A stretch of DNA of 64,000 nucleotides from Tricholoma matsutake (taxonomy: Eukaryota > Basidiomycota > Agaricomycetes > Agaricales > Tricholomataceae), in the NCBI GenBank assembly GCA_026075535.2, contig AP026540.1, forward strand, positions 558,001-622,000. Direction: 5' to 3'. Every line of letters starts with the position of its first letter. The first letter of the stretch is position 1. The notes under the pieces were generated by a model. It made no database searches. It worked only from the letters and a program-made list of their open reading frames with translations, and had not been told where the DNA came from. Positions 1 to 64,000 of the stretch are shown one piece after another. The translations under genes were made by a program, and so were the position numbers.

Positions 1-234
1 AGGCAGTTTCCAGTGCAGCTTTCCTTTGTGATGACAATCAACAAGTCACAGGGCCGGTCTGTCAGACATGTTGGTCTTGACCTGTGGACTCCAGTTTTTA
101 CACATGGGCAGTTCTATGTGGCAATCTCTTGGGTGACATTGGTTCACAACATCAAAGCCATCTGGGCAAGTATGAATGAGGAGGCAATAACAAAAAATAT
201 TGCATATAATGAAGTACTACTAGATAATGTGTAG
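1..234 (+). pseudogene. Helitron Pif1-type helicase, C-terminal fragment
   Basis: The reading frame is open from the left edge to the stop at 234, so this is the tail of a gene that starts outside the window. The residues MTINKSQG followed by GQFYVAIS are the last conserved blocks of Pif1/RecD-like superfamily 1 helicases, and the closing NIAYNEVLL is typical of Helitron-encoded copies. Such helicases unwind DNA during rolling-circle transposition. The usual arginine in the last motif (VALSRV) is tryptophan here (VAISWV), which should weaken ATP hydrolysis, so I call it decayed. A second, longer Helitron helicase lies on the minus strand at 21.5-30.6 kb, but the two are not joined. Confidence 0.75.
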
Positions 235-719
235 ATAGAGTGTACATAAACACTGTGCTACCCATGGGTGTGGAAAATCATCCAGTATTTCAGCCACTGA
301 GGTGATGGAATTGAGTAGAAATTAATCCATTTTGGGTAGAATTTCTGTCCTTTATGGCCACTGAAAAAGTAATAAAAATCATCTGGTTTTCAGAGAAAAA
401 CACCCCCATAAAACATGTGAAAATTCCCCTTCAGAATGGATGAGTGAAAGGGTTGAAAACACCTCGAAATTTGTCTGTATTCATACCCCATTGAATTCAT
501 CCATGGGGATGACTTCCATCTTCTCGATGGAGTAATTCACTACAGTTCAACTAGCTGAATTTTGACCTTTTTTCATGAGACTTTCAGAGGGTCAGGAAAG
601 TGGTTATCCATCCACTTTGTGGGGCCATTTCACCACATAACTTAGCAGCAAGTTTTTGTGCTATTGATGAAGTATTTTTCTAAACTAACTATGTATATTT
701 TAAACAAAAAATAAGAAAT
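235..719. other. AT-rich intergenic stretch, no gene seen
   Basis: About 485 bases following the helicase stop. It holds loosely repeated phrases of the type GAAAATTCATCC, also frequent at 2.4-2.8 kb, which suggests an old shared repeat. I see no coding potential. Confidence 0.5.
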
Positions 720-2060
720 GAAGATAAGAAAAATTACTGGGGCCCAAATAACTCTGGTCATTTGGGCCCATCATCCTGTGTCATTGTTTCCCTCCTCTTG
801 TTGTCACATCCTGCATTATCATGCCCCTCCCCCCCCATTTTCCTGTTGTCCCATCGTCCCGTTGTCTCGTCCCTCAATGTCATTGTCATAACCCCTCCCA
901 TTGTTATTGGTTCGTCATTGTCCCTCTGCTCCTGGTTGCTACTTGTTGCATCGTCATCATCATTCCACCCACAATCCACCCCATGAGCAGTTGCTCGTCA
1001 GGCTGGGGGCAGGTGGTGTCACTGCTTCATTGTCATTGCCATGCCCTGTCATTTTGTTTCCCTCCCCATTGTTTCATGTCCCTTCCCCATTGCTTCATTC
1101 TCCTTCCCCCGTTGTTTTGTCTTCCTCCTCTTGATTTCTTTGTTTTTCTCCTCCCTGTTGTTTCATTGTCCCCGCAATCCACCCTGTGAGCAAGCAGCTC
1201 ACAGGCAAGGGGTGGGGCCCTTCCATCATCATCAGTAGCTTAAGGTAGTTAACAAAAAGCTTTGTTAGTAAAATGAAAATGAAATGAGAAAGGACAAAAA
1301 TTTTACCAACAGGCCCAAGAGACATCGACAACATCCCATGGGCCTTCTTTGTTCCATTTCCTCTTCCTTGTCTCCCCGTTGTCCCATTGTCATTCTGGTG
1401 GGGTGCTGTTGGGTTTGGTGGTGGCATTGCCATTCGCTGTTTTGTAGTTGTGCCCATTCCCACCACCGCAAGCAGTTGCTCGCAGCAGTGGTTCTGGGTT
1501 CTGGGTGCTGGGGCAGTGGCAGTGGCTGTTGTTGTCATTGTCAGTAGTTAATTAATATTTGAAAATCTTTGTTAGTAAAAAGAAAAAGAAATGAGAAAAG
1601 GAAAAAAAAGCATACATATGTTCCATTTCCCTCCTCCCTGCCATTTCCTAAACCCCCCCCCCCCCCCCCACCACTGTTTCTCTCGTTTCATTTCCCTTCT
1701 CCCCCTGCTGTCCTTCCCTGCTGCCCTTGCCCTTTCTGTCATCCCTGTCATTTGTTTGTGGTGTTCTGTTGGTTTCATTGCCCCTTGCTGTCCCATTGTT
1801 GTCCTTGGCAATAGTTAAGATTAGAAAACTTTGTTAGTAAAAAAAGAATAGAACGAGAAAAGAAAAGAAAATCTTCATGTGAGCCTCACATCCTGTTTTG
1901 ATGGAGAGGAGAGGGCATGACATATCTCACATTGGTGTCACTTGTTACCAGCCATTCAGAGCCTAAAAAATAATGAGATACAATTAGTTGGTTCATATAA
2001 ACAAGAAACGAACCAGAAACATACTTAGGGCCCAAATGATGACTGTCATTTGGGCCTGCA
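720..2060 (-). mobile_element. Composite tRNA-like/hairpin family, internal fragment
   Basis: No termini are visible. Internal hallmarks are present in minus orientation: hairpins built on GGGCCCAAATGA at 743-772 and 2028-2056, a degenerate one at 1312-1352, and GAGCAG-N-TGCTC palindromes at about 974-1006, 1178-1210 and 1461-1490. An AT-rich intron-like phrase (CTTTGTTAGTAAAA) recurs near 1260, 1566 and 1830. The plus strand is strongly pyrimidine-rich, including a run of C near 1653-1670. The small ORFs here are low-complexity shadows. Confidence 0.6.
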
Positions 2061-2915
2061 CAGTGTCCAAATGGGGTAGTTTGCAGCCAGTTGTGGCTCT
2101 TTCTGGTGTATGAGTGGGTGGCATCTTGGTCGTGGTCATGGTCGTGCTTGACCGTAGGAGTGGAAGTGAGAGAGTATGCAAACATGTCAGACCTTGGTTG
2201 ATATTGCACAGATACAACATGTGACTTGTTGCATGAGGGCAGGTTGAAATGACTTGGCTTGCATGGTGCATAGATGATGAAATTCAGCCTGCTGTGGTAT
2301 AAAATAATGTCTGGAGACAAAAAAGAACATTCTGTAGGGTATGAGATATGAACTGTCAATTCAACCTTTAAGGAAAGAAATTTCCCTACTAAAAGCACCT
2401 CATAATGGTATGAAATTCCCATTCTATCTCAGGCTGAAAAGCATACCCTGTAATCCACACCTTTGTGGCAGAAAATACCATCCCATATTTTGTTGAAAAC
2501 CTTGATGAAAATTCATATGTTAGATTGTTGAAAATCCATACCCTCATCTTGGATTAAAATCATCCCCTGTATTTCATCCCCTTGTAAAATGAAAATTCAT
2601 CCCATTAGGTTGAGAAGTTTTTGTAAGGTAACATGTATGAACTCCATCCCTTGGATGGCTAAAATTACATCCTGTTTATTCATGAAAGACCTGTAATAAA
2701 ATATGTCTGACTTCCATCCATTTGAGGTTTGAAATCTACAGTATGAAAATTCATCCCAAATTCATCCACCATATATTCAGCCATTTATATTAGATATTTC
2801 CTATTTTGTTACTTAAACAGCTGAAATTCATACCCCATCAGTCTCACAGTGAAAGAAGAGTACAATAATGTATCATAGTATATAATATATAGATATAAAT
2901 ATAAATATCACCTGT
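2061..2915. other. AT-rich stretch, no gene seen
   Basis: No coding region was recognised. Degenerate phrases of the type GAAAATTCATCCC recur roughly every 60-80 bases. There is no recognisable copia 5' LTR or gag here, so the copia element downstream lacks its front end. Confidence 0.45.
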
Positions 2916-3317
2916 GTGCCAAAGGCACATTCAAAAAGCTTATTTACACGTAAGATAGAGTGTCCAAATAATATTTATTTATTTGTCTCAAATAAAATTA
3001 TTTCATTAATAAACAAGTGTGACACATGCAGAAATTGTAAAAATGGTGCCAATTGGATCATGGATTCAGGAACTAGTAAGCACTTCACTGGGGATATGAA
3101 AGACTTTGCCTCTTGTGAAGAAACCCCCAAGAACCAACAGGACACATGTGTAACTGCAACCAGTGTCACCATCATTGTGGGAAAAGGTGCTGTCCTCATA
3201 TGGCATCAAGTAATAGTAAACAGGAAGACAGAGTTGCATGAAATGTGCCTATACCCCATCCATTACATCCCAGACTTAACCAGTCATTTAATATCAATAG
3301 GTGTTTTCTTACAATAA
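2916..3317 (+). pseudogene. Copia protease segment
   Basis: The block WIMDSGTSKHFTGD carries the DSG(T/A)S active-site signature of retropepsin-like proteases, which process the copia polyprotein. It is followed by the usual hydrophobic strands (TIIVGKGAV) and a C-terminal LISIG block. The N-terminal residues before the motif look like run-in sequence. The frame stops at 3317 and homology resumes downstream in other frames, so this is one piece of a broken pol gene. Confidence 0.8.
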
Positions 3318-3469
3318 AACAAGAATAAGATCATTGGATCCTCTGACCATATTTCTTTTTACAGCCAAAAGGGTAATGTTGTACTTAGAACAGTGCCCTT
3401 AATGAAGGACACCACCATATATGGGTCTCGTACACATACATATTCTAAGTACTAAGAGATTAAATGTCA

Positions 3470-3710
3470 CAACAGTTTATGTTGCTGACTATGATACTTG
3501 GCATAAGCATCTTGGACACCCATCTGAGAATTCTGTGTGACAAATGCATAAGCACACCGAGAAGTTCCCCAAGGATCTAAGGATTCCTAGGGACAGGCAC
3601 ATTTGCCCAGGGTGTGTGGAAGGGAAAATGATGTCAAAGTCTTTTCCTGAATAGGAATCTCAGGCCACGGAGCCTTTTGAATTAATACATTCTGATCTAA
3701 AGGAACTACC
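3470..3710 (+). pseudogene. Copia GAG-pre-integrase and integrase N-terminal fragment
   Basis: Frame-by-frame reading gives DTWHKHLGHPS and then CPGCVEGKM, the HHCC-type zinc-binding region before the integrase core, followed by EPFELIHSDL, the start of the core with its first aspartate. Stop codons at about 3539 and 3655 break it. The remainder of the integrase core (about 3710-4150) is not recognisable and contains Ser/Pro-rich linker-like reading. Confidence 0.7.
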
Positions 3711-4164
3711 TATACTTAGTTATCACATGGTGCCTCATGTGCCCTAGTGGCTCAATCTTTCTTGGTGGCGATAGCGCTATTTGATGAGTCACTACTTCTG
3801 CATTGTCCTGCAAGTACTGATCTCAGAGGTAACTCTCTGGATCCAAGAGATCTCACCCACTCTTGGGGAGGAGGCAGAGGTGGAAGTAATAATGGCAGCA
3901 ATGCACCTAGTCCATCTCCACCAGCCCCACCATCATTGTCATCAGATTCAGATGATGACAGCGATGTAGCCACAGGGACCCTTATTTGGGGGCTATGGAC
4001 AACCTAGTACGGGCAATGATCCATTTGTCCAGGCACCAAGAATGCCTAACCCACCTCCAAGGACTCCTACTCCACTGCCTCAACAAGTAGCACTGCCAGT
4101 TGAGCCTCCTGTGGCTCCTAGGTGTGGAGGAAGGCAGAGAGCTGTCCCTAGATGATCAGGAAAT

Positions 4165-5147
4165 GTGTACAGTGAAGAGTGCCACCCTACCAAGATCCAG
4201 TGGGAAGTTGACTGTGAGATTAAAAGGGACATGGCACAGACACATCAATGGTGGCAGGTGCAAGGACAAGGTATGAGTAGCTCTCATACTAATCCACCAC
4301 CTGAACTGGCTGCTGGAATGAGTTCTGGTCTTCCTACTATTGGGGAGCCCAATGAACCCTCTCACAGTCCCATACAAGATGATTGGAGGAGATGGATGTG
4401 TCCCACTCATGATCAAAATGTCTCATACCCTGGAGTGCTACCTAGCCCAGGTACCTATGGTAGAGTTGTCAAGGAAGAAGGTGCAGAACTGATGTGCCAT
4501 CTGCTAAATAAAGCAGTTTCACCATCTACAGCATCATATCTGGTTCCTACCCAGTACTGTGAGATAGTGAACTTACCTAAGCATGCTCAACTCAAGTGGA
4601 AACAGGTGTGCCTAGAAGAACTAGAGGCCTTTTGTAAATGGCACATATATGACATAGTAGATCTCCCTGATGGCCAAAAGGCTATCAAAAATAGATGGGT
4701 TTTCTCCATAAAATCCAACAGAGGAAAGTGGGCCAGACTCATGGTCAAAGGCTTCTCACAAGTCAAAGGCATTGACTTCAATGAGATTTTCTCACCCATT
4801 GTCCACTACAAGATGGTATGCCTCATGTTGCCCTTAGTGCCTTAGAAGGCATGTACATGACTGGTCTTGATGTGAAAACTGAATTCCTGTATGGCAAACT
4901 AGATGAGGAAATATACATGCATCAGCCTGAAGGCTTCATGCTTGAAGGCAAAGAGCACAAAGTAATGCACTTATGCTGGGCATTGTACAGCTTGAAACAA
5001 GCTGCCCTAGCATGGTGGAGAGGACTTGAGGCATTCATGTGCACCAGCTCTGATGCTGGCATATTTATTTACAAGGATGCCAAAAAGTCATTGCAATTGT
5101 TTATGTTGATGATGGCATGTGCTTGGGGAGGGACAAATACCTTGTAG
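4165..5147 (+). pseudogene. Copia reverse transcriptase, frameshifted
   Basis: Two overlapping frames (4165-4845 and 4818-5147) together give the RVT_2 domain: KAIKNRWVFSIK, RLMVKGFSQ, GIDFNEIFSP, then LDVKTEFLYGKLDEEIYM and a degenerate YSLKQA block. The catalytic YVDD box is encoded at 5102-5113, but in another frame. At least two frameshifts therefore lie inside the domain. The enzyme would copy element RNA into cDNA in virus-like particles; this copy is dead. Confidence 0.85.
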
Positions 5148-5159
5148 ATAAAAAGAAAG

Positions 5160-5510
5160 TGCTTGCCTCAAGCACTGGGAGTGTCATGACACTGGAGATG
5201 TCACTGAATTCCTTGGCATGCACATCAAATGACACACATCGAAAATCAAACTGGACCAACAAAAGTACCTAGCCACTGTGCTAGAATGGTTCAGGATGAT
5301 TTCCCCAACTCCTCTTCTCATGGAATATGAACAATGCAGTGCCTGATGTGGCATGTAGATCTCAATATCAATCTGTGATCGGGTCTTTATTGTACCTGAT
5401 GCTCAGCATGCAACCCAACATTGCCTTCACAGTAATTAAAATGTTGCAGTTCTTGGCTAATCCAAGCCAAGAACATCTAGATAAGGCAAAGTACATTTTG
5501 AGTGGTGGAT
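5160..5510 (+). pseudogene. Copia RT-RNase H connection, fragment
   Basis: Reading across frames gives a VTEFLGMHI-like block and then YQSVIGSLLYLM, PNIAFTV, and HLDKAKYIL, which normally leads into RNase H. Here the copia sequence ends abruptly at a decamer satellite. It resumes about 2.2 kb later. Confidence 0.75.
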
Positions 5511-5602
5511 TCACAATGAAATGGAATGAAATGGAATGAAATGGAATGAAATGGAATGAAATGGAATGAAATGGAATGAAATGGAATGAAATGGAATGAA
5601 AT
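5511..5602 (+). repeat. Decamer satellite (ATGGAATGAA)n
   Basis: About nine near-perfect tandem copies of a 10-bp unit, resembling a GGAAT-type satellite. It stays open in the copia frame by chance and sits exactly at the break in copia homology. Confidence 0.95.
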
Positions 5603-5611
5603 TTTTTGGAG

Positions 5612-6226
5612 GAAAACTAGTAGTTACTTTTTGTCTACTATGTCTGCCATGCACAAACCAAAATATGCTGGCATTGGCATTTCCACTGAAATGAATGCTC
5701 ATGTCTAACACCTTGCAAAACTTCTAAAATACCTCCCAGATACACTCCCACTAACCCCTCCTGAGTCTCATTATAACTTTTGGCTTGACCCTTCCAATGT
5801 TGAGGACCGAGGGCTGTATGGTGCCTTTTCCTGCAATCTCAAGATTGTGTTTGAAACTTTCAAGAGAAAAAATGGGGAGATCAATCTTTGTGAATGAGGG
5901 GATAGAGTAGAGGCAATTGTACCGTTCATCAAAAAAGTCATTTGTGAGGACCCGGGCAGTTGGGACATGGTGTGCTTGGCTTGGGTAGAAAGGCTGATCT
6001 GTGCAGCGATGGCTGCTGGGGCACAGTTCATCATTAATTCAGAAGCCATTGAGCAAGATAGTGAACATCATATTTCCATCACTAGCGATACAGAGATTGT
6101 TTGGGCATTTCAAGATGGAGATGGGTGTGCATGGCCAGAAATCCTGGCAGAGGTGGGAGTTCAGGAACTTGGCCATGATTTCTTTGATTTTGACAATGAT
6201 TCTAGTAGTGAAAACATGTACTTATA
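5612..6226 (+). pseudogene. Unknown coding fragment inside copia
   Basis: Reading with two stop codons (after about 5705 and 5895) gives about 200 residues of ordinary, non-repetitive composition ending at the stop at 6226. The last 86 residues form one open frame from 5967, with an acidic, serine-rich tail (DFDNDSSSEN). I do not recognise a domain. It lies in DNA inserted into the copia RNase H region and may be a captured gene piece or part of another transposon. Confidence 0.4.
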
Positions 6227-6419
6227 ACCCATAATTTTTGAAATCTCAACTTTCCATTTTACACCCAAAAAACCACTATTTAAAATATCAAAAAAAGTTA
6301 GCAACTCAGCTGTTGTTATGCATTATGCACTGGTAATTAGGCAACTTTTTTTCCCCATGTTACGCATTACGGTTGCTACCATACAATCAGTTTCAGTACT
6401 AGTATTAAACTATTACTTA

Positions 6420-7605
6420 AATTTTAAATAATGTGGGGATTGCCCCATGAAGAACAGAAATGGGGGTTTATATATCCCCTCCATTGTGCACAGACCATTT
6501 GGCTTGTGTGCACACAAACACTCATCCACAACATTGTTGACTGTTGATCATTTATATGTTTACACATGTTTGTATGCTCACATGCCTTGCTTGCACCACA
6601 ACAATGATGACACAGGGACAGAATGTTGAATGATGAACAACAGGAAGACCACAATGATGGCCACCACCACAGCACTGAGAACCACCACTGTGAGCACCTG
6701 CTCATGGGATGGGAATGGGTGCCACTTCAAAATGGCAAGATAATGACAATGCTGCCACCAGGCCAACCAAATGACAGGACTGTGGGAGATGATGGAACAA
6801 TGAGATGAGTGGAGACGAGGGGGAAACAATGAGGAGGCAAAGTGACCAAAAAAAAGGCCCAAGAGACGTTACATGTTTGATGTCTCTTGGGCTGTTGGTA
6901 TGTGTTTTCTTTTACTCTTGTTTCATTATTTTCCTGCTAACAATTTTTTTTAGGTACTAACTAAAATACTACTACTATGATGATGACAGGACAATGGAGC
7001 CAACCAGCACCATCCACCACCATTGTGAGCCCTGGCTTCCAAGATGGAACATGGGGTGCTCAACAATGAACTAACAATAACAGGGGATGAGAACAACACG
7101 GAGAGAGGACTTACAACAATGACAACTGAGGGGGACAGGGATGGCACCACCACCACCACTGTGAGCCCCTGCTCACAGGGTGAGTGGGCGGGAGGGGGGA
7201 CAACAATGAGAGGGAGGGGACAACAATGAGAGGGAGGGGACAACAATGAGAGGGAGGGAACAACAAAGAAAGAGGGGGGATGATGACAATGAATAGAGGG
7301 GGTATGACCACAAGAGAGGGGAATGATGATGAGAGGGCAGACAATGAGAGGGACAATGATGAGAGGGGGAACAACACCACCACCACCATGGACACCAACA
7401 CCAGGCCCAGGAGACACTCATCTCCTAAGCATTTTTCTTTCTTTTCTCTGGACCAGAGGACATGCATCTGCTGGACCATTTATTTTTGTTATTTTTTTTA
7501 TTTGTTTCTCTGGGCCCACCCACATTCCACCCCATGCCTACAAGCACCCACTTGTAGGGTGGTTTCATAATTGTTGTTAAGTATATAATTAAATAGATGT
7601 ATTTT
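6420..7605 (+). mobile_element. Composite family fragment inside copia
   Basis: Contains a family hairpin (6856-6894, here with core GGCCCAAGAGAC), an intron-like segment just after it (GTATGTG to TTTAG, ending near 6952), palindromes at about 6683-6716, 7156-7182 and 7529-7562, and a short tandem run of AACAATGAGAGGGAGGGG around 7200-7260. The segment 7390-7600 is an inverted counterpart of 40.11-40.30 kb. Terminal repeats were not found. Confidence 0.6.
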
Positions 7606-7698
7606 TTTAATATGACCCGTGGGTTGTGGGTATGGGTAAATGTGGGTATGGGTGCGGGTATGCCCAAAAGTACCCACAGGTTACCCATGCCATTGCCT
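7606..7698. repeat. GGGTATGGG-rich repeat end
   Basis: Repeats of the phrase GTGGGTATGGG ending GGTTACCCATGCC, resembling the right end of the nested element at 26993-27964. Copia homology resumes directly after it. Confidence 0.5.
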
Positions 7699-7699
7699 A

Positions 7700-7866
7700 G
7701 CTACCATTACACACATGAATGTTTTGAAAATGGCAAGGTCACTGTTATATTCATACCCGGTACAGAAAACCTGGCTGATATGTTAAAAAATTTGCATGCC
7801 AGCTGTTCAAGAGATTTAGAAGCTACCTGGGAATCAATCTCCAGGTTCAAACTTAGCGCTTTTTAG
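7700..7866 (+). pseudogene. Copia RNase H C-terminal tail
   Basis: The block HECFENGKVTVIFIPG followed by ENLADML is the classic end of copia pol. It ends at the stop at 7866, followed by a polypurine-like tract (TGTGGGGGGA) and the LTR. Confidence 0.85.
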
Positions 7867-7890
7867 CTGCTGTACAGTTTTGTGGGGGGA

Positions 7891-8198
7891 TGTTGGAAAT
7901 CATCACTTCAGTCATGTGTGACCTGCCTCATGGAGTAAATACATGCACCCTCATGGCTTGCCAATTTACATTCCATGTGGTGCACTTGCACCTCATTATG
8001 AGCTCATTCTGATGTGTTTGTGCCCTCTGAGCATGTGACCATATACCTAGGCATATATATATCCTCTGTATTCAAAGCAGACATACTCAGAGAGAGTTAT
8101 ACACCCTCTAGCCCTAGTTACTAGCACACTAACCTAAGCAACCAGGTAAGTAGTAAGTTAAGTGTACACTACCACTGTGTGGTCTTGCCGCTGCAACA
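7891..8198 (+). repeat. Copia 3' LTR (308 bp)
   Basis: Begins TGTTGG directly after the polypurine tract and ends GCAACA, giving the usual TGTTG...CAACA inverted ends. A TATA-like run (GCATATATATATCC) lies near 8052. No partner LTR occurs upstream in the window, so the 5' part was lost. Confidence 0.7.
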
Positions 8199-8597
8199 CT
8201 GAGTGGTCATGAGACTTTGAGAACTGGGGAGGATAGGCTGGGTATCAGTGCAGCTATATGGTGAGGGGGGGAGATGATCATTTACCTGCATTCCTGGGCC
8301 TTCCACTTCTAAATGATGTATGAAGATAGGATATAATCAGTAATTTACACTGCCCCACATATTCCAAGCTAGTCCAAGCTAGTCTGCATGGAGTCTGACC
8401 ACCTGGTGACTCAAATGAAAATTCACACACTTTTCAATGTGGAGTCTGACCCAGTCCATGCAGAGTCTGTGTGGAGTCCAAGCTAGTCTGCCACCTGCAC
8501 TCCAACCAGACTGTATTTCAACCAAATGAGTCAATTAGTTATCAAGTTCAAAGGGACTTCAGACTTAGTGAATTTCACCAAGTGCCCACAAAATAAA

Positions 8598-8679
8598 TTG
8601 CAAGGATTGAACTTGAGACCTCAGAGATGTTCACATGACATACCAAACAAGTGTGCTCAACAGGTTGAGCCACAGGAGA
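8598..8679 (-). repeat. tRNA-like module, type a
   Basis: On the minus strand an A-box-like TGGCTCAACCTG (plus 8661-8672) is followed 50-60 bases later by a B box AGTTCAATCC (plus 8604-8613). The spacing fits a tRNA gene, but the acceptor stem is poor, so I regard it as a tRNA-derived promoter module rather than a working tRNA. Confidence 0.65.
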
Positions 8680-9278
8680 ATTATTAGGTGTCAATATAAG
8701 GTTTATTTATGACTCAAACTGCTCAATTTTTTTTATTCTTTGAGAAAGGCCTTGGTCAAACAATTAAGATCAAATTTTTCTAATTAACCACATCCCTTGC
8801 ATTCTATGTGAGGGTGTGGGTACAATATAATAATAAACAAACAAACCCTTGCACAAGATGTGAGAGGGGGGCTACTATTATATATACATAACAGACAAAA
8901 TCCCTCGCACTGAATGCGAGGGGGGGAGGTAACAACATTATCTCTATGAAATGTGGGGGGAGGGGGACCAGGTGTGTCATCCACACAATATCCACCCCAT
9001 GAGTAGCTGCTTGTGAGCATGGGATGGGTGGTATGTTCCTTCATTGTCATCCATCTCTCCCCACCTGTGCCATTGTTGTTCCCCCCTCATTGTTGTTCCC
9101 CCCTCCTCTTGTTGGTTCCTGTCCCCCCCTCTTGTTGTCATTATCCCCCCCACATCATTGTTGGGTCCCTTCCCTCTTGTCTTGTCCTCCCTCATCATCA
9201 TTGCTGTCCACCCTCTGTCTTTGTTGTCCCCTCCCTCTCATCATGTTGGTATGGACATTGTTGGCAGTATCATAGTTC

Positions 9279-9341
9279 CTAGAAATAAACAAAATACATT
9301 GGTCAGTTAATAAAAACAAGAAATGAGCAAAAACAACTTAC
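9279..9341 (-). other. Intron-like segment next to hairpin (element 1)
   Basis: On the minus strand a GTAAGT donor directly follows the hairpin at 9347-9381 and the segment ends TTTCTAG after 63 bases, with an AACTGAC branch-like motif. The same arrangement recurs in other copies of the family. Confidence 0.5.
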
Positions 9342-9854
9342 CTAGGTCCCAAACAATGCAATTTGCATTGTTTGGGCCCACATTGCATTGACCTGCTATG
9401 TTTGCAGCCCTGGCTGCACTTGTGGGGGAGGTAGTGGGCACAGAAGTGGTGGTGGCAGGTTCTGATGGAGTGGTGGTGGTGGTAGATATGGGAGGGAGCT
9501 AGGTTGTACCAGTTCCCACTCTGCAAGCAGTTGCTCACAGCAGTGGTTCTGGGCCCTCAGGTGGTGGCTGTGTCAGCCATTGTTGTGGTTTTGAGGCTGT
9601 GGCATAACATGAAAAATTAGTTAAAGAAAAAGAACATTAAAAAACACTTACTAGTGGCCCAAACAATGGCAAAGTCATTTGGGCCTATTTCCATTGTTGT
9701 TTTTGGAGTAGCTGGTAGGAGGGAGGAAGTGGTGTTGTTGCCAGTGGTGGTGGTAGAGGTGATGTGCTGGCATTGTTGATCATGGCTGTGTGATGACATG
9801 TTCCCAACATGATGGTCATATGGTTACATAATATATCATTTGCCTGTCTTTACA

Positions 9855-9934
9855 ATGGTTCTATGGCTTAGTGGTTAATTGTGGCTATTTATAACTGATG
9901 GTAAGGCTTAGGGTTCAATTCCCTTTGGCTACAA
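9855..9934 (+). repeat. tRNA-like module, type b
   Basis: A box TGGCTTAGTGG (9864-9874) and B box GGTTCAATTCC (9912-9922), both good matches to pol III internal promoter consensus, with tRNA-like spacing. It points toward the right end of element 1. Confidence 0.7.
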
Positions 9935-10250
9935 AGTTTCTCTGTGGTCAGCCCAGACTATAATTACATTCTGTGGACTCTGGTGGACTGATGGGGACTG
10001 ATACAGACACATGTCTGTCCTAGTCTGAGTAAATTGACATTGCTCAGACCAACTCTGTGTGCACTCTGAGTAAAAGTCCAGAAATAGCACAGACTCCACA
10101 AAAGTCCATGCAGACTCTCTAGGAGTCCAGATAACTGCTATATAGGACATTTGAGCCAAATGATTTGGTGCCAGTCTGAGCTAGTCTGTGCAGAGTCCAC
10201 CAAATTCTGCATGGACTGGCTCAGAACACATGGGGCACAGTAAAGACCTC

Positions 10251-11228
10251 AATATAATAGTCATGCCAAATGATATTAGAGGCCCCTTGAGCACTTTGTA
10301 GCAGTCAGAATAGGCAGAAAAGAGAATAAGGGGTCAGAAGGAGATAAGCTTACTCTGTAAGATCCATGGAACCAAAATGTTCACTTTCTTTGATATAGGG
10401 GTTCAATAATTGAATAGAATAAATTTTAGCATGTGTTATGGCATAGGTATAAGCTCCTTACTTACCAGGAGGGTCCCATCAGCAGATGTGTAAATGACTC
10501 AATATATAACACACCTTACCTATCATTCAAAAGTCTTTAGTACAGTCTATTACTACCAGGAAGTTGCATACCTATGCTCCTTATAGTCAATACTTCATCC
10601 CAGAAGGTAGTAGACACAAGCTGGATCAAGTGTCCAAAAATGGCAATAATTCAAGAATAGCTCAACAGCAACACAACATGCTGCTATTTGGAGAGCTGGA
10701 GTGGATAGAGGCAGGTCAACTCCATAGATTGCAAAAGAGCCAGAGGGAATCCAATGAGAAATAATGGCACAATGTTGAAGAGAGCACTGATGAACTATGT
10801 GGTGATCAGATATGTAATGATTGGTCATGTACATCATGAATGTGTCTGAAACAATGACCAATTAATGATCAATTACCAGGTAGTGTGCCTTTCATGGCAG
10901 AGCCCACTACTTTTTACTCATTGGGAAGCAACAGGTGGTGTTACTCATAATGTCAGTTTGGCTTATTTTGTGGTTGTTCAGCCTTTTGTTGGTTGTGTTT
11001 GGAGGCCTGAAACATTTTTTCTTTTTTCTTTTTTTTTGGGCTCATATCTTTTACTATTTCTGTGTCTTTTTATCTGCTTTTGCCTACCTATGCTTCTCTT
11101 TTTCACTCAGTTATATATTTTGCATTGATAAAATCTCAGTTTCAATAGTTGATTTTGTGGTGTTCTCCAGCTTTTCTTTGGTTATCTTTGTGGATCATTC
11201 TTGTGTCTTCATCATCATGAGGCACAAC
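10251..11228. other. No recognisable gene
   Basis: Ordinary composition with a T-rich part near 11000-11220. Several short frames are open but none resembles a known family. Confidence 0.4.
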
Positions 11229-11591
11229 AATTGACGACTTGAACATGTTCCACATCCATCAATCCAAGGCTCAAGATGACAGCACCAATCAACAGGTGCT
11301 CTGTAATGTATTACTGTGTGGCCCAGTCTGGTGTTTCTCTATTTGACAAGAAGTTGCTGCTTTTTTTGAATCTCTTAGTGCTCTGCCTGTTACAGTTCCT
11401 ACTCAACATGGGTTGTTCACATGCCTCATCGACTTCATGATTTCAGATGAAATATGTCCTGATGTTGGTCTGGGTCGTGATTGGTTTGAATTTTGGAAGG
11501 AATGCCTTCATTCAGAGGGGCTTCAAGTGACAATGGAGATGGGAGATGTTTTACTGGTGCCTGTTTCTAGTGTGTTTCCTTTGGTGATCTG
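11229..11591 (+). pseudogene. Unknown coding fragment
   Basis: A frame with one internal stop (near 11344) reads about 120 residues ending at 11591. The stretch with ISDEICPDVGLGRDWFEF resembles the retropepsin-like phrase V-LG-DW seen in many fungal retroelement proteins, but the match is weak. It may be a protease remnant of an LTR element. No start or termini are visible. Confidence 0.3.
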
Positions 11592-11694
11592 ATTACCTGA
11601 CAAACTGACTCACAATTTGTGTAGTATTGTCAGTTTCTACTGCTATTTGGATGAGGCCTTGCCTCTAATCTCATGGTTTGACACCTATATAATG

Positions 11695-12960
11695 AAACTG
11701 TAAGTCTGGTCCCTGCCCCTGTCATCCTCATCCCCTTTGCCTGTCGTGTCTTTGTCCCTGTCCCTGTCCCTGGGGGGCCTTGTGGTTTTACCCTGGAAGC
11801 ACCCATGATCCACCCTACAAGCAGTGGCTCATAGGGCTGGGGGCAGGTGCTTGGTCACTCCTTGGCCTTGGGGTGCTGGTGTGTAGTCACACACCCTGCT
11901 ATCCACCCTGTGAGCAGGGGCTTGCAGGGCTGGAGGAGGGTGCTGGGTTGTCCTTTTTGGGTTTTCAGCTGTGTGGCATTGTTGTGTGGCCATTGGTGGC
12001 CATAGGTGGCCATGGATGTGTTGTCTTGTTCTTATAACATAGTTCGACCTAAAAAAACAAAATGAAAATATTAGTTAGTTAAAAAAATACCAAAGAAAAG
12101 TAAAAAAAAATATTACTAAGGGTCGTTTGGGCCTGATGTGGCTCATTTACAGCCATTTGTGGCTGTTTGCGGCATTATCTGACATGGGAGTGGGCATTGG
12201 AGTGGGGCTGGTGGGTGTTGATGGAGTGGTAGTGGTGGTGATAAGAGGGAGAGGGAGGGAGATGTGTGTGATGGTTGATCCATTGATCAACACTGATTGT
12301 TGATGCATCTTGAGAGTCACATGAGACAATTAGACCATGTGCCTGCTGCATGTCTCATGTGGGAATAGTTACCACACCTGCTATAAGTCTTTGTGGTGTA
12401 GCAGTTTATTGTGGCTCACGTTCCCATGTTCCTGTTGTTAGCAATTTGTAAGAGTGCCTCTTACATCATCACAACATTATCACATGGAACTCAGTTATCA
12501 CATGCTATTCCATTAGTATATAGTCTATACTCGAGTACTTGTGTACTGTATCTTAGTTTCCTCCCCCGAGAAATACTAAGTTCCTTACATGTTCCTGTCC
12601 CTTTGAGTCTCAAGTGTCGGAAGTTCTGGCTTCCTTCCACATTTGGCTTGGGGTTCAAGTCCCCTCTGTGTCAACTTTTGCCACACTGTAAAATGGAACA
12701 CAGACAGTCCATTCAAGTCCATACAGACTTCAACTGAGTCATAGTCCACGCTGCAAGATTTGCTTGGACTAGAACACTCAGAATCCATGTGGATTCCAAG
12801 CAAATAGCATGGATTCCATACAGACTGACTAGGATTCTGGGTGGAATCTGACCTTATGTTGTGCTAGTAAAATCAATCATTTGGTAGGTCACTATTCCAT
12901 TGGACTGACTTGGGTTCCCCATGGAATCCACATGGAATCCATGGGGGACAGTAAAGACCT
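11695..12960 (+). mobile_element. Composite element 2 (right half)
   Basis: The right end reads ATGGGGGACAGTAAAGACCT at 12960. Palindromes lie at about 11812-11845 and 11901-11930 and a half hairpin (GGTCGTTTGGGCC) near 12121. The type-b tRNA-like module is split: A-box-like TGGTGTAGCAG near 12391 and B box GGTTCAAGTCC near 12652, with about 190 extra bases between. The left (type-a) end is missing. Confidence 0.6.
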
Positions 12961-13640
12961 CATTTGATGGAACTTGCAATTCCACCATAACCCAAGTTGT
13001 GAAACTCCTGGTCACTTTCCTGTCTGGTGAAGTGTTTAATCTGACATTTTATGTAACCTTGCTGGACTCTTCCTGTTCCACAGTTCTTGGTCATAACTGG
13101 CTGAAGCAATACAATCCATTGATTGACTGGTCTTCAGGCAAAATAACTTTCTGCTCTGCAGTTCATTGAGGTCCTGCCCCCTCAATGTCCTGTGACTCTT
13201 CTATTTTGACTGAGTCACCTCCTCCTCTGAGCCTTCCAGTGGATACCTGAACAAATTCTAATACCTCTGAACCCTTGAAACTCATTCCACCTGAAATCTC
13301 TTTTATCAATGCTGCCACCTACATGCATGCAAGCAAACTTCCTGGGGCTGTTCCCTTTCAGATGACATTCTCCCCAGAAGGAGTGGCAGCTGAATCTTCC
13401 ACCACATCTGGAGACCTGCCAGACCTTTCAGATATTCCAGGGGAGTATCATGATTTGCAGATGACTTCAGCAAACAGAAAGCTGACACCCTTCCTCCACA
13501 CTGTTTGTATGACCTTAAGATTGAGACAGAGGACAATGCTCCCCCACCACCCGCTTGGGACCTGATACCTTCCAACTCTGTGCTCACAGCTGCACTCTCA
13601 AGGCTGCTGTCTATTTTACAAATTTGACTCTGGATTCCTG
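12957..13640 (+). pseudogene. Ty3/gypsy protease to RT-start fragment
   Basis: Starts inside a retropepsin domain with [17 protein letters not shown], then [19 protein letters not shown] and [11 protein letters not shown], the strand order of fungal gypsy proteases. It continues through a spacer into ISFINAATYMHASKL and DIPGEYHDL, the normal lead-in to reverse transcriptase. The active-site part upstream and the RT core downstream are missing and frames shift after about 13450. The fragment is bounded on both sides by type-b ends of composite elements, so the insertions or later recombination cut it out of a larger element. Confidence 0.75.
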
Positions 13641-13896
13641 TGCAGCTCCCACTACATAATTTATCTATGCAGTTGAGACACTGCTGCATCTTCTGAACAA
13701 TTCTGCTTCTCTTTTGTACCCCATTATTTAAGTTTAGTTAGTTTCTACTTGTATTCCTCAGTTCGTATATTGACATAGACTTGATAAAGACAATCAATCT
13801 TGTTCTCCTCCTACCTCTGTCCTTCTGAGAGTCTGAACTTCTTCCAACTCTACCTCTAGTACTCACCCTCAAGTTCTGGTTCCATCCAAACTTACA
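13641..13896. other. Decayed gypsy or spacer sequence
   Basis: Pyrimidine-rich, no readable domain. It may be more of the gypsy element in decayed form. Confidence 0.3.
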
Positions 13897-14300
13897 AGGT
13901 CTTTACTGTGCCCCATGTATTCCAAGCCAGTCCGTGTGGAATTTGGTGGACTCCGCATGGACTAGCTCGGACTCTGCATGGACTGGCATTCATTCATTTG
14001 GCTCAAATGTCCTGTATAGCAGTTGCTTGGACTCCGCATGGACTTTCGTGGAGTCTGAGCTGTTTTTGCACCTTTACTTGGAGTGCGCATGGACTTTGTC
14101 TGAGCAACATCAATTTACTCAGACTTGGACAGATACATGTCTGAGTTGTCCGAGTTGAGTCTGTGGATGCATAGCAGAGGCTATGGAAAAATTATGTAGT
14201 AAAGGGGAATCGAACTACAAGCCTTATCACCAAGCATAAATAGCAGCAATTAACCACTACACCACAGAGCCATTGTCAAACAAGCAAACAATTGCATTAT
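13897..14300 (-). mobile_element. Composite element 3 (type-b end only)
   Basis: Starts AGGTCTTTACTGTGCCCC, followed by subterminal repeats of GGACTCCGCATGGACT type and a type-b tRNA-like module on the minus strand (14200-14274). The body beyond about 14300 merges with the CxC5 gene copy K, so the other end is lost. Confidence 0.65.
14200..14274 (-). repeat. tRNA-like module, type b
   Basis: Minus-strand A box TGGTGTAGTGG (plus 14254-14264) and B box AGTTCGATTCC (plus 14205-14215), one of the best B boxes in the window. It points outward toward the element end at 13897. Confidence 0.7.
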
Positions 14301-14401
14301 GTCACCATAGAACTGTGAGAACGTATAGCCATGATCAACATCAACCTCAGCTGCAACCACATCGCCATGACATCGACCCAACCCCAATGCCTCAAGATCA
14401 A

Positions 14402-17400
14402 ATGATTAACATGTTCAATACTTGCTCGACCGTCCCCACCACCCATAGCAGCCACAAACGGGACAATCCGTGCAGCCGCAAACACACCACGTCATCGGCT
14501 GATGTGGGGGCTGCAAAAAAAAAAAAGATTGCCAGTAGTGATGATGAAACAGATGTGCCAAAGGGGAGGAAAGGGAAGAAGAAAGGGGAGGAGAAGAGGA
14601 AAAGCAGAGGAAAGGAGGAGAAGGAGAAGGGAGGACAGGGGAAGAGGGGTACAAAGGTGAGGTAAGCTGCCCGCTCCATCTCCAGCCTCTCCCCTTACCC
14701 TTTCCCCCCCTTTTTTCACAGGAAAACTTTGATGATGCAAGCACAGGGGGATGCGGCTGCCACTCTCCCATCTCATGTCACCATGTATGTTTTCTCTTTT
14801 TTTTTCATCTTTTTTTGTTGTTTTACTCACTTCTTTTCTATCCGTCTCATGCAACCAGGTATGTTTTATCTTTTTTTCTTCTTTTTTTTCTTGTTTTATT
14901 CATTTCTTTTCTATCTGTCTCGCGTCACTAGGTATGTTTCTCTTTTTTTTTCTTCTTTTTTTTTCTTGTTTTATTCACTTCTTTTCTATATTACTAGGAG
15001 TGCTGCTGTGCTAGTGGCAAGCAGCATCACTATAGCTCCCCCTGAGCATACCAAGGCGACATCCTCCACCCCCACAGCTCCAATCTCTCTCCTGAAGCCG
15101 ACCCATCTCCGCTGTGCCGACATGGCAATGGTGGCCTCAGCATCCAGCAAAAACACGGCCAGGAAATCCATGGAGGAGACTGACAGCTCCCAAAGCGACA
15201 GCGATGACAACTCCCCAAAGCGACAGTGATGACAGCTCCCAAAGTGACAGGGACAAGAGCAGCGAGGGCAACATGAAGAGAAACCAGGACCAGGACGACA
15301 GCCATAGCAGCAGCGATGACAGCACCTCGGGGACTGGCAACGGCGGGAGTGACGACAGCAAGGACGAGGACGAGGACAACGATAACAACGATGGTGAGAA
15401 CAGGGACGAGGAGAAGGATGGCAAGGACAAGGGCAACGATGGCAAGGGTGAGGACAACAACAACGAGGGTGAGGACAACAATGAGGGCGAGGGTGAGGGC
15501 ACAGGCAACAACAACGATGTTACCAGGGCCCCAAATGCTGCAACAGCAGCGACCTCTACAAACGAAGACACCAACAACCATGGCCCCACCTTCGCCACCG
15601 CCTCTACCACCATGGCAGCAACCTCTACCATCGCGGTGGTGGCCTCTACAAATAAGGACACTAACGATGGCAGCCCCACCCTCCCTGCCACGCCTACTGC
15701 CATTCCCACTACCCCCACCGTTAACGAGGGGATTGAACCTACCACTACTGATAACAAAACTGCCACCACCACCCTTCCAGGAAACCAAGGTGCACCAACT
15801 GCTGTGACTGCCCCTGATGCTCACACCGACATCGTCATGGCCAGTCCACCTGGCACCCCCTCACGCCATGAACTTCAGGGTGCCTCTCACACAACAGGGG
15901 GAATTCTATGTGGGCGTGCCCAAGGTAATGTGTACAACATTGCTGATTGTATCAAATATGAGGGGGATATTTCCCCAACTACAGGTGAATTCTTCTTTAT
16001 TAATATCATCATACCCAAGTATAATAACCTAGAATAATAGGGAAAGTTTTTGTGTTCTGGTCACATGGTAACCCTGATACTTCTGAGCCATACATGACCC
16101 TTAGCCATCATGTAACACCAACCTTGGGGCCAGTTTTGAAGAAACTTGGCATTCAATATTCTCCTGTTTCCAGTAAGTCATTAATTAAAATAAATATTTG
16201 GTGGATAAATTTATTTTGGGATTTTTAGAGAAAAATCAGCGGATTTTTGTCTATGAGGATGATTTTTGAGCTGTTAAAGGACAATACAACACAGCAGTGG
16301 CGGATAATGATAGTGCTGAGTGGAAAGTTATCAATAATCAATTTCATTTGAGGTTACTGATTGTGAGATTTTATTCTTGATTTGAAAATCTTCTTCTCAC
16401 CATTAAATTAGACTGACAATGAACTGATTTCTTCAGCATCTCAGGGTCCTTTGTCTGCATCAACCTCAGAACCCCCTCCATATGTTGGTCATATGGCCCC
16501 CACAGTCGACATGTTCAAGTTGCAGCTTATTCACATCCTTGATATTCCCTCCAACCTGATAGGTACCAGTGATGTGTCACTCAAGATTGCATATCAAAAG
16601 TACAAGGCATTTCTTCTTGCCAGTCATACTGTTAATGACATGGTGGCGAATGGGACTTGGGAAATCAAGTGACCAACGAAAACTGACCTCATTGAAATTT
16701 TGTCTCCAAATCATATTTCCATTCTCACTATCGTCGATATTTCACAAAGGTAGCTGCTTATCCACAGATGGTGGCATGGTTGGAGGGGGAGACTGATGAG
16801 GAAGACATTGGCATTTGGGGGTTCAAGAAGATTTCATATACCTTTACTGATTTGAATACTTGGCTGTTGAATGGTGGGCCCTTGGAGTTTGAGGATGAGG
16901 ATGAGGATGGGAAATTGGTGAAAAAGAAGAAAAAGGGGAAGGGAAAAGCAAAAGAGATGGAAAAAGAGAAAAGAAAGGAAAAGAGGAAGGAAAAGAAGAT
17001 GGAAAAGGAAAAGGAAATGGGAAAGGGGAAGGGGAAGGAAAGGGTGCATAAAAAAAAGAATACCAGCAAAAAGGCCCAGTAAGTAGGGATGATAAACTAA
17101 AATGATCAATAATTATATGATCTCTTTGCAGTACTTGGATAGTATCAACTTGGATTATAAGCCACATCCTGGCTCTGGTTTCCAAAATCCTTGTATTGGC
17201 CATAAATCTTGTACCCTGGCACATCTGGACTTGGGTGGTTTTGTCAGCATTTATTCCTATTGCCTCTGCAATGCCAGCAGGAGAGGATCCTTTCCCAAAT
17301 ATCACATTCAAAGTCTTCAGTCAATTTATCAGCCAACACTTCAGCTCTAAAACATCACTATCAGCAGTGCTTGTCCTATTGTTTTCATTGACTGAAAATC

Positions 17401-17850
17401 CTGAGTTGCTGAATCTCCATGCCCGGCAGCAATACATTCAATGTGAAGGAGAAAATCATGTCATGGCATCAGGTTGGATCAAGGGTCTTGCATGGGCAAT
17501 CAAAGAAAATATGGATAACAATCAGCAAAGGCCTTTGAAGATGAAGGAGGTTGACAAAAACATGGATGCTGAACAAGAAATCACTGCACTCAGCCTCAAG
17601 CTTGATGCAGCTGCAAAACTTTTGAATTTGCATCCATACAATGCACATGGACATCTGCGAAAGAAACTACAACCCATATCCCATAAATTGATCCAGCCAG
17701 TACATGTTCTTTGTCCCAACTCAATGGAATGTGAAACAGCAAATTGCAATTCAAGGGCACTACACCAGGCCATCCGAACATGGGATATTCCTTGAGTCAC
17801 ACTGATCAAGAATTCAGTAATACATGAAAATGTTTTTGTTTTGACTGGTG
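14402..17850 (+). pseudogene. CxC5 cysteine-cluster gene, copy K (3'-truncated)
   Basis: A multi-exon gene paralogous to copy J at 34.8-39.7 kb. Matching parts in order: a Lys/Glu-rich first exon (to about 14656), a short exon (14722-14784), a tripled intron (14785-14997), a long Ser/Asp/Asn/Gly-rich exon (14998 to about 16040), then TLGPVLKKL, a YEDDF block, MVAWLEGE with a Lys/Glu-rich tail (16768-17083), and FSLTENPELLNLHARQQ leading to VHVLCPNSMECETANC. The last is the start of the CxC5 cysteine cluster, a probable zinc-binding module linked to KDZ transposases. Intron positions agree with copy J where both can be read (for example 16184-16230 and 16332-16410). A stop at about 17793 and replacement by LINE sequence at 17850 end it before the catalytic-like half. 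Confidence 0.7.
14785..14997 (+). repeat. Intron triplicated in tandem
   Basis: Three consecutive units, each starting GTATGT and ending AG: 14785-14858, 14859-14931 and 14932-14997. Each has T-rich runs and the phrase TTATTCACTTCTTTTCTAT. Each boundary is both a 3' and a 5' splice site, so one intron or three abutting ones could be removed. Confidence 0.8.
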
Positions 17851-19116
17851 TTTTGACTGGGGACAAAGCCAGAAATGCCCACCTCTTCACCAGAGCAAAC
17901 CTAGAACTAATGCAACCGCTACTAAATATGCTAAGCAGACATAACATGAAGATGGCCCTCCCACCATTCATACCGATGCTACACTCACACAGCATGGGAA
18001 ATCATATGAGGGTCAACAACATATTCTGCAGCGAAGCACTCATAGACACCGTAGTCAAATGCAACACGGACAATGCCTCACAACCAATAAAAATGGATCA
18101 CTACCCAATCGTGATGCAACTGAACATTCATACACCAAAGATAGCACAAAAACCGAGACACAACTTCAGGCTCGCAGACTGGCCAGAACTGGTAACAACT
18201 CTGAAAACTAACCTCGACAACTTACCAACCCAACAGAAATCACTAACATTCGGGATTTCGACAACAAACTGGAAGCTCTAAACACAGTGATCCAAGATGC
18301 CATCAACAAACACGTACAGCTAACGAAACCAAGCCCATACTCCAAAAGATGGTGGTCGACGGAACTAGCGAAGGAGAAAAAGAAAAAGATGCAGCTAGGG
18401 GGAAGATCCAAATACCACCGCGGAAGCCCAGACCACCCAATTCATGAAGAATATTGACAGCAATGCAATGCATACTCAGAGAAGATACAAAATGCCAAAG
18501 TGGATCACTGGATAGAATGGCTGGAAGGCTTAGACGGAACGAGCGTATGGCAAGTGAGTAAGGTAGTGACGTCACCACCCATGGATGCGGGAAGAGTAAG
18601 GATACTGACGCTACAGCTGAAGGACCCAGTCACAAAAAGAGTACGCAGATAAGAGTCCAACAACATGGGAAAAAGAAAACTGTTTTATGAAACATTCTTC
18701 CCACCAGCTAACCCATGGCTAACACCACCACCAGAGAACTACAGATACCCGCCTCCACGGTGGACATTCCAGAACATAACGAACAACCAGATACACCAGG
18801 CCATAAAGAAGTTGAAGCCATTCAAAGCCAGTCAGAGCAGGACCATCCTGAACTTGGTACTCATACATGCCAGAGAAGCTATCGTTCCTCACCTAGGACC
18901 ACTGTACTGCACCACCAACACACTGAACTACTACCCAAAGGTACGGTCGATCACAGACACTCTGATACTAAAGAAACCTGGGAAGCCTGACTACACCACA
19001 CCCACAGCGTGGCGACCCATTGTCCTATCAGATGGCTTAGCACGCCTTCTGAACAGCTGCCAGACAGAAGAAATTGTACATATGTGCGAGAAATTCAACA
19101 TTTTACCAGATTACAG
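17850..19116 (+). pseudogene. LINE retrotransposon fragment: endonuclease end and RT start
   Basis: Reading across frames gives the end of an APE-type endonuclease (FCSEALIDTVVKC, then MDHYPIVMQL, matching the conserved DH-P box), a linker with YSKRWWSTELA, and the start of a non-LTR reverse transcriptase (TFQNITNNQIHQAIKKLKP, LILKKPGKPDYTTP, TAWRPIVLSDGLARLLN). Several frameshifts and stops are present. Such LINEs are common in Agaricomycetes and insert by target-primed reverse transcription. The left boundary falls inside the CxC5 domain of copy K; the right is cut by composite element 4 within the reverse transcriptase. Confidence 0.8.
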
Positions 19117-19434
19117 AGGTCTTTACACTCCCCCCCCGTATTCCTATAGGAATCCGATGATTCCGATGATTCCGATTGGACTCCAATCGGAATCCAACCA
19201 TATTCCAATGTCATTTTCACCAGCCAAATTGACATGAAATGGCACATTTAGTCCTAGTTCAGTCCGATGTAGTCCGATCAGAGTCCGATCAGACTATCAG
19301 AATTTCCTAGGAATTTCCGATCATATAAATCACATAGGACTAGTCCAAAGTTATGCTAAGACATCAGACAACATAGGATTCCAATAAATGAAAGCAGCCT
19401 TGCTTAGTAATATAGTATGAAAAATTAAACACAC

Positions 19435-19512
19435 AGACGAGAATTGAACACCTGACTACAGAAGATTATGTAAGCATAAACCGACACCAATACCATTAGG
19501 CTAAACAGTCAT
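19435..19512 (-). repeat. tRNA-like module, type b
   Basis: Minus-strand A box TAGCCTAATGG (plus 19493-19503) and B box TGTTCAATTCT (plus 19440-19450), facing the left end of element 4. Confidence 0.6.
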
Positions 19513-19786
19513 TACAGGTAAGTGATCATACTACACTACATACCTTCCCGTGGGTGTGATGACAAAGCACATAGCCGTGTCATCACACCTGCCAGCTCAT
19601 CAACTCCCACCACCACCACCAACGATGACAAGCATGGCACCTCCATCCCCCCACCTCAACCACCTCAACCCAGCAACTCCCACCACTCCCACTTCACCCC
19701 CATCTCTAGACGAGCCCCCAAGACCAGAAACGACTGGTTTCGATGCCGAACGATGCCCAAATGACGCAATCGTCGTTTGGGCTGTA

Positions 19787-19852
19787 GTAAGTTTTTTTTT
19801 TCACTCATTTTTTACTTTTGTAAACTAACTAATTCATTTGTTTTGTTTCTAG
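19787..19852 (+). other. Intron-like segment next to hairpin (element 4)
   Basis: GTAAGT donor 10 bases after the hairpin at 19746-19776, an AACTAACTAATT branch-like motif, and a TTTCTAG acceptor; 66 bases long. Confidence 0.55.
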
Positions 19853-20923
19853 GTTCTAATCTACATGAGTAATGATGGACTGACACGAGCCAAACCCACA
19901 CCCAACGATGCCCCTGGCAACTGCCCTCCTCCCCATCAAAATGGGATGTGAGGGTATCAATCATGGTCAGGAGCATGGGGAGCAACACCAGGAGACCCCA
20001 GAAGGGGAATACCTGCCCAGTAAGCACCACCTGACCCCTCCTCTCGAGCCATGTCACTGATGAACTGACAATGCACCCACCCCACACCTATGAGCTGCTG
20101 CTCGTAGGGTGGATCATGAGTGCATGGACCCCCCACGACACCAATGACATCCAGCACCCCCCATCACCGCTGTGAGCAACTGCTCGCGGGGTGTATATGG
20201 GGTGCGAGAACATGGGAACAGCATGGAGGGACGACAATGGCACCAAACAACACGCCTATGAGCAGCTGCCCATAGGGTGGTTCGTGGGTGCAGACGATGA
20301 GGGGGATGAATGACAAGGGTGATGAAATGACAAGGGGAAAGGGAAACGACAAGCAGAAGGGGAGACGATGGCAACACCCGCCCCACGCATGCCTACGAGC
20401 ATCTGCTCATAGGGTGTTTAAGGGGAGGGGGAGGGAGGGAGGGGACGATGGACAAACACCCCCACCAACATACAATGCACCACCCACCACCAGCCTCGCA
20501 AGCAACTGCTCGTGGGGTGGACGGTGGGTGGAATGACAAGGGAGGGGAGACAAGGGAGGGGAGGGAAGCCACGGGGGAGGCGAGGTGAGGGAGGCGAGAC
20601 ACGACGGAGATGAGAGGGAGGGGAAACGATGGGACAGGGCTGACAAGACAGCCAACGCGACGCACCACCACCCCCTCCCCCCCGCAAAACAGGGGGGTGG
20701 GTTTTTTTTTGTAGAATTTAAAATAGTATAATTAAATAGTATAATCAATTCTCCCCCTCGCGTTTGCATGGGGTTTTTTTTTAAAATCTATATTAGTTAT
20801 CTACTCCCTCGCGAAGATGCGAGGGCTCAACAATTTTTTTTCGAGCTCTTGTGAGAGAGGTTAAAAATAAGTGAACTAATCCTAAGTGCTTTAAATGGAC
20901 TTTATATTACATATTTATTAATG

Positions 20924-21009
20924 CTCCTGTGGCTCAACTGGTTTAGCACTTGTTTGGTAAGTGATGTCACTTATATCCCAAGGTCTAGAGTTCAATTCCT
21001 GCTCTGCCC
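20924..21009 (+). repeat. tRNA-like module, type a
   Basis: A box TGGCTCAACTGG (20930-20941) and B box AGTTCAATTCC (20989-20999). CACTT and AAGTG around a seven-base GTTTGGT loop look like an anticodon arm. It faces the right end of element 4. Confidence 0.7.
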
Positions 21010-21459
21010 ATTTATTTTGTAAGCACTTTCATCAAGTTAAGTCTTCCGAAATGGTGTGGTATTCCAACTACTACCTGTTGGAATTGCATAGGACTTTACT
21101 CGGAATTTACTAGGAATTTCTTGGAAATAAAAGTACATGGTCATCAAGATACATTCCAATCGGATTCCTATCAGACTCCTAGGACTATTGTCGGACTAGT
21201 AGGACTCCTATCGGATTCTGATCGGACTCTTATCGGAAAACTCGGACTCCTAGGACTCTGATAGGAATACAGGGGGGAGTGCAAAGTTGTGTGAATTACA
21301 CTATATTATGCCAAATGACGCTACACTTTGATAGCATGAGAATTTTATTTCGCATGCATCAATATGTACACGCATGTACAAGTGCGTCAGTAACAACAAA
21401 GTACAATATATGTAACATGGTATATAAACCCTAAATATATGCCTAGGGGACCCCAGTTG

Positions 21460-21840
21460 TGTCCTCTTAGGTATTCCACCTATGTTTGTGGTGTGAATGG
21501 CCTATCTCAACAAATTCACCTATTAATAACCCCTCACATCAAAACCATCAGTTCCCCAATTATGTGCGCAGATCCCGACCCCTTCTTGTAGAGAGAACCC
21601 ACATGGTCTTAGCTAGCAGATAGTGGGTGTCACCCTAACAATAAAGTAGTGAATGCCATCTAATGAGGACTGAGAACTGGCAGACAGCATGCTTTCATGG
21701 GTACTAAACTGGTTGATCAGTGAATCCAGAAGGTCCAACTGTTCCTCACACCAGCATGAATCTATGAATGCTTTATCCTGGTTCCACACATTGAATACTA
21801 TAGTAAACACAGCATTGTACACACAGCTATTGCTTTGCCA
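21460..21840 (-). pseudogene. Cysteine-protease-like tail of the Helitron protein
   Basis: Immediately after the helicase linker the minus strand reads WQSNSCVYNAVFTIVFNVWN, then LLDSLINQFSTHESML, stopping at 21613. The NSC-Y-A phrase resembles the active-site cysteine of papain-fold deubiquitinase-like enzymes (NSCWLDA type) and is regularly fused behind Pif1 in fungal Helitrons as I know them. The histidine half of such a domain would follow but is not readable. Its function in the element is unknown. Confidence 0.5.
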
Positions 21841-23006
21841 TTAGGTTCCTATAGGTACATCCAATTGGAGGTATTCTGATGGCCCAGGCTCATGGTTGAA
21901 TGTCAGTCTTTTCAAATTTGTCATGGGTGTTGTAGCCATGGATGTATGTGAGGGCTTTCTCTTCTTGACAGTGTGCCCCTGAGGAAAATTTGGGATCATC
22001 AGCTGCAGTTTATCTGCAAAGGATTCAAGAAGAGCCGATGGGGGGTCCTTTGTGGGGGGTGCCTCAAGGGTTGGATTGCTCTTCAGATTTGTGTCTGACT
22101 TTTTGTCCACCACCTGCAAAGACACTTCACGTTCTTCCCACTATAGGAATGGATCTGCCTTACTCCATCTTACTGCATTGTGAGCTGTACATGGAACATA
22201 CCTTGAGCCCCTATATTCCCTGAACAAACCAATCATGGGATTTCTGTGTTTAGCCATTGCGATATTCCTTGGCAGTTTACCATTGAACCTTAGCGTGGTG
22301 ATATCGTCGAGCAGCTTGAGCTCGTGGAATTCTTGCTGAAGGGTGCCTGAAGCCCCCCCTGTTATCTTGCCCATATGGAAGGTGGACAAAATTAATGTAA
22401 ATGCAGCAGTGGTGCCCCTCGACAACACCATATAATATCGTTGATGGGAGTGACTGTAACTTAAATCTACCACATTAGACAGTCTTGTCTTTCCCTGAGA
22501 AGCAAAATCTGTCATGGCAAAGTTGGGTAGACCTTCAACTTGGTTATGTGAGATGGTGAGTTTGGTGTCATCAGGTAATTGACATGAAGTTGATACACAT
22601 GTTTGTGTCAATGGAACAACATTTTCTGGTAGGTTGTCAATTTTCACTGGAGTTGGTGGATTAATTAGTTCAAGAAACAGGGTGTCCAGGACTTCTTTCC
22701 CTCCTGGCAGTGACAGTGATTCCCATGAGTGCACAAATGCCTCCTGGCCCATCATTATACACATCTCCATGGCTGCATTGTGTCTGATCATAATAGGCAT
22801 ACTGACACAAAGTGAAAGCTTTGCAGGGATGAGTTTCATGTTCGTGCAGGATGGCTGCTCCCACAGAACATGTTGTATCTTTTCTGGGATATTACTGTGC
22901 TTTAAATTGCACCTCCTACCTGCAATTTGGCTGCCACACATATCTGACACCACTTCCTCAGATGGTACTGTATCTATGGAGTAGAAATCTGTTAGCTGTT
23001 GACCAG
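21841..23006 (-). pseudogene. Helitron Pif1 helicase, C-terminal half
   Basis: From 23006 down: GQQLTDFYSIDTVPSEE, then HVLWEQPSCTNMKLIPAKLS, a degraded VMIRNNAA block, DLSYSHSHQRYYMVLSRGTT (helicase motif VI, arginine retained) and GLFREYRGSRYVP. After 22141 the frame shifts and continues to 21841 with a Pro/Lys-rich linker (VKKRKPSHTSM). The C-terminal block is better preserved than the Walker motifs upstream. Downstream the protease-like part begins. Confidence 0.8.
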
Positions 23007-23014
23007 TCTGTGCT

Positions 23015-24050
23015 TAGTGATTTGAAGTCAGGTTACCCTAACTGGAAATAACCAGAACCTGACTGAACTCTGACCAGAACTGACCGAACTTTTGGTCACA
23101 GTCAGGGCCTTTCATTTGTGTCATGGTTCAGTCAGGGAGACCTGTGGCACTGTTGTGAACCGACTCTGACTGGCTCTGACTGGTCATGACGGAGCTCAAG
23201 GGACTTAAAAAGATATAAGAATATAATATTAATAATACAATAAAAAACTATAGAAGTAGTTTAAAAATAACATAAGTGGGGCATGCCTGACTTTTAGAGT
23301 GAGGTGTTCAGAGGCTTATATAGGTTGGGAGAGTGACCTTTTGCACCTATTTGGTAGTCATGTGCATATCAAATGATATTGGCAGATGTGTGCTGGCAGA
23401 CAAAACCTTTCATAACTTGATCAGTTGTGGGCCGATTAAAAAACGGATTACGGCGTTCGAATCAGCGTAAAAATTCGGTTCAGACAGTATACAGAATGTT
23501 CTAATTAAAAGCGATATAAAATCTCGCATTTTTAAGAAGTGGTGGAACCCGGACTTCTATATACTGTCCGAACCGGATTTTCACGCTGATTCGAACGCCG
23601 TAATCCGTTTTTTAATCGGCCCACAACTGATCGAGTTATGAACGGTTTTGTCTGCCAGCACACATCTGCCAATATCATTTGATACGCACATGACTACCAA
23701 ATAGGTGCAAATGGTCCGTGCACTCTCCCAACCTATATAAGCCTTTGAACACCTCACTCTAACAGTGGGGCATGATGTTATTTTTAAACTACTCTCGTCT
23801 GCCTCGTAGTTCATATAATATAGAATATAAATAGATAATCTCTTCTTTTAATTATGGTTCTCCAGTCTGGTGACCGGTCAGAGCTGGTTAGCACCGGTTC
23901 TGACCGAGTTCAGCCAGAACTGACTATCCTGACTGGTTAGGGGCAGTTCGGTTAGGTTCTTAGGCAATTTGAAAGGCCAATGAACTGGTCAGGGTTTGGT
24001 TAGGCTAAAATAGGGCTGAAAACTGAACCTGACTGAACTTTCAAACACTA
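23015..24050 (+). mobile_element. Non-autonomous hAT MITE with exact 8-bp target duplication
   Basis: Ends TAGTGATTTGAAG and CTTTCAAACACTA. The flanks are TCTGTGCT at 23007-23014 and again at 24051-24058, an exact 8-bp duplication as hAT elements make. Subterminal repeats of CTGACTGAACTCTGACCAG type lie at both sides. No transposase is inside. It sits in the Helitron helicase, whose reading continues across it. Confidence 0.92.
23260..23790. repeat. Long palindrome inside the hAT MITE
   Basis: Two arms of about 215 bases (23260-23475 and 23575-23790) pair with few mismatches around a loop of about 100 bases. For example, GCCGATTAAAAAACGGATTA at 23432-23451 is matched on the opposite arm at about 23603-23622. 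Confidence 0.9.
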
Positions 24051-24099
24051 TCTGTGCTGCAAATCTCAAACTTCCCACAAATCTCAAACTTCCCAGTTA

Positions 24100-25653
24100 A
24101 TTTATCTCATCTTTGATGGAGTTTAGTGCAGTGATGATAGAAACATTGCAAAACTCCATTTGGTTTATGTTAGGTTGTCCAGGTATGTTGATATCCTACT
24201 TTTCAAAAATGCTATGTTATCAGGAGTGCAAGCCTTGTAACACATATTTGCCAATGCCTCACGGAACTTGGCATCTTCTCTTGATTGTGTTCGCTGCCTC
24301 ATATTTTGATGAAGGAGCACAATGGTGGTTATCTGATGCCACAAAGGCTTTCCTATTGCAGCTTCTTGGTCTTGAAGTGATGTAGAGTTCCTACCTACCA
24401 TGCAACTGTAGAGTGATGCATGTTCCTGTACAATTACAGGAGGCAATTGTGTGAAGTCACCTGTGAAGATCACATTCAGATCACCAAAAGGAGAATCAAG
24501 GTTATTCAACACCTGTGCCAGGTGCTCACTTATCAAGTACATGTCTCTGCGAGACAGCATTGACACTTTGTCAGTGAAAACATACTGTACACCCTCTAAC
24601 CTAGATTTTACTTTGGCAATCTGGATGTTATTTATCTGAGAGCCATCCGTATTGATACTGAACATGGAATGGTATGTGGACCCCCCCAGAAGTGCAGCGG
24701 CACTTCCTGTGGGTGCTACAACCATGAGTTGATGTGACTCTTTCCTCTGTGAAGAATTCAGTGAGGACCTTCAAGACTTGCAACTTACCTATTCCAGCCA
24801 TCCCTCCAACATACATCCTCAGCTGGTCTGAATCAGCACTACATGCATGGTTTGCAACAATTCAAAATGTGCAATCTTGTTCCTCATTTAAACAAAATTT
24901 AGTGGATACGGTGTCAATGGACTTCTGCCATTGCCTGCAGGTGAACAAGTGAGTCAAGTATGACGTATCAATGACATGTACTTGATTTGGTATAAAATTG
25001 GCCGCTTTACCAACTACATTACCCTCTGCACTGCCAGATGGTAAATGGTGTGAGCATTCTTCAAGTATCTGAGCCTGCTTTGCTGTGACTGCCGATTTCC
25101 ACAGGCTTGGTGGCTGGCTGACAGTTGGAACCAAAGGCAAGACACATAGTTCTGTGGGCAAGGAATCAGGCCTAGTTTCAGTCCACCCGACGCTAAGCAA
25201 CATTTTCTGCATAGTCAACATTAGCTCACACTTTGCAGCTTGGCATTTTCCAATCAAGGTTGATATCACATCACCATCATCAGTGAGCTGCAGTTGGAAG
25301 CAGGTGCTGCCATCATCAACTTCCAACTGATCATATTCTTGCAAAAGTTGATCCCCACATTCTGTCCACCCAGGGACCAGAGCAGCACCTTGCCTCATCA
25401 GTGCATGAAAATCATCTTTCACATCATGACATTCATAGCAAATATTCATGTATCTCATTTTCTCTTGCTGTCTTTCTGTAAACTGATGTGATGAGAAAGC
25501 ATCATCCCAAGATTTGTTCCTCTGCTTCAGATCGAGACTGGATCTCCAAGGCTTGAATAAGGTCAACATTGTACAGCAGTAGTACTCCCAATTGCCATGA
25601 TCAACCCTAGGCAACGTACCTCTGAGAAACTCAGGAATACATGATCTTTTCAA
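24100..25653 (-). pseudogene. Helitron Pif1 helicase, N-terminal half
   Basis: 25653-24862 carries NWEYYCCTMLTLFKPWRS and SWDDAFSSHQFTERQ, the region before the helicase core. 24816-24165 holds the core: MYVGGMAGIGKLQV is Walker A (normally GTGKS, here GIGKL), VVAPTGSAAALLGG is motif Ia, VFTDKVSML is Walker B (normally DEVSM), and VIFTGDFTQLPPV is motif III. Loss of the Walker A threonine/serine and the Walker B glutamate should abolish ATPase activity. The frame breaks between 24862 and 24816. The gene continues to about 24060, where a hAT MITE interrupts it. Confidence 0.85.
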
Positions 25654-26041
25654 GGACCTGCATCATGTGCCATGTGAATCTGTTAGGGGAGGACCATGTT
25701 GGAATGCAAGCAGTGGAGATGAAGAAGGGCACATACCTTGCTTCTGAGTGCAGGTGGCTTCAGCTTAAGAATAATCTTCATCAACATCACATGCATGAGC
25801 TTTTGCTGAACTTTACACTGCCCCACATAGTCCTGGAGGAATCCTGGTAGTCCTACCAGGAAGACCAGGAATCCTCCAGGAATCCAGTAGGACTCACCAG
25901 GACTCACCAGGACTCACCAGGAAGCCAGTGGGACTCAGTACCCTAAAGTCATACCATAATGGAAAGTCAATTTGAGATATCTTACCAGTTTCAAGTGCTT
26001 TGGACTTCATGAATTTCACAAAGTACCTACAAAATAAACTT

Positions 26042-26128
26042 GTTCAGAGCAAGGATTGAACTCTAGAACTCATGATCAAGAATCACATGACAAACCAAAC
26101 AAGTGCTTAACCAGTTGAGCCACAGGAG
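26042..26128 (-). repeat. tRNA-like module, type a
   Basis: Minus-strand A box TGGCTCAACTGG (plus 26111-26122) and B box AGTTCAATCC (plus 26053-26062). Nearly the same as the module at 49266-49351. Confidence 0.7.
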
Positions 26129-26992
26129 AGTTATTAGCTACAATATAAAAGTGTATTTATACCCTCAAACTCAAACTTAGGTATTTCTCTCTTGAAGCTC
26201 ACAATTAAGATCAAATAAAATTTATTAATTACATCCCTCATGTTGGACGTGAGGGATACACCATTAATTACATTTAAAAAAAACCTCCCCCACACAAGGT
26301 GCGAGGGGGAGTCCTACAAATATATACATATAAACTAATCTCCCCTCGCATTTGATGTGAGGGGAGCACTACAATTATAAAGAAAAAGAAAGAAAAACCC
26401 CTCACCCATGTAAAACATGGGCGAGGGGGAAGGTATTACCATAAATAAAAAATGAAAAAATGCCCCACGCAAAATGTGGGGGCAGCCTGGTGAGTTGTGC
26501 CTGTTGTCCTGTCCCCGTCATCCTGGGTGCTGGACCTTTGTTGTCACTGTCCTCGTCGTTGCTGTCCTGGGTGTTGTTTCCATGCTGCTCCTGGTCATGC
26601 CCTTCCTGGGGGCGTCGTTTCCATGCTGCTCCTGGTCATGCCCTTCCTGGTTGCTGTTGCCATCCTGGCCATCTCCCACTGTTGCATTTCCTGGTGCTGG
26701 TGTCCTGTTGTTGTTGCCTGGTTGTCTCCATCCTTGCACCCATTTGTTGTCCTGGCTTTGCTGTCGCTATCCTGACTGTGTTGCGTTCCCTGGTGCTGGT
26801 GTCCTGTCATTGTTGTGTGGTCATCTTTGTCCTTGCACCCCTCCTTCCACCCTGCAAGCAGTTGCTTGCAGCAGCAGTGCTGGGTGCTGGGTCATGCTTG
26901 TCATCCATTGTCCTCCCTGTCCCGTTGTTTTTGTGGTCGTCCATTATCCTCCCATCCTTGTCTTGCCACCCTGCTGCTCTCATTGTTTTTAG

Positions 26993-27964
26993 GGCATGAC
27001 TTGGGTAACCCCCAGGTATAATTTCATGTACCCATACCCGTACCTGTGAACACTGTACCCATTATGGCTACAGGTGCAGTTTTACCATGGGTATGGGGGG
27101 GTTTTGGTCGAAACCCATGGGTATGACATTAATAATTTATTATAATTCTAAATATATCTAAATACAATGAAGAACCACCCCAACTCTCAATTGCAAGCGA
27201 GGGGGGGTGGTACCGGTGATGTACTGGCTGTTGTGAGTTAGCAAACTAAGAAACACCCCCACCTCACATTTGTGAGTGAGAGGGGGTGGTAGTCATGACT
27301 TGGCAGCCGTTGTGAGAGAAACAGATGAAGAACCACCCCCAACTCGCATTTGCGAGTGAGAGGGGGTGGTAGTGGTGATGCCGCAGCCATTGTCGACTAG
27401 AGGGGGCTGTTGTTGATGAGAGGGGGCCATTGTTGTTGTTGTTGCCTAGTAGAAAAAACACCCCCCACTCGCATTTAGAACGAGGGGGGTGTGTCATCAT
27501 TGTCTAGTACAAAAAACACCCCCCACTTGCATTTAGAATGAGGGGGGCATGTTGGTTGTAGTTGTCATCATTGTTGCCTAGTAGAAAAAACACCCCCCAC
27601 TCACATTTAGAACGAGGGGGGCATGTCGTCATTGCCTAGTAGAAAAAACACCCCTCACTCGCATTTAGAACGAGGGGGGTGTGTCATCATTGTCTAGTAG
27701 AAAAAACACCCCCCACTCACATTTAGAATGAGGGGGGCATGTTGGTAGCAGTTGTTGTTGTTGTCGAGCCATTGTTGTTGTTGTTGATGTTGATCAACAA
27801 AGTCATTTGATAAAACATGTGACCATTAGACCGGTACCGTGATACCCATAACACCATGGGTACGGGTACAGTTTTGCCTTGGGTACAGAAATCCAAACCC
27901 ATACCCATACCCGAGCATACCCATAAGCAGAAACACATGGTGTTACCCATACCCGAGTCATGCC
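26993..27964. mobile_element. Nested 972-bp element with hairpin arrays
   Basis: Inverted ends GGCATGACTTGGGTA and TACCCGAGTCATGCC flanked by TTAG at 26989-26992 and 27965-27968. Element 7, the near-copy elsewhere, lacks this block, which confirms it as an insertion. The ends hold GGGTATGGG-type repeats in inverted orientation; the middle holds eight short hairpins. A phrase of about 27 bases (TTGCCACCCTGCTGCTCTC and following) also flanks both sides. Confidence 0.7.
27165..27740. repeat. Array of eight short hairpins
   Basis: Three units of ACCCCCAACTCGCATTTG type (27165-27375) and five of CACCCCCCACTCGCATTTAG type (near 27447, 27502, 27577, 27633 and 27691). Each is followed by an inverted CGAGGGGGG arm. 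The spacing of the last five is 55-75 bases. The repeats are themselves palindromic with low-complexity spacers, so this is not a CRISPR array. Confidence 0.8.
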
Positions 27965-28127
27965 TTAGTTGTTTTGGGCCTTGCCACCCTGCTGCTCTCG
28001 TTGTTTGCGACTCCTCATCTCCGTCTCCGTGGTCCTCATCATTGCTCCCCATTTCCATCCTGCGAGCAGCTGCTCACAGTGGTGGAGGGTGCAGTGGCAG
28101 TGGTGGGTTGCATCATACAATGAGAAA

Positions 28128-28195
28128 CTATAAAAATTCAAAAGAAAACTAATATTAATCAAAAAAGAATGAAACAAACAAAAAGAAAACTTACC
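28128..28195 (-). other. Intron-like segment next to hairpin (element 5)
   Basis: Minus-strand GTAAGT donor directly after CCCCAG at the foot of the hairpin, a GATTAATATTAG branch region and a TTTTTATAG acceptor; 68 bases. Almost identical to 48230-48295. Confidence 0.6.
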
Positions 28196-28452
28196 TGGGG
28201 CCCAAATGATGACATACATTGTTTGGGCCCATTTCCTGTGCATTGTGGCATGTTTGTTGTTGGCTAGAGGGGCGGCAGTTGGTAATGGCATGGTGGTGGT
28301 GGTGGTGAGATAAAGGAGGGAGGGAGGGAGGTGGAGGGGGCATTGTCGACAGTGGTGGTGGTGGTTGAATGATGAGCTGGCAACGTTGAGTATGCTTTGT
28401 CATACACAGCCACTCAATGTGGTACTTAAATCAACTTATAGTGTATATTAGA

Positions 28453-28530
28453 ATGACACTATGGTCTAATGGTATATTGCACCTGTTTAATTCAAGCCTG
28501 AGGTCCTGGGTTCAATCCTCAAAGGTTTCC
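28453..28530 (+). repeat. tRNA-like module, type b
   Basis: A box TGGTCTAATGG (28462-28472) and B box GGTTCAATCCT (28509-28519). It closely resembles the module at 41238-41312. Confidence 0.7.
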
Positions 28531-29321
28531 TTTTTAATAGTAAGGAGGTTAAATCCCAGTAGAGTCCCCAGGATTCCTGGTGAGTCCTGGTGAGTCCTGG
28601 TGAGTCCTGGTGAGTCCTGGTGAGTCCTGATGAGTCCTGATGAGTCCTACAGAGTCCTGGTTACTCTTATAGAGTCCTGGTTAGTCCTACAGGATTCCTG
28701 GTCAGTCCCCCCAGATTCCTGAGAGTCCAAGTCCTGGGGAATTCCTGAGATAGTACCAGGAAGAGCCTGATTTACCAGGAATATACCAGGACTGAACCAG
28801 GAATCCCACTGGAGGAAAAACAGCCAGGTATGCAACATTTGGTGAACAATGGCTGTGGCAGGGATAACCAGGATTCCTGGTAGTCCTGCCAGGAAGACCA
28901 GGATTCCTCCAGGAATATGTGGGGCAGTGTAAAGAGCTCAGTTTTTGCCTCCTTTTGATGTTTCGGCAGCTTCTCATGTTCACACCTTGAGACCCAATCA
29001 TAAAGACACATGGTTCAGATTTCCTCTGCATGAAAAATGTAGTTGTGGACAGGTGAAGCGACTATTGTGCTGGTAGATTGCAACCTTGTCAGTAATGTTT
29101 TTGGGGTCAGAGTTGTGTGCGTGATCTCCTTCTGCCACCCATGGCTTTTGTGCTTCCCTGATGAAGCTTTGCCAATACAAAGGCCAAAAGTTAAAGTTAG
29201 TATAATGGTCTGGGTATCCCAGCAAATACATACATGCCATCAGATTTCTGATCTCTAGCTTCACACTAAGTGAGTTCACTATCTTTGTCATCAATTTGCA
29301 TGCCTTGTTCTTCCTTGAATC

Positions 29322-30000
29322 TAGTGTTTTGAAGTCCAGTTGGATTGCAGTCTTTTGCAGTCTTTTTAAAATTTAAACTGCCTCCTACTATCTCAAACAA
29401 TAAGATAAAATCATGAAAATATTTGAGCAGATAGATCTGGCCAAAGACCAGGGGGTCATCTCTGGAACATAAGGATTCTGGTCAATGATTGTCAATATAA
29501 TCACAAAATTTAATCATGGATAGAGAAGTGAAAATAATGGGGGGTCCTCTCTTTGATGAAATGATTTCATCCAGCCATTGCTCAGGTAGTGTTGCCATGG
29601 CTCAAGCTGATGCTTTTTCAACAAATGGCTATTGTGTTCCAAATAAAATTTCTAAATTTCTGGGAATATTTGACAAGATAGAAGAGCTCAAAAGCCGAGG
29701 CATCATATTTTGGTTTCAAGAAATCGGGCCAGCCCTTCCTGAGTTATTATTGTGGCTTTGATTTGGCTTGCAGCTTGGCTTGAAATCAAAGCCACATTAA
29801 TAGCATGGGATGGGCTGGCCCGATTTCTTAGTGCTGAAACATGCCCCTTGACTTTTGAACTCTATGTCATCGAATATTTCCAGAATTTTAGAAATTTTAT
29901 CTGGAACAGTTTCTGAAAAAACATCAGCTGAGCCATGGCAACACTAGCAATCATTGCTGAGATACAGCAAAACAGCAAAAGACCAGACCTTGAAACACTA
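29322..30000. mobile_element. Non-autonomous hAT MITE with exact 8-bp target duplication
   Basis: Ends TAGTGTTTTGAAGTCCAG and CCAGACCTTGAAACACTA, flanked by CTTGAATC at 29314-29321 and 30001-30008. Removing it and one target copy restores the Helitron reading frame. It contains a palindromic MITE of its own. Confidence 0.92.
29587..29946. mobile_element. Palindromic hAT-like MITE nested in the MITE
   Basis: Ends TAGTGTTGCCATGGCTCA and TGAGCCATGGCAACACTA. The two halves pair over about 160 bases with moderate mismatch. Its ends match the MITE at 61588-61958. Its target duplication is not clear, so it may be older than the outer copy or part of it. Confidence 0.7.
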
Positions 30001-30917
30001 CTTGAATCCAAACCACCTATCATCTCAGTGTTTTTCTGGAAGATAGAATGAATGGTGTCAAAAATAACAAGTGTCTTTAAAGGCATCTTAGTCACATAAT
30101 TAGAAACATAGAGAAGCACACCTTTGATAGCCATACCAGACCAAAGACTAGTAATGTCAGTGTTGCATCTAAAAAGATAGGTCACAACATACGTGAATGT
30201 GTTCAACCACTGCTCTCATTTTTTTATCTTAATGCCTCCAGACTCCAGATTGATCTCCGACTCTCTAAAAGTTGGGCATGGAAACTGGGCCCTACATCTA
30301 CCCCATATGTTGTCGAGGCAGACCGTGCCTTGTTCGGTGAGCCATCCTTGTTCCTGTTTGTTGTGCATTTATGTATGTTAGACTGCAAGAGAATGTTGTC
30401 CACTGTTGCCTTGAAACAAGCCCACCAAGATGTTAATGATTTGCAGAGGTTACACCCAGAACAGTTAGGGGCATTGCACAGTGGCAGAAGTGGTTCAGGC
30501 AGGATTTCAGTGGGATCTCGATAGTCTGGGGCCCCAGAAGCTGCATCAACATTAGCTTCTACCTGCTCTTTGCTGTCACTGAAAAACTGTAATGGATACC
30601 TCTTACATATGACTTGGCCCCTGGGCCTATCTTAGTTAGTTGTTGATAGTTGTTTACAAGTAACTACTTTTTACTTACAATGTACATGACATAGCAACCA
30701 ATAGACTGGATTCTGCTCTGTTAGGTACAATGTAAGTCTCAAGTATTCTAAGCTAGTAACTGCCTGTTACATTTTTTTGAGCTTACCAGCTATTGGAAGC
30801 TACAAGCTTACCAAATAGAAGTACAAAGTTATTACTTATATTAGATATACTCAACCAGCAAACAAACATAGTGACACAACGCCTTTGACAACAAGACAGA
30901 TGATGACCACGATGGGG

Positions 30918-31125
30918 ACATACAGTTTCAACACAGACAGTACAGAGACTCGGAAAACACAGGAGAAGAGCCCCAAAGCATGGGCAATGCAATCTATAGC
31001 AGTGGTATGGAATGATGAACAGTCTGTAGCCTATGTGGATATCTACATGTGGTCATGTGACCATGTATGTACCTGCTGACTGTGGTGATGGTGGGAAGCA
31101 TGGTTACATGTGCCCGGCTACACAA
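30918..31125 (-). repeat. Direct repeat, left copy (3' LTR-like)
   Basis: Shares with 33230-33436 an almost unbroken central stretch including GAGAAGAGCCCCAAAGCATG and ATGTGGATATCTACATGTGG. Confidence 0.8.
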
Positions 31126-31513
31126 TAGCAATGCCCTCATTGCGATCTCAACTCTATATGAAAAGAAACACAGGAAAATGATGTCTGAAATATCCAATGA
31201 TAATATATGCAGTGAATGAAAAATTAAAATAAAAAGCTCAGCATGGTGGTGTCCATCCCAAGGCATGAAGGGCCTGACTCAAATTGATGAGACAGGGGTC
31301 TCAATCCCAGTTGAGTACCAGAGCTGGAGGTACAGGTGCAGGTGTAGGGGTAGGAGCCAAGGTTCCAAACAGAATGGTGATGACAGGCTTGCCTGGGCCT
31401 ATACCGGAGGGATGATGTCAGGTACTGAATGGTTGAGAATGAGGTGGGGAAACATGAGATTGGTAAAAGAATTGTTGCGGGGGTATAGAGGAACGGGGTG
31501 GAGGTCGTCATCG

Positions 31514-33038
31514 TCAAGTATGTCGTCGCAGGGTCCCAAATGGCTGGGTACAGCCCATTTGCAGACCAGAGAGGTCTCGTGGCTGCATACCAGTGTTTGG
31601 CATCGATGCAGCATTGTCAGCCCAGTCGAAACGTGGGGGTGCAGGTGTTGATGGCGGCAGTATGGGGCTCAAAGAGGGTTCAGCAGGGAACTGGGGCCAT
31701 AAAACAGGGGCTGCAGGGGCTATATACAGTGGAGGGAGCACAGGGGGCAAACAGGGAGTTTCCATGGGTGTGGACAGTGTCATTGGTGATGCAGGAGGGG
31801 TGTACCACCTGGGTGGTGGTGAAACAGCTTGTTCGTGGGGGGTCTGGGGCTCAAGGTCTGGAGCAGGGGTCAAGGAAGGGAGCTGTGGGTGGCAGGGTGA
31901 TGTGGGAGGTGTCCTGGGCCTTTGTTGGGAGTCCTGGGGTGAGCAGGGTTGTTCTGCCAAGTAAATGACGTGTTTCGATGAGCACACCTGCTTGTCGTTG
32001 CATAGCTCGGTCTGGTGGGCTGTAGACTGTCGTCGTGGGTGGTTGTCTGCCTGGGCAGCTTGCTCCAAGGTAGTGGTAGCTGGATTGGTGCTAGACATAG
32101 CCCAGGTCATTGTTTCCGGGGTGGTTGTAGCAGGTATCGTTGCCATTGTCAGTGGTGTCATGGCCGTGGGATGGCGAGGCTCAGGGTGTGGAACGCAGGG
32201 CTGGGGACTCGGCAGTGGGGTTGTAGGTCGACTTGGCAGAGTGTGCCATCGTTTTGGGGCTGTGGCTTGCTTTTTCGAAGCTGGGGATGAGGCAGTGGTG
32301 GCCGTTGTTGACAACATTGGTGTCGTTGATGGGGGTTGTGCTGGCATCGTCAGCAGCGACATGGCAGATGGCAGTGGTGATGACAAACTGGTGGGGGTGC
32401 CATTGTGGGGTTCCATCTGCATAAAAGCATTGGCAGTGGAGCTGGAGGCTGTCTGGGAGCTGGTGTCAACATAGGTGGTGGAAGGCTGGGGAACAGTGTC
32501 CCTAAACGTCCCCACATCTTGTCACAGGGTGCTGTTTGGGTAATGGCATCGGCAGTGCAGGAGGTGGTGGTCTGTGTGCTGCAGTTTGTAGTCATGCATG
32601 TTGTTTTCTCCATTTGTACATCCTCATTGACCTGGATCCATGTCCGCAGCTCAACGCACCTCACTTGGCCGTGTTTCACCTCCCATACCTCTCATTAGCT
32701 GTTCTCCCTTTTTCTTCTCCCTCTTTCAGTCCCCTCTCATGGCCTTCCTTATCTCCTAGCGATCTTCCTACCTCAAGCTGTGTCTCCTGTGTTTCTTCTA
32801 GCATCGGCCCATAGAAATCCTGTGTTTGTCCAAACCCTTCCTCATGGCCACGTCGCATGATCTCCTCATAGATCTTGTTCTCATATTGTTGCATGCCCCA
32901 AATGTGGGTTGCCGGTGATAGCTTCATTGGTGTACACTCGCCGTTGAGCATGGTGGTGAATCTCAGGTCAAATTTGATGGGGTGTGGTGCCGCTGTTGAT
33001 GATGTCACCATTTTTGTGGCCTGGTTGTTCTTTGCCAT
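31514..33038 (-). pseudogene. Unknown Pro/Thr/Ser-rich protein, frameshifted
   Basis: The likely start is the ATG at 33038 (MAKNNQATKM); an upstream ATG at 33185 would add a hydrophobic stretch that looks like leader sequence. The first part (to 32676) has an FTTMLNGECTPMKLSPATHI block and a helical charged segment (KIYEEIMRRGHEEGFGQ, then ERGLKEGEEKG) that could form a coiled coil. After a frameshift the chain continues through 32679-32350 and 32515-31514 as a roughly 330-residue proline/threonine/serine-rich tail ending FDWADNAASM...RDLSGLQ. I have an impression of similar ORFs repeated in mushroom genomes, but I know no function. It is flanked by LTR-like repeats, so I take it to be the element's own protein. 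Confidence 0.45.
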
Positions 33039-33229
33039 GGTGATAGAGTCCCAGATAGAGTAGCTACTGCCTGCTGTAGACAGTAGGAAGTAGATAACAG
33101 AGACAAAGCACAGAAGCAGAGGGTAGCAGAGTGAAAACAGAGCCTGAGGAAAAAACAGTGAAATCAGCTGAGGAAAATGGGCCAAAATGGAGTGTGCAGA
33201 GTCAAATCAACCGGTTGTCACCAGATGGA

Positions 33230-33436
33230 GACGTACAGTCTCAACGCAGACAGTACAGAGACTCAGTGAACACAGGAGAAGAGCCCCAAAGCATGGGCAA
33301 TGCAATCTATAGCAGTGGTATGGAATGATGAACAGTCTGTAGCCTATGTGGATATCTACATGTGGTCATGTGACCATGTATGTACCTGCTGACTGTGGTG
33401 ATGGTGGGATGCACGGTTACAGTGACCGCTACACAA
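33230..33436 (-). repeat. Direct repeat, right copy (5' LTR-like)
   Basis: Counterpart of 30918-31125. The unknown ORF begins about 190 bases beyond it on the minus strand. Confidence 0.8.
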
Positions 33437-33643
33437 CAAGCCCCAACCCAAGCAGAAGTAGGAGGGTCAAGAATAGATGAGAGTCCCAGAGTGGACTCTC
33501 TAAAGGCAAAGGCACATGAAACTGGACCAAGAATGACAATGCAAGCTCTATCATCACCGATACCAGTGCCAACCGGACTCACTACGCAAGTACCTAAGCC
33601 ACAGGGATCTGGTCATTGAGTAGGTGACAGGCATGCGCCCAGC

Positions 33644-34488
33644 ATGCTGAACCCCTTCATCTCAGAACATCGAGGGGATATGCAACCGCCCTTCCCACTG
33701 GACCCGGCATTTGTATCTTTGCACCAACTACCCAAAACTCCAGAAGCTCAGACCAGACACCAATGCCTAACTTCAAATTCCCATTTGCCTCATATTCTGG
33801 AACACTTATGGCCTACCATTGAGACTGCCCATATCAATGGGGACGGGAAGGAGGTGTCAGACAGTGAAATCGAGGTTGAAGACCCCATAGAAATGCTCAA
33901 CTGATCTGAAGGCTGAATATGGGACGAAGGCCCATTCACGAACCAATATCTATGCATGAAGATCAGGAACATAGCACACAACCAAACAAGAGAGGTCTTA
34001 ACCCTCGCCAAGAAAATGGTAGACCCATCTTTGATGGTCTACAAGAACATATACCTCGATATATTCAAGGCGCTCATAGTGAAATGGGTCACCTCAAAGA
34101 AAAGGGATACGATAATGTCAACTCCATCCATAACAAACCTAGAAGACTACATGGAACAATGAGCTGAGACCCCTCGACATCAGCTTAAATGTGAAACCAA
34201 AGATATTTGAGTACCCCAAGATGTACAACCAGAATACTCCTATGTGAACCCCACTGTCAAGATTGCTATTACCAATATCAATGCACCTCAGCAAGCAGGG
34301 GAATCGAACAACAACTACCGCTGCTGTTGTGATGCAGCTAATTGACATCACCATGTTATGTTCAACAAGACACCATCCCCAATGACCTTTCACCAGCCAG
34401 AACCAACTGAATACATGGACTCTACTCAACCCGCTGATAAATCCACCTTGTCGTTCAAGCTCGGAAAACACATCTACAATTGTTGTTG
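33644..34488 (+). pseudogene. Unknown coding region ending STLSFKLGKHIYNCC
   Basis: Open from 33644 to 33904. A second frame (33919-34162) reads KIRNIAHNQTREVLTLAKK and IFKALIVKWVTSKK, and the sequence continues with several stops to about 34488, where it closes on STLSFKLGKHIYNCC and a stop. The same closing phrase and following 3' sequence recur at 47070-47160, so this is a repeated, probably transposon-borne gene. No domain is recognised. Confidence 0.4.
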
Positions 34489-34815
34489 AAGCTCTACGAA
34501 CCCATACGAACCCTTCTGAAGATCTACAAAGCTCTATGAAGCTCTACAATGAAAACATTATTCTGGACATATGTAGCCAATCAACAATGTGCTGACCACA
34601 GCTATGAGGATGGATTCACACCAAATGGCTTTGGGGCTACAACAATTTATCTTCAAAATCTCTGATAAAAGGAGGCACCAAGTCCATATGAGTTGAGAAA
34701 AAACAATTCTGTTGTAACTACAAGTCATCACTACCAGAACCCCTGCTGTCAGAGTCACTGCTATCACCTTTGTGCTCTCCTGTTTTCAAAGACTTGTAAC
34801 TATTGCAACTACTAC
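34489..34815. other. 3' region, no gene seen
   Basis: Starts with short repeats of AAGCTCTATGAA type and runs to the stop codon of the CxC5 gene on the other strand. Nothing else is recognised. Confidence 0.4.
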
Positions 34816-37800
34816 TTAGTCATAGGTATCAATGCCAATATCAGGATCACTACTCTGCTGAACATTTTTTCCTTTGCTGTTCTGTTTCTCAATCACCATT
34901 CTGGTGTGGTAAAATAGCATAGTATGAAGAAACCAGTCAAAATTACCTGGAACCATTCTTTTCAGTATATTTTCAAATCCTCCCAGCCATGCATTGAGCT
35001 GTTCACATGCCTGAGAAGTTGACTATCAGAAAAAAAAATTAACAACAATCAAATTAAAGTTTACATCACCTGTGTATTAAAGGCACGTTTGTAATAGTTA
35101 TTCCCATCATTGTCTTTCCCCACAACAACTAAGTTGGGAGCCGATCCATCCAATGGTGCTGGATTGCACCATTTTCTGCACATGTAATCGGTGGTCTGAT
35201 GATTGATATAGTGGTATGAGTCCACTACAAACTGGGTTGTCTTTTCCCAGATATGATTCCAACTTCCATTTGCGATTGCTGTACAAAGCACTAGACATGC
35301 TTTGTCAATGCAAATATAATCTGGCTTTGAATCTTCTGTAGGAAATACTGATTCCAAAAATGCTAGAATATTTGTAGGTGATTCTGACTTGGCAAATTTG
35401 GCCCATGCAACTACAACACCACAAGGGGCACAGATTGTTTCAACACAGTAAAACCAGGAAGGATAAAAGTAGTTCTTTCTTTCCAGTTCCTCTGCTGGTT
35501 CATCATGTGGGTGTGTAGATTGACCAGCCTGCAACCATGGCTGGGTATTTGGTTGCTTAAAAATATGACGAGCTCCAGGCAGTGTCTGGCATTTATGTTG
35601 TTGGATATGTTTTTCCATAGATCCTGGTGGCTTTGACAAGCTTTGGTCCTAGTAACTTTGGTGTTTGTACAATCCCAAACATGACACTTTGTAGCAAACT
35701 CTTCTTGATGTACTGCACAAAAAACAGCTCCCCATGAATTTTCAAGTTCTCTTTCACAATTGTCATAAGCACAATACTATATATCCAAGTCAGTTATAAT
35801 GTTGCTCAGTATTGAAAAAACATACAGAGGGGCCAACAACCATACCATCAAGTACCATCATTCTGACATCAGCATTGCCATTTGTAGCAGCCTGAGTAGA
35901 GGCTTGTGTTGCTCCAGATGGTTGTATTGGCTGTGAGTCTAACAGCTCCTGGATTTCTCCAATACCACCTTCAAGTTGTGGAACCAAGGCATTCTCATCT
36001 GCTCCAACTGTGGCTGCAGCATCATACAAAGAGAAAGTATCTGCTCAGGCTTTGTATTTCTGAGTGCATTCAGAGCAGTGGTGGTTTTCTGCAGCTCTGA
36101 TTATTCCTTTCTCACCCAGAATTTCAAATGCTTGCTTTGTAACTTGATGCAGAGCAAGACCATCTGCCAGCTCCAGATCTATACCAGAAGAACTTGCAAG
36201 TGATCGAATGGATTCCTGAACAAAACTATGCCAGACTTGATCACATGATACTTTGACTGAGCTTTGTTTTCCAATGGCATCATTCCAAAACTCTGTATAT
36301 GCAGAAAATGATGCATGAAAATGATAGACACCCATCACAACTGCATTTGCAAACAGCCGGTCTGCCCAGATATTCTGGCCAATTTTGAGATACTTGGCAG
36401 AATTTAGATACACTCTAGCATGTTTTGTTTGCTTGTTTTCAATAGGTGCATGTTCATGATTGGCATAATACATGGTATCACAGTGAGTGTATTGGCCAGT
36501 AAGGACTGGACACTCTTCATAGGTAGAAAATTCTTTGATGAGTGTGACCAGTGGGATATCACATTGCCTTGTAACTTGTTGTAATGATTGAGGGTCACAA
36601 GAGTCAGTTGTACATTGAAAGGTGTCAGGACAAATCAAATGGATACCTTCAATTTTCTTGTAAGATACTGGCTTCAACTTGTGTTTGATTTTGCCATATT
36701 TATTACTAGGATGCAGTCCCAGTGATTTGGACAAAGCATCGAGCTGTTTGCCAAGAGCAGTAATCTGGAAATCCTCAGAGAGTGTAGTTGACTCTTTGAG
36801 AGTAATTTTGTGCCCTCAATGCATAATTTGTCTTGAATTGATCTTGATAGGCATTTCATCCAGCCTGAAACAGTAACACTATTTTCACCACGAAATTGGC
36901 GTTTTTGTTGCCTTGCATGCAAGGCAAGCAACTCTGGATTTTCAGTTAGACTAAAAACCATGCAGAGAACAGAGGCCAAAGAGATTGTGGAGTCAAAGTT
37001 TTCCTTGATGAATTGGCTAAATTCAGCAAAGGAAGTTTCTGGAAAAGTTATCATGTCTGGTAATGCAACAGCCTGTGGCAAAAAAGCCTGTGCTGCAAAA
37101 ATTCAGAACAAAATGGACAATGCTTGAAGTAAATTGAGAATTGCAAAAATTGAGGCCTGAATTGAACTAACCAAACTTGAATATTGGCCTTCAATTGGTA
37201 CACTACATACAAATTGCTCACTTTTGTGATTTCTTGGGTTCCTTCTCCTTCTCCTTCTCCTTTGCTTTTCCCTTGCCTTTGTGTGAATTTCCAGATCCCT
37301 TCTCCTTCTCCTTTCCCTTTTTATTCTTCTTTTTTGTGTCCAACTCCTCTGAATCTGACTTTATCCCTTCACCCCCTCTCCTCAACAATTCATGAAGATC
37401 CACAAATCTATACTGCCCCTTCTCAACTTTCCAGACCTCAAGATCAGATGGTGCATCTTCATTATCCTCCAGCCAAGCAACCATGTGGGAATGTTCTGCA
37501 ACATGTGGACAATATTTGCGAATATAATTGTACCAGAATGTCTTGGACTGCATTGTTTCAATGACCTGCTCATGAGTTGGCTTTCATTCAAAAGGTAATT
37601 CACCATCCTTCCATTTTCTGTCCAAAACTGGAATTGCTGTGAGGAAGGCCTTGTAATTTGAATAAGAATGCCGAAGAGATCTTTGTTTACAGTCTGCAAG
37701 ATGGATTGGAATGCCAAGATGAGCCATAAGCTCAGCTGAATAGGATGTCAAGTCAACAGATGCAGAATGACCTGCTGAAACTGATGGGCCTCGACTTGGG

Positions 37801-39693
37801 CCTCAACTCGCAGAACCTGAATGGCAATTTAAAATTGTTGAAGCCAGAGATTCAGGTGTCTCAAGTTCATCCTTTTCCTATCCAAAATATATTTAAAATA
37901 TTGTTTGAAATAAAGTCATGAGACTTACCAGCCACATTGGTAAAACATACTCATTATTGATTTTCATCCACATAATTTCCTCATCATCTCCAACTGCAGT
38001 ATCATATTTGCCTTTAACAGTCCAGTCACTATCCTCATAGGTATGAATTCTGATGTTGGGTTCTATTGCCAGGGTTAGAATATTATTCAAGTTCAAAATT
38101 ATCAACTTACTGTATATAGGCAAATATTTGTGGGACAACTTAGTAAGAATGGGACCAAGAGTTTGAGACATATCAGCCTTAAGTATATGTTTGGGCTTGA
38201 CATTAACAGGATCCAGGTTGGCCGAATCAGAAATTGACTCATAGAGGTAGACTTTTCCAGGAACAGAAATCATAAGATCCATATCCATCTCAAGATCAGG
38301 AGCATCTGCGAGGCTGAATGTGTTGCCAAATGCCCTACCATGCATTATTCCTCCAGAGGTTCAGGATGCTCCTTGAAGATTCTGGGAGGGGCTAGTGGGT
38401 GGGCTCATCATACAAACATCTGTTCAGCATTATATCTTGAGTTCAATCAAATTATGGGCAAAGACTGAGATACCTTCAGGATTCCCATCAGGGTTGATGA
38501 CAGCACCATCATTGGGCTGGGCAGTGTGGTCATTCAGGTCAGTGTGGTCGCATTTGTGTTTGTCATTCCTGGTGTTGTTGCTCCCATTGCATTTGTTGTC
38601 CCCCTCATGTTGGTTGCCATCCCCCTGGCCTTCGCTTTCGTTCCCCTCATTCTCCTCGCATTGGTTGTTGTCCCCCTCACATTTGTCATTGTCCCCCTCA
38701 CATTTGTTGATGTTGTCCCCCTCGCATTTGTCATTGTCCTGGCCTTCACAGCTGTTCCCCTTGGCAGCTGTTCCCCTTGCCTTTGCTGTCATTCCCCTCG
38801 CATTTGTTGTCCCCCTTGCCTTTGCTGCTGTTCCCCTTGGATTATTGTCCTCCCTGCATTTGACACCCCCCTCCCACTGGCCATCGTCATTCTCCCCCTG
38901 CTGGCCATTGTTTTCTTCATCGTCATTATCCTCGTTGTCATTTTCTTCATTGTTGTTTTCTTTGTTTTCTTCCTTGTCATTTTCTTCACTGTTGTTTTCT
39001 TTGCCATCATTTTCTTTGCCATCATTTTCTTTGCCATCCTTTGGTTTGTTGTGGTCCTCTTTGCTGTTGTTGCCATCCTTGTCTTTGCTGTCCCCTTCTG
39101 TGTCCTCTTCATTGTCATTTTCATCACCACTCCCATCATTGGAGCTGCTGTCATTGGAATCCATGCTGGAGTCAGATTTGGAGTCCTTGGGGAGCTTGGA
39201 ACGGCAGCAGCGGCCCTTCAGCTGCATGGCAGGGGTAGTACAGGCACAAGGGGGTGGAGCAATGGTGACACCGCTCTGCTTGAGTGCCAGCTCAGACCTT
39301 GCAAAAAAATGGGAAAGATTGTTGTCAGTATCAGTAGAAACAGTAGACCAACACTTACTTTGTCAATTTTGAAGGTTCCATGGTAGCGGCATCCTCTCGA
39401 GCCTTAGCGTTCGAGGTTTTTCTGCACGAGCGAAGAAATAAGTAAATATGGCCAGGGAAGGAAAATACTCACCTCCCAGAGCCCCCTTTGCCCCCTTTCC
39501 TCTTGGTCTGTGCCTCCCCTTGATCCTCCTCAGCTCCTTTCTGACCCCCTTTTCATTGCTTCTTAGCCTTGTGGTCATCATTGACCTGTGATGTGGAACA
39601 TTTGTGCCCAGCCGATGCTGTTGATTGAGGGGGCAATTGGGTTTGTTTGGTCTTGCTACGTGTCTTGGTGCCAGATGAGCAGGTGGTGGGCAT
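34816..39693 (-). pseudogene. CxC5/CxC6 cysteine-cluster gene of the KDZ type, copy J
   Basis: Minus-strand gene from the ATG at 39693 to the TAA at 34816, with at least seven introns of 50-80 bp. Order: Lys/Gly-rich start, short exon, a long Asn/Asp/Glu/Gly-repeat exon (39290-38477), QGAS...GRAFGNTFSLAD, KADMSQTLGPILTKL, YEDSDWTVKGKYDTAVGDDEE, MVAWLEDNED plus Lys/Glu tail, FSLTENPELLALHARQQ, the CxC5 cluster (HLICPDTFQCTTDSC, CPVLTGQYTHC, CSECTQKY) and a CxC6-like cluster (CAYDNCERELE, then KCHVWDC). The C-terminal half reads YFYPSWFYCVETICAPCG, YICIDKACLVL, VVDSYHYINHQTTDYMC and ACEQLNAWLGGFENILKRM, which looks like a DDE/RNase H-fold transposase core. Four stops (two near 39555 and 38372, one near 37770, one near 36047) and two frameshifts (near 36815 and 35620) disable it, yet most blocks are intact, so decay is recent. 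Confidence 0.75.
35011..35069 (-). other. Last intron of copy J
   Basis: GTGATG donor and TTCTCAG acceptor, 59 bases. Splicing joins FNTQ to ACEQLNAW in phase 0 and removes the apparent early stop. Confidence 0.75.
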
Positions 39694-40110
39694 GGTGGTG
39701 AGTGTCGATGTCGCAGATGTGGTGGTGGTATGATGATTGTCTAAGACTAACTATATGTACCGATGTACACCGGCACTTCCCACACTTAGTGTTAGCATGA
39801 CAAATGGTCATGACAAACAGTAATGACACACATTCAGACTGGGAAAGATGGTGTATCGAGACTTGTTATTCTGAAGTCTAGCTACAAATATGAGGGTTTT
39901 TATATGTAAGTAGGTTGTCCATAGGCTATGCAAGGCAATACATAACCAAGTAACAAACACTGTTCCCACAGGTAACAAAGTAGATGAATATGAAATACCA
40001 GAAACTTCAGTGGACTTCTCATGATGACACCTGTCACTTTTTGCTACACTGACAGTCCCATTCCAATGTCAAAATGGCATGCAAAACATGTAACGTGTTT
40101 TGTTTGGGGT
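39694..40110. other. No gene seen
   Basis: About 420 bases upstream of copy J. It would hold its promoter. No motif stands out. Confidence 0.4.
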
Positions 40111-41746
40111 TCATTAACAAAAATTCATCTAATTAATTATATACTTAACTACAATTATCAAACCACCCTATGAGCAGGCGCTTGTAGGCATGGGGTGGAT
40201 CGTAGGTGGGCCCAGAGAAATAAATAAAAAAGAAAGAAAAAATAGAAATGGTCCAGGAGACACTTGTCTCCTGGGCCAGAGAATAGTAAAGAAATTAATG
40301 AATGAAAAATACCCAGGAGACAAGTGTCTCCTGGGCCTGTCCCGTCATCGTCCCCTTCCCTTTCCCTGGTCATGGTTAATCCACCCTGCCTGTCATCCTG
40401 GTCCTGGTCCTCATTGTCCTGGTTTGGCTATCATTGTCCCCTATTGTCGTCCCCTATTCATTGTTGTCACCAGCCCCATTCCACCCATGATCCACCCTAC
40501 GAGCAGTTACTCATGGGACTGGACACAGGTGGTGTGTCATTTGGTGGGTGGGGCTGGGGCCTGCGGGTTCTATTTGCTGTGCTGGCACCCACGATCTACC
40601 CTACGAGCAGGGGCTCGCAGGCATGGGGGCGGGTGCTCGGTCGGTATTGTGGCATCGTTTAGATGCTAAAAAACAAAGCAATATATTTTGTTAGTTTATC
40701 GACGCCATCATCATTTGGGCCCGTGTTGCATCCGAACTCAGCTGTTGGCAGCCATGGCGGTCATCGTCGTGTTGATGTCGTGGTCGGGTGCTGGGTTGTC
40801 CATCGTGATTGGGGTGTGCTGCGGCCAGTTCAGGGTGTTGGTGGTCTCTCATTGTCATAACCTAGTTAGAGCCTAAAGAAAGAGACAAAACAATAATTAG
40901 TCAAAAGAAAAAGAAAAAAAGAACATAAAAAAACATTACCTGGGCCCAAAACAACATCTGTCATTGTTTGGGCCCGAGGTGGTGCGAGTGTGGCCATTAG
41001 CAGGGTTAGATGAGGGGGTATGGGAACGTGGTGGTGGTGGGTGTTGACGGAGGGGAGGTGGTGGAAGGAAGGGAGGTGGCAGAAGGAAGGGAGGTGGCAG
41101 AAGGAAGGGAGGTGGCAGAAGGAAGTGGCCATGGCATTGTCGAGGAGTGGTGGTGATGAGCTGGCAGATGCAGCTGGGTGCTTTGTCATACACAGCCACT
41201 TGATGTGGTACTTAGATCAACTTATGTGGTATTTTATAAGGACACTGTGGTATAATGGTATATTGCACCTGTTTAATTTAACCCTGGGTCCTGGGTTCAA
41301 TCCTCATAGGTTTTATTTACTTTTTAATAGTAAGGACTCCTGGTTAAATACCAGTGGAGTCCTGGTGGATTCCCAGTAGAGTCCTGGTAGAGTCCTGGTA
41401 GAGTCCTGGTAGAGTCCTGGTAGAGTCCTGGTAGAGTCCTGGTGGATTCCTGGTAGAGTCCTGGTGGATTCCTGGTGGATTCCTGGTACCAGAGTCCTGG
41501 GGAATTCCAGGAATTCCTCCTGGAAGAGTGTAATTTACCAGGAATCAACCAGGAATCCCCCCAGAATGGGAAGAGTCAGGAATATATACTTGAGTGACAA
41601 ATGGCTGGAACATTGGTTCCCAATAATCCTCCAGGATTCCTCCAGGAATATGTGGGGGAGGACAAAGACCTCACGGATTCCAGAAATTCCAGAAATTCTG
41701 GCTGGACAAACCGGAATCCAACGGTAATAGGTGGGGGAGTGTAAAG
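40111..41746 (+). mobile_element. Composite element 6 (type-a end lost)
   Basis: Right side complete: tandem AGAGTCCTGGT repeats (about 41355-41475), then GGAATATGTGGGGGAGGACAAAGACCT ending near 41677 and a further end-like GGTGGGGGAGTGTAAAG at 41746. A type-b tRNA-like module faces right (41238-41312). Hairpins lie at 40249-40278, 40310-40340 and 40938-40975, palindromes at about 40162-40198, 40492-40525 and 40578-40620. A GGGAGGTGGCAGAAGGAA minisatellite lies at 41050-41115. The left end is missing. Confidence 0.65.
41238..41312 (+). repeat. tRNA-like module, type b
   Basis: A box TGGTATAATGG (41247-41257) and B box GGTTCAATCCT (41294-41304). Confidence 0.7.
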
Positions 41747-41914
41747 TACTCACAGGGATGGGGATGGGGATGGGAATGGGGAAGCAGCACTGACATTGGA
41801 GCTTGACAGGACCACAAAAACAATGATATTACTACAATGATGTGCATTAAGAACAGAATACAGACAAAAGCTACATAGATGTATATATAATGAGTAAGGT
41901 ATTAATTATCCTTC

Positions 41915-42638
41915 CACATCACTGGGAATCAGCAGGGGGATTGGCCATAGCATCTGAGTGGGATGACGGTGTAATTTTTGAGAACCTCCTTTCAAATGAT
42001 TTCAACTTATTTTCAACCCTTTCCTTCAAAATGACATATGTTTTCAATCTTATATCTTGTTGTTTGAGCTTCTCCACCTTGGCCATGTATAGACAAAGGC
42101 TGGCATGTGCCAAGCTGGTCTTGAAGGCCCTTCACTTCAGCATGGCAGCTCAACAACTCCCTGTCTGTCAAGTCCTGCAACAGGATGAACTAATGTAGAA
42201 ACACAAATGAGGATGACACTTACTGGATTGGCAGGTAGGGTGAGCTCATTGCAGGCCACCAGGTAGTATGGTGGTGCAGTCATGTTGCCAGACTGCAAAT
42301 TGATCATAATGTCAGTTGGGATAGACAAGACATGGGAGTGGATAGAGAAATGGGAGTGGCCAGGATATGGGAGCAGCCAGTATATGGGAGCAGCCAGGAC
42401 ACAGCAGTGGCCAGAGACATGGCAGCAGTCCTTAACTTCAACCTGATTTGAAATAAATGAAGCTTACCCTCCATCCGCATTATGGACATCAAGTTCCAAC
42501 TTCTGGCAATAGGCATTTATTGCCTGATGAGTGGCAGGAATCATAAAGTGGGGCACTAAATAGTGGTGCCCATTGTTGGCTCAGATAGAGACATGACCAT
42601 CTAGAACATTGCCTTGCATTTGCTGCTGGTCGCTCATT
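41915..42638 (-). pseudogene. Unknown spliced gene A (KDZ neighbourhood)
   Basis: Minus strand from the ATG at about 42638 (MSDQQQMQGNVLDGHVSI, then a stop). It continues as GHHYLVPHFMIPATHQAINA, a GTAAGC donor, an exon with TDIMINLQSGNMTAPPYYLV and CNELTLPANP, a short intron (GTAAGT to TTGCAG), and a helical charged end (DLTDRELLSCHAEVKGLQ; in another frame AKVEKLKQQDIRLKTY) that may form a coiled coil. Function unknown. It is divergent from gene B with about 185 bases between the starts, which suggests a shared promoter. In-frame stops and frame changes mark decay. Confidence 0.45.
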
Positions 42639-42821
42639 GTGGATGGATCAATGTAACAGAGGTTATAATGTGCATCTAATCTAGTGATCAGATATTGATG
42701 TTATTTGTTTGGCCTTGATGAACACATGTGATGGTTGATTTTCATCGTTCCAACTTTCATTGACTTTCAAACCCCATCACACCCGTCCCCATTCCTGTCC
42801 ACGCCCCGACTCATCTCAACA

Positions 42822-44172
42822 TGAATGTTACAGCTCAACAAGTCCTCAGCCACATCAGCCAGATTGAGCAGGCCATTAGAAACAGCCTTCAAACACAAAA
42901 CATCAAGGCCGTCATGAGGGAACAAAAATGGGCACTTGTAAGTAAAATACTATCAGGACAACAGTGGGACTAATATACTGTAGAACATATTATTTTCATG
43001 GCAAAGACAGGATCTTGGGGAGGATTTGAAAGTGGCATTCGGTGCCAAGTCTTTCTTGTGGGGTTTTTTGGTAGCATGGGGGGTTCTGATAGAATGGGAG
43101 ATGAGATTTTCATGGAAGGTCAGCTGTGCACAATGAAGAAATTCGATGAGAAAGGTGGGATTGCGGGAGCCTCAGGGGTTTTGGCATCGGGAGCAGGAGG
43201 TGGAGTGGCCACTGGTCCTTCAAGATCAGGAGCAGGACCACAAGGAGCAGGAGTGGCAGGTGGGGGTGCAGGAGCAGGATGAGGGAAGGGAGCAGGATGA
43301 GGGAGGGGAATGGGAGTGGGAATGGGAACAGGAATGGGAATGGGAATGGGAACGGGAGCCAGAGCTGGAGCTCAAGGGGAGAGCAGGTGGCTGGAGTTTG
43401 TCTACCCTTCTGGCTTATCTTCATCTTGCATTTCCTGCCTTTCTATCATACAATGGTGGACTATCACATAAGGTTATCACCCAGCTTTGCATTGAGAACC
43501 AATAAGATAGGTCCAAATGGTGTCCACTCACTTCTTTGTGAGATGCATACTTTACACTTCAACACTGTCCAGCTGCAATATCTATGGGCTCTTTTGACCT
43601 AGCCCATGGTCACCAGGTGGATGTAGATGCATTCAAACTACACTACATGACCACTTCTTCAGTGATCATCAGAAGTATGCTGAATTTGTGCTGAGTGAGC
43701 ATTATCTTGCCAAAATGATGAGGAAACCACAGGCACCCGCAGAGCCATTGGGATCCAGGTCATGCCATCCAAAACATCAACACCCAGATGCGTGCCCATT
43801 GGCACCACCCACCCCAACCACTCCAGCAAGACCAAGTGGGAGTGGCAGGACCAGGCAACTTCAGAGCAGCAGTGGGAGCTCTGGTGAGGATTTAGAAAAT
43901 GATGGGGAATTAGAGGGGACAGAAAGCGATGGAGATGGATTGTTGGAGCAAAAGGAGCAAATGGAACAATGGCAACAACCAGCGCGCAGGGCAGTAAGGC
44001 CCACTCCCTGCATATGATGCTTCCAGCTTGGGCAACAATGTCATGAACAGGTCAATGGGAAGGGTGCATGTTTTGAATGTGGGAAGGGCAAAGTCAAGTG
44101 TGAAAAAATGAAAGATGGTCATGGAGGGGACAAGCCAGTATTTTACATTCATACAGAAATATTGTTGTATAA
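42822..44172 (+). pseudogene. Unknown gene B with cysteine-rich tail (KDZ neighbourhood)
   Basis: Starts MNVTAQQVLSHISQIEQAI and reaches a GTAAGT donor at KWAL. Later segments include a Gly/Ala-rich part (43140-43282), a GAATGGGAATGG minisatellite (43280-43365), DHFFSDHQKYAEFVLSEHYL (about 43650-43710), a Pro/Ser-rich linker, and a tail with CHEQVNGKGACFECGKGKVKCE. The spacing C-x5-C-x9-C-x2-C-x6-C is reminiscent of small fungal zinc clusters. I do not know the family. Frames change several times, so the protein is broken. It faces away from gene A and converges with gene C. Confidence 0.45.
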
Positions 44173-46412
44173 TTAGTCTGAAAATTTCACATTTTTCCTC
44201 TTCTCTCTTTTACCAAGGGTTGTGATTAAAATGGCCTGTTGTGCAAGGTCATCAGCTGTCTTTCGGTGTCGACCCTCTGATTGGTTGATTGTCAGGTTTT
44301 GTTGGGATGGGGGTGGGGTCATTGGTTGATAGCTAACCATTGACGATCCTACATTGGACAAGCTGGCCACTCCCATGTCCTGGCCAGCAAAAAGGGGGCA
44401 AGGTTTAGGACATTGTGATGTTTGTTGAGGAGGTAGAGTGGAGTTGTCATTTCGGAACAGGGATGGATCAATAGGGGGTTCATTCACATTGTTGCCTGAC
44501 ATGGGTCCCATGTACCTGATGTACGTGTCTCGAGGTATAAGATACTGTGGTTCATCATCACCTGGACCATTAATTGGCTGTGGCTGAGTGATGCCAGCTC
44601 TACAGAGTATGTCCATCATTCAACAGAGTTGCACTTGTGTTTGTGTTGTGTGCCTGTTCTGCCATCAACATTTGGCCAGGTTTCTTTGGCTTGGATTTGC
44701 CTTTTGCAGCTTTTATGGCTCTTGATTGTGAATGTGGGTTGGGAGAAGATGCAGCTAAGCCTTGGGACTGGCCCTCGGGGTTGGGCATGGGCATGGGCAC
44801 AGGAGCAGGAGTGGGAGTGGATGAGTCAGCACTGGCCACTGGGTTGTCTGCACCAGGCATGGCAGCGGGGGAGTCTACATTGGGCATGGCAGCAGCATCT
44901 GCATTATGTCAGCCAGTGTGTTTGTGCATCCGTCAAGAAGGTGTAGGGCTATTAAAATCATTAGGATATTGCACAGGAGAGACACTACCATCATGTAGCT
45001 TGGTTCTTTTGAACCTGAATGCCCTCTCAGGGCCCTGTGCCATTTGCCACTGCAGAATGTGGTCAAAGAAGTCTTCTATGACACTCTTTTGCATGTTCCA
45101 TGGGTCTGTCCATTTGAACCTGGCTGGGAGATATTCAAGATTGATGAATGTCAATGTGTGCTCAGCAATTGCTGTGAATGGGACATGGTGAGTTTCGCTA
45201 GTTCTGCATGCAGATAAGTAACAACTCATTGAAAAGGAAGTGATCATACTGTAATGCTGCCCAACATACAACTTAAACCATTCCTCCAGCTCTTTTTTCT
45301 TGTACAGTGAGCCTTTCCATGGTGTGGGTAGGATGGGGAACCCATCACTTGTCATCTCAAGTCAGATTTGCATTGAGTCACCATGCGCTGTTGACCTTGA
45401 AGCAACGTCTGATGCACATAAAGCCTTGATGTAGCCCATGAAGTGGCACTTGAGCTCTGTGATCTCATTATTATATGTGTCTATGAAGGATCATGCAGGG
45501 GTGGCCATCAATGATGAAACATTTTCATGACTGTGATCAGGAGCAGGATCGGCAATGGCAGCAGAAGATTTTCACTCACGCGTCAACAACCATCAAACCA
45601 TCAGGTGCAGTGTAGGCTGTGAATGTCACAGAAAGCACCCCCATTTCTAGCCACTGTTGTCATGCAGTCTCCTCCACACGCTTAACCAGGTTCTTCTCTG
45701 CTTGACAAACATCAATGACACCATTGGCAGTGGCAACAGGAAGGGGAATGGCAATGGCAACGGGTTAACATACATTTGCTTTGTTTTCTCTGGATAACCT
45801 TCCTCCTCCATTTTCTCCTGCTCGGCCTCAAGCACTGTCTTTTCCTCTCCAGTCATGCTTTCAAAAACCCTCTTGATGGCTGGCAGTCAGCTCTGGAACC
45901 ATCCAGGCATACTTGTGGACGCATCCTGAACACCTAACATATCTCCAATCTCTTTCCAAACTCAGGCCTGGTGTAAGCTCCAGATCACTTCTGATCGCTT
46001 CACTTTGAAGTTGTTTGACTTCCTTGAGGAGCCTTTCATCATTCATCAGTTGTTTGAAAGCCAGTTTGTTAGTTCCTGGCAATGTGATCAATAATACAAC
46101 ATTGAATGGGATGATAGCCCACCTTGGCACACATGCAACTCTCCTCTGGATCTATCGGGGTCATCTCAATTGATGCCCAGTAATTAAAGATGGTGGGGAG
46201 AATGTCAGTCTTGAGTATTTGCAATCAGGCAGCTTTTGATTCCTGAGATCAGAATCCATCTTTATAAGGCTCGATGATCTTCCGCTCTTTGACCGTATAA
46301 TGGCTCCCCTTCTGGTACCATCTGTGTCCTGGGTTCTCTGATGGCTCAGGTGGCATTGGAGGGGATTGATGTGGAGGAAGGAATTGACCTTGCCATTGGC
46401 TTTACTTGTCAT
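44173..46412 (-). pseudogene. Unknown gene C (KDZ neighbourhood), several frames
   Basis: Minus strand from about 46412. Reading across frames gives HRWYQKGSHYTVKERKIIEP, LQILKTDILPTIFNYW, then MTGEEKTVLEAEQEKMEEEG, a segment with FPILPTPWKGSLYKKKELEE and LEYLPARFKWTDPWNMQK, a Pro/Ala/Ser-rich linker, and an end with YLIPRDTYIRYMG closing at 44173. I recognise this as a type of ORF repeated in Agaricomycete genomes beside transposons, with no known activity. At least three frame changes and a stop near 45355 show decay. It starts 85 bases from, and diverges from, gene D. Confidence 0.5.
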
Positions 46413-46496
46413 TTGGCATGAGGATCACATGAGGATAACACGAGGTCAATAGTACAATAAATAGCCCATCAATGCAATTGATTCCCCCCAATCATC

Positions 46497-47066
46497 ATGA
46501 GCCTGACAAGAGCTCCTTACAAGCAAAAGAGAAGATCAAAGAACAATGCCACCCTGCATGAGGATGATGATGGTGTAGTGGATACTGTCACACATAAGGA
46601 AGTTGAGATCAACATGAGACATGGACCAAAAACGAAGCATATCAAGGTTCCCTTGCCTCCAGTTACAGAAGAATGTGGTGAATTGAGTTCAGCTGGTATC
46701 CACAACAATCCAGGCCTTGCTCCAGAGTGGGATATGCAAGAACCTCAGGTGGCCGATGAGCTGGTTCAGCCACGGATCGGCATGGTCAGTTTCTGACATT
46801 GATTGACTTACCGAGGCTCATGTACAAATAACAGAGGCAGCGAGACTATGTCTTGGAGTTTGTCGGATGAATAGATGAACTGCTGCAAGCATCCCTGTCT
46901 TGGCAGGCATGGTCAATCAACAAACAAGTTTGCAACCACTGTTCATTCAATAAATGGGCAATTTGGAGATGCATCAATTGTTCACTAGGAAGAACACTTT
47001 GCCAAACATGTATGTGGGTAACACACAGGCAAAATCCCTTCCATCACATTGAATCTTGGAGTGGCA
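46497..47066 (+). pseudogene. KDZ transposase N-terminus with CxC2-type cysteine cluster, truncated
   Basis: Starts MSLTRAPYKQKRRSKN, a basic N-terminus. After a short intron (about 46785-46835, GTCAGT to ACAG) it reads RDYVLEFVG, a stop, then CNHCSFNKWAIWRCINC, LGRTLCQTCMWVTH and NPFHHIESWSGTH. The C-x2-C...W-x-C-x2-C...C-x2-C...H...H pattern is the CxC2-like cluster known at the start of KDZ transposases, where it is thought to bind zinc. The DDE catalytic domain should follow but is gone: at about 47067 the sequence switches to the 3' end of the gene seen at 33.6-34.5 kb. Confidence 0.75.
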
Positions 47067-47303
47067 CACTGATAGGTCCACCTTGTCATTCAAGTGCAAA
47101 AAACACATCTATGATTGTTGTTGAAGCTCTATGAGTCTCTACAGACCTCTACAAAGCTCTATGAACCCATACCAACCCCTCCGAAGCCCTACAAACCTCT
47201 ACAAACCTCTACAAAGTCACGAGAATGCTTCGAAATTCTTCGCAACACCTTGAAATTCTTTGTATGCCTTCGGCCGCCATAATACAATTCCCCCAACCTT
47301 CAG
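47067..47303 (+). repeat. 3'-end copy of the 33.6-34.5 kb unknown gene
   Basis: Encodes the closing phrase STLSFKCKKHIYDCC and a stop, then repeats of ACAAAGCTCTATGAACCC type, as at 34440-34550. Only the tail is present, joined directly to the CxC2 fragment. Confidence 0.65.
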
Positions 47304-47652
47304 AGCTCTTTACACTGCCCCACGTATTCCTGGAGGAATCCTGGTTATCCCTGCCACAGCCATTGTTCACCAAATGTTGCATTCCTGGCTGTTTTTTCTC
47401 CAGTGGGATTCCTGGTTCAGTCCTGGTATATTCCTGGTAAATCAGGCTCTTCCTGGTACTATTCCAGGAATTCCCCAGGACTTGGACTCTCAGGAATCTG
47501 GGGGGACTGACCAGGAATCCTGTAGGACTCTATAAGAGTAACCAGGACACTGTAGGACTCACCAAGACTCACCAGGACTCACCAGGAATCCAGTAGGATT
47601 GAACCAGGAGTCCTTACTACTACTACTACTACTAAGTAATAAAATAAATGAC

Positions 47653-47731
47653 ATGAGCTGGAATTGAACTCTAGGCATGAGACAACAACATTTTAGCATA
47701 GCCAATATAACCACTACACCACATAGACTTA
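47653..47731 (-). repeat. tRNA-like module, type b
   Basis: Minus-strand A box TGGTGTAGTGG (plus 47711-47721) and B box AGTTCAATTCC (plus 47660-47670). Confidence 0.7.
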
Positions 47732-47993
47732 TGAGGTATGTCCACTTACTGCTCTAGGTACCATTGGGGCGGCTGTGCATGACAAAGCACACAGCCGCAT
47801 ATCAACATTGCCAGCTCATCATCCACCATCATCACCACTCTTGACGATGACACCACCTCCCTTCCACTGCCTCCCCTCCATCAACACCTGTTGCCACTGC
47901 TCCTATGGCCACCACCACCTTGTCTAATGCCACCAACGGCTGCATTTGAACCACCTCAGGCCCAAATGACAACAGATGTCATTTGGGGCCCAG

Positions 47994-48046
47994 GTAATGT
48001 TTTTTACTTTTTTTTTATTGAACTAATATTTTCTTTCCTTCTTTAG
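47994..48046 (+). other. Intron-like segment next to hairpin (element 7, first)
   Basis: GTAATG donor after CCCAG at the hairpin foot, a GAACTAATATT branch region and a TTCTTTAG acceptor; 53 bases. Confidence 0.5.
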
Positions 48047-48229
48047 GTTCTAACTATATCATGACAACAAGACAACACCAAACAACAAATGAAGAACAAC
48101 AAATGAAGAACAACGAGCAAGCGACAGACAACAGACAACAAACGACAAACAAAGAAATGGAGAATGACGACACAGAGAGGGAAGGCTGGCAAAGGGCCCA
48201 GACGATGTACATCGTCATTTGGGCCCCAG

Positions 48230-48295
48230 GTAAGTTTTTTTTTGTTGGTTTCATTCTTTTTTGATTAATATTAGTTTTCTTTTGAATTTTTATAG
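48230..48295 (+). other. Intron-like segment next to hairpin (element 7, second)
   Basis: GTAAGT donor after CCCCAG, a GATTAATATTAG region and a TTTTTATAG acceptor; 66 bases. Element 5 has the same segment inverted at 28195-28128. Confidence 0.6.
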
Positions 48296-49265
48296 TTTCT
48301 CATTGTATGATGCGACCCACCACTGCCACCGCACTCTCCACCACTGTGAGCAGCTGCTCACAGGGTGGAAACAGAAGTGATGATGAGGACCACAGAGACG
48401 GAGATGAGGAGCCGCAAACAACGAGAGCAGCGGGGTGGCAAGACAAGGATGGGAGGACAACAGACAACCATGAAAACAATGGGACAGGGAGGACAATGGA
48501 CAACAAGCACAACCCAGCACCCAGCACCACCGCTGCAAGCAACTGCTCGCAGGGTGGAAGGAGGGGTGCGAGGATGGAGATGACCACACAACAACAACAG
48601 GACACCAGCACCAGGGAATGAAACACAGCCAGGAGAGCAACAGTGAAGCCAGGATGACAAACAGGTGCGAGGACGGAGACGACCACACAATGACAACAGG
48701 ACACCAGCACCAGGGAATGCAACAGCGGGAGACAGCCAGGATGGCAACAATGACCAGGAAGGGCACAACCAGGAGCAGCATGGAAACAATGCCCCCAGGA
48801 AGGGCATGACCAGGAGCAGCACGGAAACAACGCCCAGGACGGCAACGACAAGGACAGCAACGACGAAGGCCTGGCACCCAGTATGATGGGGACATCACAA
48901 CAGGCATGACTCAGCAGGACGCCCCCGCATTTTGTGTGGGGTGGTTTTTTTCATTTTTTATTTATGGTAATACCCTCCCCCTCGCCTGTGTTTTACATGG
49001 TTGAGGGGTTTTTCTTTCTTTTTCTTTATAATTGTAGTGCTCCCCTTGTGTAGATTAGTTTTATATGTATATATTTGTAGGACTCCCCCTCGCACCTTGT
49101 GTGGGGGAGGTTTTTTTTAAATGTAATTAATGGTGTATCCCTTGCGTCCAACGCGAGGGATGTAGTTAATAAATTTTATTTGATCTTAATTGTGAGCTTC
49201 AAGAGAGAAATACCTAAGTTTGAGTTTGAGGGTATAAATACACTTTTATATTGCAGCTAATAATT

Positions 49266-49351
49266 CTCCTGTGGCTCAACTGGTTAAGCACTTGTTTGGT
49301 TTGTCATGTGATTCTTGATCATGAGTTCTAGAGTTCAATCCCTGCTCTGAA
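49266..49351 (+). repeat. tRNA-like module, type a
   Basis: A box TGGCTCAACTGG (49272-49283) and B box AGTTCAATCCC (49332-49342), facing the right end of element 7. Confidence 0.7.
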
Positions 49352-49589
49352 CAAGTTTATTTTGTAGGTACTTTGTGAAATTCATGAAGTCTGAAGCACT
49401 TGAAACTGGTAAGATATCTCAAATTGACTTTCCATTATGGTATTACTTTAGGGTACTGAGTCTCACTGTATTCCTGGTGAGTCCCACTGTATTCCTGGTG
49501 AGTCCTACTGTATTCCTGGAGGATTCCTGGTCTTCCTGGTAGGACTACCAGGATTCCTCCAGGACTATGTGGGGCAGTGTAAAGTTCAG

Positions 49590-50364
49590 GACCTTCATAC
49601 AGCTCAGGATATACACCTGGAACATTGCTGATGAGTTCCAAACCAGTTTCAAGCAATATTGCAGTGATATTGGCCTTCAAACAAGTCTGATATTTCCTCA
49701 ACTGACTTCAAAAATCATTGAACCTTGAAAATTGACATCAGACACTATATCGCTATCCAAATGGTCATCGCACACATGCCAGACATATCCAAACCAGTTT
49801 CGAGCAATATCGCACCAATTTCGGGCCATGAACAAAGTCCGGAGAAACTTCGAAAATCTTCGAAAAGCCTCGAACCTCAAAAAACATCTTCGGACACAGT
49901 ATTTCCTATTTGAACAAACTTCGGATGCATGCTGGACACATGGGACACTATCTCGAGTATATCGAACACATTTTGACCACATGTGCACGCATACAATCCA
50001 CTCAAAGCAGTTTCCTATGTTTTCTGCAATTTATAACAAGGACAGTCCACTTTTAGCTATTCTTTCTTATTATTTCTTCATCATGTGTTATATTCACCCT
50101 TTCTAGTCTCGCTTTATTGTTCTGATATACTTTTATTGTCTTTTGCCTCAAGTTTTCCACATGTTTGCCTCATGTTCTCTAGCCTTTTTAGGTACTTTCT
50201 TTATTTTATATAAAAAGATGTACTAGATACAAAGAAAAACAAGAAAGTCGTCATCTTCCTCCCAGATCACAGTGATTTGAGAGTTCAGTTTAGTCTTATT
50301 CAGTCCGAAGTTTGGTGTTTTACACTAAACTTCTTCAAAATTCCTCAAAATTCCTCAAAATTCC
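49590..50364. other. No gene; possible solo LTR
   Basis: TTCGAAAATCTTCGAAAAGC-type repeats, then a T-rich part with a TATA-like TTTATATAAAAAG at about 50205. Composition would suit an old LTR, but I find no partner and no clear ends. Confidence 0.25.
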
Positions 50365-50975
50365 TTGCATTATGCTATTTTTGCTCTCATTTCCCTCAAT
50401 TCACCTTTGTTTCGCTTCTACTACTCGTCTAGTCCCCCGATCTTGCATCCGAACATATTTGCGCACTCCAAATTCATCAATCTAGCCATGAAATTCCTCA
50501 AAAACCCTGAAAAAACCTCAAAACACATTCTTTTAGCTTCAAATTGCTTTGACAAGCAGTCCTTTTATGACTATTTGATGGTCGATCTGACAGGTGACAT
50601 CCAGAGGGCCTCACAACCTTCCTCTGACTTGTGTTATACCATCCGAAGCCATTTAGTAGGTTTTGTTTGGGTTTCCAGGTTGAGCATCATCAACACACTT
50701 TTGCAGGGCCGAGTTATGGGAGGTTGGCACATACCTCTTAGTTCAGCACCAGACAGATCAGCCAATTTGCAATGCTCTTCAGTTCCAAATGGAATATCTG
50801 GAAACATTTGAGGACATGAAGGATAAAGCAGAACAAGCGTTGGCCAATTGGGAAGGTGATGATCAGCATTGGCCTTCATCACATCAATCAGCATTGGCTC
50901 TACATCATGAGTCGGCAGCGGCATCCGCAACAGCAATGGCCAATGAAGTGGGGGACAATTTTTTTGGACTGAACT
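50365..50975 (+). pseudogene. Unknown coding-like fragment
   Basis: An open frame 50365-50811 and, in another frame, 50789-50975, with readable stretches (SNCFDKQSFYDYLMVDLTG; later YLETFEDMKDKAEQALANW, which looks helical). No domain is recognised. It may be the start of a retroelement gag, which would fit an LTR just upstream, but that is a guess. Confidence 0.25.
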
Positions 50976-51119
50976 GAAGAGTAACCCAATGGTGTTGAGG
51001 ATAATTTATAATCACAATGATGTCTGTAAATCTTTTCATGGCAGTTGCCACATCAGCAGCACCTTTTGAGATCTGGGCCCCAGCAGCTATTTAGTCATAT
51101 TTAATTAAGATGCACTAGT

Positions 51120-52056
51120 GTACACACCCAAGTGACCATATTTCATTTTGCATCATCTTGTCCCCATGTTTGGAGGCCAGGAAACCACTGTGTGGGGAGG
51201 AATTTAATATCCAACCACAAGCATGCACATAATTCCAAGTATGGTATGCATTGATGACCTCATCATTGAGCCACTTTCCATGTAGCAATCACTTGACCTA
51301 GTTCTGGAAGGGTGTATTCCCAATCATCCAGACATGTGAGGTGGACAACTCCTGAATATCCTCCCATTTCTGCTCCATAACTTTGGATTTGTAAAGGAGC
51401 ACAGCTGGATGGTTTTCCAAGGAGTTTGAAATATCACAGTTTGATCATATGCAAGATATGTAGACTCCATGCATATCCAGTCCTGCTGTTCTGAGAAATC
51501 TGCTATTCTGAGCAGAATTTATCGATCATCTGGGTCAACCCAGCCTGGTGGTGCTTATTACAGATTACTGTCTGCCAATCTGGTAATGGAAACTAAGCAC
51601 ATGTAAAAATCATGAAGGGAAATAATGATACCATCTTCTGGAAATTCCCCTGTTTCAAATTTTAACCTTTCATCTTTGGAAACATTATTCAGGATAGACT
51701 CCACCATCTCCCTTCCACTCCTATTATGCAGCTTCATGAAAATGACTCTCACTGGCCATGGATTGAGAAAGGATGGGGTGTGGTAGGTAGATGTGGCATT
51801 TACTGATTTGAAACTATGTTCCACATTATATTGAAGCCCCCAGTGGTATCTCCAGAGATACTCTGGACTTGTGGTTTCCCAGTATTGAGAGTGAACTTCA
51901 AGAAGAGCAAGTTTGTATAATGTCACCTTGTCAACATGGTACAGGTCACAGCCTCACAGCCAAACTTCACTCCCCCATCCACAAAGGTCCACGGCTTAGG
52001 AGGTGGGATGAAGCTATCATTCTGTGTGATATCCCAAATTTCTTCATCGCTCAGTA
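51120..52056 (-). pseudogene. Ulp1/C48-type peptidase remnant
   Basis: The minus strand reads EEIWDITQNDSFIPPPKPW and FVDGGVKFG from 52050, then across frames WPVRVIFMKLHNRSGREMVE (about 51770-51710), and finally QKWEDIQEL and, at 51235-51285, LHGKWLNDEVINAYHTW. The WLNDEVIN phrase is the hallmark at the front of SUMO-protease-like C48 domains (Ulp1/SENP). The catalytic His, Asp and Cys would follow beyond about 51120 but are not readable. Such peptidases are often carried by large fungal DNA transposons. The region holds several stops and is not functional. Confidence 0.45.
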
Positions 52057-53240
52057 AATTCTGTGGTGGTCACATGGCCAGGTTAAATTGCTATTCTGTT
52101 ATGTAGCAAGGAACGAGTGTAGAAACAGAATTTGGTCTTTGAGCGAACGTGAGGTGTGACATGCACTTGCTTACCTCCACACCACCACCATGTTTGCTCA
52201 TCGACCCAAATCTCCTCGCTTTTTTCTCACCCACCTACCTCTCCCTGATGGCCCTCTTGCCCTACTGACTCTCAAATCCTTTGAGTCTACAACTGGATCT
52301 CCCTCACTTATATCAGCCTCTCATACAGACAGCCACCTAGACAACCCAAGCTACAGAAAACAGTGTTGTGTTTCCTTACTATCTCACTCATTTTGAGACA
52401 CACCTCATGCTTCACCTTGTCTCTGATACTTATAGTTTTTCCCTACACCAAGAGCAGATTCTCTCGTGACACCACAACACCGTGAACCCACCCACCACTC
52501 CCAGCTCTCCTTGACATGCATCTGTCTCAACAGGCATGTCCCTTGGCCAAAATGGTGGCCGAGAACAGCGAGGTTCCTACCCGCCCATCACAGCACTCTT
52601 GCCTGCCATATTTAGGCTAGGGTTTTGCTCTTTGAGTTGGGAGGCGCATAGCGCCTTCACCCACACAGCTTATATTAGTCCGCAGTAACATAATGGTACA
52701 CACCAATGAAATATGCATTCTAATGGATGTTGGATTCCACCTATAGAACACTAAGTGAACACTCAAAGAGGTTATCATGTGTGACAAGTTCTGAACCATC
52801 AACCTCATGCAGCAGGTTTTTGTACATCACATGATGTATATATAAGATAAGTACAGTTGAATTTCCCATACTGCATAGCCTCAGGACTGGCTCAACCTTA
52901 TGCAACATGAGATATATGCATCACTGATAAGATGTAAGGCCATGGGACATTCGTGAAAGTGTGACATGAATTCAGCCCAGATGGCACCTGAGCCTTCTAC
53001 AACCTTGCATTTTTTATTTCTCCACATATAGGTCAATCAAGGCTTACTTTTTCTTATGTCCTTAGTCACTATACACACAAGCATACAGATGACAAATTGA
53101 ATGAACATATTCAAAGTACTCATGAATCCCCTGCACAAATAGACAAATGATTGCAGGTCTATACACCATTGTGTTATTGTGAGTCTATGTGGACAGACCT
53201 GCAGTTGTTCATCCTTTCAGTATCACTGTTCTAATCCTTG
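52057..53240. other. No recognisable gene
   Basis: Includes a short open frame at 52190-52396 without a domain. The rest is AT-rich. Nothing firm. Confidence 0.35.
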
Positions 53241-53244
53241 AAGG

Positions 53245-53395
53245 ATTAGGGTGAGGGTGATCGGGGTGATCGGGGTGAGCCAGGGTGATGGGTGAGGGTG
53301 ATCAGGGTGATACTTGTTATCTACATATTTATTTTCATTGATGAGGGTGGGGATGATTGGGGGTGATCGGGGTGAGCCCAGGGTGATGCCTCCAC
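53245..53395 (+). repeat. GGGTGATCGGGGTGA minisatellite
   Basis: Irregular tandem phrases of GGGTGATCGGGGTGAGCC type in two blocks, about 53248-53310 and 53345-53385. Confidence 0.85.
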
Positions 53396-53840
53396 ATGTG
53401 ATTCCATTTTTGGCAGATCACAAATTCCTGGCAGCTTGTTTGTTCAGAACAAATATGAAAAATTTCACATCTTGGATCAGCAGAGGTTTGTGGGAGGGTG
53501 GTCCAATCGTATTGACAAGGGGATTCTAATGGGGGTATGGACGTGAACTGGATTTTGTCTGCTTGGCTCTCATGAGGACTTTTATTTTGTTTTTGATGGT
53601 TATGCTACATCATCTGGACCGTATTTGTGAGACGATTCCAATGGTAGTACTCACATGAGAATCTTGGCATTGGCTTGGCTTGGCTCACCTGTCAACTTTT
53701 ATTTTATTTGTTCTTGATGGCTGTGCTCCATAGTCTCGATTGTGTTTGTGAGACGATCCTGATCATGCTGGTACTCACTCATGGGAAAGTGTTTTAGGGT
53801 TATCAGGAGACATATTTTGAGATGGTAGGGCAGGGTGGAA

Positions 53841-53985
53841 AACTAGGGTGGTAGGGTGGTGGTAGGGGACAGGGAGAGTGGGGGAAGGGGACAGGGAGAG
53901 TGGGGGAAGGGGACAGGGAGAGTAGGGGAAGGGGACAGGGAGAGTAGGGGAAGGGGAAGGGGACAAGGAGAGTAGGGGAAGGGAT
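53841..53985 (+). repeat. GGGGACAGGGAGAGT minisatellite
   Basis: Tandem units of about 25 bases (AGGGGACAGGGAGAGTRGGG) repeated five to six times. The strong G/A strand bias gives the Pro/Ser shadow frames opposite. Confidence 0.9.
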
Positions 53986-54139
53986 GTACAGTACTCTCAC
54001 TACAGAATTTTACTTGTAAGTCTGAAGGTCTACAACATCATACAGCATGTACAGTACTCACTGCAGAATTTAATTGTGAGTACAGGACATCAATGACAAT
54101 CTCACTACAGAATTTTATTCATGAGTCCAAACATGTACA

Positions 54140-54995
54140 AGAATATATACAGATGAGACCAGAATGCTGCACAGAACTACTTCCATATGTGAGGAAAGAA
54201 GCCAGTTACTTGCTGTTCATTGTCATAGAAGAACAAACACCATGTGAATCTGGGGAGTTGACTTGTCATCCTCATAGACAAACAGATGAGACAAAAATTC
54301 TGTATGGAACTACTTCCATACAGGATCAATCAAGCTCTTGTGTGGTTGCTGTTTGTTGTCATGAAAGAGCAAAGACCATGGGAGTCCAGGCAGTTGACTT
54401 GTTGTCCTCATAGACAAACAGACCAGACAAAGATTCTGCATGGAACTACTTCTGTACAAAATGAATCTGCATGGTTGTAAATCATGGTCATAGAAGAGCA
54501 CTCTTGTTGTCCTCATAGATGAACAGGCAAGACACTACCTCCATGCAGGAGAAATCTGTGGCGTGGTTGCCATTCATTGTAGAAGAGCGAAGGCTGTGAA
54601 TCTGGGCATGGTTGGCAATCATGGTCATAGAAGAGCATACTTGTTGTCCTCATAGACAAACAGGTGAGACAAAAATCCTGCACAGAACTAGCAGGAGAAA
54701 TTGTGGTGTGGTTGCCGTTCATCATCATAGAAGAGCAAGGCCATGTGAATCCAGGCATGGTGCAGACTTGTCATCCTCCTAGATGAACAGGTGAGACAAA
54801 AATCCTGCATGGAACTGCTTCCATGCTGGAGGAATCCGTGTTGGTGCAGACTTGTTGTCCTCATAGACAAACAGGTGAGACAAAAATCCTGCATGGAACT
54901 ACTTCCATGCAGGAGCAATCTGTGGCATGGTTGTCATTTGTCATTGTAGAAGAGCCAAGCAACTTGTTGTCCTCATAGATGAACAGATGCAACAA
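54140..54995 (+). repeat. Minisatellite of about 85-135 bp units
   Basis: At least seven units sharing TTGTTGTCCTCATAGACAAA, GAGACAAAAATCCTGCATGG and an internal inverted pair GGAACTACTTCCATGCAGG. Starts of the shared phrase are near 54266, 54400, 54506, 54640, 54770, 54853 and 54964. The unit length varies because the tail is variably deleted. Confidence 0.9.
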
Positions 54996-56437
54996 AAGTC
55001 CTGAAGGGTTAATAAGTCAAACTTCGAAGGAAGTGAGAGAAACTAATACAGTAATAATATGGCTGTTAGTTGATAATTATCAATAGTTTTTTCACCTCTC
55101 CTATATATAGCAGGCTGTAATCTGACGTAACATATGCAAACTTGCAAAGTTTGCATCTGAATATGACACCTCCCTTTTTGTGACTTTTTGGGAATCTGAC
55201 TGTGATATGTATAGGTATATCTGAGGGTTGACTATAATGATACATTTTATGATTATTCATATTCTACAGCCACAATACATAGTATTGATGAAAAATTCCC
55301 AAATCACTGATGGCCTGCACCAAGCCCAGGTTAGTGATGTCATGAAATTCATGATGGTGTCACACTGTGTTACACTCACATTTACAGTACATTTCTCATC
55401 TACATCAATATGACCTCCGACTGTCTTTTCTTGTATTCCCTTCAAGCTGTCTGGAGCTTAGATTGCAACTCAATTCTTCTGCTATTACATATACTACACT
55501 TGATGATATCTTCTTGTACTTCTGTTTTCTGATTTGATGACTACCTTACTCTGCCCCTGGACTAGTACTAGCAGTGAGAGCCATTGTTGCAAGATGTAAA
55601 TAATGGCTAATATATATTGCTTTGTCACACTGCATTGTCACACAGCTCAGCCAGGTTTCAGTTGGCTTCAGGACTCTCCGAAACCTGTTCCCAGCTTAAC
55701 CTACCCTACCCTGACCAGTTACTGAAAAGGCCCTTAGTAAGATAGCAGTAGTCAGGAACCGACACCCTTATGTAAGCAAGAATGATGACACTAAGGTACT
55801 ATAGTCTATCAGTATCATGTGGGGAGAGATGTAAAATGACAGGGGAGTTGTAAAAAGCTCTCCAGAGCAGGATTTCAATAAGTTTTGGCCTCAGACCTTG
55901 TTCACACTAAATCTAGGGTTTCTCAATTATATGTGGATGGTTTTACTTCATAGAAAATGCCCCAAATGGGAGCCCAGGACAAACCTGATGTTAGAAAATG
56001 GACTGGGAAGCCCTATGAATTTTTCCTTCTATTTTCATTCTATTTTTAGTACTGTATATAGTATTTCAAGTGTTTCAAGTGTTTCGAGCACATTTTGAGC
56101 ATACAGTCATGTGGCATTGATACATACAGCATACCAAGTTGTTGGACCAAACACAGCCAAAGTTGGCTGGACGAACCCTAACCAGCATAATTTTGGCATT
56201 TGCCGTGCATGGGAACCCTTGTTGACATAATCCATGCCACGCCATATTATATAAATATATGTGCATGTCCCTGTAAATAGTGGGTGACTTTCCATAAGAT
56301 TTCAGAATAAAATATTTGGCAGATCTCAATTGCCGATCTGCTGATGGCAAATTTAATCCGATAATCTACTGTTTCAATTAAACCACAAGGCAGTCTGATT
56401 TAAATATATTAAGACACTGAATATCGCCACTTAGCCT
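54996..56437. other. No recognisable gene
   Basis: Ordinary AT-rich sequence with short frames only. A block near 55680-55740 (CCTGACCAGTTACTGAAAAGG) recalls hAT MITE subterminal sequence, but I cannot find a matching end. Confidence 0.4.
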
Positions 56438-56737
56438 ATGGACGACATTGAGCAACTCATTCTCCAACAGATGGAGGAAGAAGAAGGGGAGTAGGATCAG
56501 GAGGTAGTTGATCATGCAGTTTCTGCGATTGCACTTGCACTTGTTGGAGTGGAGCATGCCCACCAACTTCGAGTCCAACAGCACCAACCGAGCCATCTTT
56601 ACTTATGCCGTGGCCAACTACTCCCAAACCCCCGCATCGGAACTCCCTGGCAGGCACTTTACGATAGCCATAGCGATCGCACGAGGTCCCTACGCGTGAT
56701 CATACAGCGCAGGTACGGCAAAAAAAAAAATTCCTGA
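56438..56737 (+). pseudogene. PIF/Harbinger (DDE_Tnp_4) transposase N-terminal fragment
   Basis: From the ATG at 56438 the frame reads MDDIEQLILQQMEEEEGE, hits a TAG at 56492, and goes on in the same frame as HLYLCRGQLLPNPRIGTPWQ and ALYDSHSDR to the stop at 56737. The phrase LLPNPR-x-TPWQ-LY is typical of the start of fungal Harbinger-type transposases with a DDE_Tnp_4 domain. The catalytic domain is absent and the sequence changes character after about 56700. A fragment of roughly 90 residues out of a normal 350-400, hence inert. Confidence 0.65.
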
Positions 56738-57399
56738 GTGGCGCCGCTAGTCATAATTCACCTAATTCGGGCGAACATTAGCAGTGGAAATCAATAAAGA
56801 CGGTCAGACGGGCTTACATTCCAGGAGACTGCGCTTCAGGCTGCAAGTTCGACGTTACAGACGGTGTCGAAGGGTGGCTTGTGCTTGGTCGTGTTGTGCC
56901 GAGTTGTGTTTATTCATGCTGAAAAACGTCTATTCGAAGGGGGGGTACCCTATCAACAAATTAAGGTTTATTCGAGGGTCTAAGCGAGATCCGTGTTCAT
57001 CGATCCAGCTGATGGGAGTCGGCACCTCGGCATTAAGGATATTGTTCCTCGAATTTATTCTATTAACCTGAATAAAGGCTTATGGAAAGTCACCCAGTGT
57101 ATAATAATGGTAACATGGTATATAGATGTAATATATATATACCTGGAGGAACTTCTGGTGCGTTCTCTCTGGAATCCCATGGTTGCTCCGTGTGTGATAG
57201 GTCCAAGGCACATACTATCCATGCTCCCACCCTAGCCGCACTCCTGAATAACCCTAAGGTGGGACTATATGGACAACGACAACTCATGGCCATACTTTGC
57301 GTCACCGGTAGGCATACCACACAATACGAAACAGAAGTAAAGGTGATATCAACAGACGCACAAGTGAAAGCCGTCTAAAAGAAAGTCCAAGAAAAAAAA
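56738..57399. other. Non-repetitive sequence, no firm gene
   Basis: Higher GC and no family repeats, unlike the neighbours. Several overlapping plus-strand frames (56784-57071, 57082-57378) are open but unrecognised. It would include the 3' untranslated region of the HNH gene. Confidence 0.35.
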
Positions 57400-58695
57400 T
57401 CACTGAGTTTGTAGCCACGCATGAACTCTATCCTGACGCGAATCCTCCTCTTGCGTTGGTGGGGGCTTCTCTTGATGTTTAGGACCCGATCGAGACCACA
57501 AAAGCATTACCAAGTCCATCGCTTCGTCAATTGTGCGTAGGCGCGGTTCAGATTGGTCGCAATGTCGACTTGCCCATGCCTTGGCGCGTTTTGACCGAGG
57601 TGTCTCTACAGGCGTGGGCGAACGTGCTGCCTCAATGTCATCCGTTCCGTCCCCAGCCTCTCCCGACGAATTCGACTCTCCCGATCCAGTCTCATCATAA
57701 TACAAAGATCCCACTGACAACTCGATGGCATCGGCGGCCTGGAGTATTCCCCACCGCAAAACTGCAGCACATCCATAGAACATATCAACAATGATCGAAG
57801 GCGGAAACTGGCTCATATCGGCTGGCAGACGAGCATCCTGATTGTGGGGAGATTGGGATTTTATATACTCGTGTTGTGGTGTAAAGTGCTGCAGGATGAA
57901 GCGACCAGGAGAAGCGCTCGGAGGACCGAGGATTGGGCCCGGGGAAGGTGGAATATCGTCATCATTCATCGCGAAATTGGGGGTCTGGAAAATTGGACTC
58001 AGCTAATTGACTAGCACTCTGGTTCAATGATGGTAATCGCCACCTTCAAAAATGCCACTTGACCGAGCCCAAAGACCGTGTGCAACACTTGGACGAGAAG
58101 AAGTCCGTTCCGAATATCGTTGATATCATCTATATTTGGTAGCCCATCTCCTCGATTCGCCATCAATCGGCTTAGATACTGAGGCAGATGGGAGAAAGCA
58201 TTACAGAATGAGGTTGTAGAACAGAACTCACTTCGCTCCCTTTGGAGTGTGGGTAGATATGAGCTCCTACACAAAGTAGGGGAGGTGCATTTGTAACAAT
58301 ACAACTCCCATCACGACCTTGCAAATTAGCACGAAATCCTGCGCGACTTTCAGTAGTTTCGGCGTCAGAGGTTCTGTTATCAGTACAGCGAACGTCCAGC
58401 AGCCGAGGCGCCGCTGTTTAGATGATGAGCACAACTCCACTGCCCAACATGAATGAATGCTGGTACCTGCACTTGTGAAGTAATAATGAGCCCCTCCTTC
58501 TACGGCCGATTCGTAATCCACTAGAGGGCCATCTGCAGTGGCGGATATGTGTCCCTGGCTTCCGTAGATAGCGTAGCCAAGAAAACGCAACCAACGGAGA
58601 GGATTGAGGGCAAAACGATTGCAGTCATCAACGGGAATGGATAGAATGGGGATATATGTGTTGTCGATCCGTATGTGTAGTTCGACGGAAGCCAT
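57400..58695 (-). CDS. HNH_2-type endonuclease domain protein, 4 exons, intact
   Basis: Exons 58695-58467, 58413-58232, 58178-58044 and 57984-57400 give 1131 coding bases, 376 residues, with no internal stop. Introns of 53, 53 and 59 bp start GTACCA, GTGAGT and GTGGCG and end CAG. The N-terminal third (to about residue 76) is a mushroom-specific region (IPVDDCNRFALNPLRWLRF). Residues about 90-185 fit an HNH_2 fold: FRANLQGRDGSCIVTN, then CVGAHIYPHSKGSE (histidines about 128 and 132), NDIRNGLLL (Asn about 161), LHTVFG (His about 170) and VAFLKTPNF. HNH enzymes cut DNA using one metal ion held by His-Asn-His. The C-terminal 150 residues are polar and probably disordered. It is the only cleanly readable gene here. 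Substrate and role are unknown; such genes are multiplied in many Agaricomycetes. Confidence 0.85.
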
Positions 58696-58719
58696 CGTCG
58701 ATACAGGTCATGAACACCT

Positions 58720-59469
58720 GCAATACGACCCTTTAGAAAACAGATCACATGACACCCACATCACATGTACTCCAACTTAAGCAAGAAGTTTCGAAGTTTA
58801 AGCATTCAGTGGGGTGAATCAAGACAGTATGACATCAAACAGTGCAATAAACTAGTGGAAATGAATTTGTCCTAAGGTTCTAGGGAGAAAACACGTGTAT
58901 TGGCCAATAATATAGGATTTACATGGGAATGTAACAAAAAATCTGGGCGACGCGTCGTGACAACTCTCGACGCGCCTCGTGGAAGATAGCATACTGCCAG
59001 TAGAGACCCCCCGTCGACACCATGTGTTTCCACCATATTAGTACAGTGCCCTGCTAATCCAAAATCCCACCAGCTCTAAACACCTAGACAGGTACATCCA
59101 TGCTGAGTATACATCGTAGGTTTGACAAAGTGGTGTTATAGTGACAGAGGTGGCATCTGCAGCTGTGATCTGGACTTCATGCAGCCTCAACCACTGAGGA
59201 CCAAGTTGTTGAGGGGATGGCTAAGTGTGCGACCATGTGTCTCATCAGGTTGAGTGATCCTTGGGGGCTGAGAGTCCAGAGGCAGTGGAAAAGATACGAG
59301 ATGTCCTCAGGAGAGGCCATGGCAAGTGCACAAGTCTTAATCGGCTATCCGGTTAGGTGACGTGAGGAGCAAGAGAAATTAAAAGTCATGAAGTGAGTAA
59401 ACAAACTCGGCACGCACTCACGTGCTCAGGCTTTACTCATGTGATCTGTTTTCTAAAGGGTCATATTGC
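58720..59469. repeat. 33-bp inverted repeats enclosing 0.7 kb
   Basis: GCAATACGACCCTTTAGAAA and following (58720-58752) returns inverted at 59437-59469 with a single mismatch. It could be a MITE or foldback element forming the distal promoter of the HNH gene. The right arm abuts the target site of the hAT element. No target duplication was found. Confidence 0.75.
58950..58955 (-). promoter_or_regulatory. ACGCGT motif upstream of the HNH gene
   Basis: An ACGCGT palindrome about 255 bases before the HNH start, in a small CG-rich patch that also has CGACGCGCC at about 58968. It matches the MCB box bound by MBF at G1/S genes in yeasts. A single copy, so only suggestive. Confidence 0.25.
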
Positions 59470-60228
59470 TTGAGACTAGGGACTACCATGGATGGCCATC
59501 ATCCGGGTGACCATCCATGGATATGATATATGGATGGATGGATATGGATATGGATATTGCATGGGTGATATCCATGGATGAATGGATGGTTACTATTAAA
59601 TTTAAATAAATGAGTAATTCTGAGTTCTCAATTTATTGAGACGAGGTATTGTCAATTGAGCTGGCTGGATGTCTCATCTGATCTATTAGTGCGGTAATTG
59701 CCAAAGTGGCCTATTTTTATTTTCATCCATTTTGGATCTTGCCAGGCCCCTTTAGTAACCCCCCTCCCCTTTTTTGCCTGTGAACATCAATCAAAATGGA
59801 ATGGCCAGCTGATTCTACAAAAACCAAGCCAAAGCCAGCTGGCCACTGCAATAGTGGCTGTGTATGCTCTAAGCAGGTAAAGCCCCCAGCCCCCTACAGA
59901 ACTCGGAATTGCCATGCAATGCAATGGCCCTCTAGCACAAGTATAGTCTTGGTAAGGAATGACAGTACTGTACCATTTCATTCAATTCATCGGTCACATG
60001 TCACAGGCCTTCCAAAATCGACGAAATGTCACACCTGTCCTGTGTCCCACTCTCCAGGTGACAAATCTGCTGGAGGAAAATGTCACAAAAATTTCCAAAA
60101 TCAGCTGTTACCTGATGAAAATCAGCATAAAAATTTCTAACGTCACATGGCTATGCCATGACTGACGAAACCAAAAGTTCGGACAGGTGGTCACACATCA
60201 CAAGGGGAGATGGATTGAATGAAATGGT

Positions 60229-60410
60229 ACAGTACTTTACTGTCCCCCATGTAATCTGCACAGACTCTGCATGGACTCCTAGCTGTCCATGGACTCTGAG
60301 CAGAATTCTACCAGAGTCTGAGCAGAGTCCTAGTAAAAAAATTTCAGAGTTGTAAAGACAAAAGTCAGATCAAAATCCGAGCAGAGTCCGAGCAAAGTCC
60401 TAGCTTGCAG
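60229..60410 (+). repeat. Composite family, single terminal fragment
   Basis: Starts GTACTTTACTGTCCCCCATG, then GGACTCTGAGCAGAGTCC-type subterminal repeats. No tRNA-like module, hairpin or second end. Confidence 0.6.
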
Positions 60411-60445
60411 GTGACTTAGTGATTAAATTTAGTTCACAGTCCCTC

Positions 60446-60735
60446 ACATAGTGATGTTATAACTGGATTTTCATGCTGAGTTTGAAAATGACATCTGTAT
60501 GATGTGATCTATATATAGAACATAGTGATGTTATATACCATTCTGACCGGATTTTTATGCTGAGTTTGAAAATGATATCCATCTGATCATGTGACCTACC
60601 ATATATAGAACATAGTGATGTTATATACCATTCTGACCACAATTTTCAGCCGAGTTTAAAAATCACCCTTGCATAGTCATGTGACACTGTATATAAAACA
60701 TAGTGATGGTACATATAATTTTGACCAGATTTTTT
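60446..60735 (-). repeat. Satellite of about 85 bp units
   Basis: Four units, each with CATAGTGATGTTATATACCA, TTTTCATGCTGAGTTTGAAA and GATCATGTGACCTAC phrases. A fifth, separate partial copy lies at about 60960-61030. Confidence 0.85.
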
Positions 60736-61029
60736 AATCTGAGTTTCACATGCTTTTTCTTGACATTCTTGCACTCTCTTTGAATGATCAAGTAAAGCCA
60801 TTAAGGCATCATCAAGATATACCTCTTGTATTTTTGTCATTCTCACACTTTTATTAAATGATCAAATCCAATTGGTGTGTGAAATATGGAATCATCAAGA
60901 TATCCTGGCAGGATATTTAGTGTCATATTAGAGTATGTTGAAGGGAAACTTTTGAAAAGTGTTGTTATACACCATTCTGACCTGCTTTTCATGCCGAGTT
61001 TGAAAATGACTGTCATGTGACCTACTATC

Positions 61030-61446
61030 CAGGAGGTTGGAGGAATCATGAAGTACTGGCATCAACCCATTGAGCAGTGACCTCAGTTAGCAAAGATGGG
61101 GCTTGATTTTTGCTCAGCACCAGGTAAGTGTAATAATTCTCATTTTTGCTTCTACTCAGACACTCTTTTAGCATCATCAGTGGATGCTGAACATGCATTT
61201 GCAGTTGGAAGGCTTGAGATCAATCATGTTCAGCATAACACCAGCCCACAGACCTTCAAGGCTCAAGTTGCAGTTGGATCTTGGGCCAAAACTCCACTCT
61301 ATCCAGGACTTTCAGAAACCATTAAGATTGTTCAAAAGCAAATGGGAAGTGAAGAGCAGGTGGGACCTCAGAAAGAAGTTGATGAGACTGAGTTGGAAGA
61401 TGAGGTAGAAGAGACAGATGAGGAATCCAGGTTTTGGAGAACTTGA
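61030..61446 (+). pseudogene. hAT transposase C-terminal dimerisation region
   Basis: Reads GGIMKYWHQP, a TGA at about 61069, then LAKMGLDFCSAP, an intron of 36 bases (61124-61159, GTAAGT to CTCAG) and TLLASSVDAEHAFAVGRLEI, HNTSPQTFKAQVAVGSWAKT and an acidic tail to the stop at 61446. The SSVDAE-AF-GR block is the conserved hAT C-terminal motif needed for dimerisation and activity. Splicing across the 36-bp intron keeps frame and restores the motif. Its position inside 59477-62179, which has hAT ends, makes it the remnant of that element's own transposase. Confidence 0.85.
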
Positions 61447-61587
61447 ATTGTAATTGTACAAATTCCTATGGTATTTCAGATGTATTTCAAAGTAATATTT
61501 ATTGGTGTAAAACCATTTCCTGATTAAAAGAAGCAGTCTTAAGTACAAATTTTACTCAGTATAATAGATAACATCATGTGTGCCAAC

Positions 61588-61958
61588 TAGTGTTGCCATG
61601 ACTTCAAGTCAGACTTTTTGATTGCTGTATATCTCTGCAAGCACATCATTGTAGGATGTAAACTAATCGATGCAGGGTACATATTTATTGCCACTATCAA
61701 CCAATCCAAAACTTACATAAATCAGATCACTATATCTTGAGTTATTGACCGACTAAAATTCTGACTTTGTACATCAAAAAGCTGGAATTTTAGCTGGTCA
61801 ATAACTCAAGATATAGTGATCTGATTTATGTAAGTTTTGGATTGGTTGATAGCGGCAATAAATATGTACCCTGCATCAATTAGTTTACATCCTACGATGA
61901 TGTGCTTGCAGAGATATACAGCAATCAAAAAGTCTGACTTGAAGTCATGGCAACATTA
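61588..61958. mobile_element. Palindromic hAT MITE with exact 8-bp target duplication
   Basis: Ends TAGTGTTGCCATGACTTC and GAAGTCATGGCAACATTA, flanked by GTGCCAAC at 61580-61587 and 61959-61966. The halves pair almost perfectly over about 165 bases, leaving a short loop, so a transcript would form a long double-stranded RNA. Confidence 0.95.
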
Positions 61959-62187
61959 GTGCCAACTGCCAACAAGGCACTCCAGCAGGTAATTGACCTT
62001 GCTAAACCATTTTAATAGACCATGGTACATATATTAGAGCATTTGAGAGCATAAAAAATAGTAGTATTCATATGGATACCCATGGATGATCCATGGATGC
62101 CACCCATATCCATGGACTTTAGTATGTCATCCATGGATATTCACCCAGATGGACTCAGGTCCATCCACAGTAGTCCCTACTTGAGAC

Positions 62188-62792
62188 CAGGTCATGATAA
62201 GATGGAAATGATGTTGTGATGCGTTGTTGACAACCATTTGTCAATACTGTACTTTGCACGTGACATTGCACCATTGCCTTTTTTCAATTTGTATTCATTT
62301 TGAGTATGGGTGTAAACCCATACTGTGGTGCTAGGGGCTAGCAGATGCCAGGTATAAGACAGATGAAGTACAACTAGGAGGTCCTGTGTTGCTTTCTTCT
62401 CATCTCCCACATCACTCGCAAGCAACACAGGTAGGCATCTTGTGCTTCTCATTGTCACAGCTTCTTACTCCTTTTGGTATCGGTATTCAAGGCTATGCCT
62501 ACTGAATAACATCTACCTGCATCATAAGAGTTTCCAGAATTTCCAATGGATTAAAACTCAACTAGACTTTCACTTAACAGGATTCATCTGGTATTATTTT
62601 ATAGCTTCACTATCATACCCAGTTGAATTCTAACAGTGAGTGGGTGTTCTTATCCAATTATCTAACTGAGTTTGTATCTAACGTAGTTGTATTTAGGCTT
62701 CATCAAACCATTAAGTTTATGTTTGATTTTTGCAGACACCACACTCTTCAGTCATACACTCCCTCCTATTGTCATCACTCCTTTTTCTCTCC
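62188..62792. other. No recognisable gene
   Basis: Lies between the hAT element and the gag-like ORF and may include the leader or LTR of the latter. No clear LTR ends were found. Confidence 0.35.
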
Positions 62793-64000
62793 ATGACTGA
62801 TGCTCCTCAACTCTGCCCTGCAAGCCCTTTGCTCACAACCAATGAGGCAATTCAGGCTTGTGCCAAAGCATGTCAAAGGATTGTGGTCTGGTCCTAGTCA
62901 GTTCAGTTGCAGTCCTTCTATTTTGGGTGACAGTTTGGACTGGTTGTGGTTGCGGTTGTCCCTCTTGGAGGTCAAAAAACTGGACCAAACCAGACCTTTA
63001 AACACTAATTGTGGATGAAGCCACCACTCTCATGTCCTGTCCAACTTTCCTCGACTGTCTTAAAGAGGCTGGAGTGACAACTGAAGAGGCAAGAGACTAT
63101 ATCAATCAATATTCTCGACATAGAAGAGACCAAGAAGTGGAAGGAGCAGGCAAAGAGCAACAGCCACCTGCCAGTGACCAACCCAATTTGGATGACCCTA
63201 ATCTGCTCAACACTGCCACATTGTTTGCTTGGGCACTGCTTTGTGCCAGGGTCAATTGCCTCCAGCTGACTTCTCTTCAAGCTACCTTGACCACTGGCAG
63301 CTCCCTCACTGATGAGCTGGCAAGCCTTCTGGGATTATCTAGTGTGAAGGGCAGCATCCCTGCATCTGTGCTCACAAAGGCACCTCACTTGTCCAAGCTC
63401 TGACCCAACAGCAACCGACCCTCATCTTTAAAAGACTCAAGATCTCCTCTCTGTCTATGGTCCCCAGGGTGCTCAAGATATTCTTGTCAACAAAGCTCAG
63501 TTCACTCCAGTTGGCGATCCCCTCCTTCACACGATTTGGCACAAGATCCTTCTTGATCTGTTTATTGATTTTGAGAAACTCTTCGCGTCGATGGATAGAG
63601 GATATGATCACCACGACGAACCAAAGGACTTTGGAGCTGGCTATGCACTGGTTAAGAAGGATCAAGCTTTCTCCAAGCGTCCACTCCAGACGGAAGCTGA
63701 TTGGGCTCAGGTAATTGGTGCATGGTCTGCGGGTGTGGTTTTCCTTTTCCCTCACTGCGATGCTGAGTTTTGGGACCATCTAGCCATTGTTATGGATCTT
63801 TTCCATGCTGCTCCAACAAACCCTTTCATCACTATTTCATTTGATGTTCATGTTCAAGACAAGTATTTGAAAAAACCTTTCCATCTCAACTTAATTTACC
63901 ACTCCTTGCTCAGATGCTCTCACCTACCTCGTCAGTGAATCCCCCATGTGGTGTTAAGAGAGTTATCCCATTTCAAGCTTCTACTTCAAGTAGCAACCCA
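62793..64000 (+). pseudogene. Gag-like ORF of a retroelement, interrupted by a MITE
   Basis: Starts MTDAPQLCPASPLLTTNEAI at 62793. A 121-bp MITE interrupts it; removing the MITE and one target copy rejoins KACQRIV to DEATTLM in frame. The protein goes on to a stop at 63403, shifts frame, and continues with GPQGAQDILVNKAQFTPVGD, IDFEKLFASMDRGYDHHDEP and KDFGAGYALVKKD to a stop at 63938, with RVIPFQASTSSSNP beyond. My recollection is that such ORFs stand before the polymerase or tyrosine-recombinase ORF of mushroom retroelements and act as Gag, with a zinc knuckle downstream; I could not confirm this. It runs off the right edge. Confidence 0.5.
62887..63007. mobile_element. Small hAT-like MITE in the gag-like ORF
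   Basis: The right end reads CCAGACCTTTAAACACTA, with ATTGTGG on both sides (62880-62886 and 63008-63014). The left end starts at TCTGGTCC and seems to lack the outermost 13 bases. Confidence 0.8.

Follow-up and report, generated by a model that had tools for sequence, protein, structure and literature searches.

Introduction

Inverted ends that each hold an outward-facing, tRNA-like promoter module raise the question of what kind of mobile element carries them and what the modules are for. A non-autonomous DNA transposon moves without transcription of its own, which leaves a Pol III promoter at its ends without an evident purpose; one that is kept there suggests a function in chromatin, in recognition of the ends or in silencing. 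Here we address this question in a window of 64,000 nucleotides from Tricholoma matsutake (contig AP026540.1), the whole stretch of DNA that was analysed. According to the sections of the published T. matsutake annotation used here (PMC10211490), 40.9 Mb of repeats are unclassified and 13 SINE copies are annotated.

Elements and their boundaries

The window contains 11 matches to the core of the terminal inverted repeats (TIRs) at up to two mismatches, against 0.66 expected. Genome-wide, the exact core occurs in 254 + 250 copies (reversed control, 0) and the generic core has 3,880 matches (control, 38). All four complete copies in the window are TIR transposons of the non-autonomous kind; they are flanked by 8-bp target site duplications (TSDs), carry subfamily-specific subterminal repeats and belong to several subfamilies, not one. 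A CTTTACxxTxCCCC-like core comes after unequal termini: GAGCT or GAGGT at the A end, and CTGAA or CAGTA at most B ends.

Boundaries were refined from the TSDs. Element 1 (8338..10250, minus strand) has GTCTGA-type subterminal repeats, its B end on the left and its A end on the right, and a TSD agreeing at 7/8 bases (GATATAAT/AATATAAT). Element 2 (19116..21292, plus strand; A end left, B end right) carries GGACTCCTATCGGA-type repeats and the core CTTTRCACTCCCCC; its right boundary is approximate, with a best TSD fit of 6/8. The CCTGG-type repeats are shared by element 3 (25806..28939, minus strand), which has an exact CTTTACACTGCCCC, a B end on the left (CTGAA), an A end on the right (GAGCT) and a best TSD fit of 7/8 in the AGCTTTTG/AGTTTTTG region, and by element 4 (47303..49589, plus strand; A end left, B end right), with a best fit of 7/8 (AACCTTCA/GACCTTCA). 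When the best of 36 offsets was taken for true and swapped pairs alike, 18/24 end pairs agreed at 7/8 bases or better, compared with 8/552 swapped flank pairs. Eight further copies, read at a fixed offset, gave a perfect 8-bp TSD in six cases, 7/8 in one and 3/8 in one.

A sequence-only reading of the window had proposed complete copies built on one plan of inverted ends, subterminal repeats and an outward A/B-box module per end, and this plan was confirmed in all four. It had also described them as holding no ORF: the longest ATG ORFs are 88, 120, 179 and 205 aa, and Pfam gave no match at E ≤ 0.01 in the last two, searched at lengths of 179 and 204 aa. The hairpins and palindromes described inside the copies were recovered as nine inverted pairs across the four; elements 1, 3 and 4 share a GGCCCAAA..TTTGGGCC-like palindrome, which accounts for three of these pairs. 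In elements 1–4, perfect arms of at least 10 bases number 1, 2, 0 and 2, against Markov means of 0.00–0.05; palindromes lie at 9345..9379 in element 1 (GGTCCCAAACAATGCAA/TTGCATTGTTTGGGCCC) and at 47953..47995 in element 4 (around GGCCCAAATGACA/TGTCATTTGGGGCC).

Partial copies, likewise proposed before, are marked by TIR-like ends at 12943(−), 13901(+), 41733(−) and 60235(+), and by eye at ~41672. The cores at 12943..12956 (minus strand, behind GAGGT) and 60235..60248 (plus strand, behind CAGTA) have three mismatches each; that at 41733..41746 (minus strand) reads CTTTACACTCCCCC. A core match with two mismatches also occurs at 55544(+), but its inner sequence is unlike these ends.

Besides the non-autonomous copies, the window contains transposase-bearing relatives. 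One is truncated (13896..17858, plus strand) and extends from an A end (AAGGTCTTTACTGTGCCCC) to ~17.86 kb, where similarity stops; its pieces are 34–48% identical to the ORFs of L009, a 6.8-kb copy. Another is a degenerate remnant of a CxC5-type transposase (34849..37844, minus strand), with pieces 60–85% identical to the L009 ORFs. An outward A-type module at 41248..41304 (plus strand) faces the A-type end at ~41672 and appears to be nested, since another end lies at 41733–41746; it can be linked to the transposase remnant only with reservation.

Transposase and relationship to KDZ elements

L009 has the same ends as the non-autonomous copies and encodes a CxC5 protein (PF18718, 1.7e-26). PF18718 was also found in an ORF of locus L008, where it lies outside the end. 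At 12 further transposase loci, such an end (up to two mismatches) follows the gene in 11/12, and 7/8 upstream stretches contain an A end. Homologs of the CxC5 protein include some named 'CxC5/CxC6 like cysteine cluster associated with KDZ transposases'. CxC6 (PF18721) was absent from the L009 ORFs tested and present in homologs P0005, P0111 and P0097; some homologs have both PF18718 and PF18721.

The KDZ domain PF18758 gave no match at E ≤ 10 in the L009 ORFs 4240–5796 and 5955–6623 or in homologs P0005, P0111, P0097 and P0002. It is present elsewhere in the genome (165 matches scored). A set of 30 PF18758 loci (108,432 bases) yielded a single strict hit, a B-type module as in non-autonomous copies, so within flanks of ~1.5 kb KDZ loci do not generally carry the module. 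A first AlphaFold model had a pLDDT of 56 and an uninformative fold search; a second gave weak RNase H-like matches, among which no transposase stood out.

The suggestion that no named superfamily fits is not supported: the same ends bound copies that code for a CxC5 protein with KDZ-associated homologs. Judged by sequence, the elements are best read as a KDZ-associated, PF18758-negative transposon group of T. matsutake that appears to have retained a terminal equipment of Pol III type-2 promoters.

Outward A/B-box modules

An outward A/B-box module is present at 8/8 ends of the four complete copies. The B-end modules lie at 8603..8672 (−) in element 1, 20930..20999 (+) in element 2, 26052..26122 (−) in element 3 and 49272..49342 (+) in element 4; the A-end modules lie at 9864..9922 (+), 19440..19503 (−), 28462..28519 (+) and 47660..47721 (−), respectively. 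TTTT follows the B box after 8–20 nt at 7/8 of these ends, the exception being the A end of element 1, which has none close behind; in the A-end module of element 3 a T run lies 11 nt behind the B box, and in that of the truncated relative (14206..14264, minus strand) 14 nt behind it. The modules point outward from 160–610 bp inside the ends, and TTTT close behind the B box likewise falls 160–610 bases short of the element end. A 121-bp stretch at the B end of element 4 (49255–49375) is identical in 40/41 of the genome-wide matches listed, itself included.

A looser A/B-box scan is insufficient alone, as it gave 0–10 matches in six Markov sequences as long as the window; an earlier count of 66 outward and two inward modules was dropped in favour of a strict A + B + TTTT scan, because B-box-like words in subterminal repeats had been counted twice. 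In 32 paired copies, chosen by their TIR core and not independent within a subfamily, the strict scan was positive outward at 52/64 ends and inward at 0/64, at both ends of 21 copies and at one end of ten. Element interiors gave two matches in 37,014 bases. In a separate strict set, 42/46 non-autonomous ends were positive, with a Markov expectation of 0.14. These scans and the excess of cores over expectation rule out a chance origin.

In transposase-bearing copies, 6/9 A ends were positive (the negative ones include the end at ~41672, counted here despite its likely nesting), and 2/13 B ends, five of whose stretches are just 388–535 bases long. Copies without modules, which the earlier reading had named as evidence against its proposal, are seen in part only: 11/13 B ends of this one class lack a module. 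In L094 and L095 a module below the strict rule is visible by eye.

The A-box 20-mer of the B end has 1,614 copies in the genome (control, 0). Of 18 sites fetched without an exact core, 17 lie at a variant end, so the module belongs to the element, and the eighteenth is cut inside subterminal repeats; this rules out a free SINE that disperses independently. The proposal that outward promoter modules are integral to both ends is thereby upheld. Their description as tRNA-like holds for the promoter-like A and B boxes but not for the tRNA itself: ARAGORN and Rfam (RF00005) found no tRNA or cloverleaf in the modules examined (window; L009, L084, L089 and L090; 11 loci), so the modules are described as 'Pol III promoter-like' and no longer as a 'tRNA gene'.

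Origin and role of the modules

One explanation is that an ancestral end acquired, on one or a few occasions, a tRNA-derived promoter that was then inherited and duplicated with that end, functionless, its outward symmetry arising from inverted duplication. The loss of a recognizable tRNA would agree with this, as would locus L014, a copy with two B ends, and the transposase-bearing copies with module-less B ends. Nine modules were set against 20 host tRNAs. Resemblance to a tRNA beyond the boxes was seen in two A-type modules (0/200 box-preserving shuffles were as good) and in one B-type module (p 0.005); the other six gave p 0.05–0.29. Against such a relic, the boxes are alike between types while their surroundings are near background. 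Across 10 A-end modules (45 pairs), box identity is 0.80/0.81 (shuffled, 0.58/0.54), a comparison partly built in, as the modules were found by their boxes; upstream, middle and downstream identities are 0.60/0.63/0.61 (shuffled, 0.57/0.59/0.59). T runs also fall within a narrow interval downstream of the B box (background there, 7.1%). We consider a functionless relic rather unlikely.

If Pol III transcripts ran outward through the subterminal repeats and TIR, their RNA could matter for movement or silencing. The strictly outward orientation fits this idea, and 39/44 scored non-autonomous modules lack a run of T5 or longer before the end, so that a weak T4 could be read through. However, in the strict set the B box is followed by TTTT after 8–20 nt, and the transposase-bearing class has T5–T7 within 40 nt at its seven scored A ends, the probably nested end at ~41672 included. 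We regard this version as improbable. No T5 was observed in B ends, against 8.6 expected; this depletion was set aside as evidence, as the copies are related.

TFIIIC bound at both ends might instead serve transposition as a host cofactor, helping to pair the ends or to place the element within the nucleus. The copies positive at both ends (21/32) or one (ten), next to presumed transposase sites, would suit this role; the module-less B ends of transposase-bearing copies do not, and we regard it as quite improbable.

We lean towards an overall explanation in which the copies are non-autonomous derivatives moved by a CxC5/CxC6-type transposase, with end modules acting as chromatin barriers. Its first part, derivation from TIR DNA transposons with such a transposase, is very probable; barrier function is suggested tentatively, by analogy. 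The transposase would mobilize the copies in trans, and the subterminal repeats would differ between subfamilies because they are its putative binding sites. With less weight, the modules may recruit TFIIIC and Pol III and form small barriers that keep the ends accessible in a repeat-rich genome, their orientation keeping Pol III out of the element's interior. The promoters would probably be kept for chromatin reasons. The module-less B ends and the unmatched PF18758 in the L009 ORFs count against this explanation. Natural copies with and without modules make the role directly testable.

Comparison with known systems

The elements are a known type of transposon whose built-in outward Pol III-like end feature looks new. 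Literature searches, covering publications outside subscription journals, did not find outward modules arranged at TIR ends, and one scan of viral contigs confirmed no relatives in other species. As in KDZ transposons, CxC5 occurs in the element and CxC6 in homologs; unlike in these, PF18758 was not matched in the L009 ORFs tested. In the sections of PMC12730594 considered here, an 8-bp TSD is stated for Zisupton and a Dileera family, as in the T. matsutake elements, whereas Kyakuja has a 7-bp TSD, CA..TG termini and no TIRs, unlike their 8-bp TSD and TIR core; 'tRNA', 'subterminal' and 'Tricholoma' are absent from its main text.

The barrier formed by the cen1 tDNA-Ala of S. pombe requires TFIIIC and Pol III and acts independently of orientation, as described in the portions of PMC2040200 drawn on here. 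The likeness is a Pol III/TFIIIC unit at a boundary, for transposon ends a proposal only; a barrier role does not itself require strict outward orientation, given that of S. pombe.

tRNA-derived SINEs likewise have A and B boxes without a recognizable tRNA fold but disperse independently, whereas the T. matsutake module sits within element ends. TRIMp3 elements (Cassandra, Helenus, Ajax) are LTR retrotransposons with PBS and PPT, and Helenus has a 5-bp TSD in fungi, in contrast to inverted ends, an 8-bp TSD and a DNA transposase here; the main text of the TRIMp3 paper compared does not contain 'DNA transposon'. The broadest reading of our sequences, to which we give somewhat less than an even chance, is a major fungal DNA transposon group with selected, integral outward Pol III type-2 end promoters, kept across deeply diverged subfamilies. 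Rather than driving expression of the transposase, these promoters would serve element survival, through ends that stay open or insulated or through RNAs derived from the ends. If true, DNA transposons would have in these elements their own equivalent of TRIMp3 and SINEs.

In the Tricholoma matsutake genome (G000; 161,040,721 bases scanned in 13 contigs), the core CTTTACACTGCCCC is present in 504 exact copies (reversed control: 0) and the generic core MTTTRCWSTSCCCC in 3,880 (control: 38). The termini were unequal in 20 fetched pairs (+/- neighbours picked among 100 of the 504 exact core places) and in the four complete window copies (8338-10250, 19116-about 21292, 25806-28939 and 47303-49589), mostly with GAGCT (A end) or CTGAA (B end) preceding the core. 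The 8-mer flanks agreed at 7 or 8 positions in 18 of these 24 copies vs 8 of 552 swapped combinations, using the best of 36 offsets for real and swapped sets alike, and, with the offset fixed at its most frequent value of 5 bases beyond each core, were perfect in 11 of 24. Among eight further copies (core pairs picked among 100 of the 3,880 generic core places), the 8-bp target duplication (TSD) was perfect in six, matched at 7 of 8 bases in one, and at 3 of 8 in the last, where a one-base shift fits as judged by eye. The unequal core-bearing ends and the matching flanking 8-mers thus define TIR elements with 8-bp TSDs. They have at least four types of subterminal repeats (CCTGG, GGACTCCTATCGGA, GGAATAACTGGACTCC and GTCTGA); hairpins and palindromes, noted in the sequence-only reading, are present inside the window copies as short ones, one kind being common to three copies. 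One locus, L014 (G000:C1:5002974-5006719), is an element with two B ends; the first 47 bases of this locus are the same as those of its reverse complement and the match fails further in, which looks like a head-to-head duplication of one end together with its flank. At window 41630-41746, two different element ends with the same facing lie about 75 bases apart, which suggests a nested insertion very near an end.

The same reading had placed an outward module at both ends, and a loose scan indeed found an outward A/B box pair at 8/8 ends of the four window copies, a result that is indecisive alone because six window-length Markov sequences yielded 0-10 matches. A strict scan is decisive; it required A and B boxes with ≤3 mismatches and a TTTT run following the B box at 8-20 nt. 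In the 32 paired copies (20 + 4 + 8) it was positive outward at 52 of 64 ends and inward at 0 of 64, with two matches, both strands counted, in 37,014 bases of interior; both ends were positive in 21 copies, one end in 10 and none in 1. By end class (0.17 matches expected in total by simulation), outward matches were found at 23/24 B ends and 19/22 A ends of non-autonomous copies, and at 6/9 A ends and 2/13 B ends of transposase-bearing copies (five of these last stretches being <700 bases, 388-535). Inward matches across the four classes numbered 0/68. The two positive transposase-bearing B ends (L089, L090) carry a unit that differs from the common B type. These loci, of another subfamily, have the outward unit TGGCTCAGGTGGTTAGAGCAC...GGTTCAAGTCC with zero box mismatches, flanked on both sides by subterminal repeats in L090. 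Tandem outward modules at one end were also observed: two different A-type modules in the transposase-bearing copy L009 (600-920), similar tandems at C2:12518765-12518988 and C2:13092125-13092339, and a B-type pair at C2:5968100-5968384, whose members match the 121-bp query at 100% and 85%.

Averaged over the 45 pairs among ten A-end modules that represent different types, identity was 0.80 in the A box (shuffled 0.58) and 0.81 in the B box (0.54), vs 0.60 upstream (0.57), 0.63 between (0.59) and 0.61 downstream of the boxes (0.59); this conservation is partly built in because the modules were found via their boxes. That box pairs exist at all at ends selected through transposase or TIR does not follow from this procedure, and the background of TTTT at the module position is 7.1%. 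The description of the modules as tRNA-like holds for the A and B boxes, but none of those checked is recognised as a tRNA; resemblance to host tRNAs beyond the boxes was found in 3/9 module sequences (p ≤ 0.005), relative to 20 host tRNAs mostly of one Ile family.

The 20-mer TGGCTCAACTGGTTRAGCAC (B-end A box) has 1,614 genomic copies at ≤1 mismatch (control: 0), and a 121-bp stretch of the B module has at least 41 matches, 40 of them identical (40 of 1,753 candidates scored). Where exact cores were listed (part of C1-C2), one lies ahead of 9/11 identical matches. The remaining two were fetched together with the first 16 20-mer places that lack a nearby exact core; in 17 of these 18, a variant core (1-4 mismatches) lies 245-466 bases away, the two with four mismatches having the same end kind as L066 and L075, and in the eighteenth (L074) the sequence breaks off inside subterminal repeats. 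A free SINE was rejected since nearly all the B-module places examined lie near exact or variant cores. The A-end pattern TGGTSYARTGGTTA...GTTCRANYC has 406 matches (control: 0); in C1:1-3.71 Mb, the part with listed generic cores (n = 13), comparison by eye placed such a core 149-364 bases ahead on the side that the module faces in nine, some of them copies already counted, and none in four.

The sequence-only reading had found no named superfamily to fit, a view superseded by L009, a 6.8-kb copy with the same two ends that encodes a CxC5 ORF (PF18718, E 1.7e-26). Homologs of this ORF include proteins of 680-770 aa with CxC5 and CxC6 together. PF18758 (KDZ domain) had no match in the L009 ORFs and homologs searched, and the group is therefore filed as KDZ-associated CxC5/CxC6 transposons, not KDZ. 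For the C-terminal ORF of L009 (223 aa), the protein set contains 1,124 homologs, several of the best 120 being named from Agaricomycetes; for a related element, the top protein homolog shows 98% identity to a protein of Tricholoma matsutake. The predicted structure of the transposase core gave weak RNase H-like matches. The C-terminal ORF also has at least 155 genomic matches (150/318 candidates scored). Downstream extension of 12 such loci reached an end of the shared kind (≤2 mismatches) in 11, 374-1517 bases into the fetched stretch, and upstream extension of eight reached an A end in seven. No A end was found in the fetched upstream stretch of L092; in L097 it lies at the stretch edge and, as in L009, two A-type modules face outward, some 320 and 480 bases further in. 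Degenerate transposase-bearing relatives occupy 13.9-17.86 kb and 34.85-37.84 kb of the window, the former ending near 17.86 kb in unrelated sequence (17859-19115) that hosts the insertion of the element at 19116. The ORF at 18653-19114, where a LINE was suspected by eye, gave no match in a Pfam search. At 4156-4842, an ORF matching RVT_2 (PF07727, 4.7e-15) looks like a Copia-type retrotransposon remnant.

The data establish that the elements are TIR transposons with TSDs, which transposase type goes with them, and that their promoter-like modules face outward and have a T run. Short copies would be moved in trans by the transposase, with the subterminal repeats as putative binding sites. With less weight, and by analogy, TFIIIC/Pol III binding at the modules might create barrier or open-chromatin ends. 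The precedent tDNA barrier depends on TFIIIC and Pol III and is orientation-independent (PMC2040200), so strict outward orientation would need a second reason, possibly that Pol III is kept out of the element or, alternatively, that an ancestral end was simply duplicated in inverted form. Less probably, RNA of non-autonomous copies would run outward through the TIR, as first proposed: 39/44 scored modules of this class lack a T5+ run ahead of the end, but in the transposase-bearing class T5-T7 lies near the B box in the seven scored A ends.

A tRNA-bearing LTR element was also observed. L060 (G000:C1:9170600-9171700) is TRIM-like, with two 224-bp LTRs (TGTT..AACA; 5 differences), a 70-bp internal part and GAATC at both flanks, and ARAGORN recognised tRNA-Ile(TAT) in each LTR; L061 looks like a solo LTR. 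These tRNAs are among the 20 tRNA matches listed, all of equal score (56.3 bits). L060 agrees with the Helenus type as described in PMC10886601, a paper whose main text does not name Tricholoma matsutake. The matsutake 'Small RNA' repeat class (2,342 copies, 1.94 Mb, ~827 bases each; PMC10211490 Table 2) has copies far longer than tRNA genes; the transposons described here, or the TRIM that bears a tRNA, may be among its members. The main text of that assembly paper mentions neither KDZ nor tRNA, and the end-module arrangement was not found in the parts consulted of the papers by Kojima on KDZ-type elements of fungi (PMC12730594) and on TRIMs with Pol III promoters (PMC10886601), nor among the titles and abstract openings searched. 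As far as these sources go, the transposon type is known and the outward Pol III-like modules at its ends look new.
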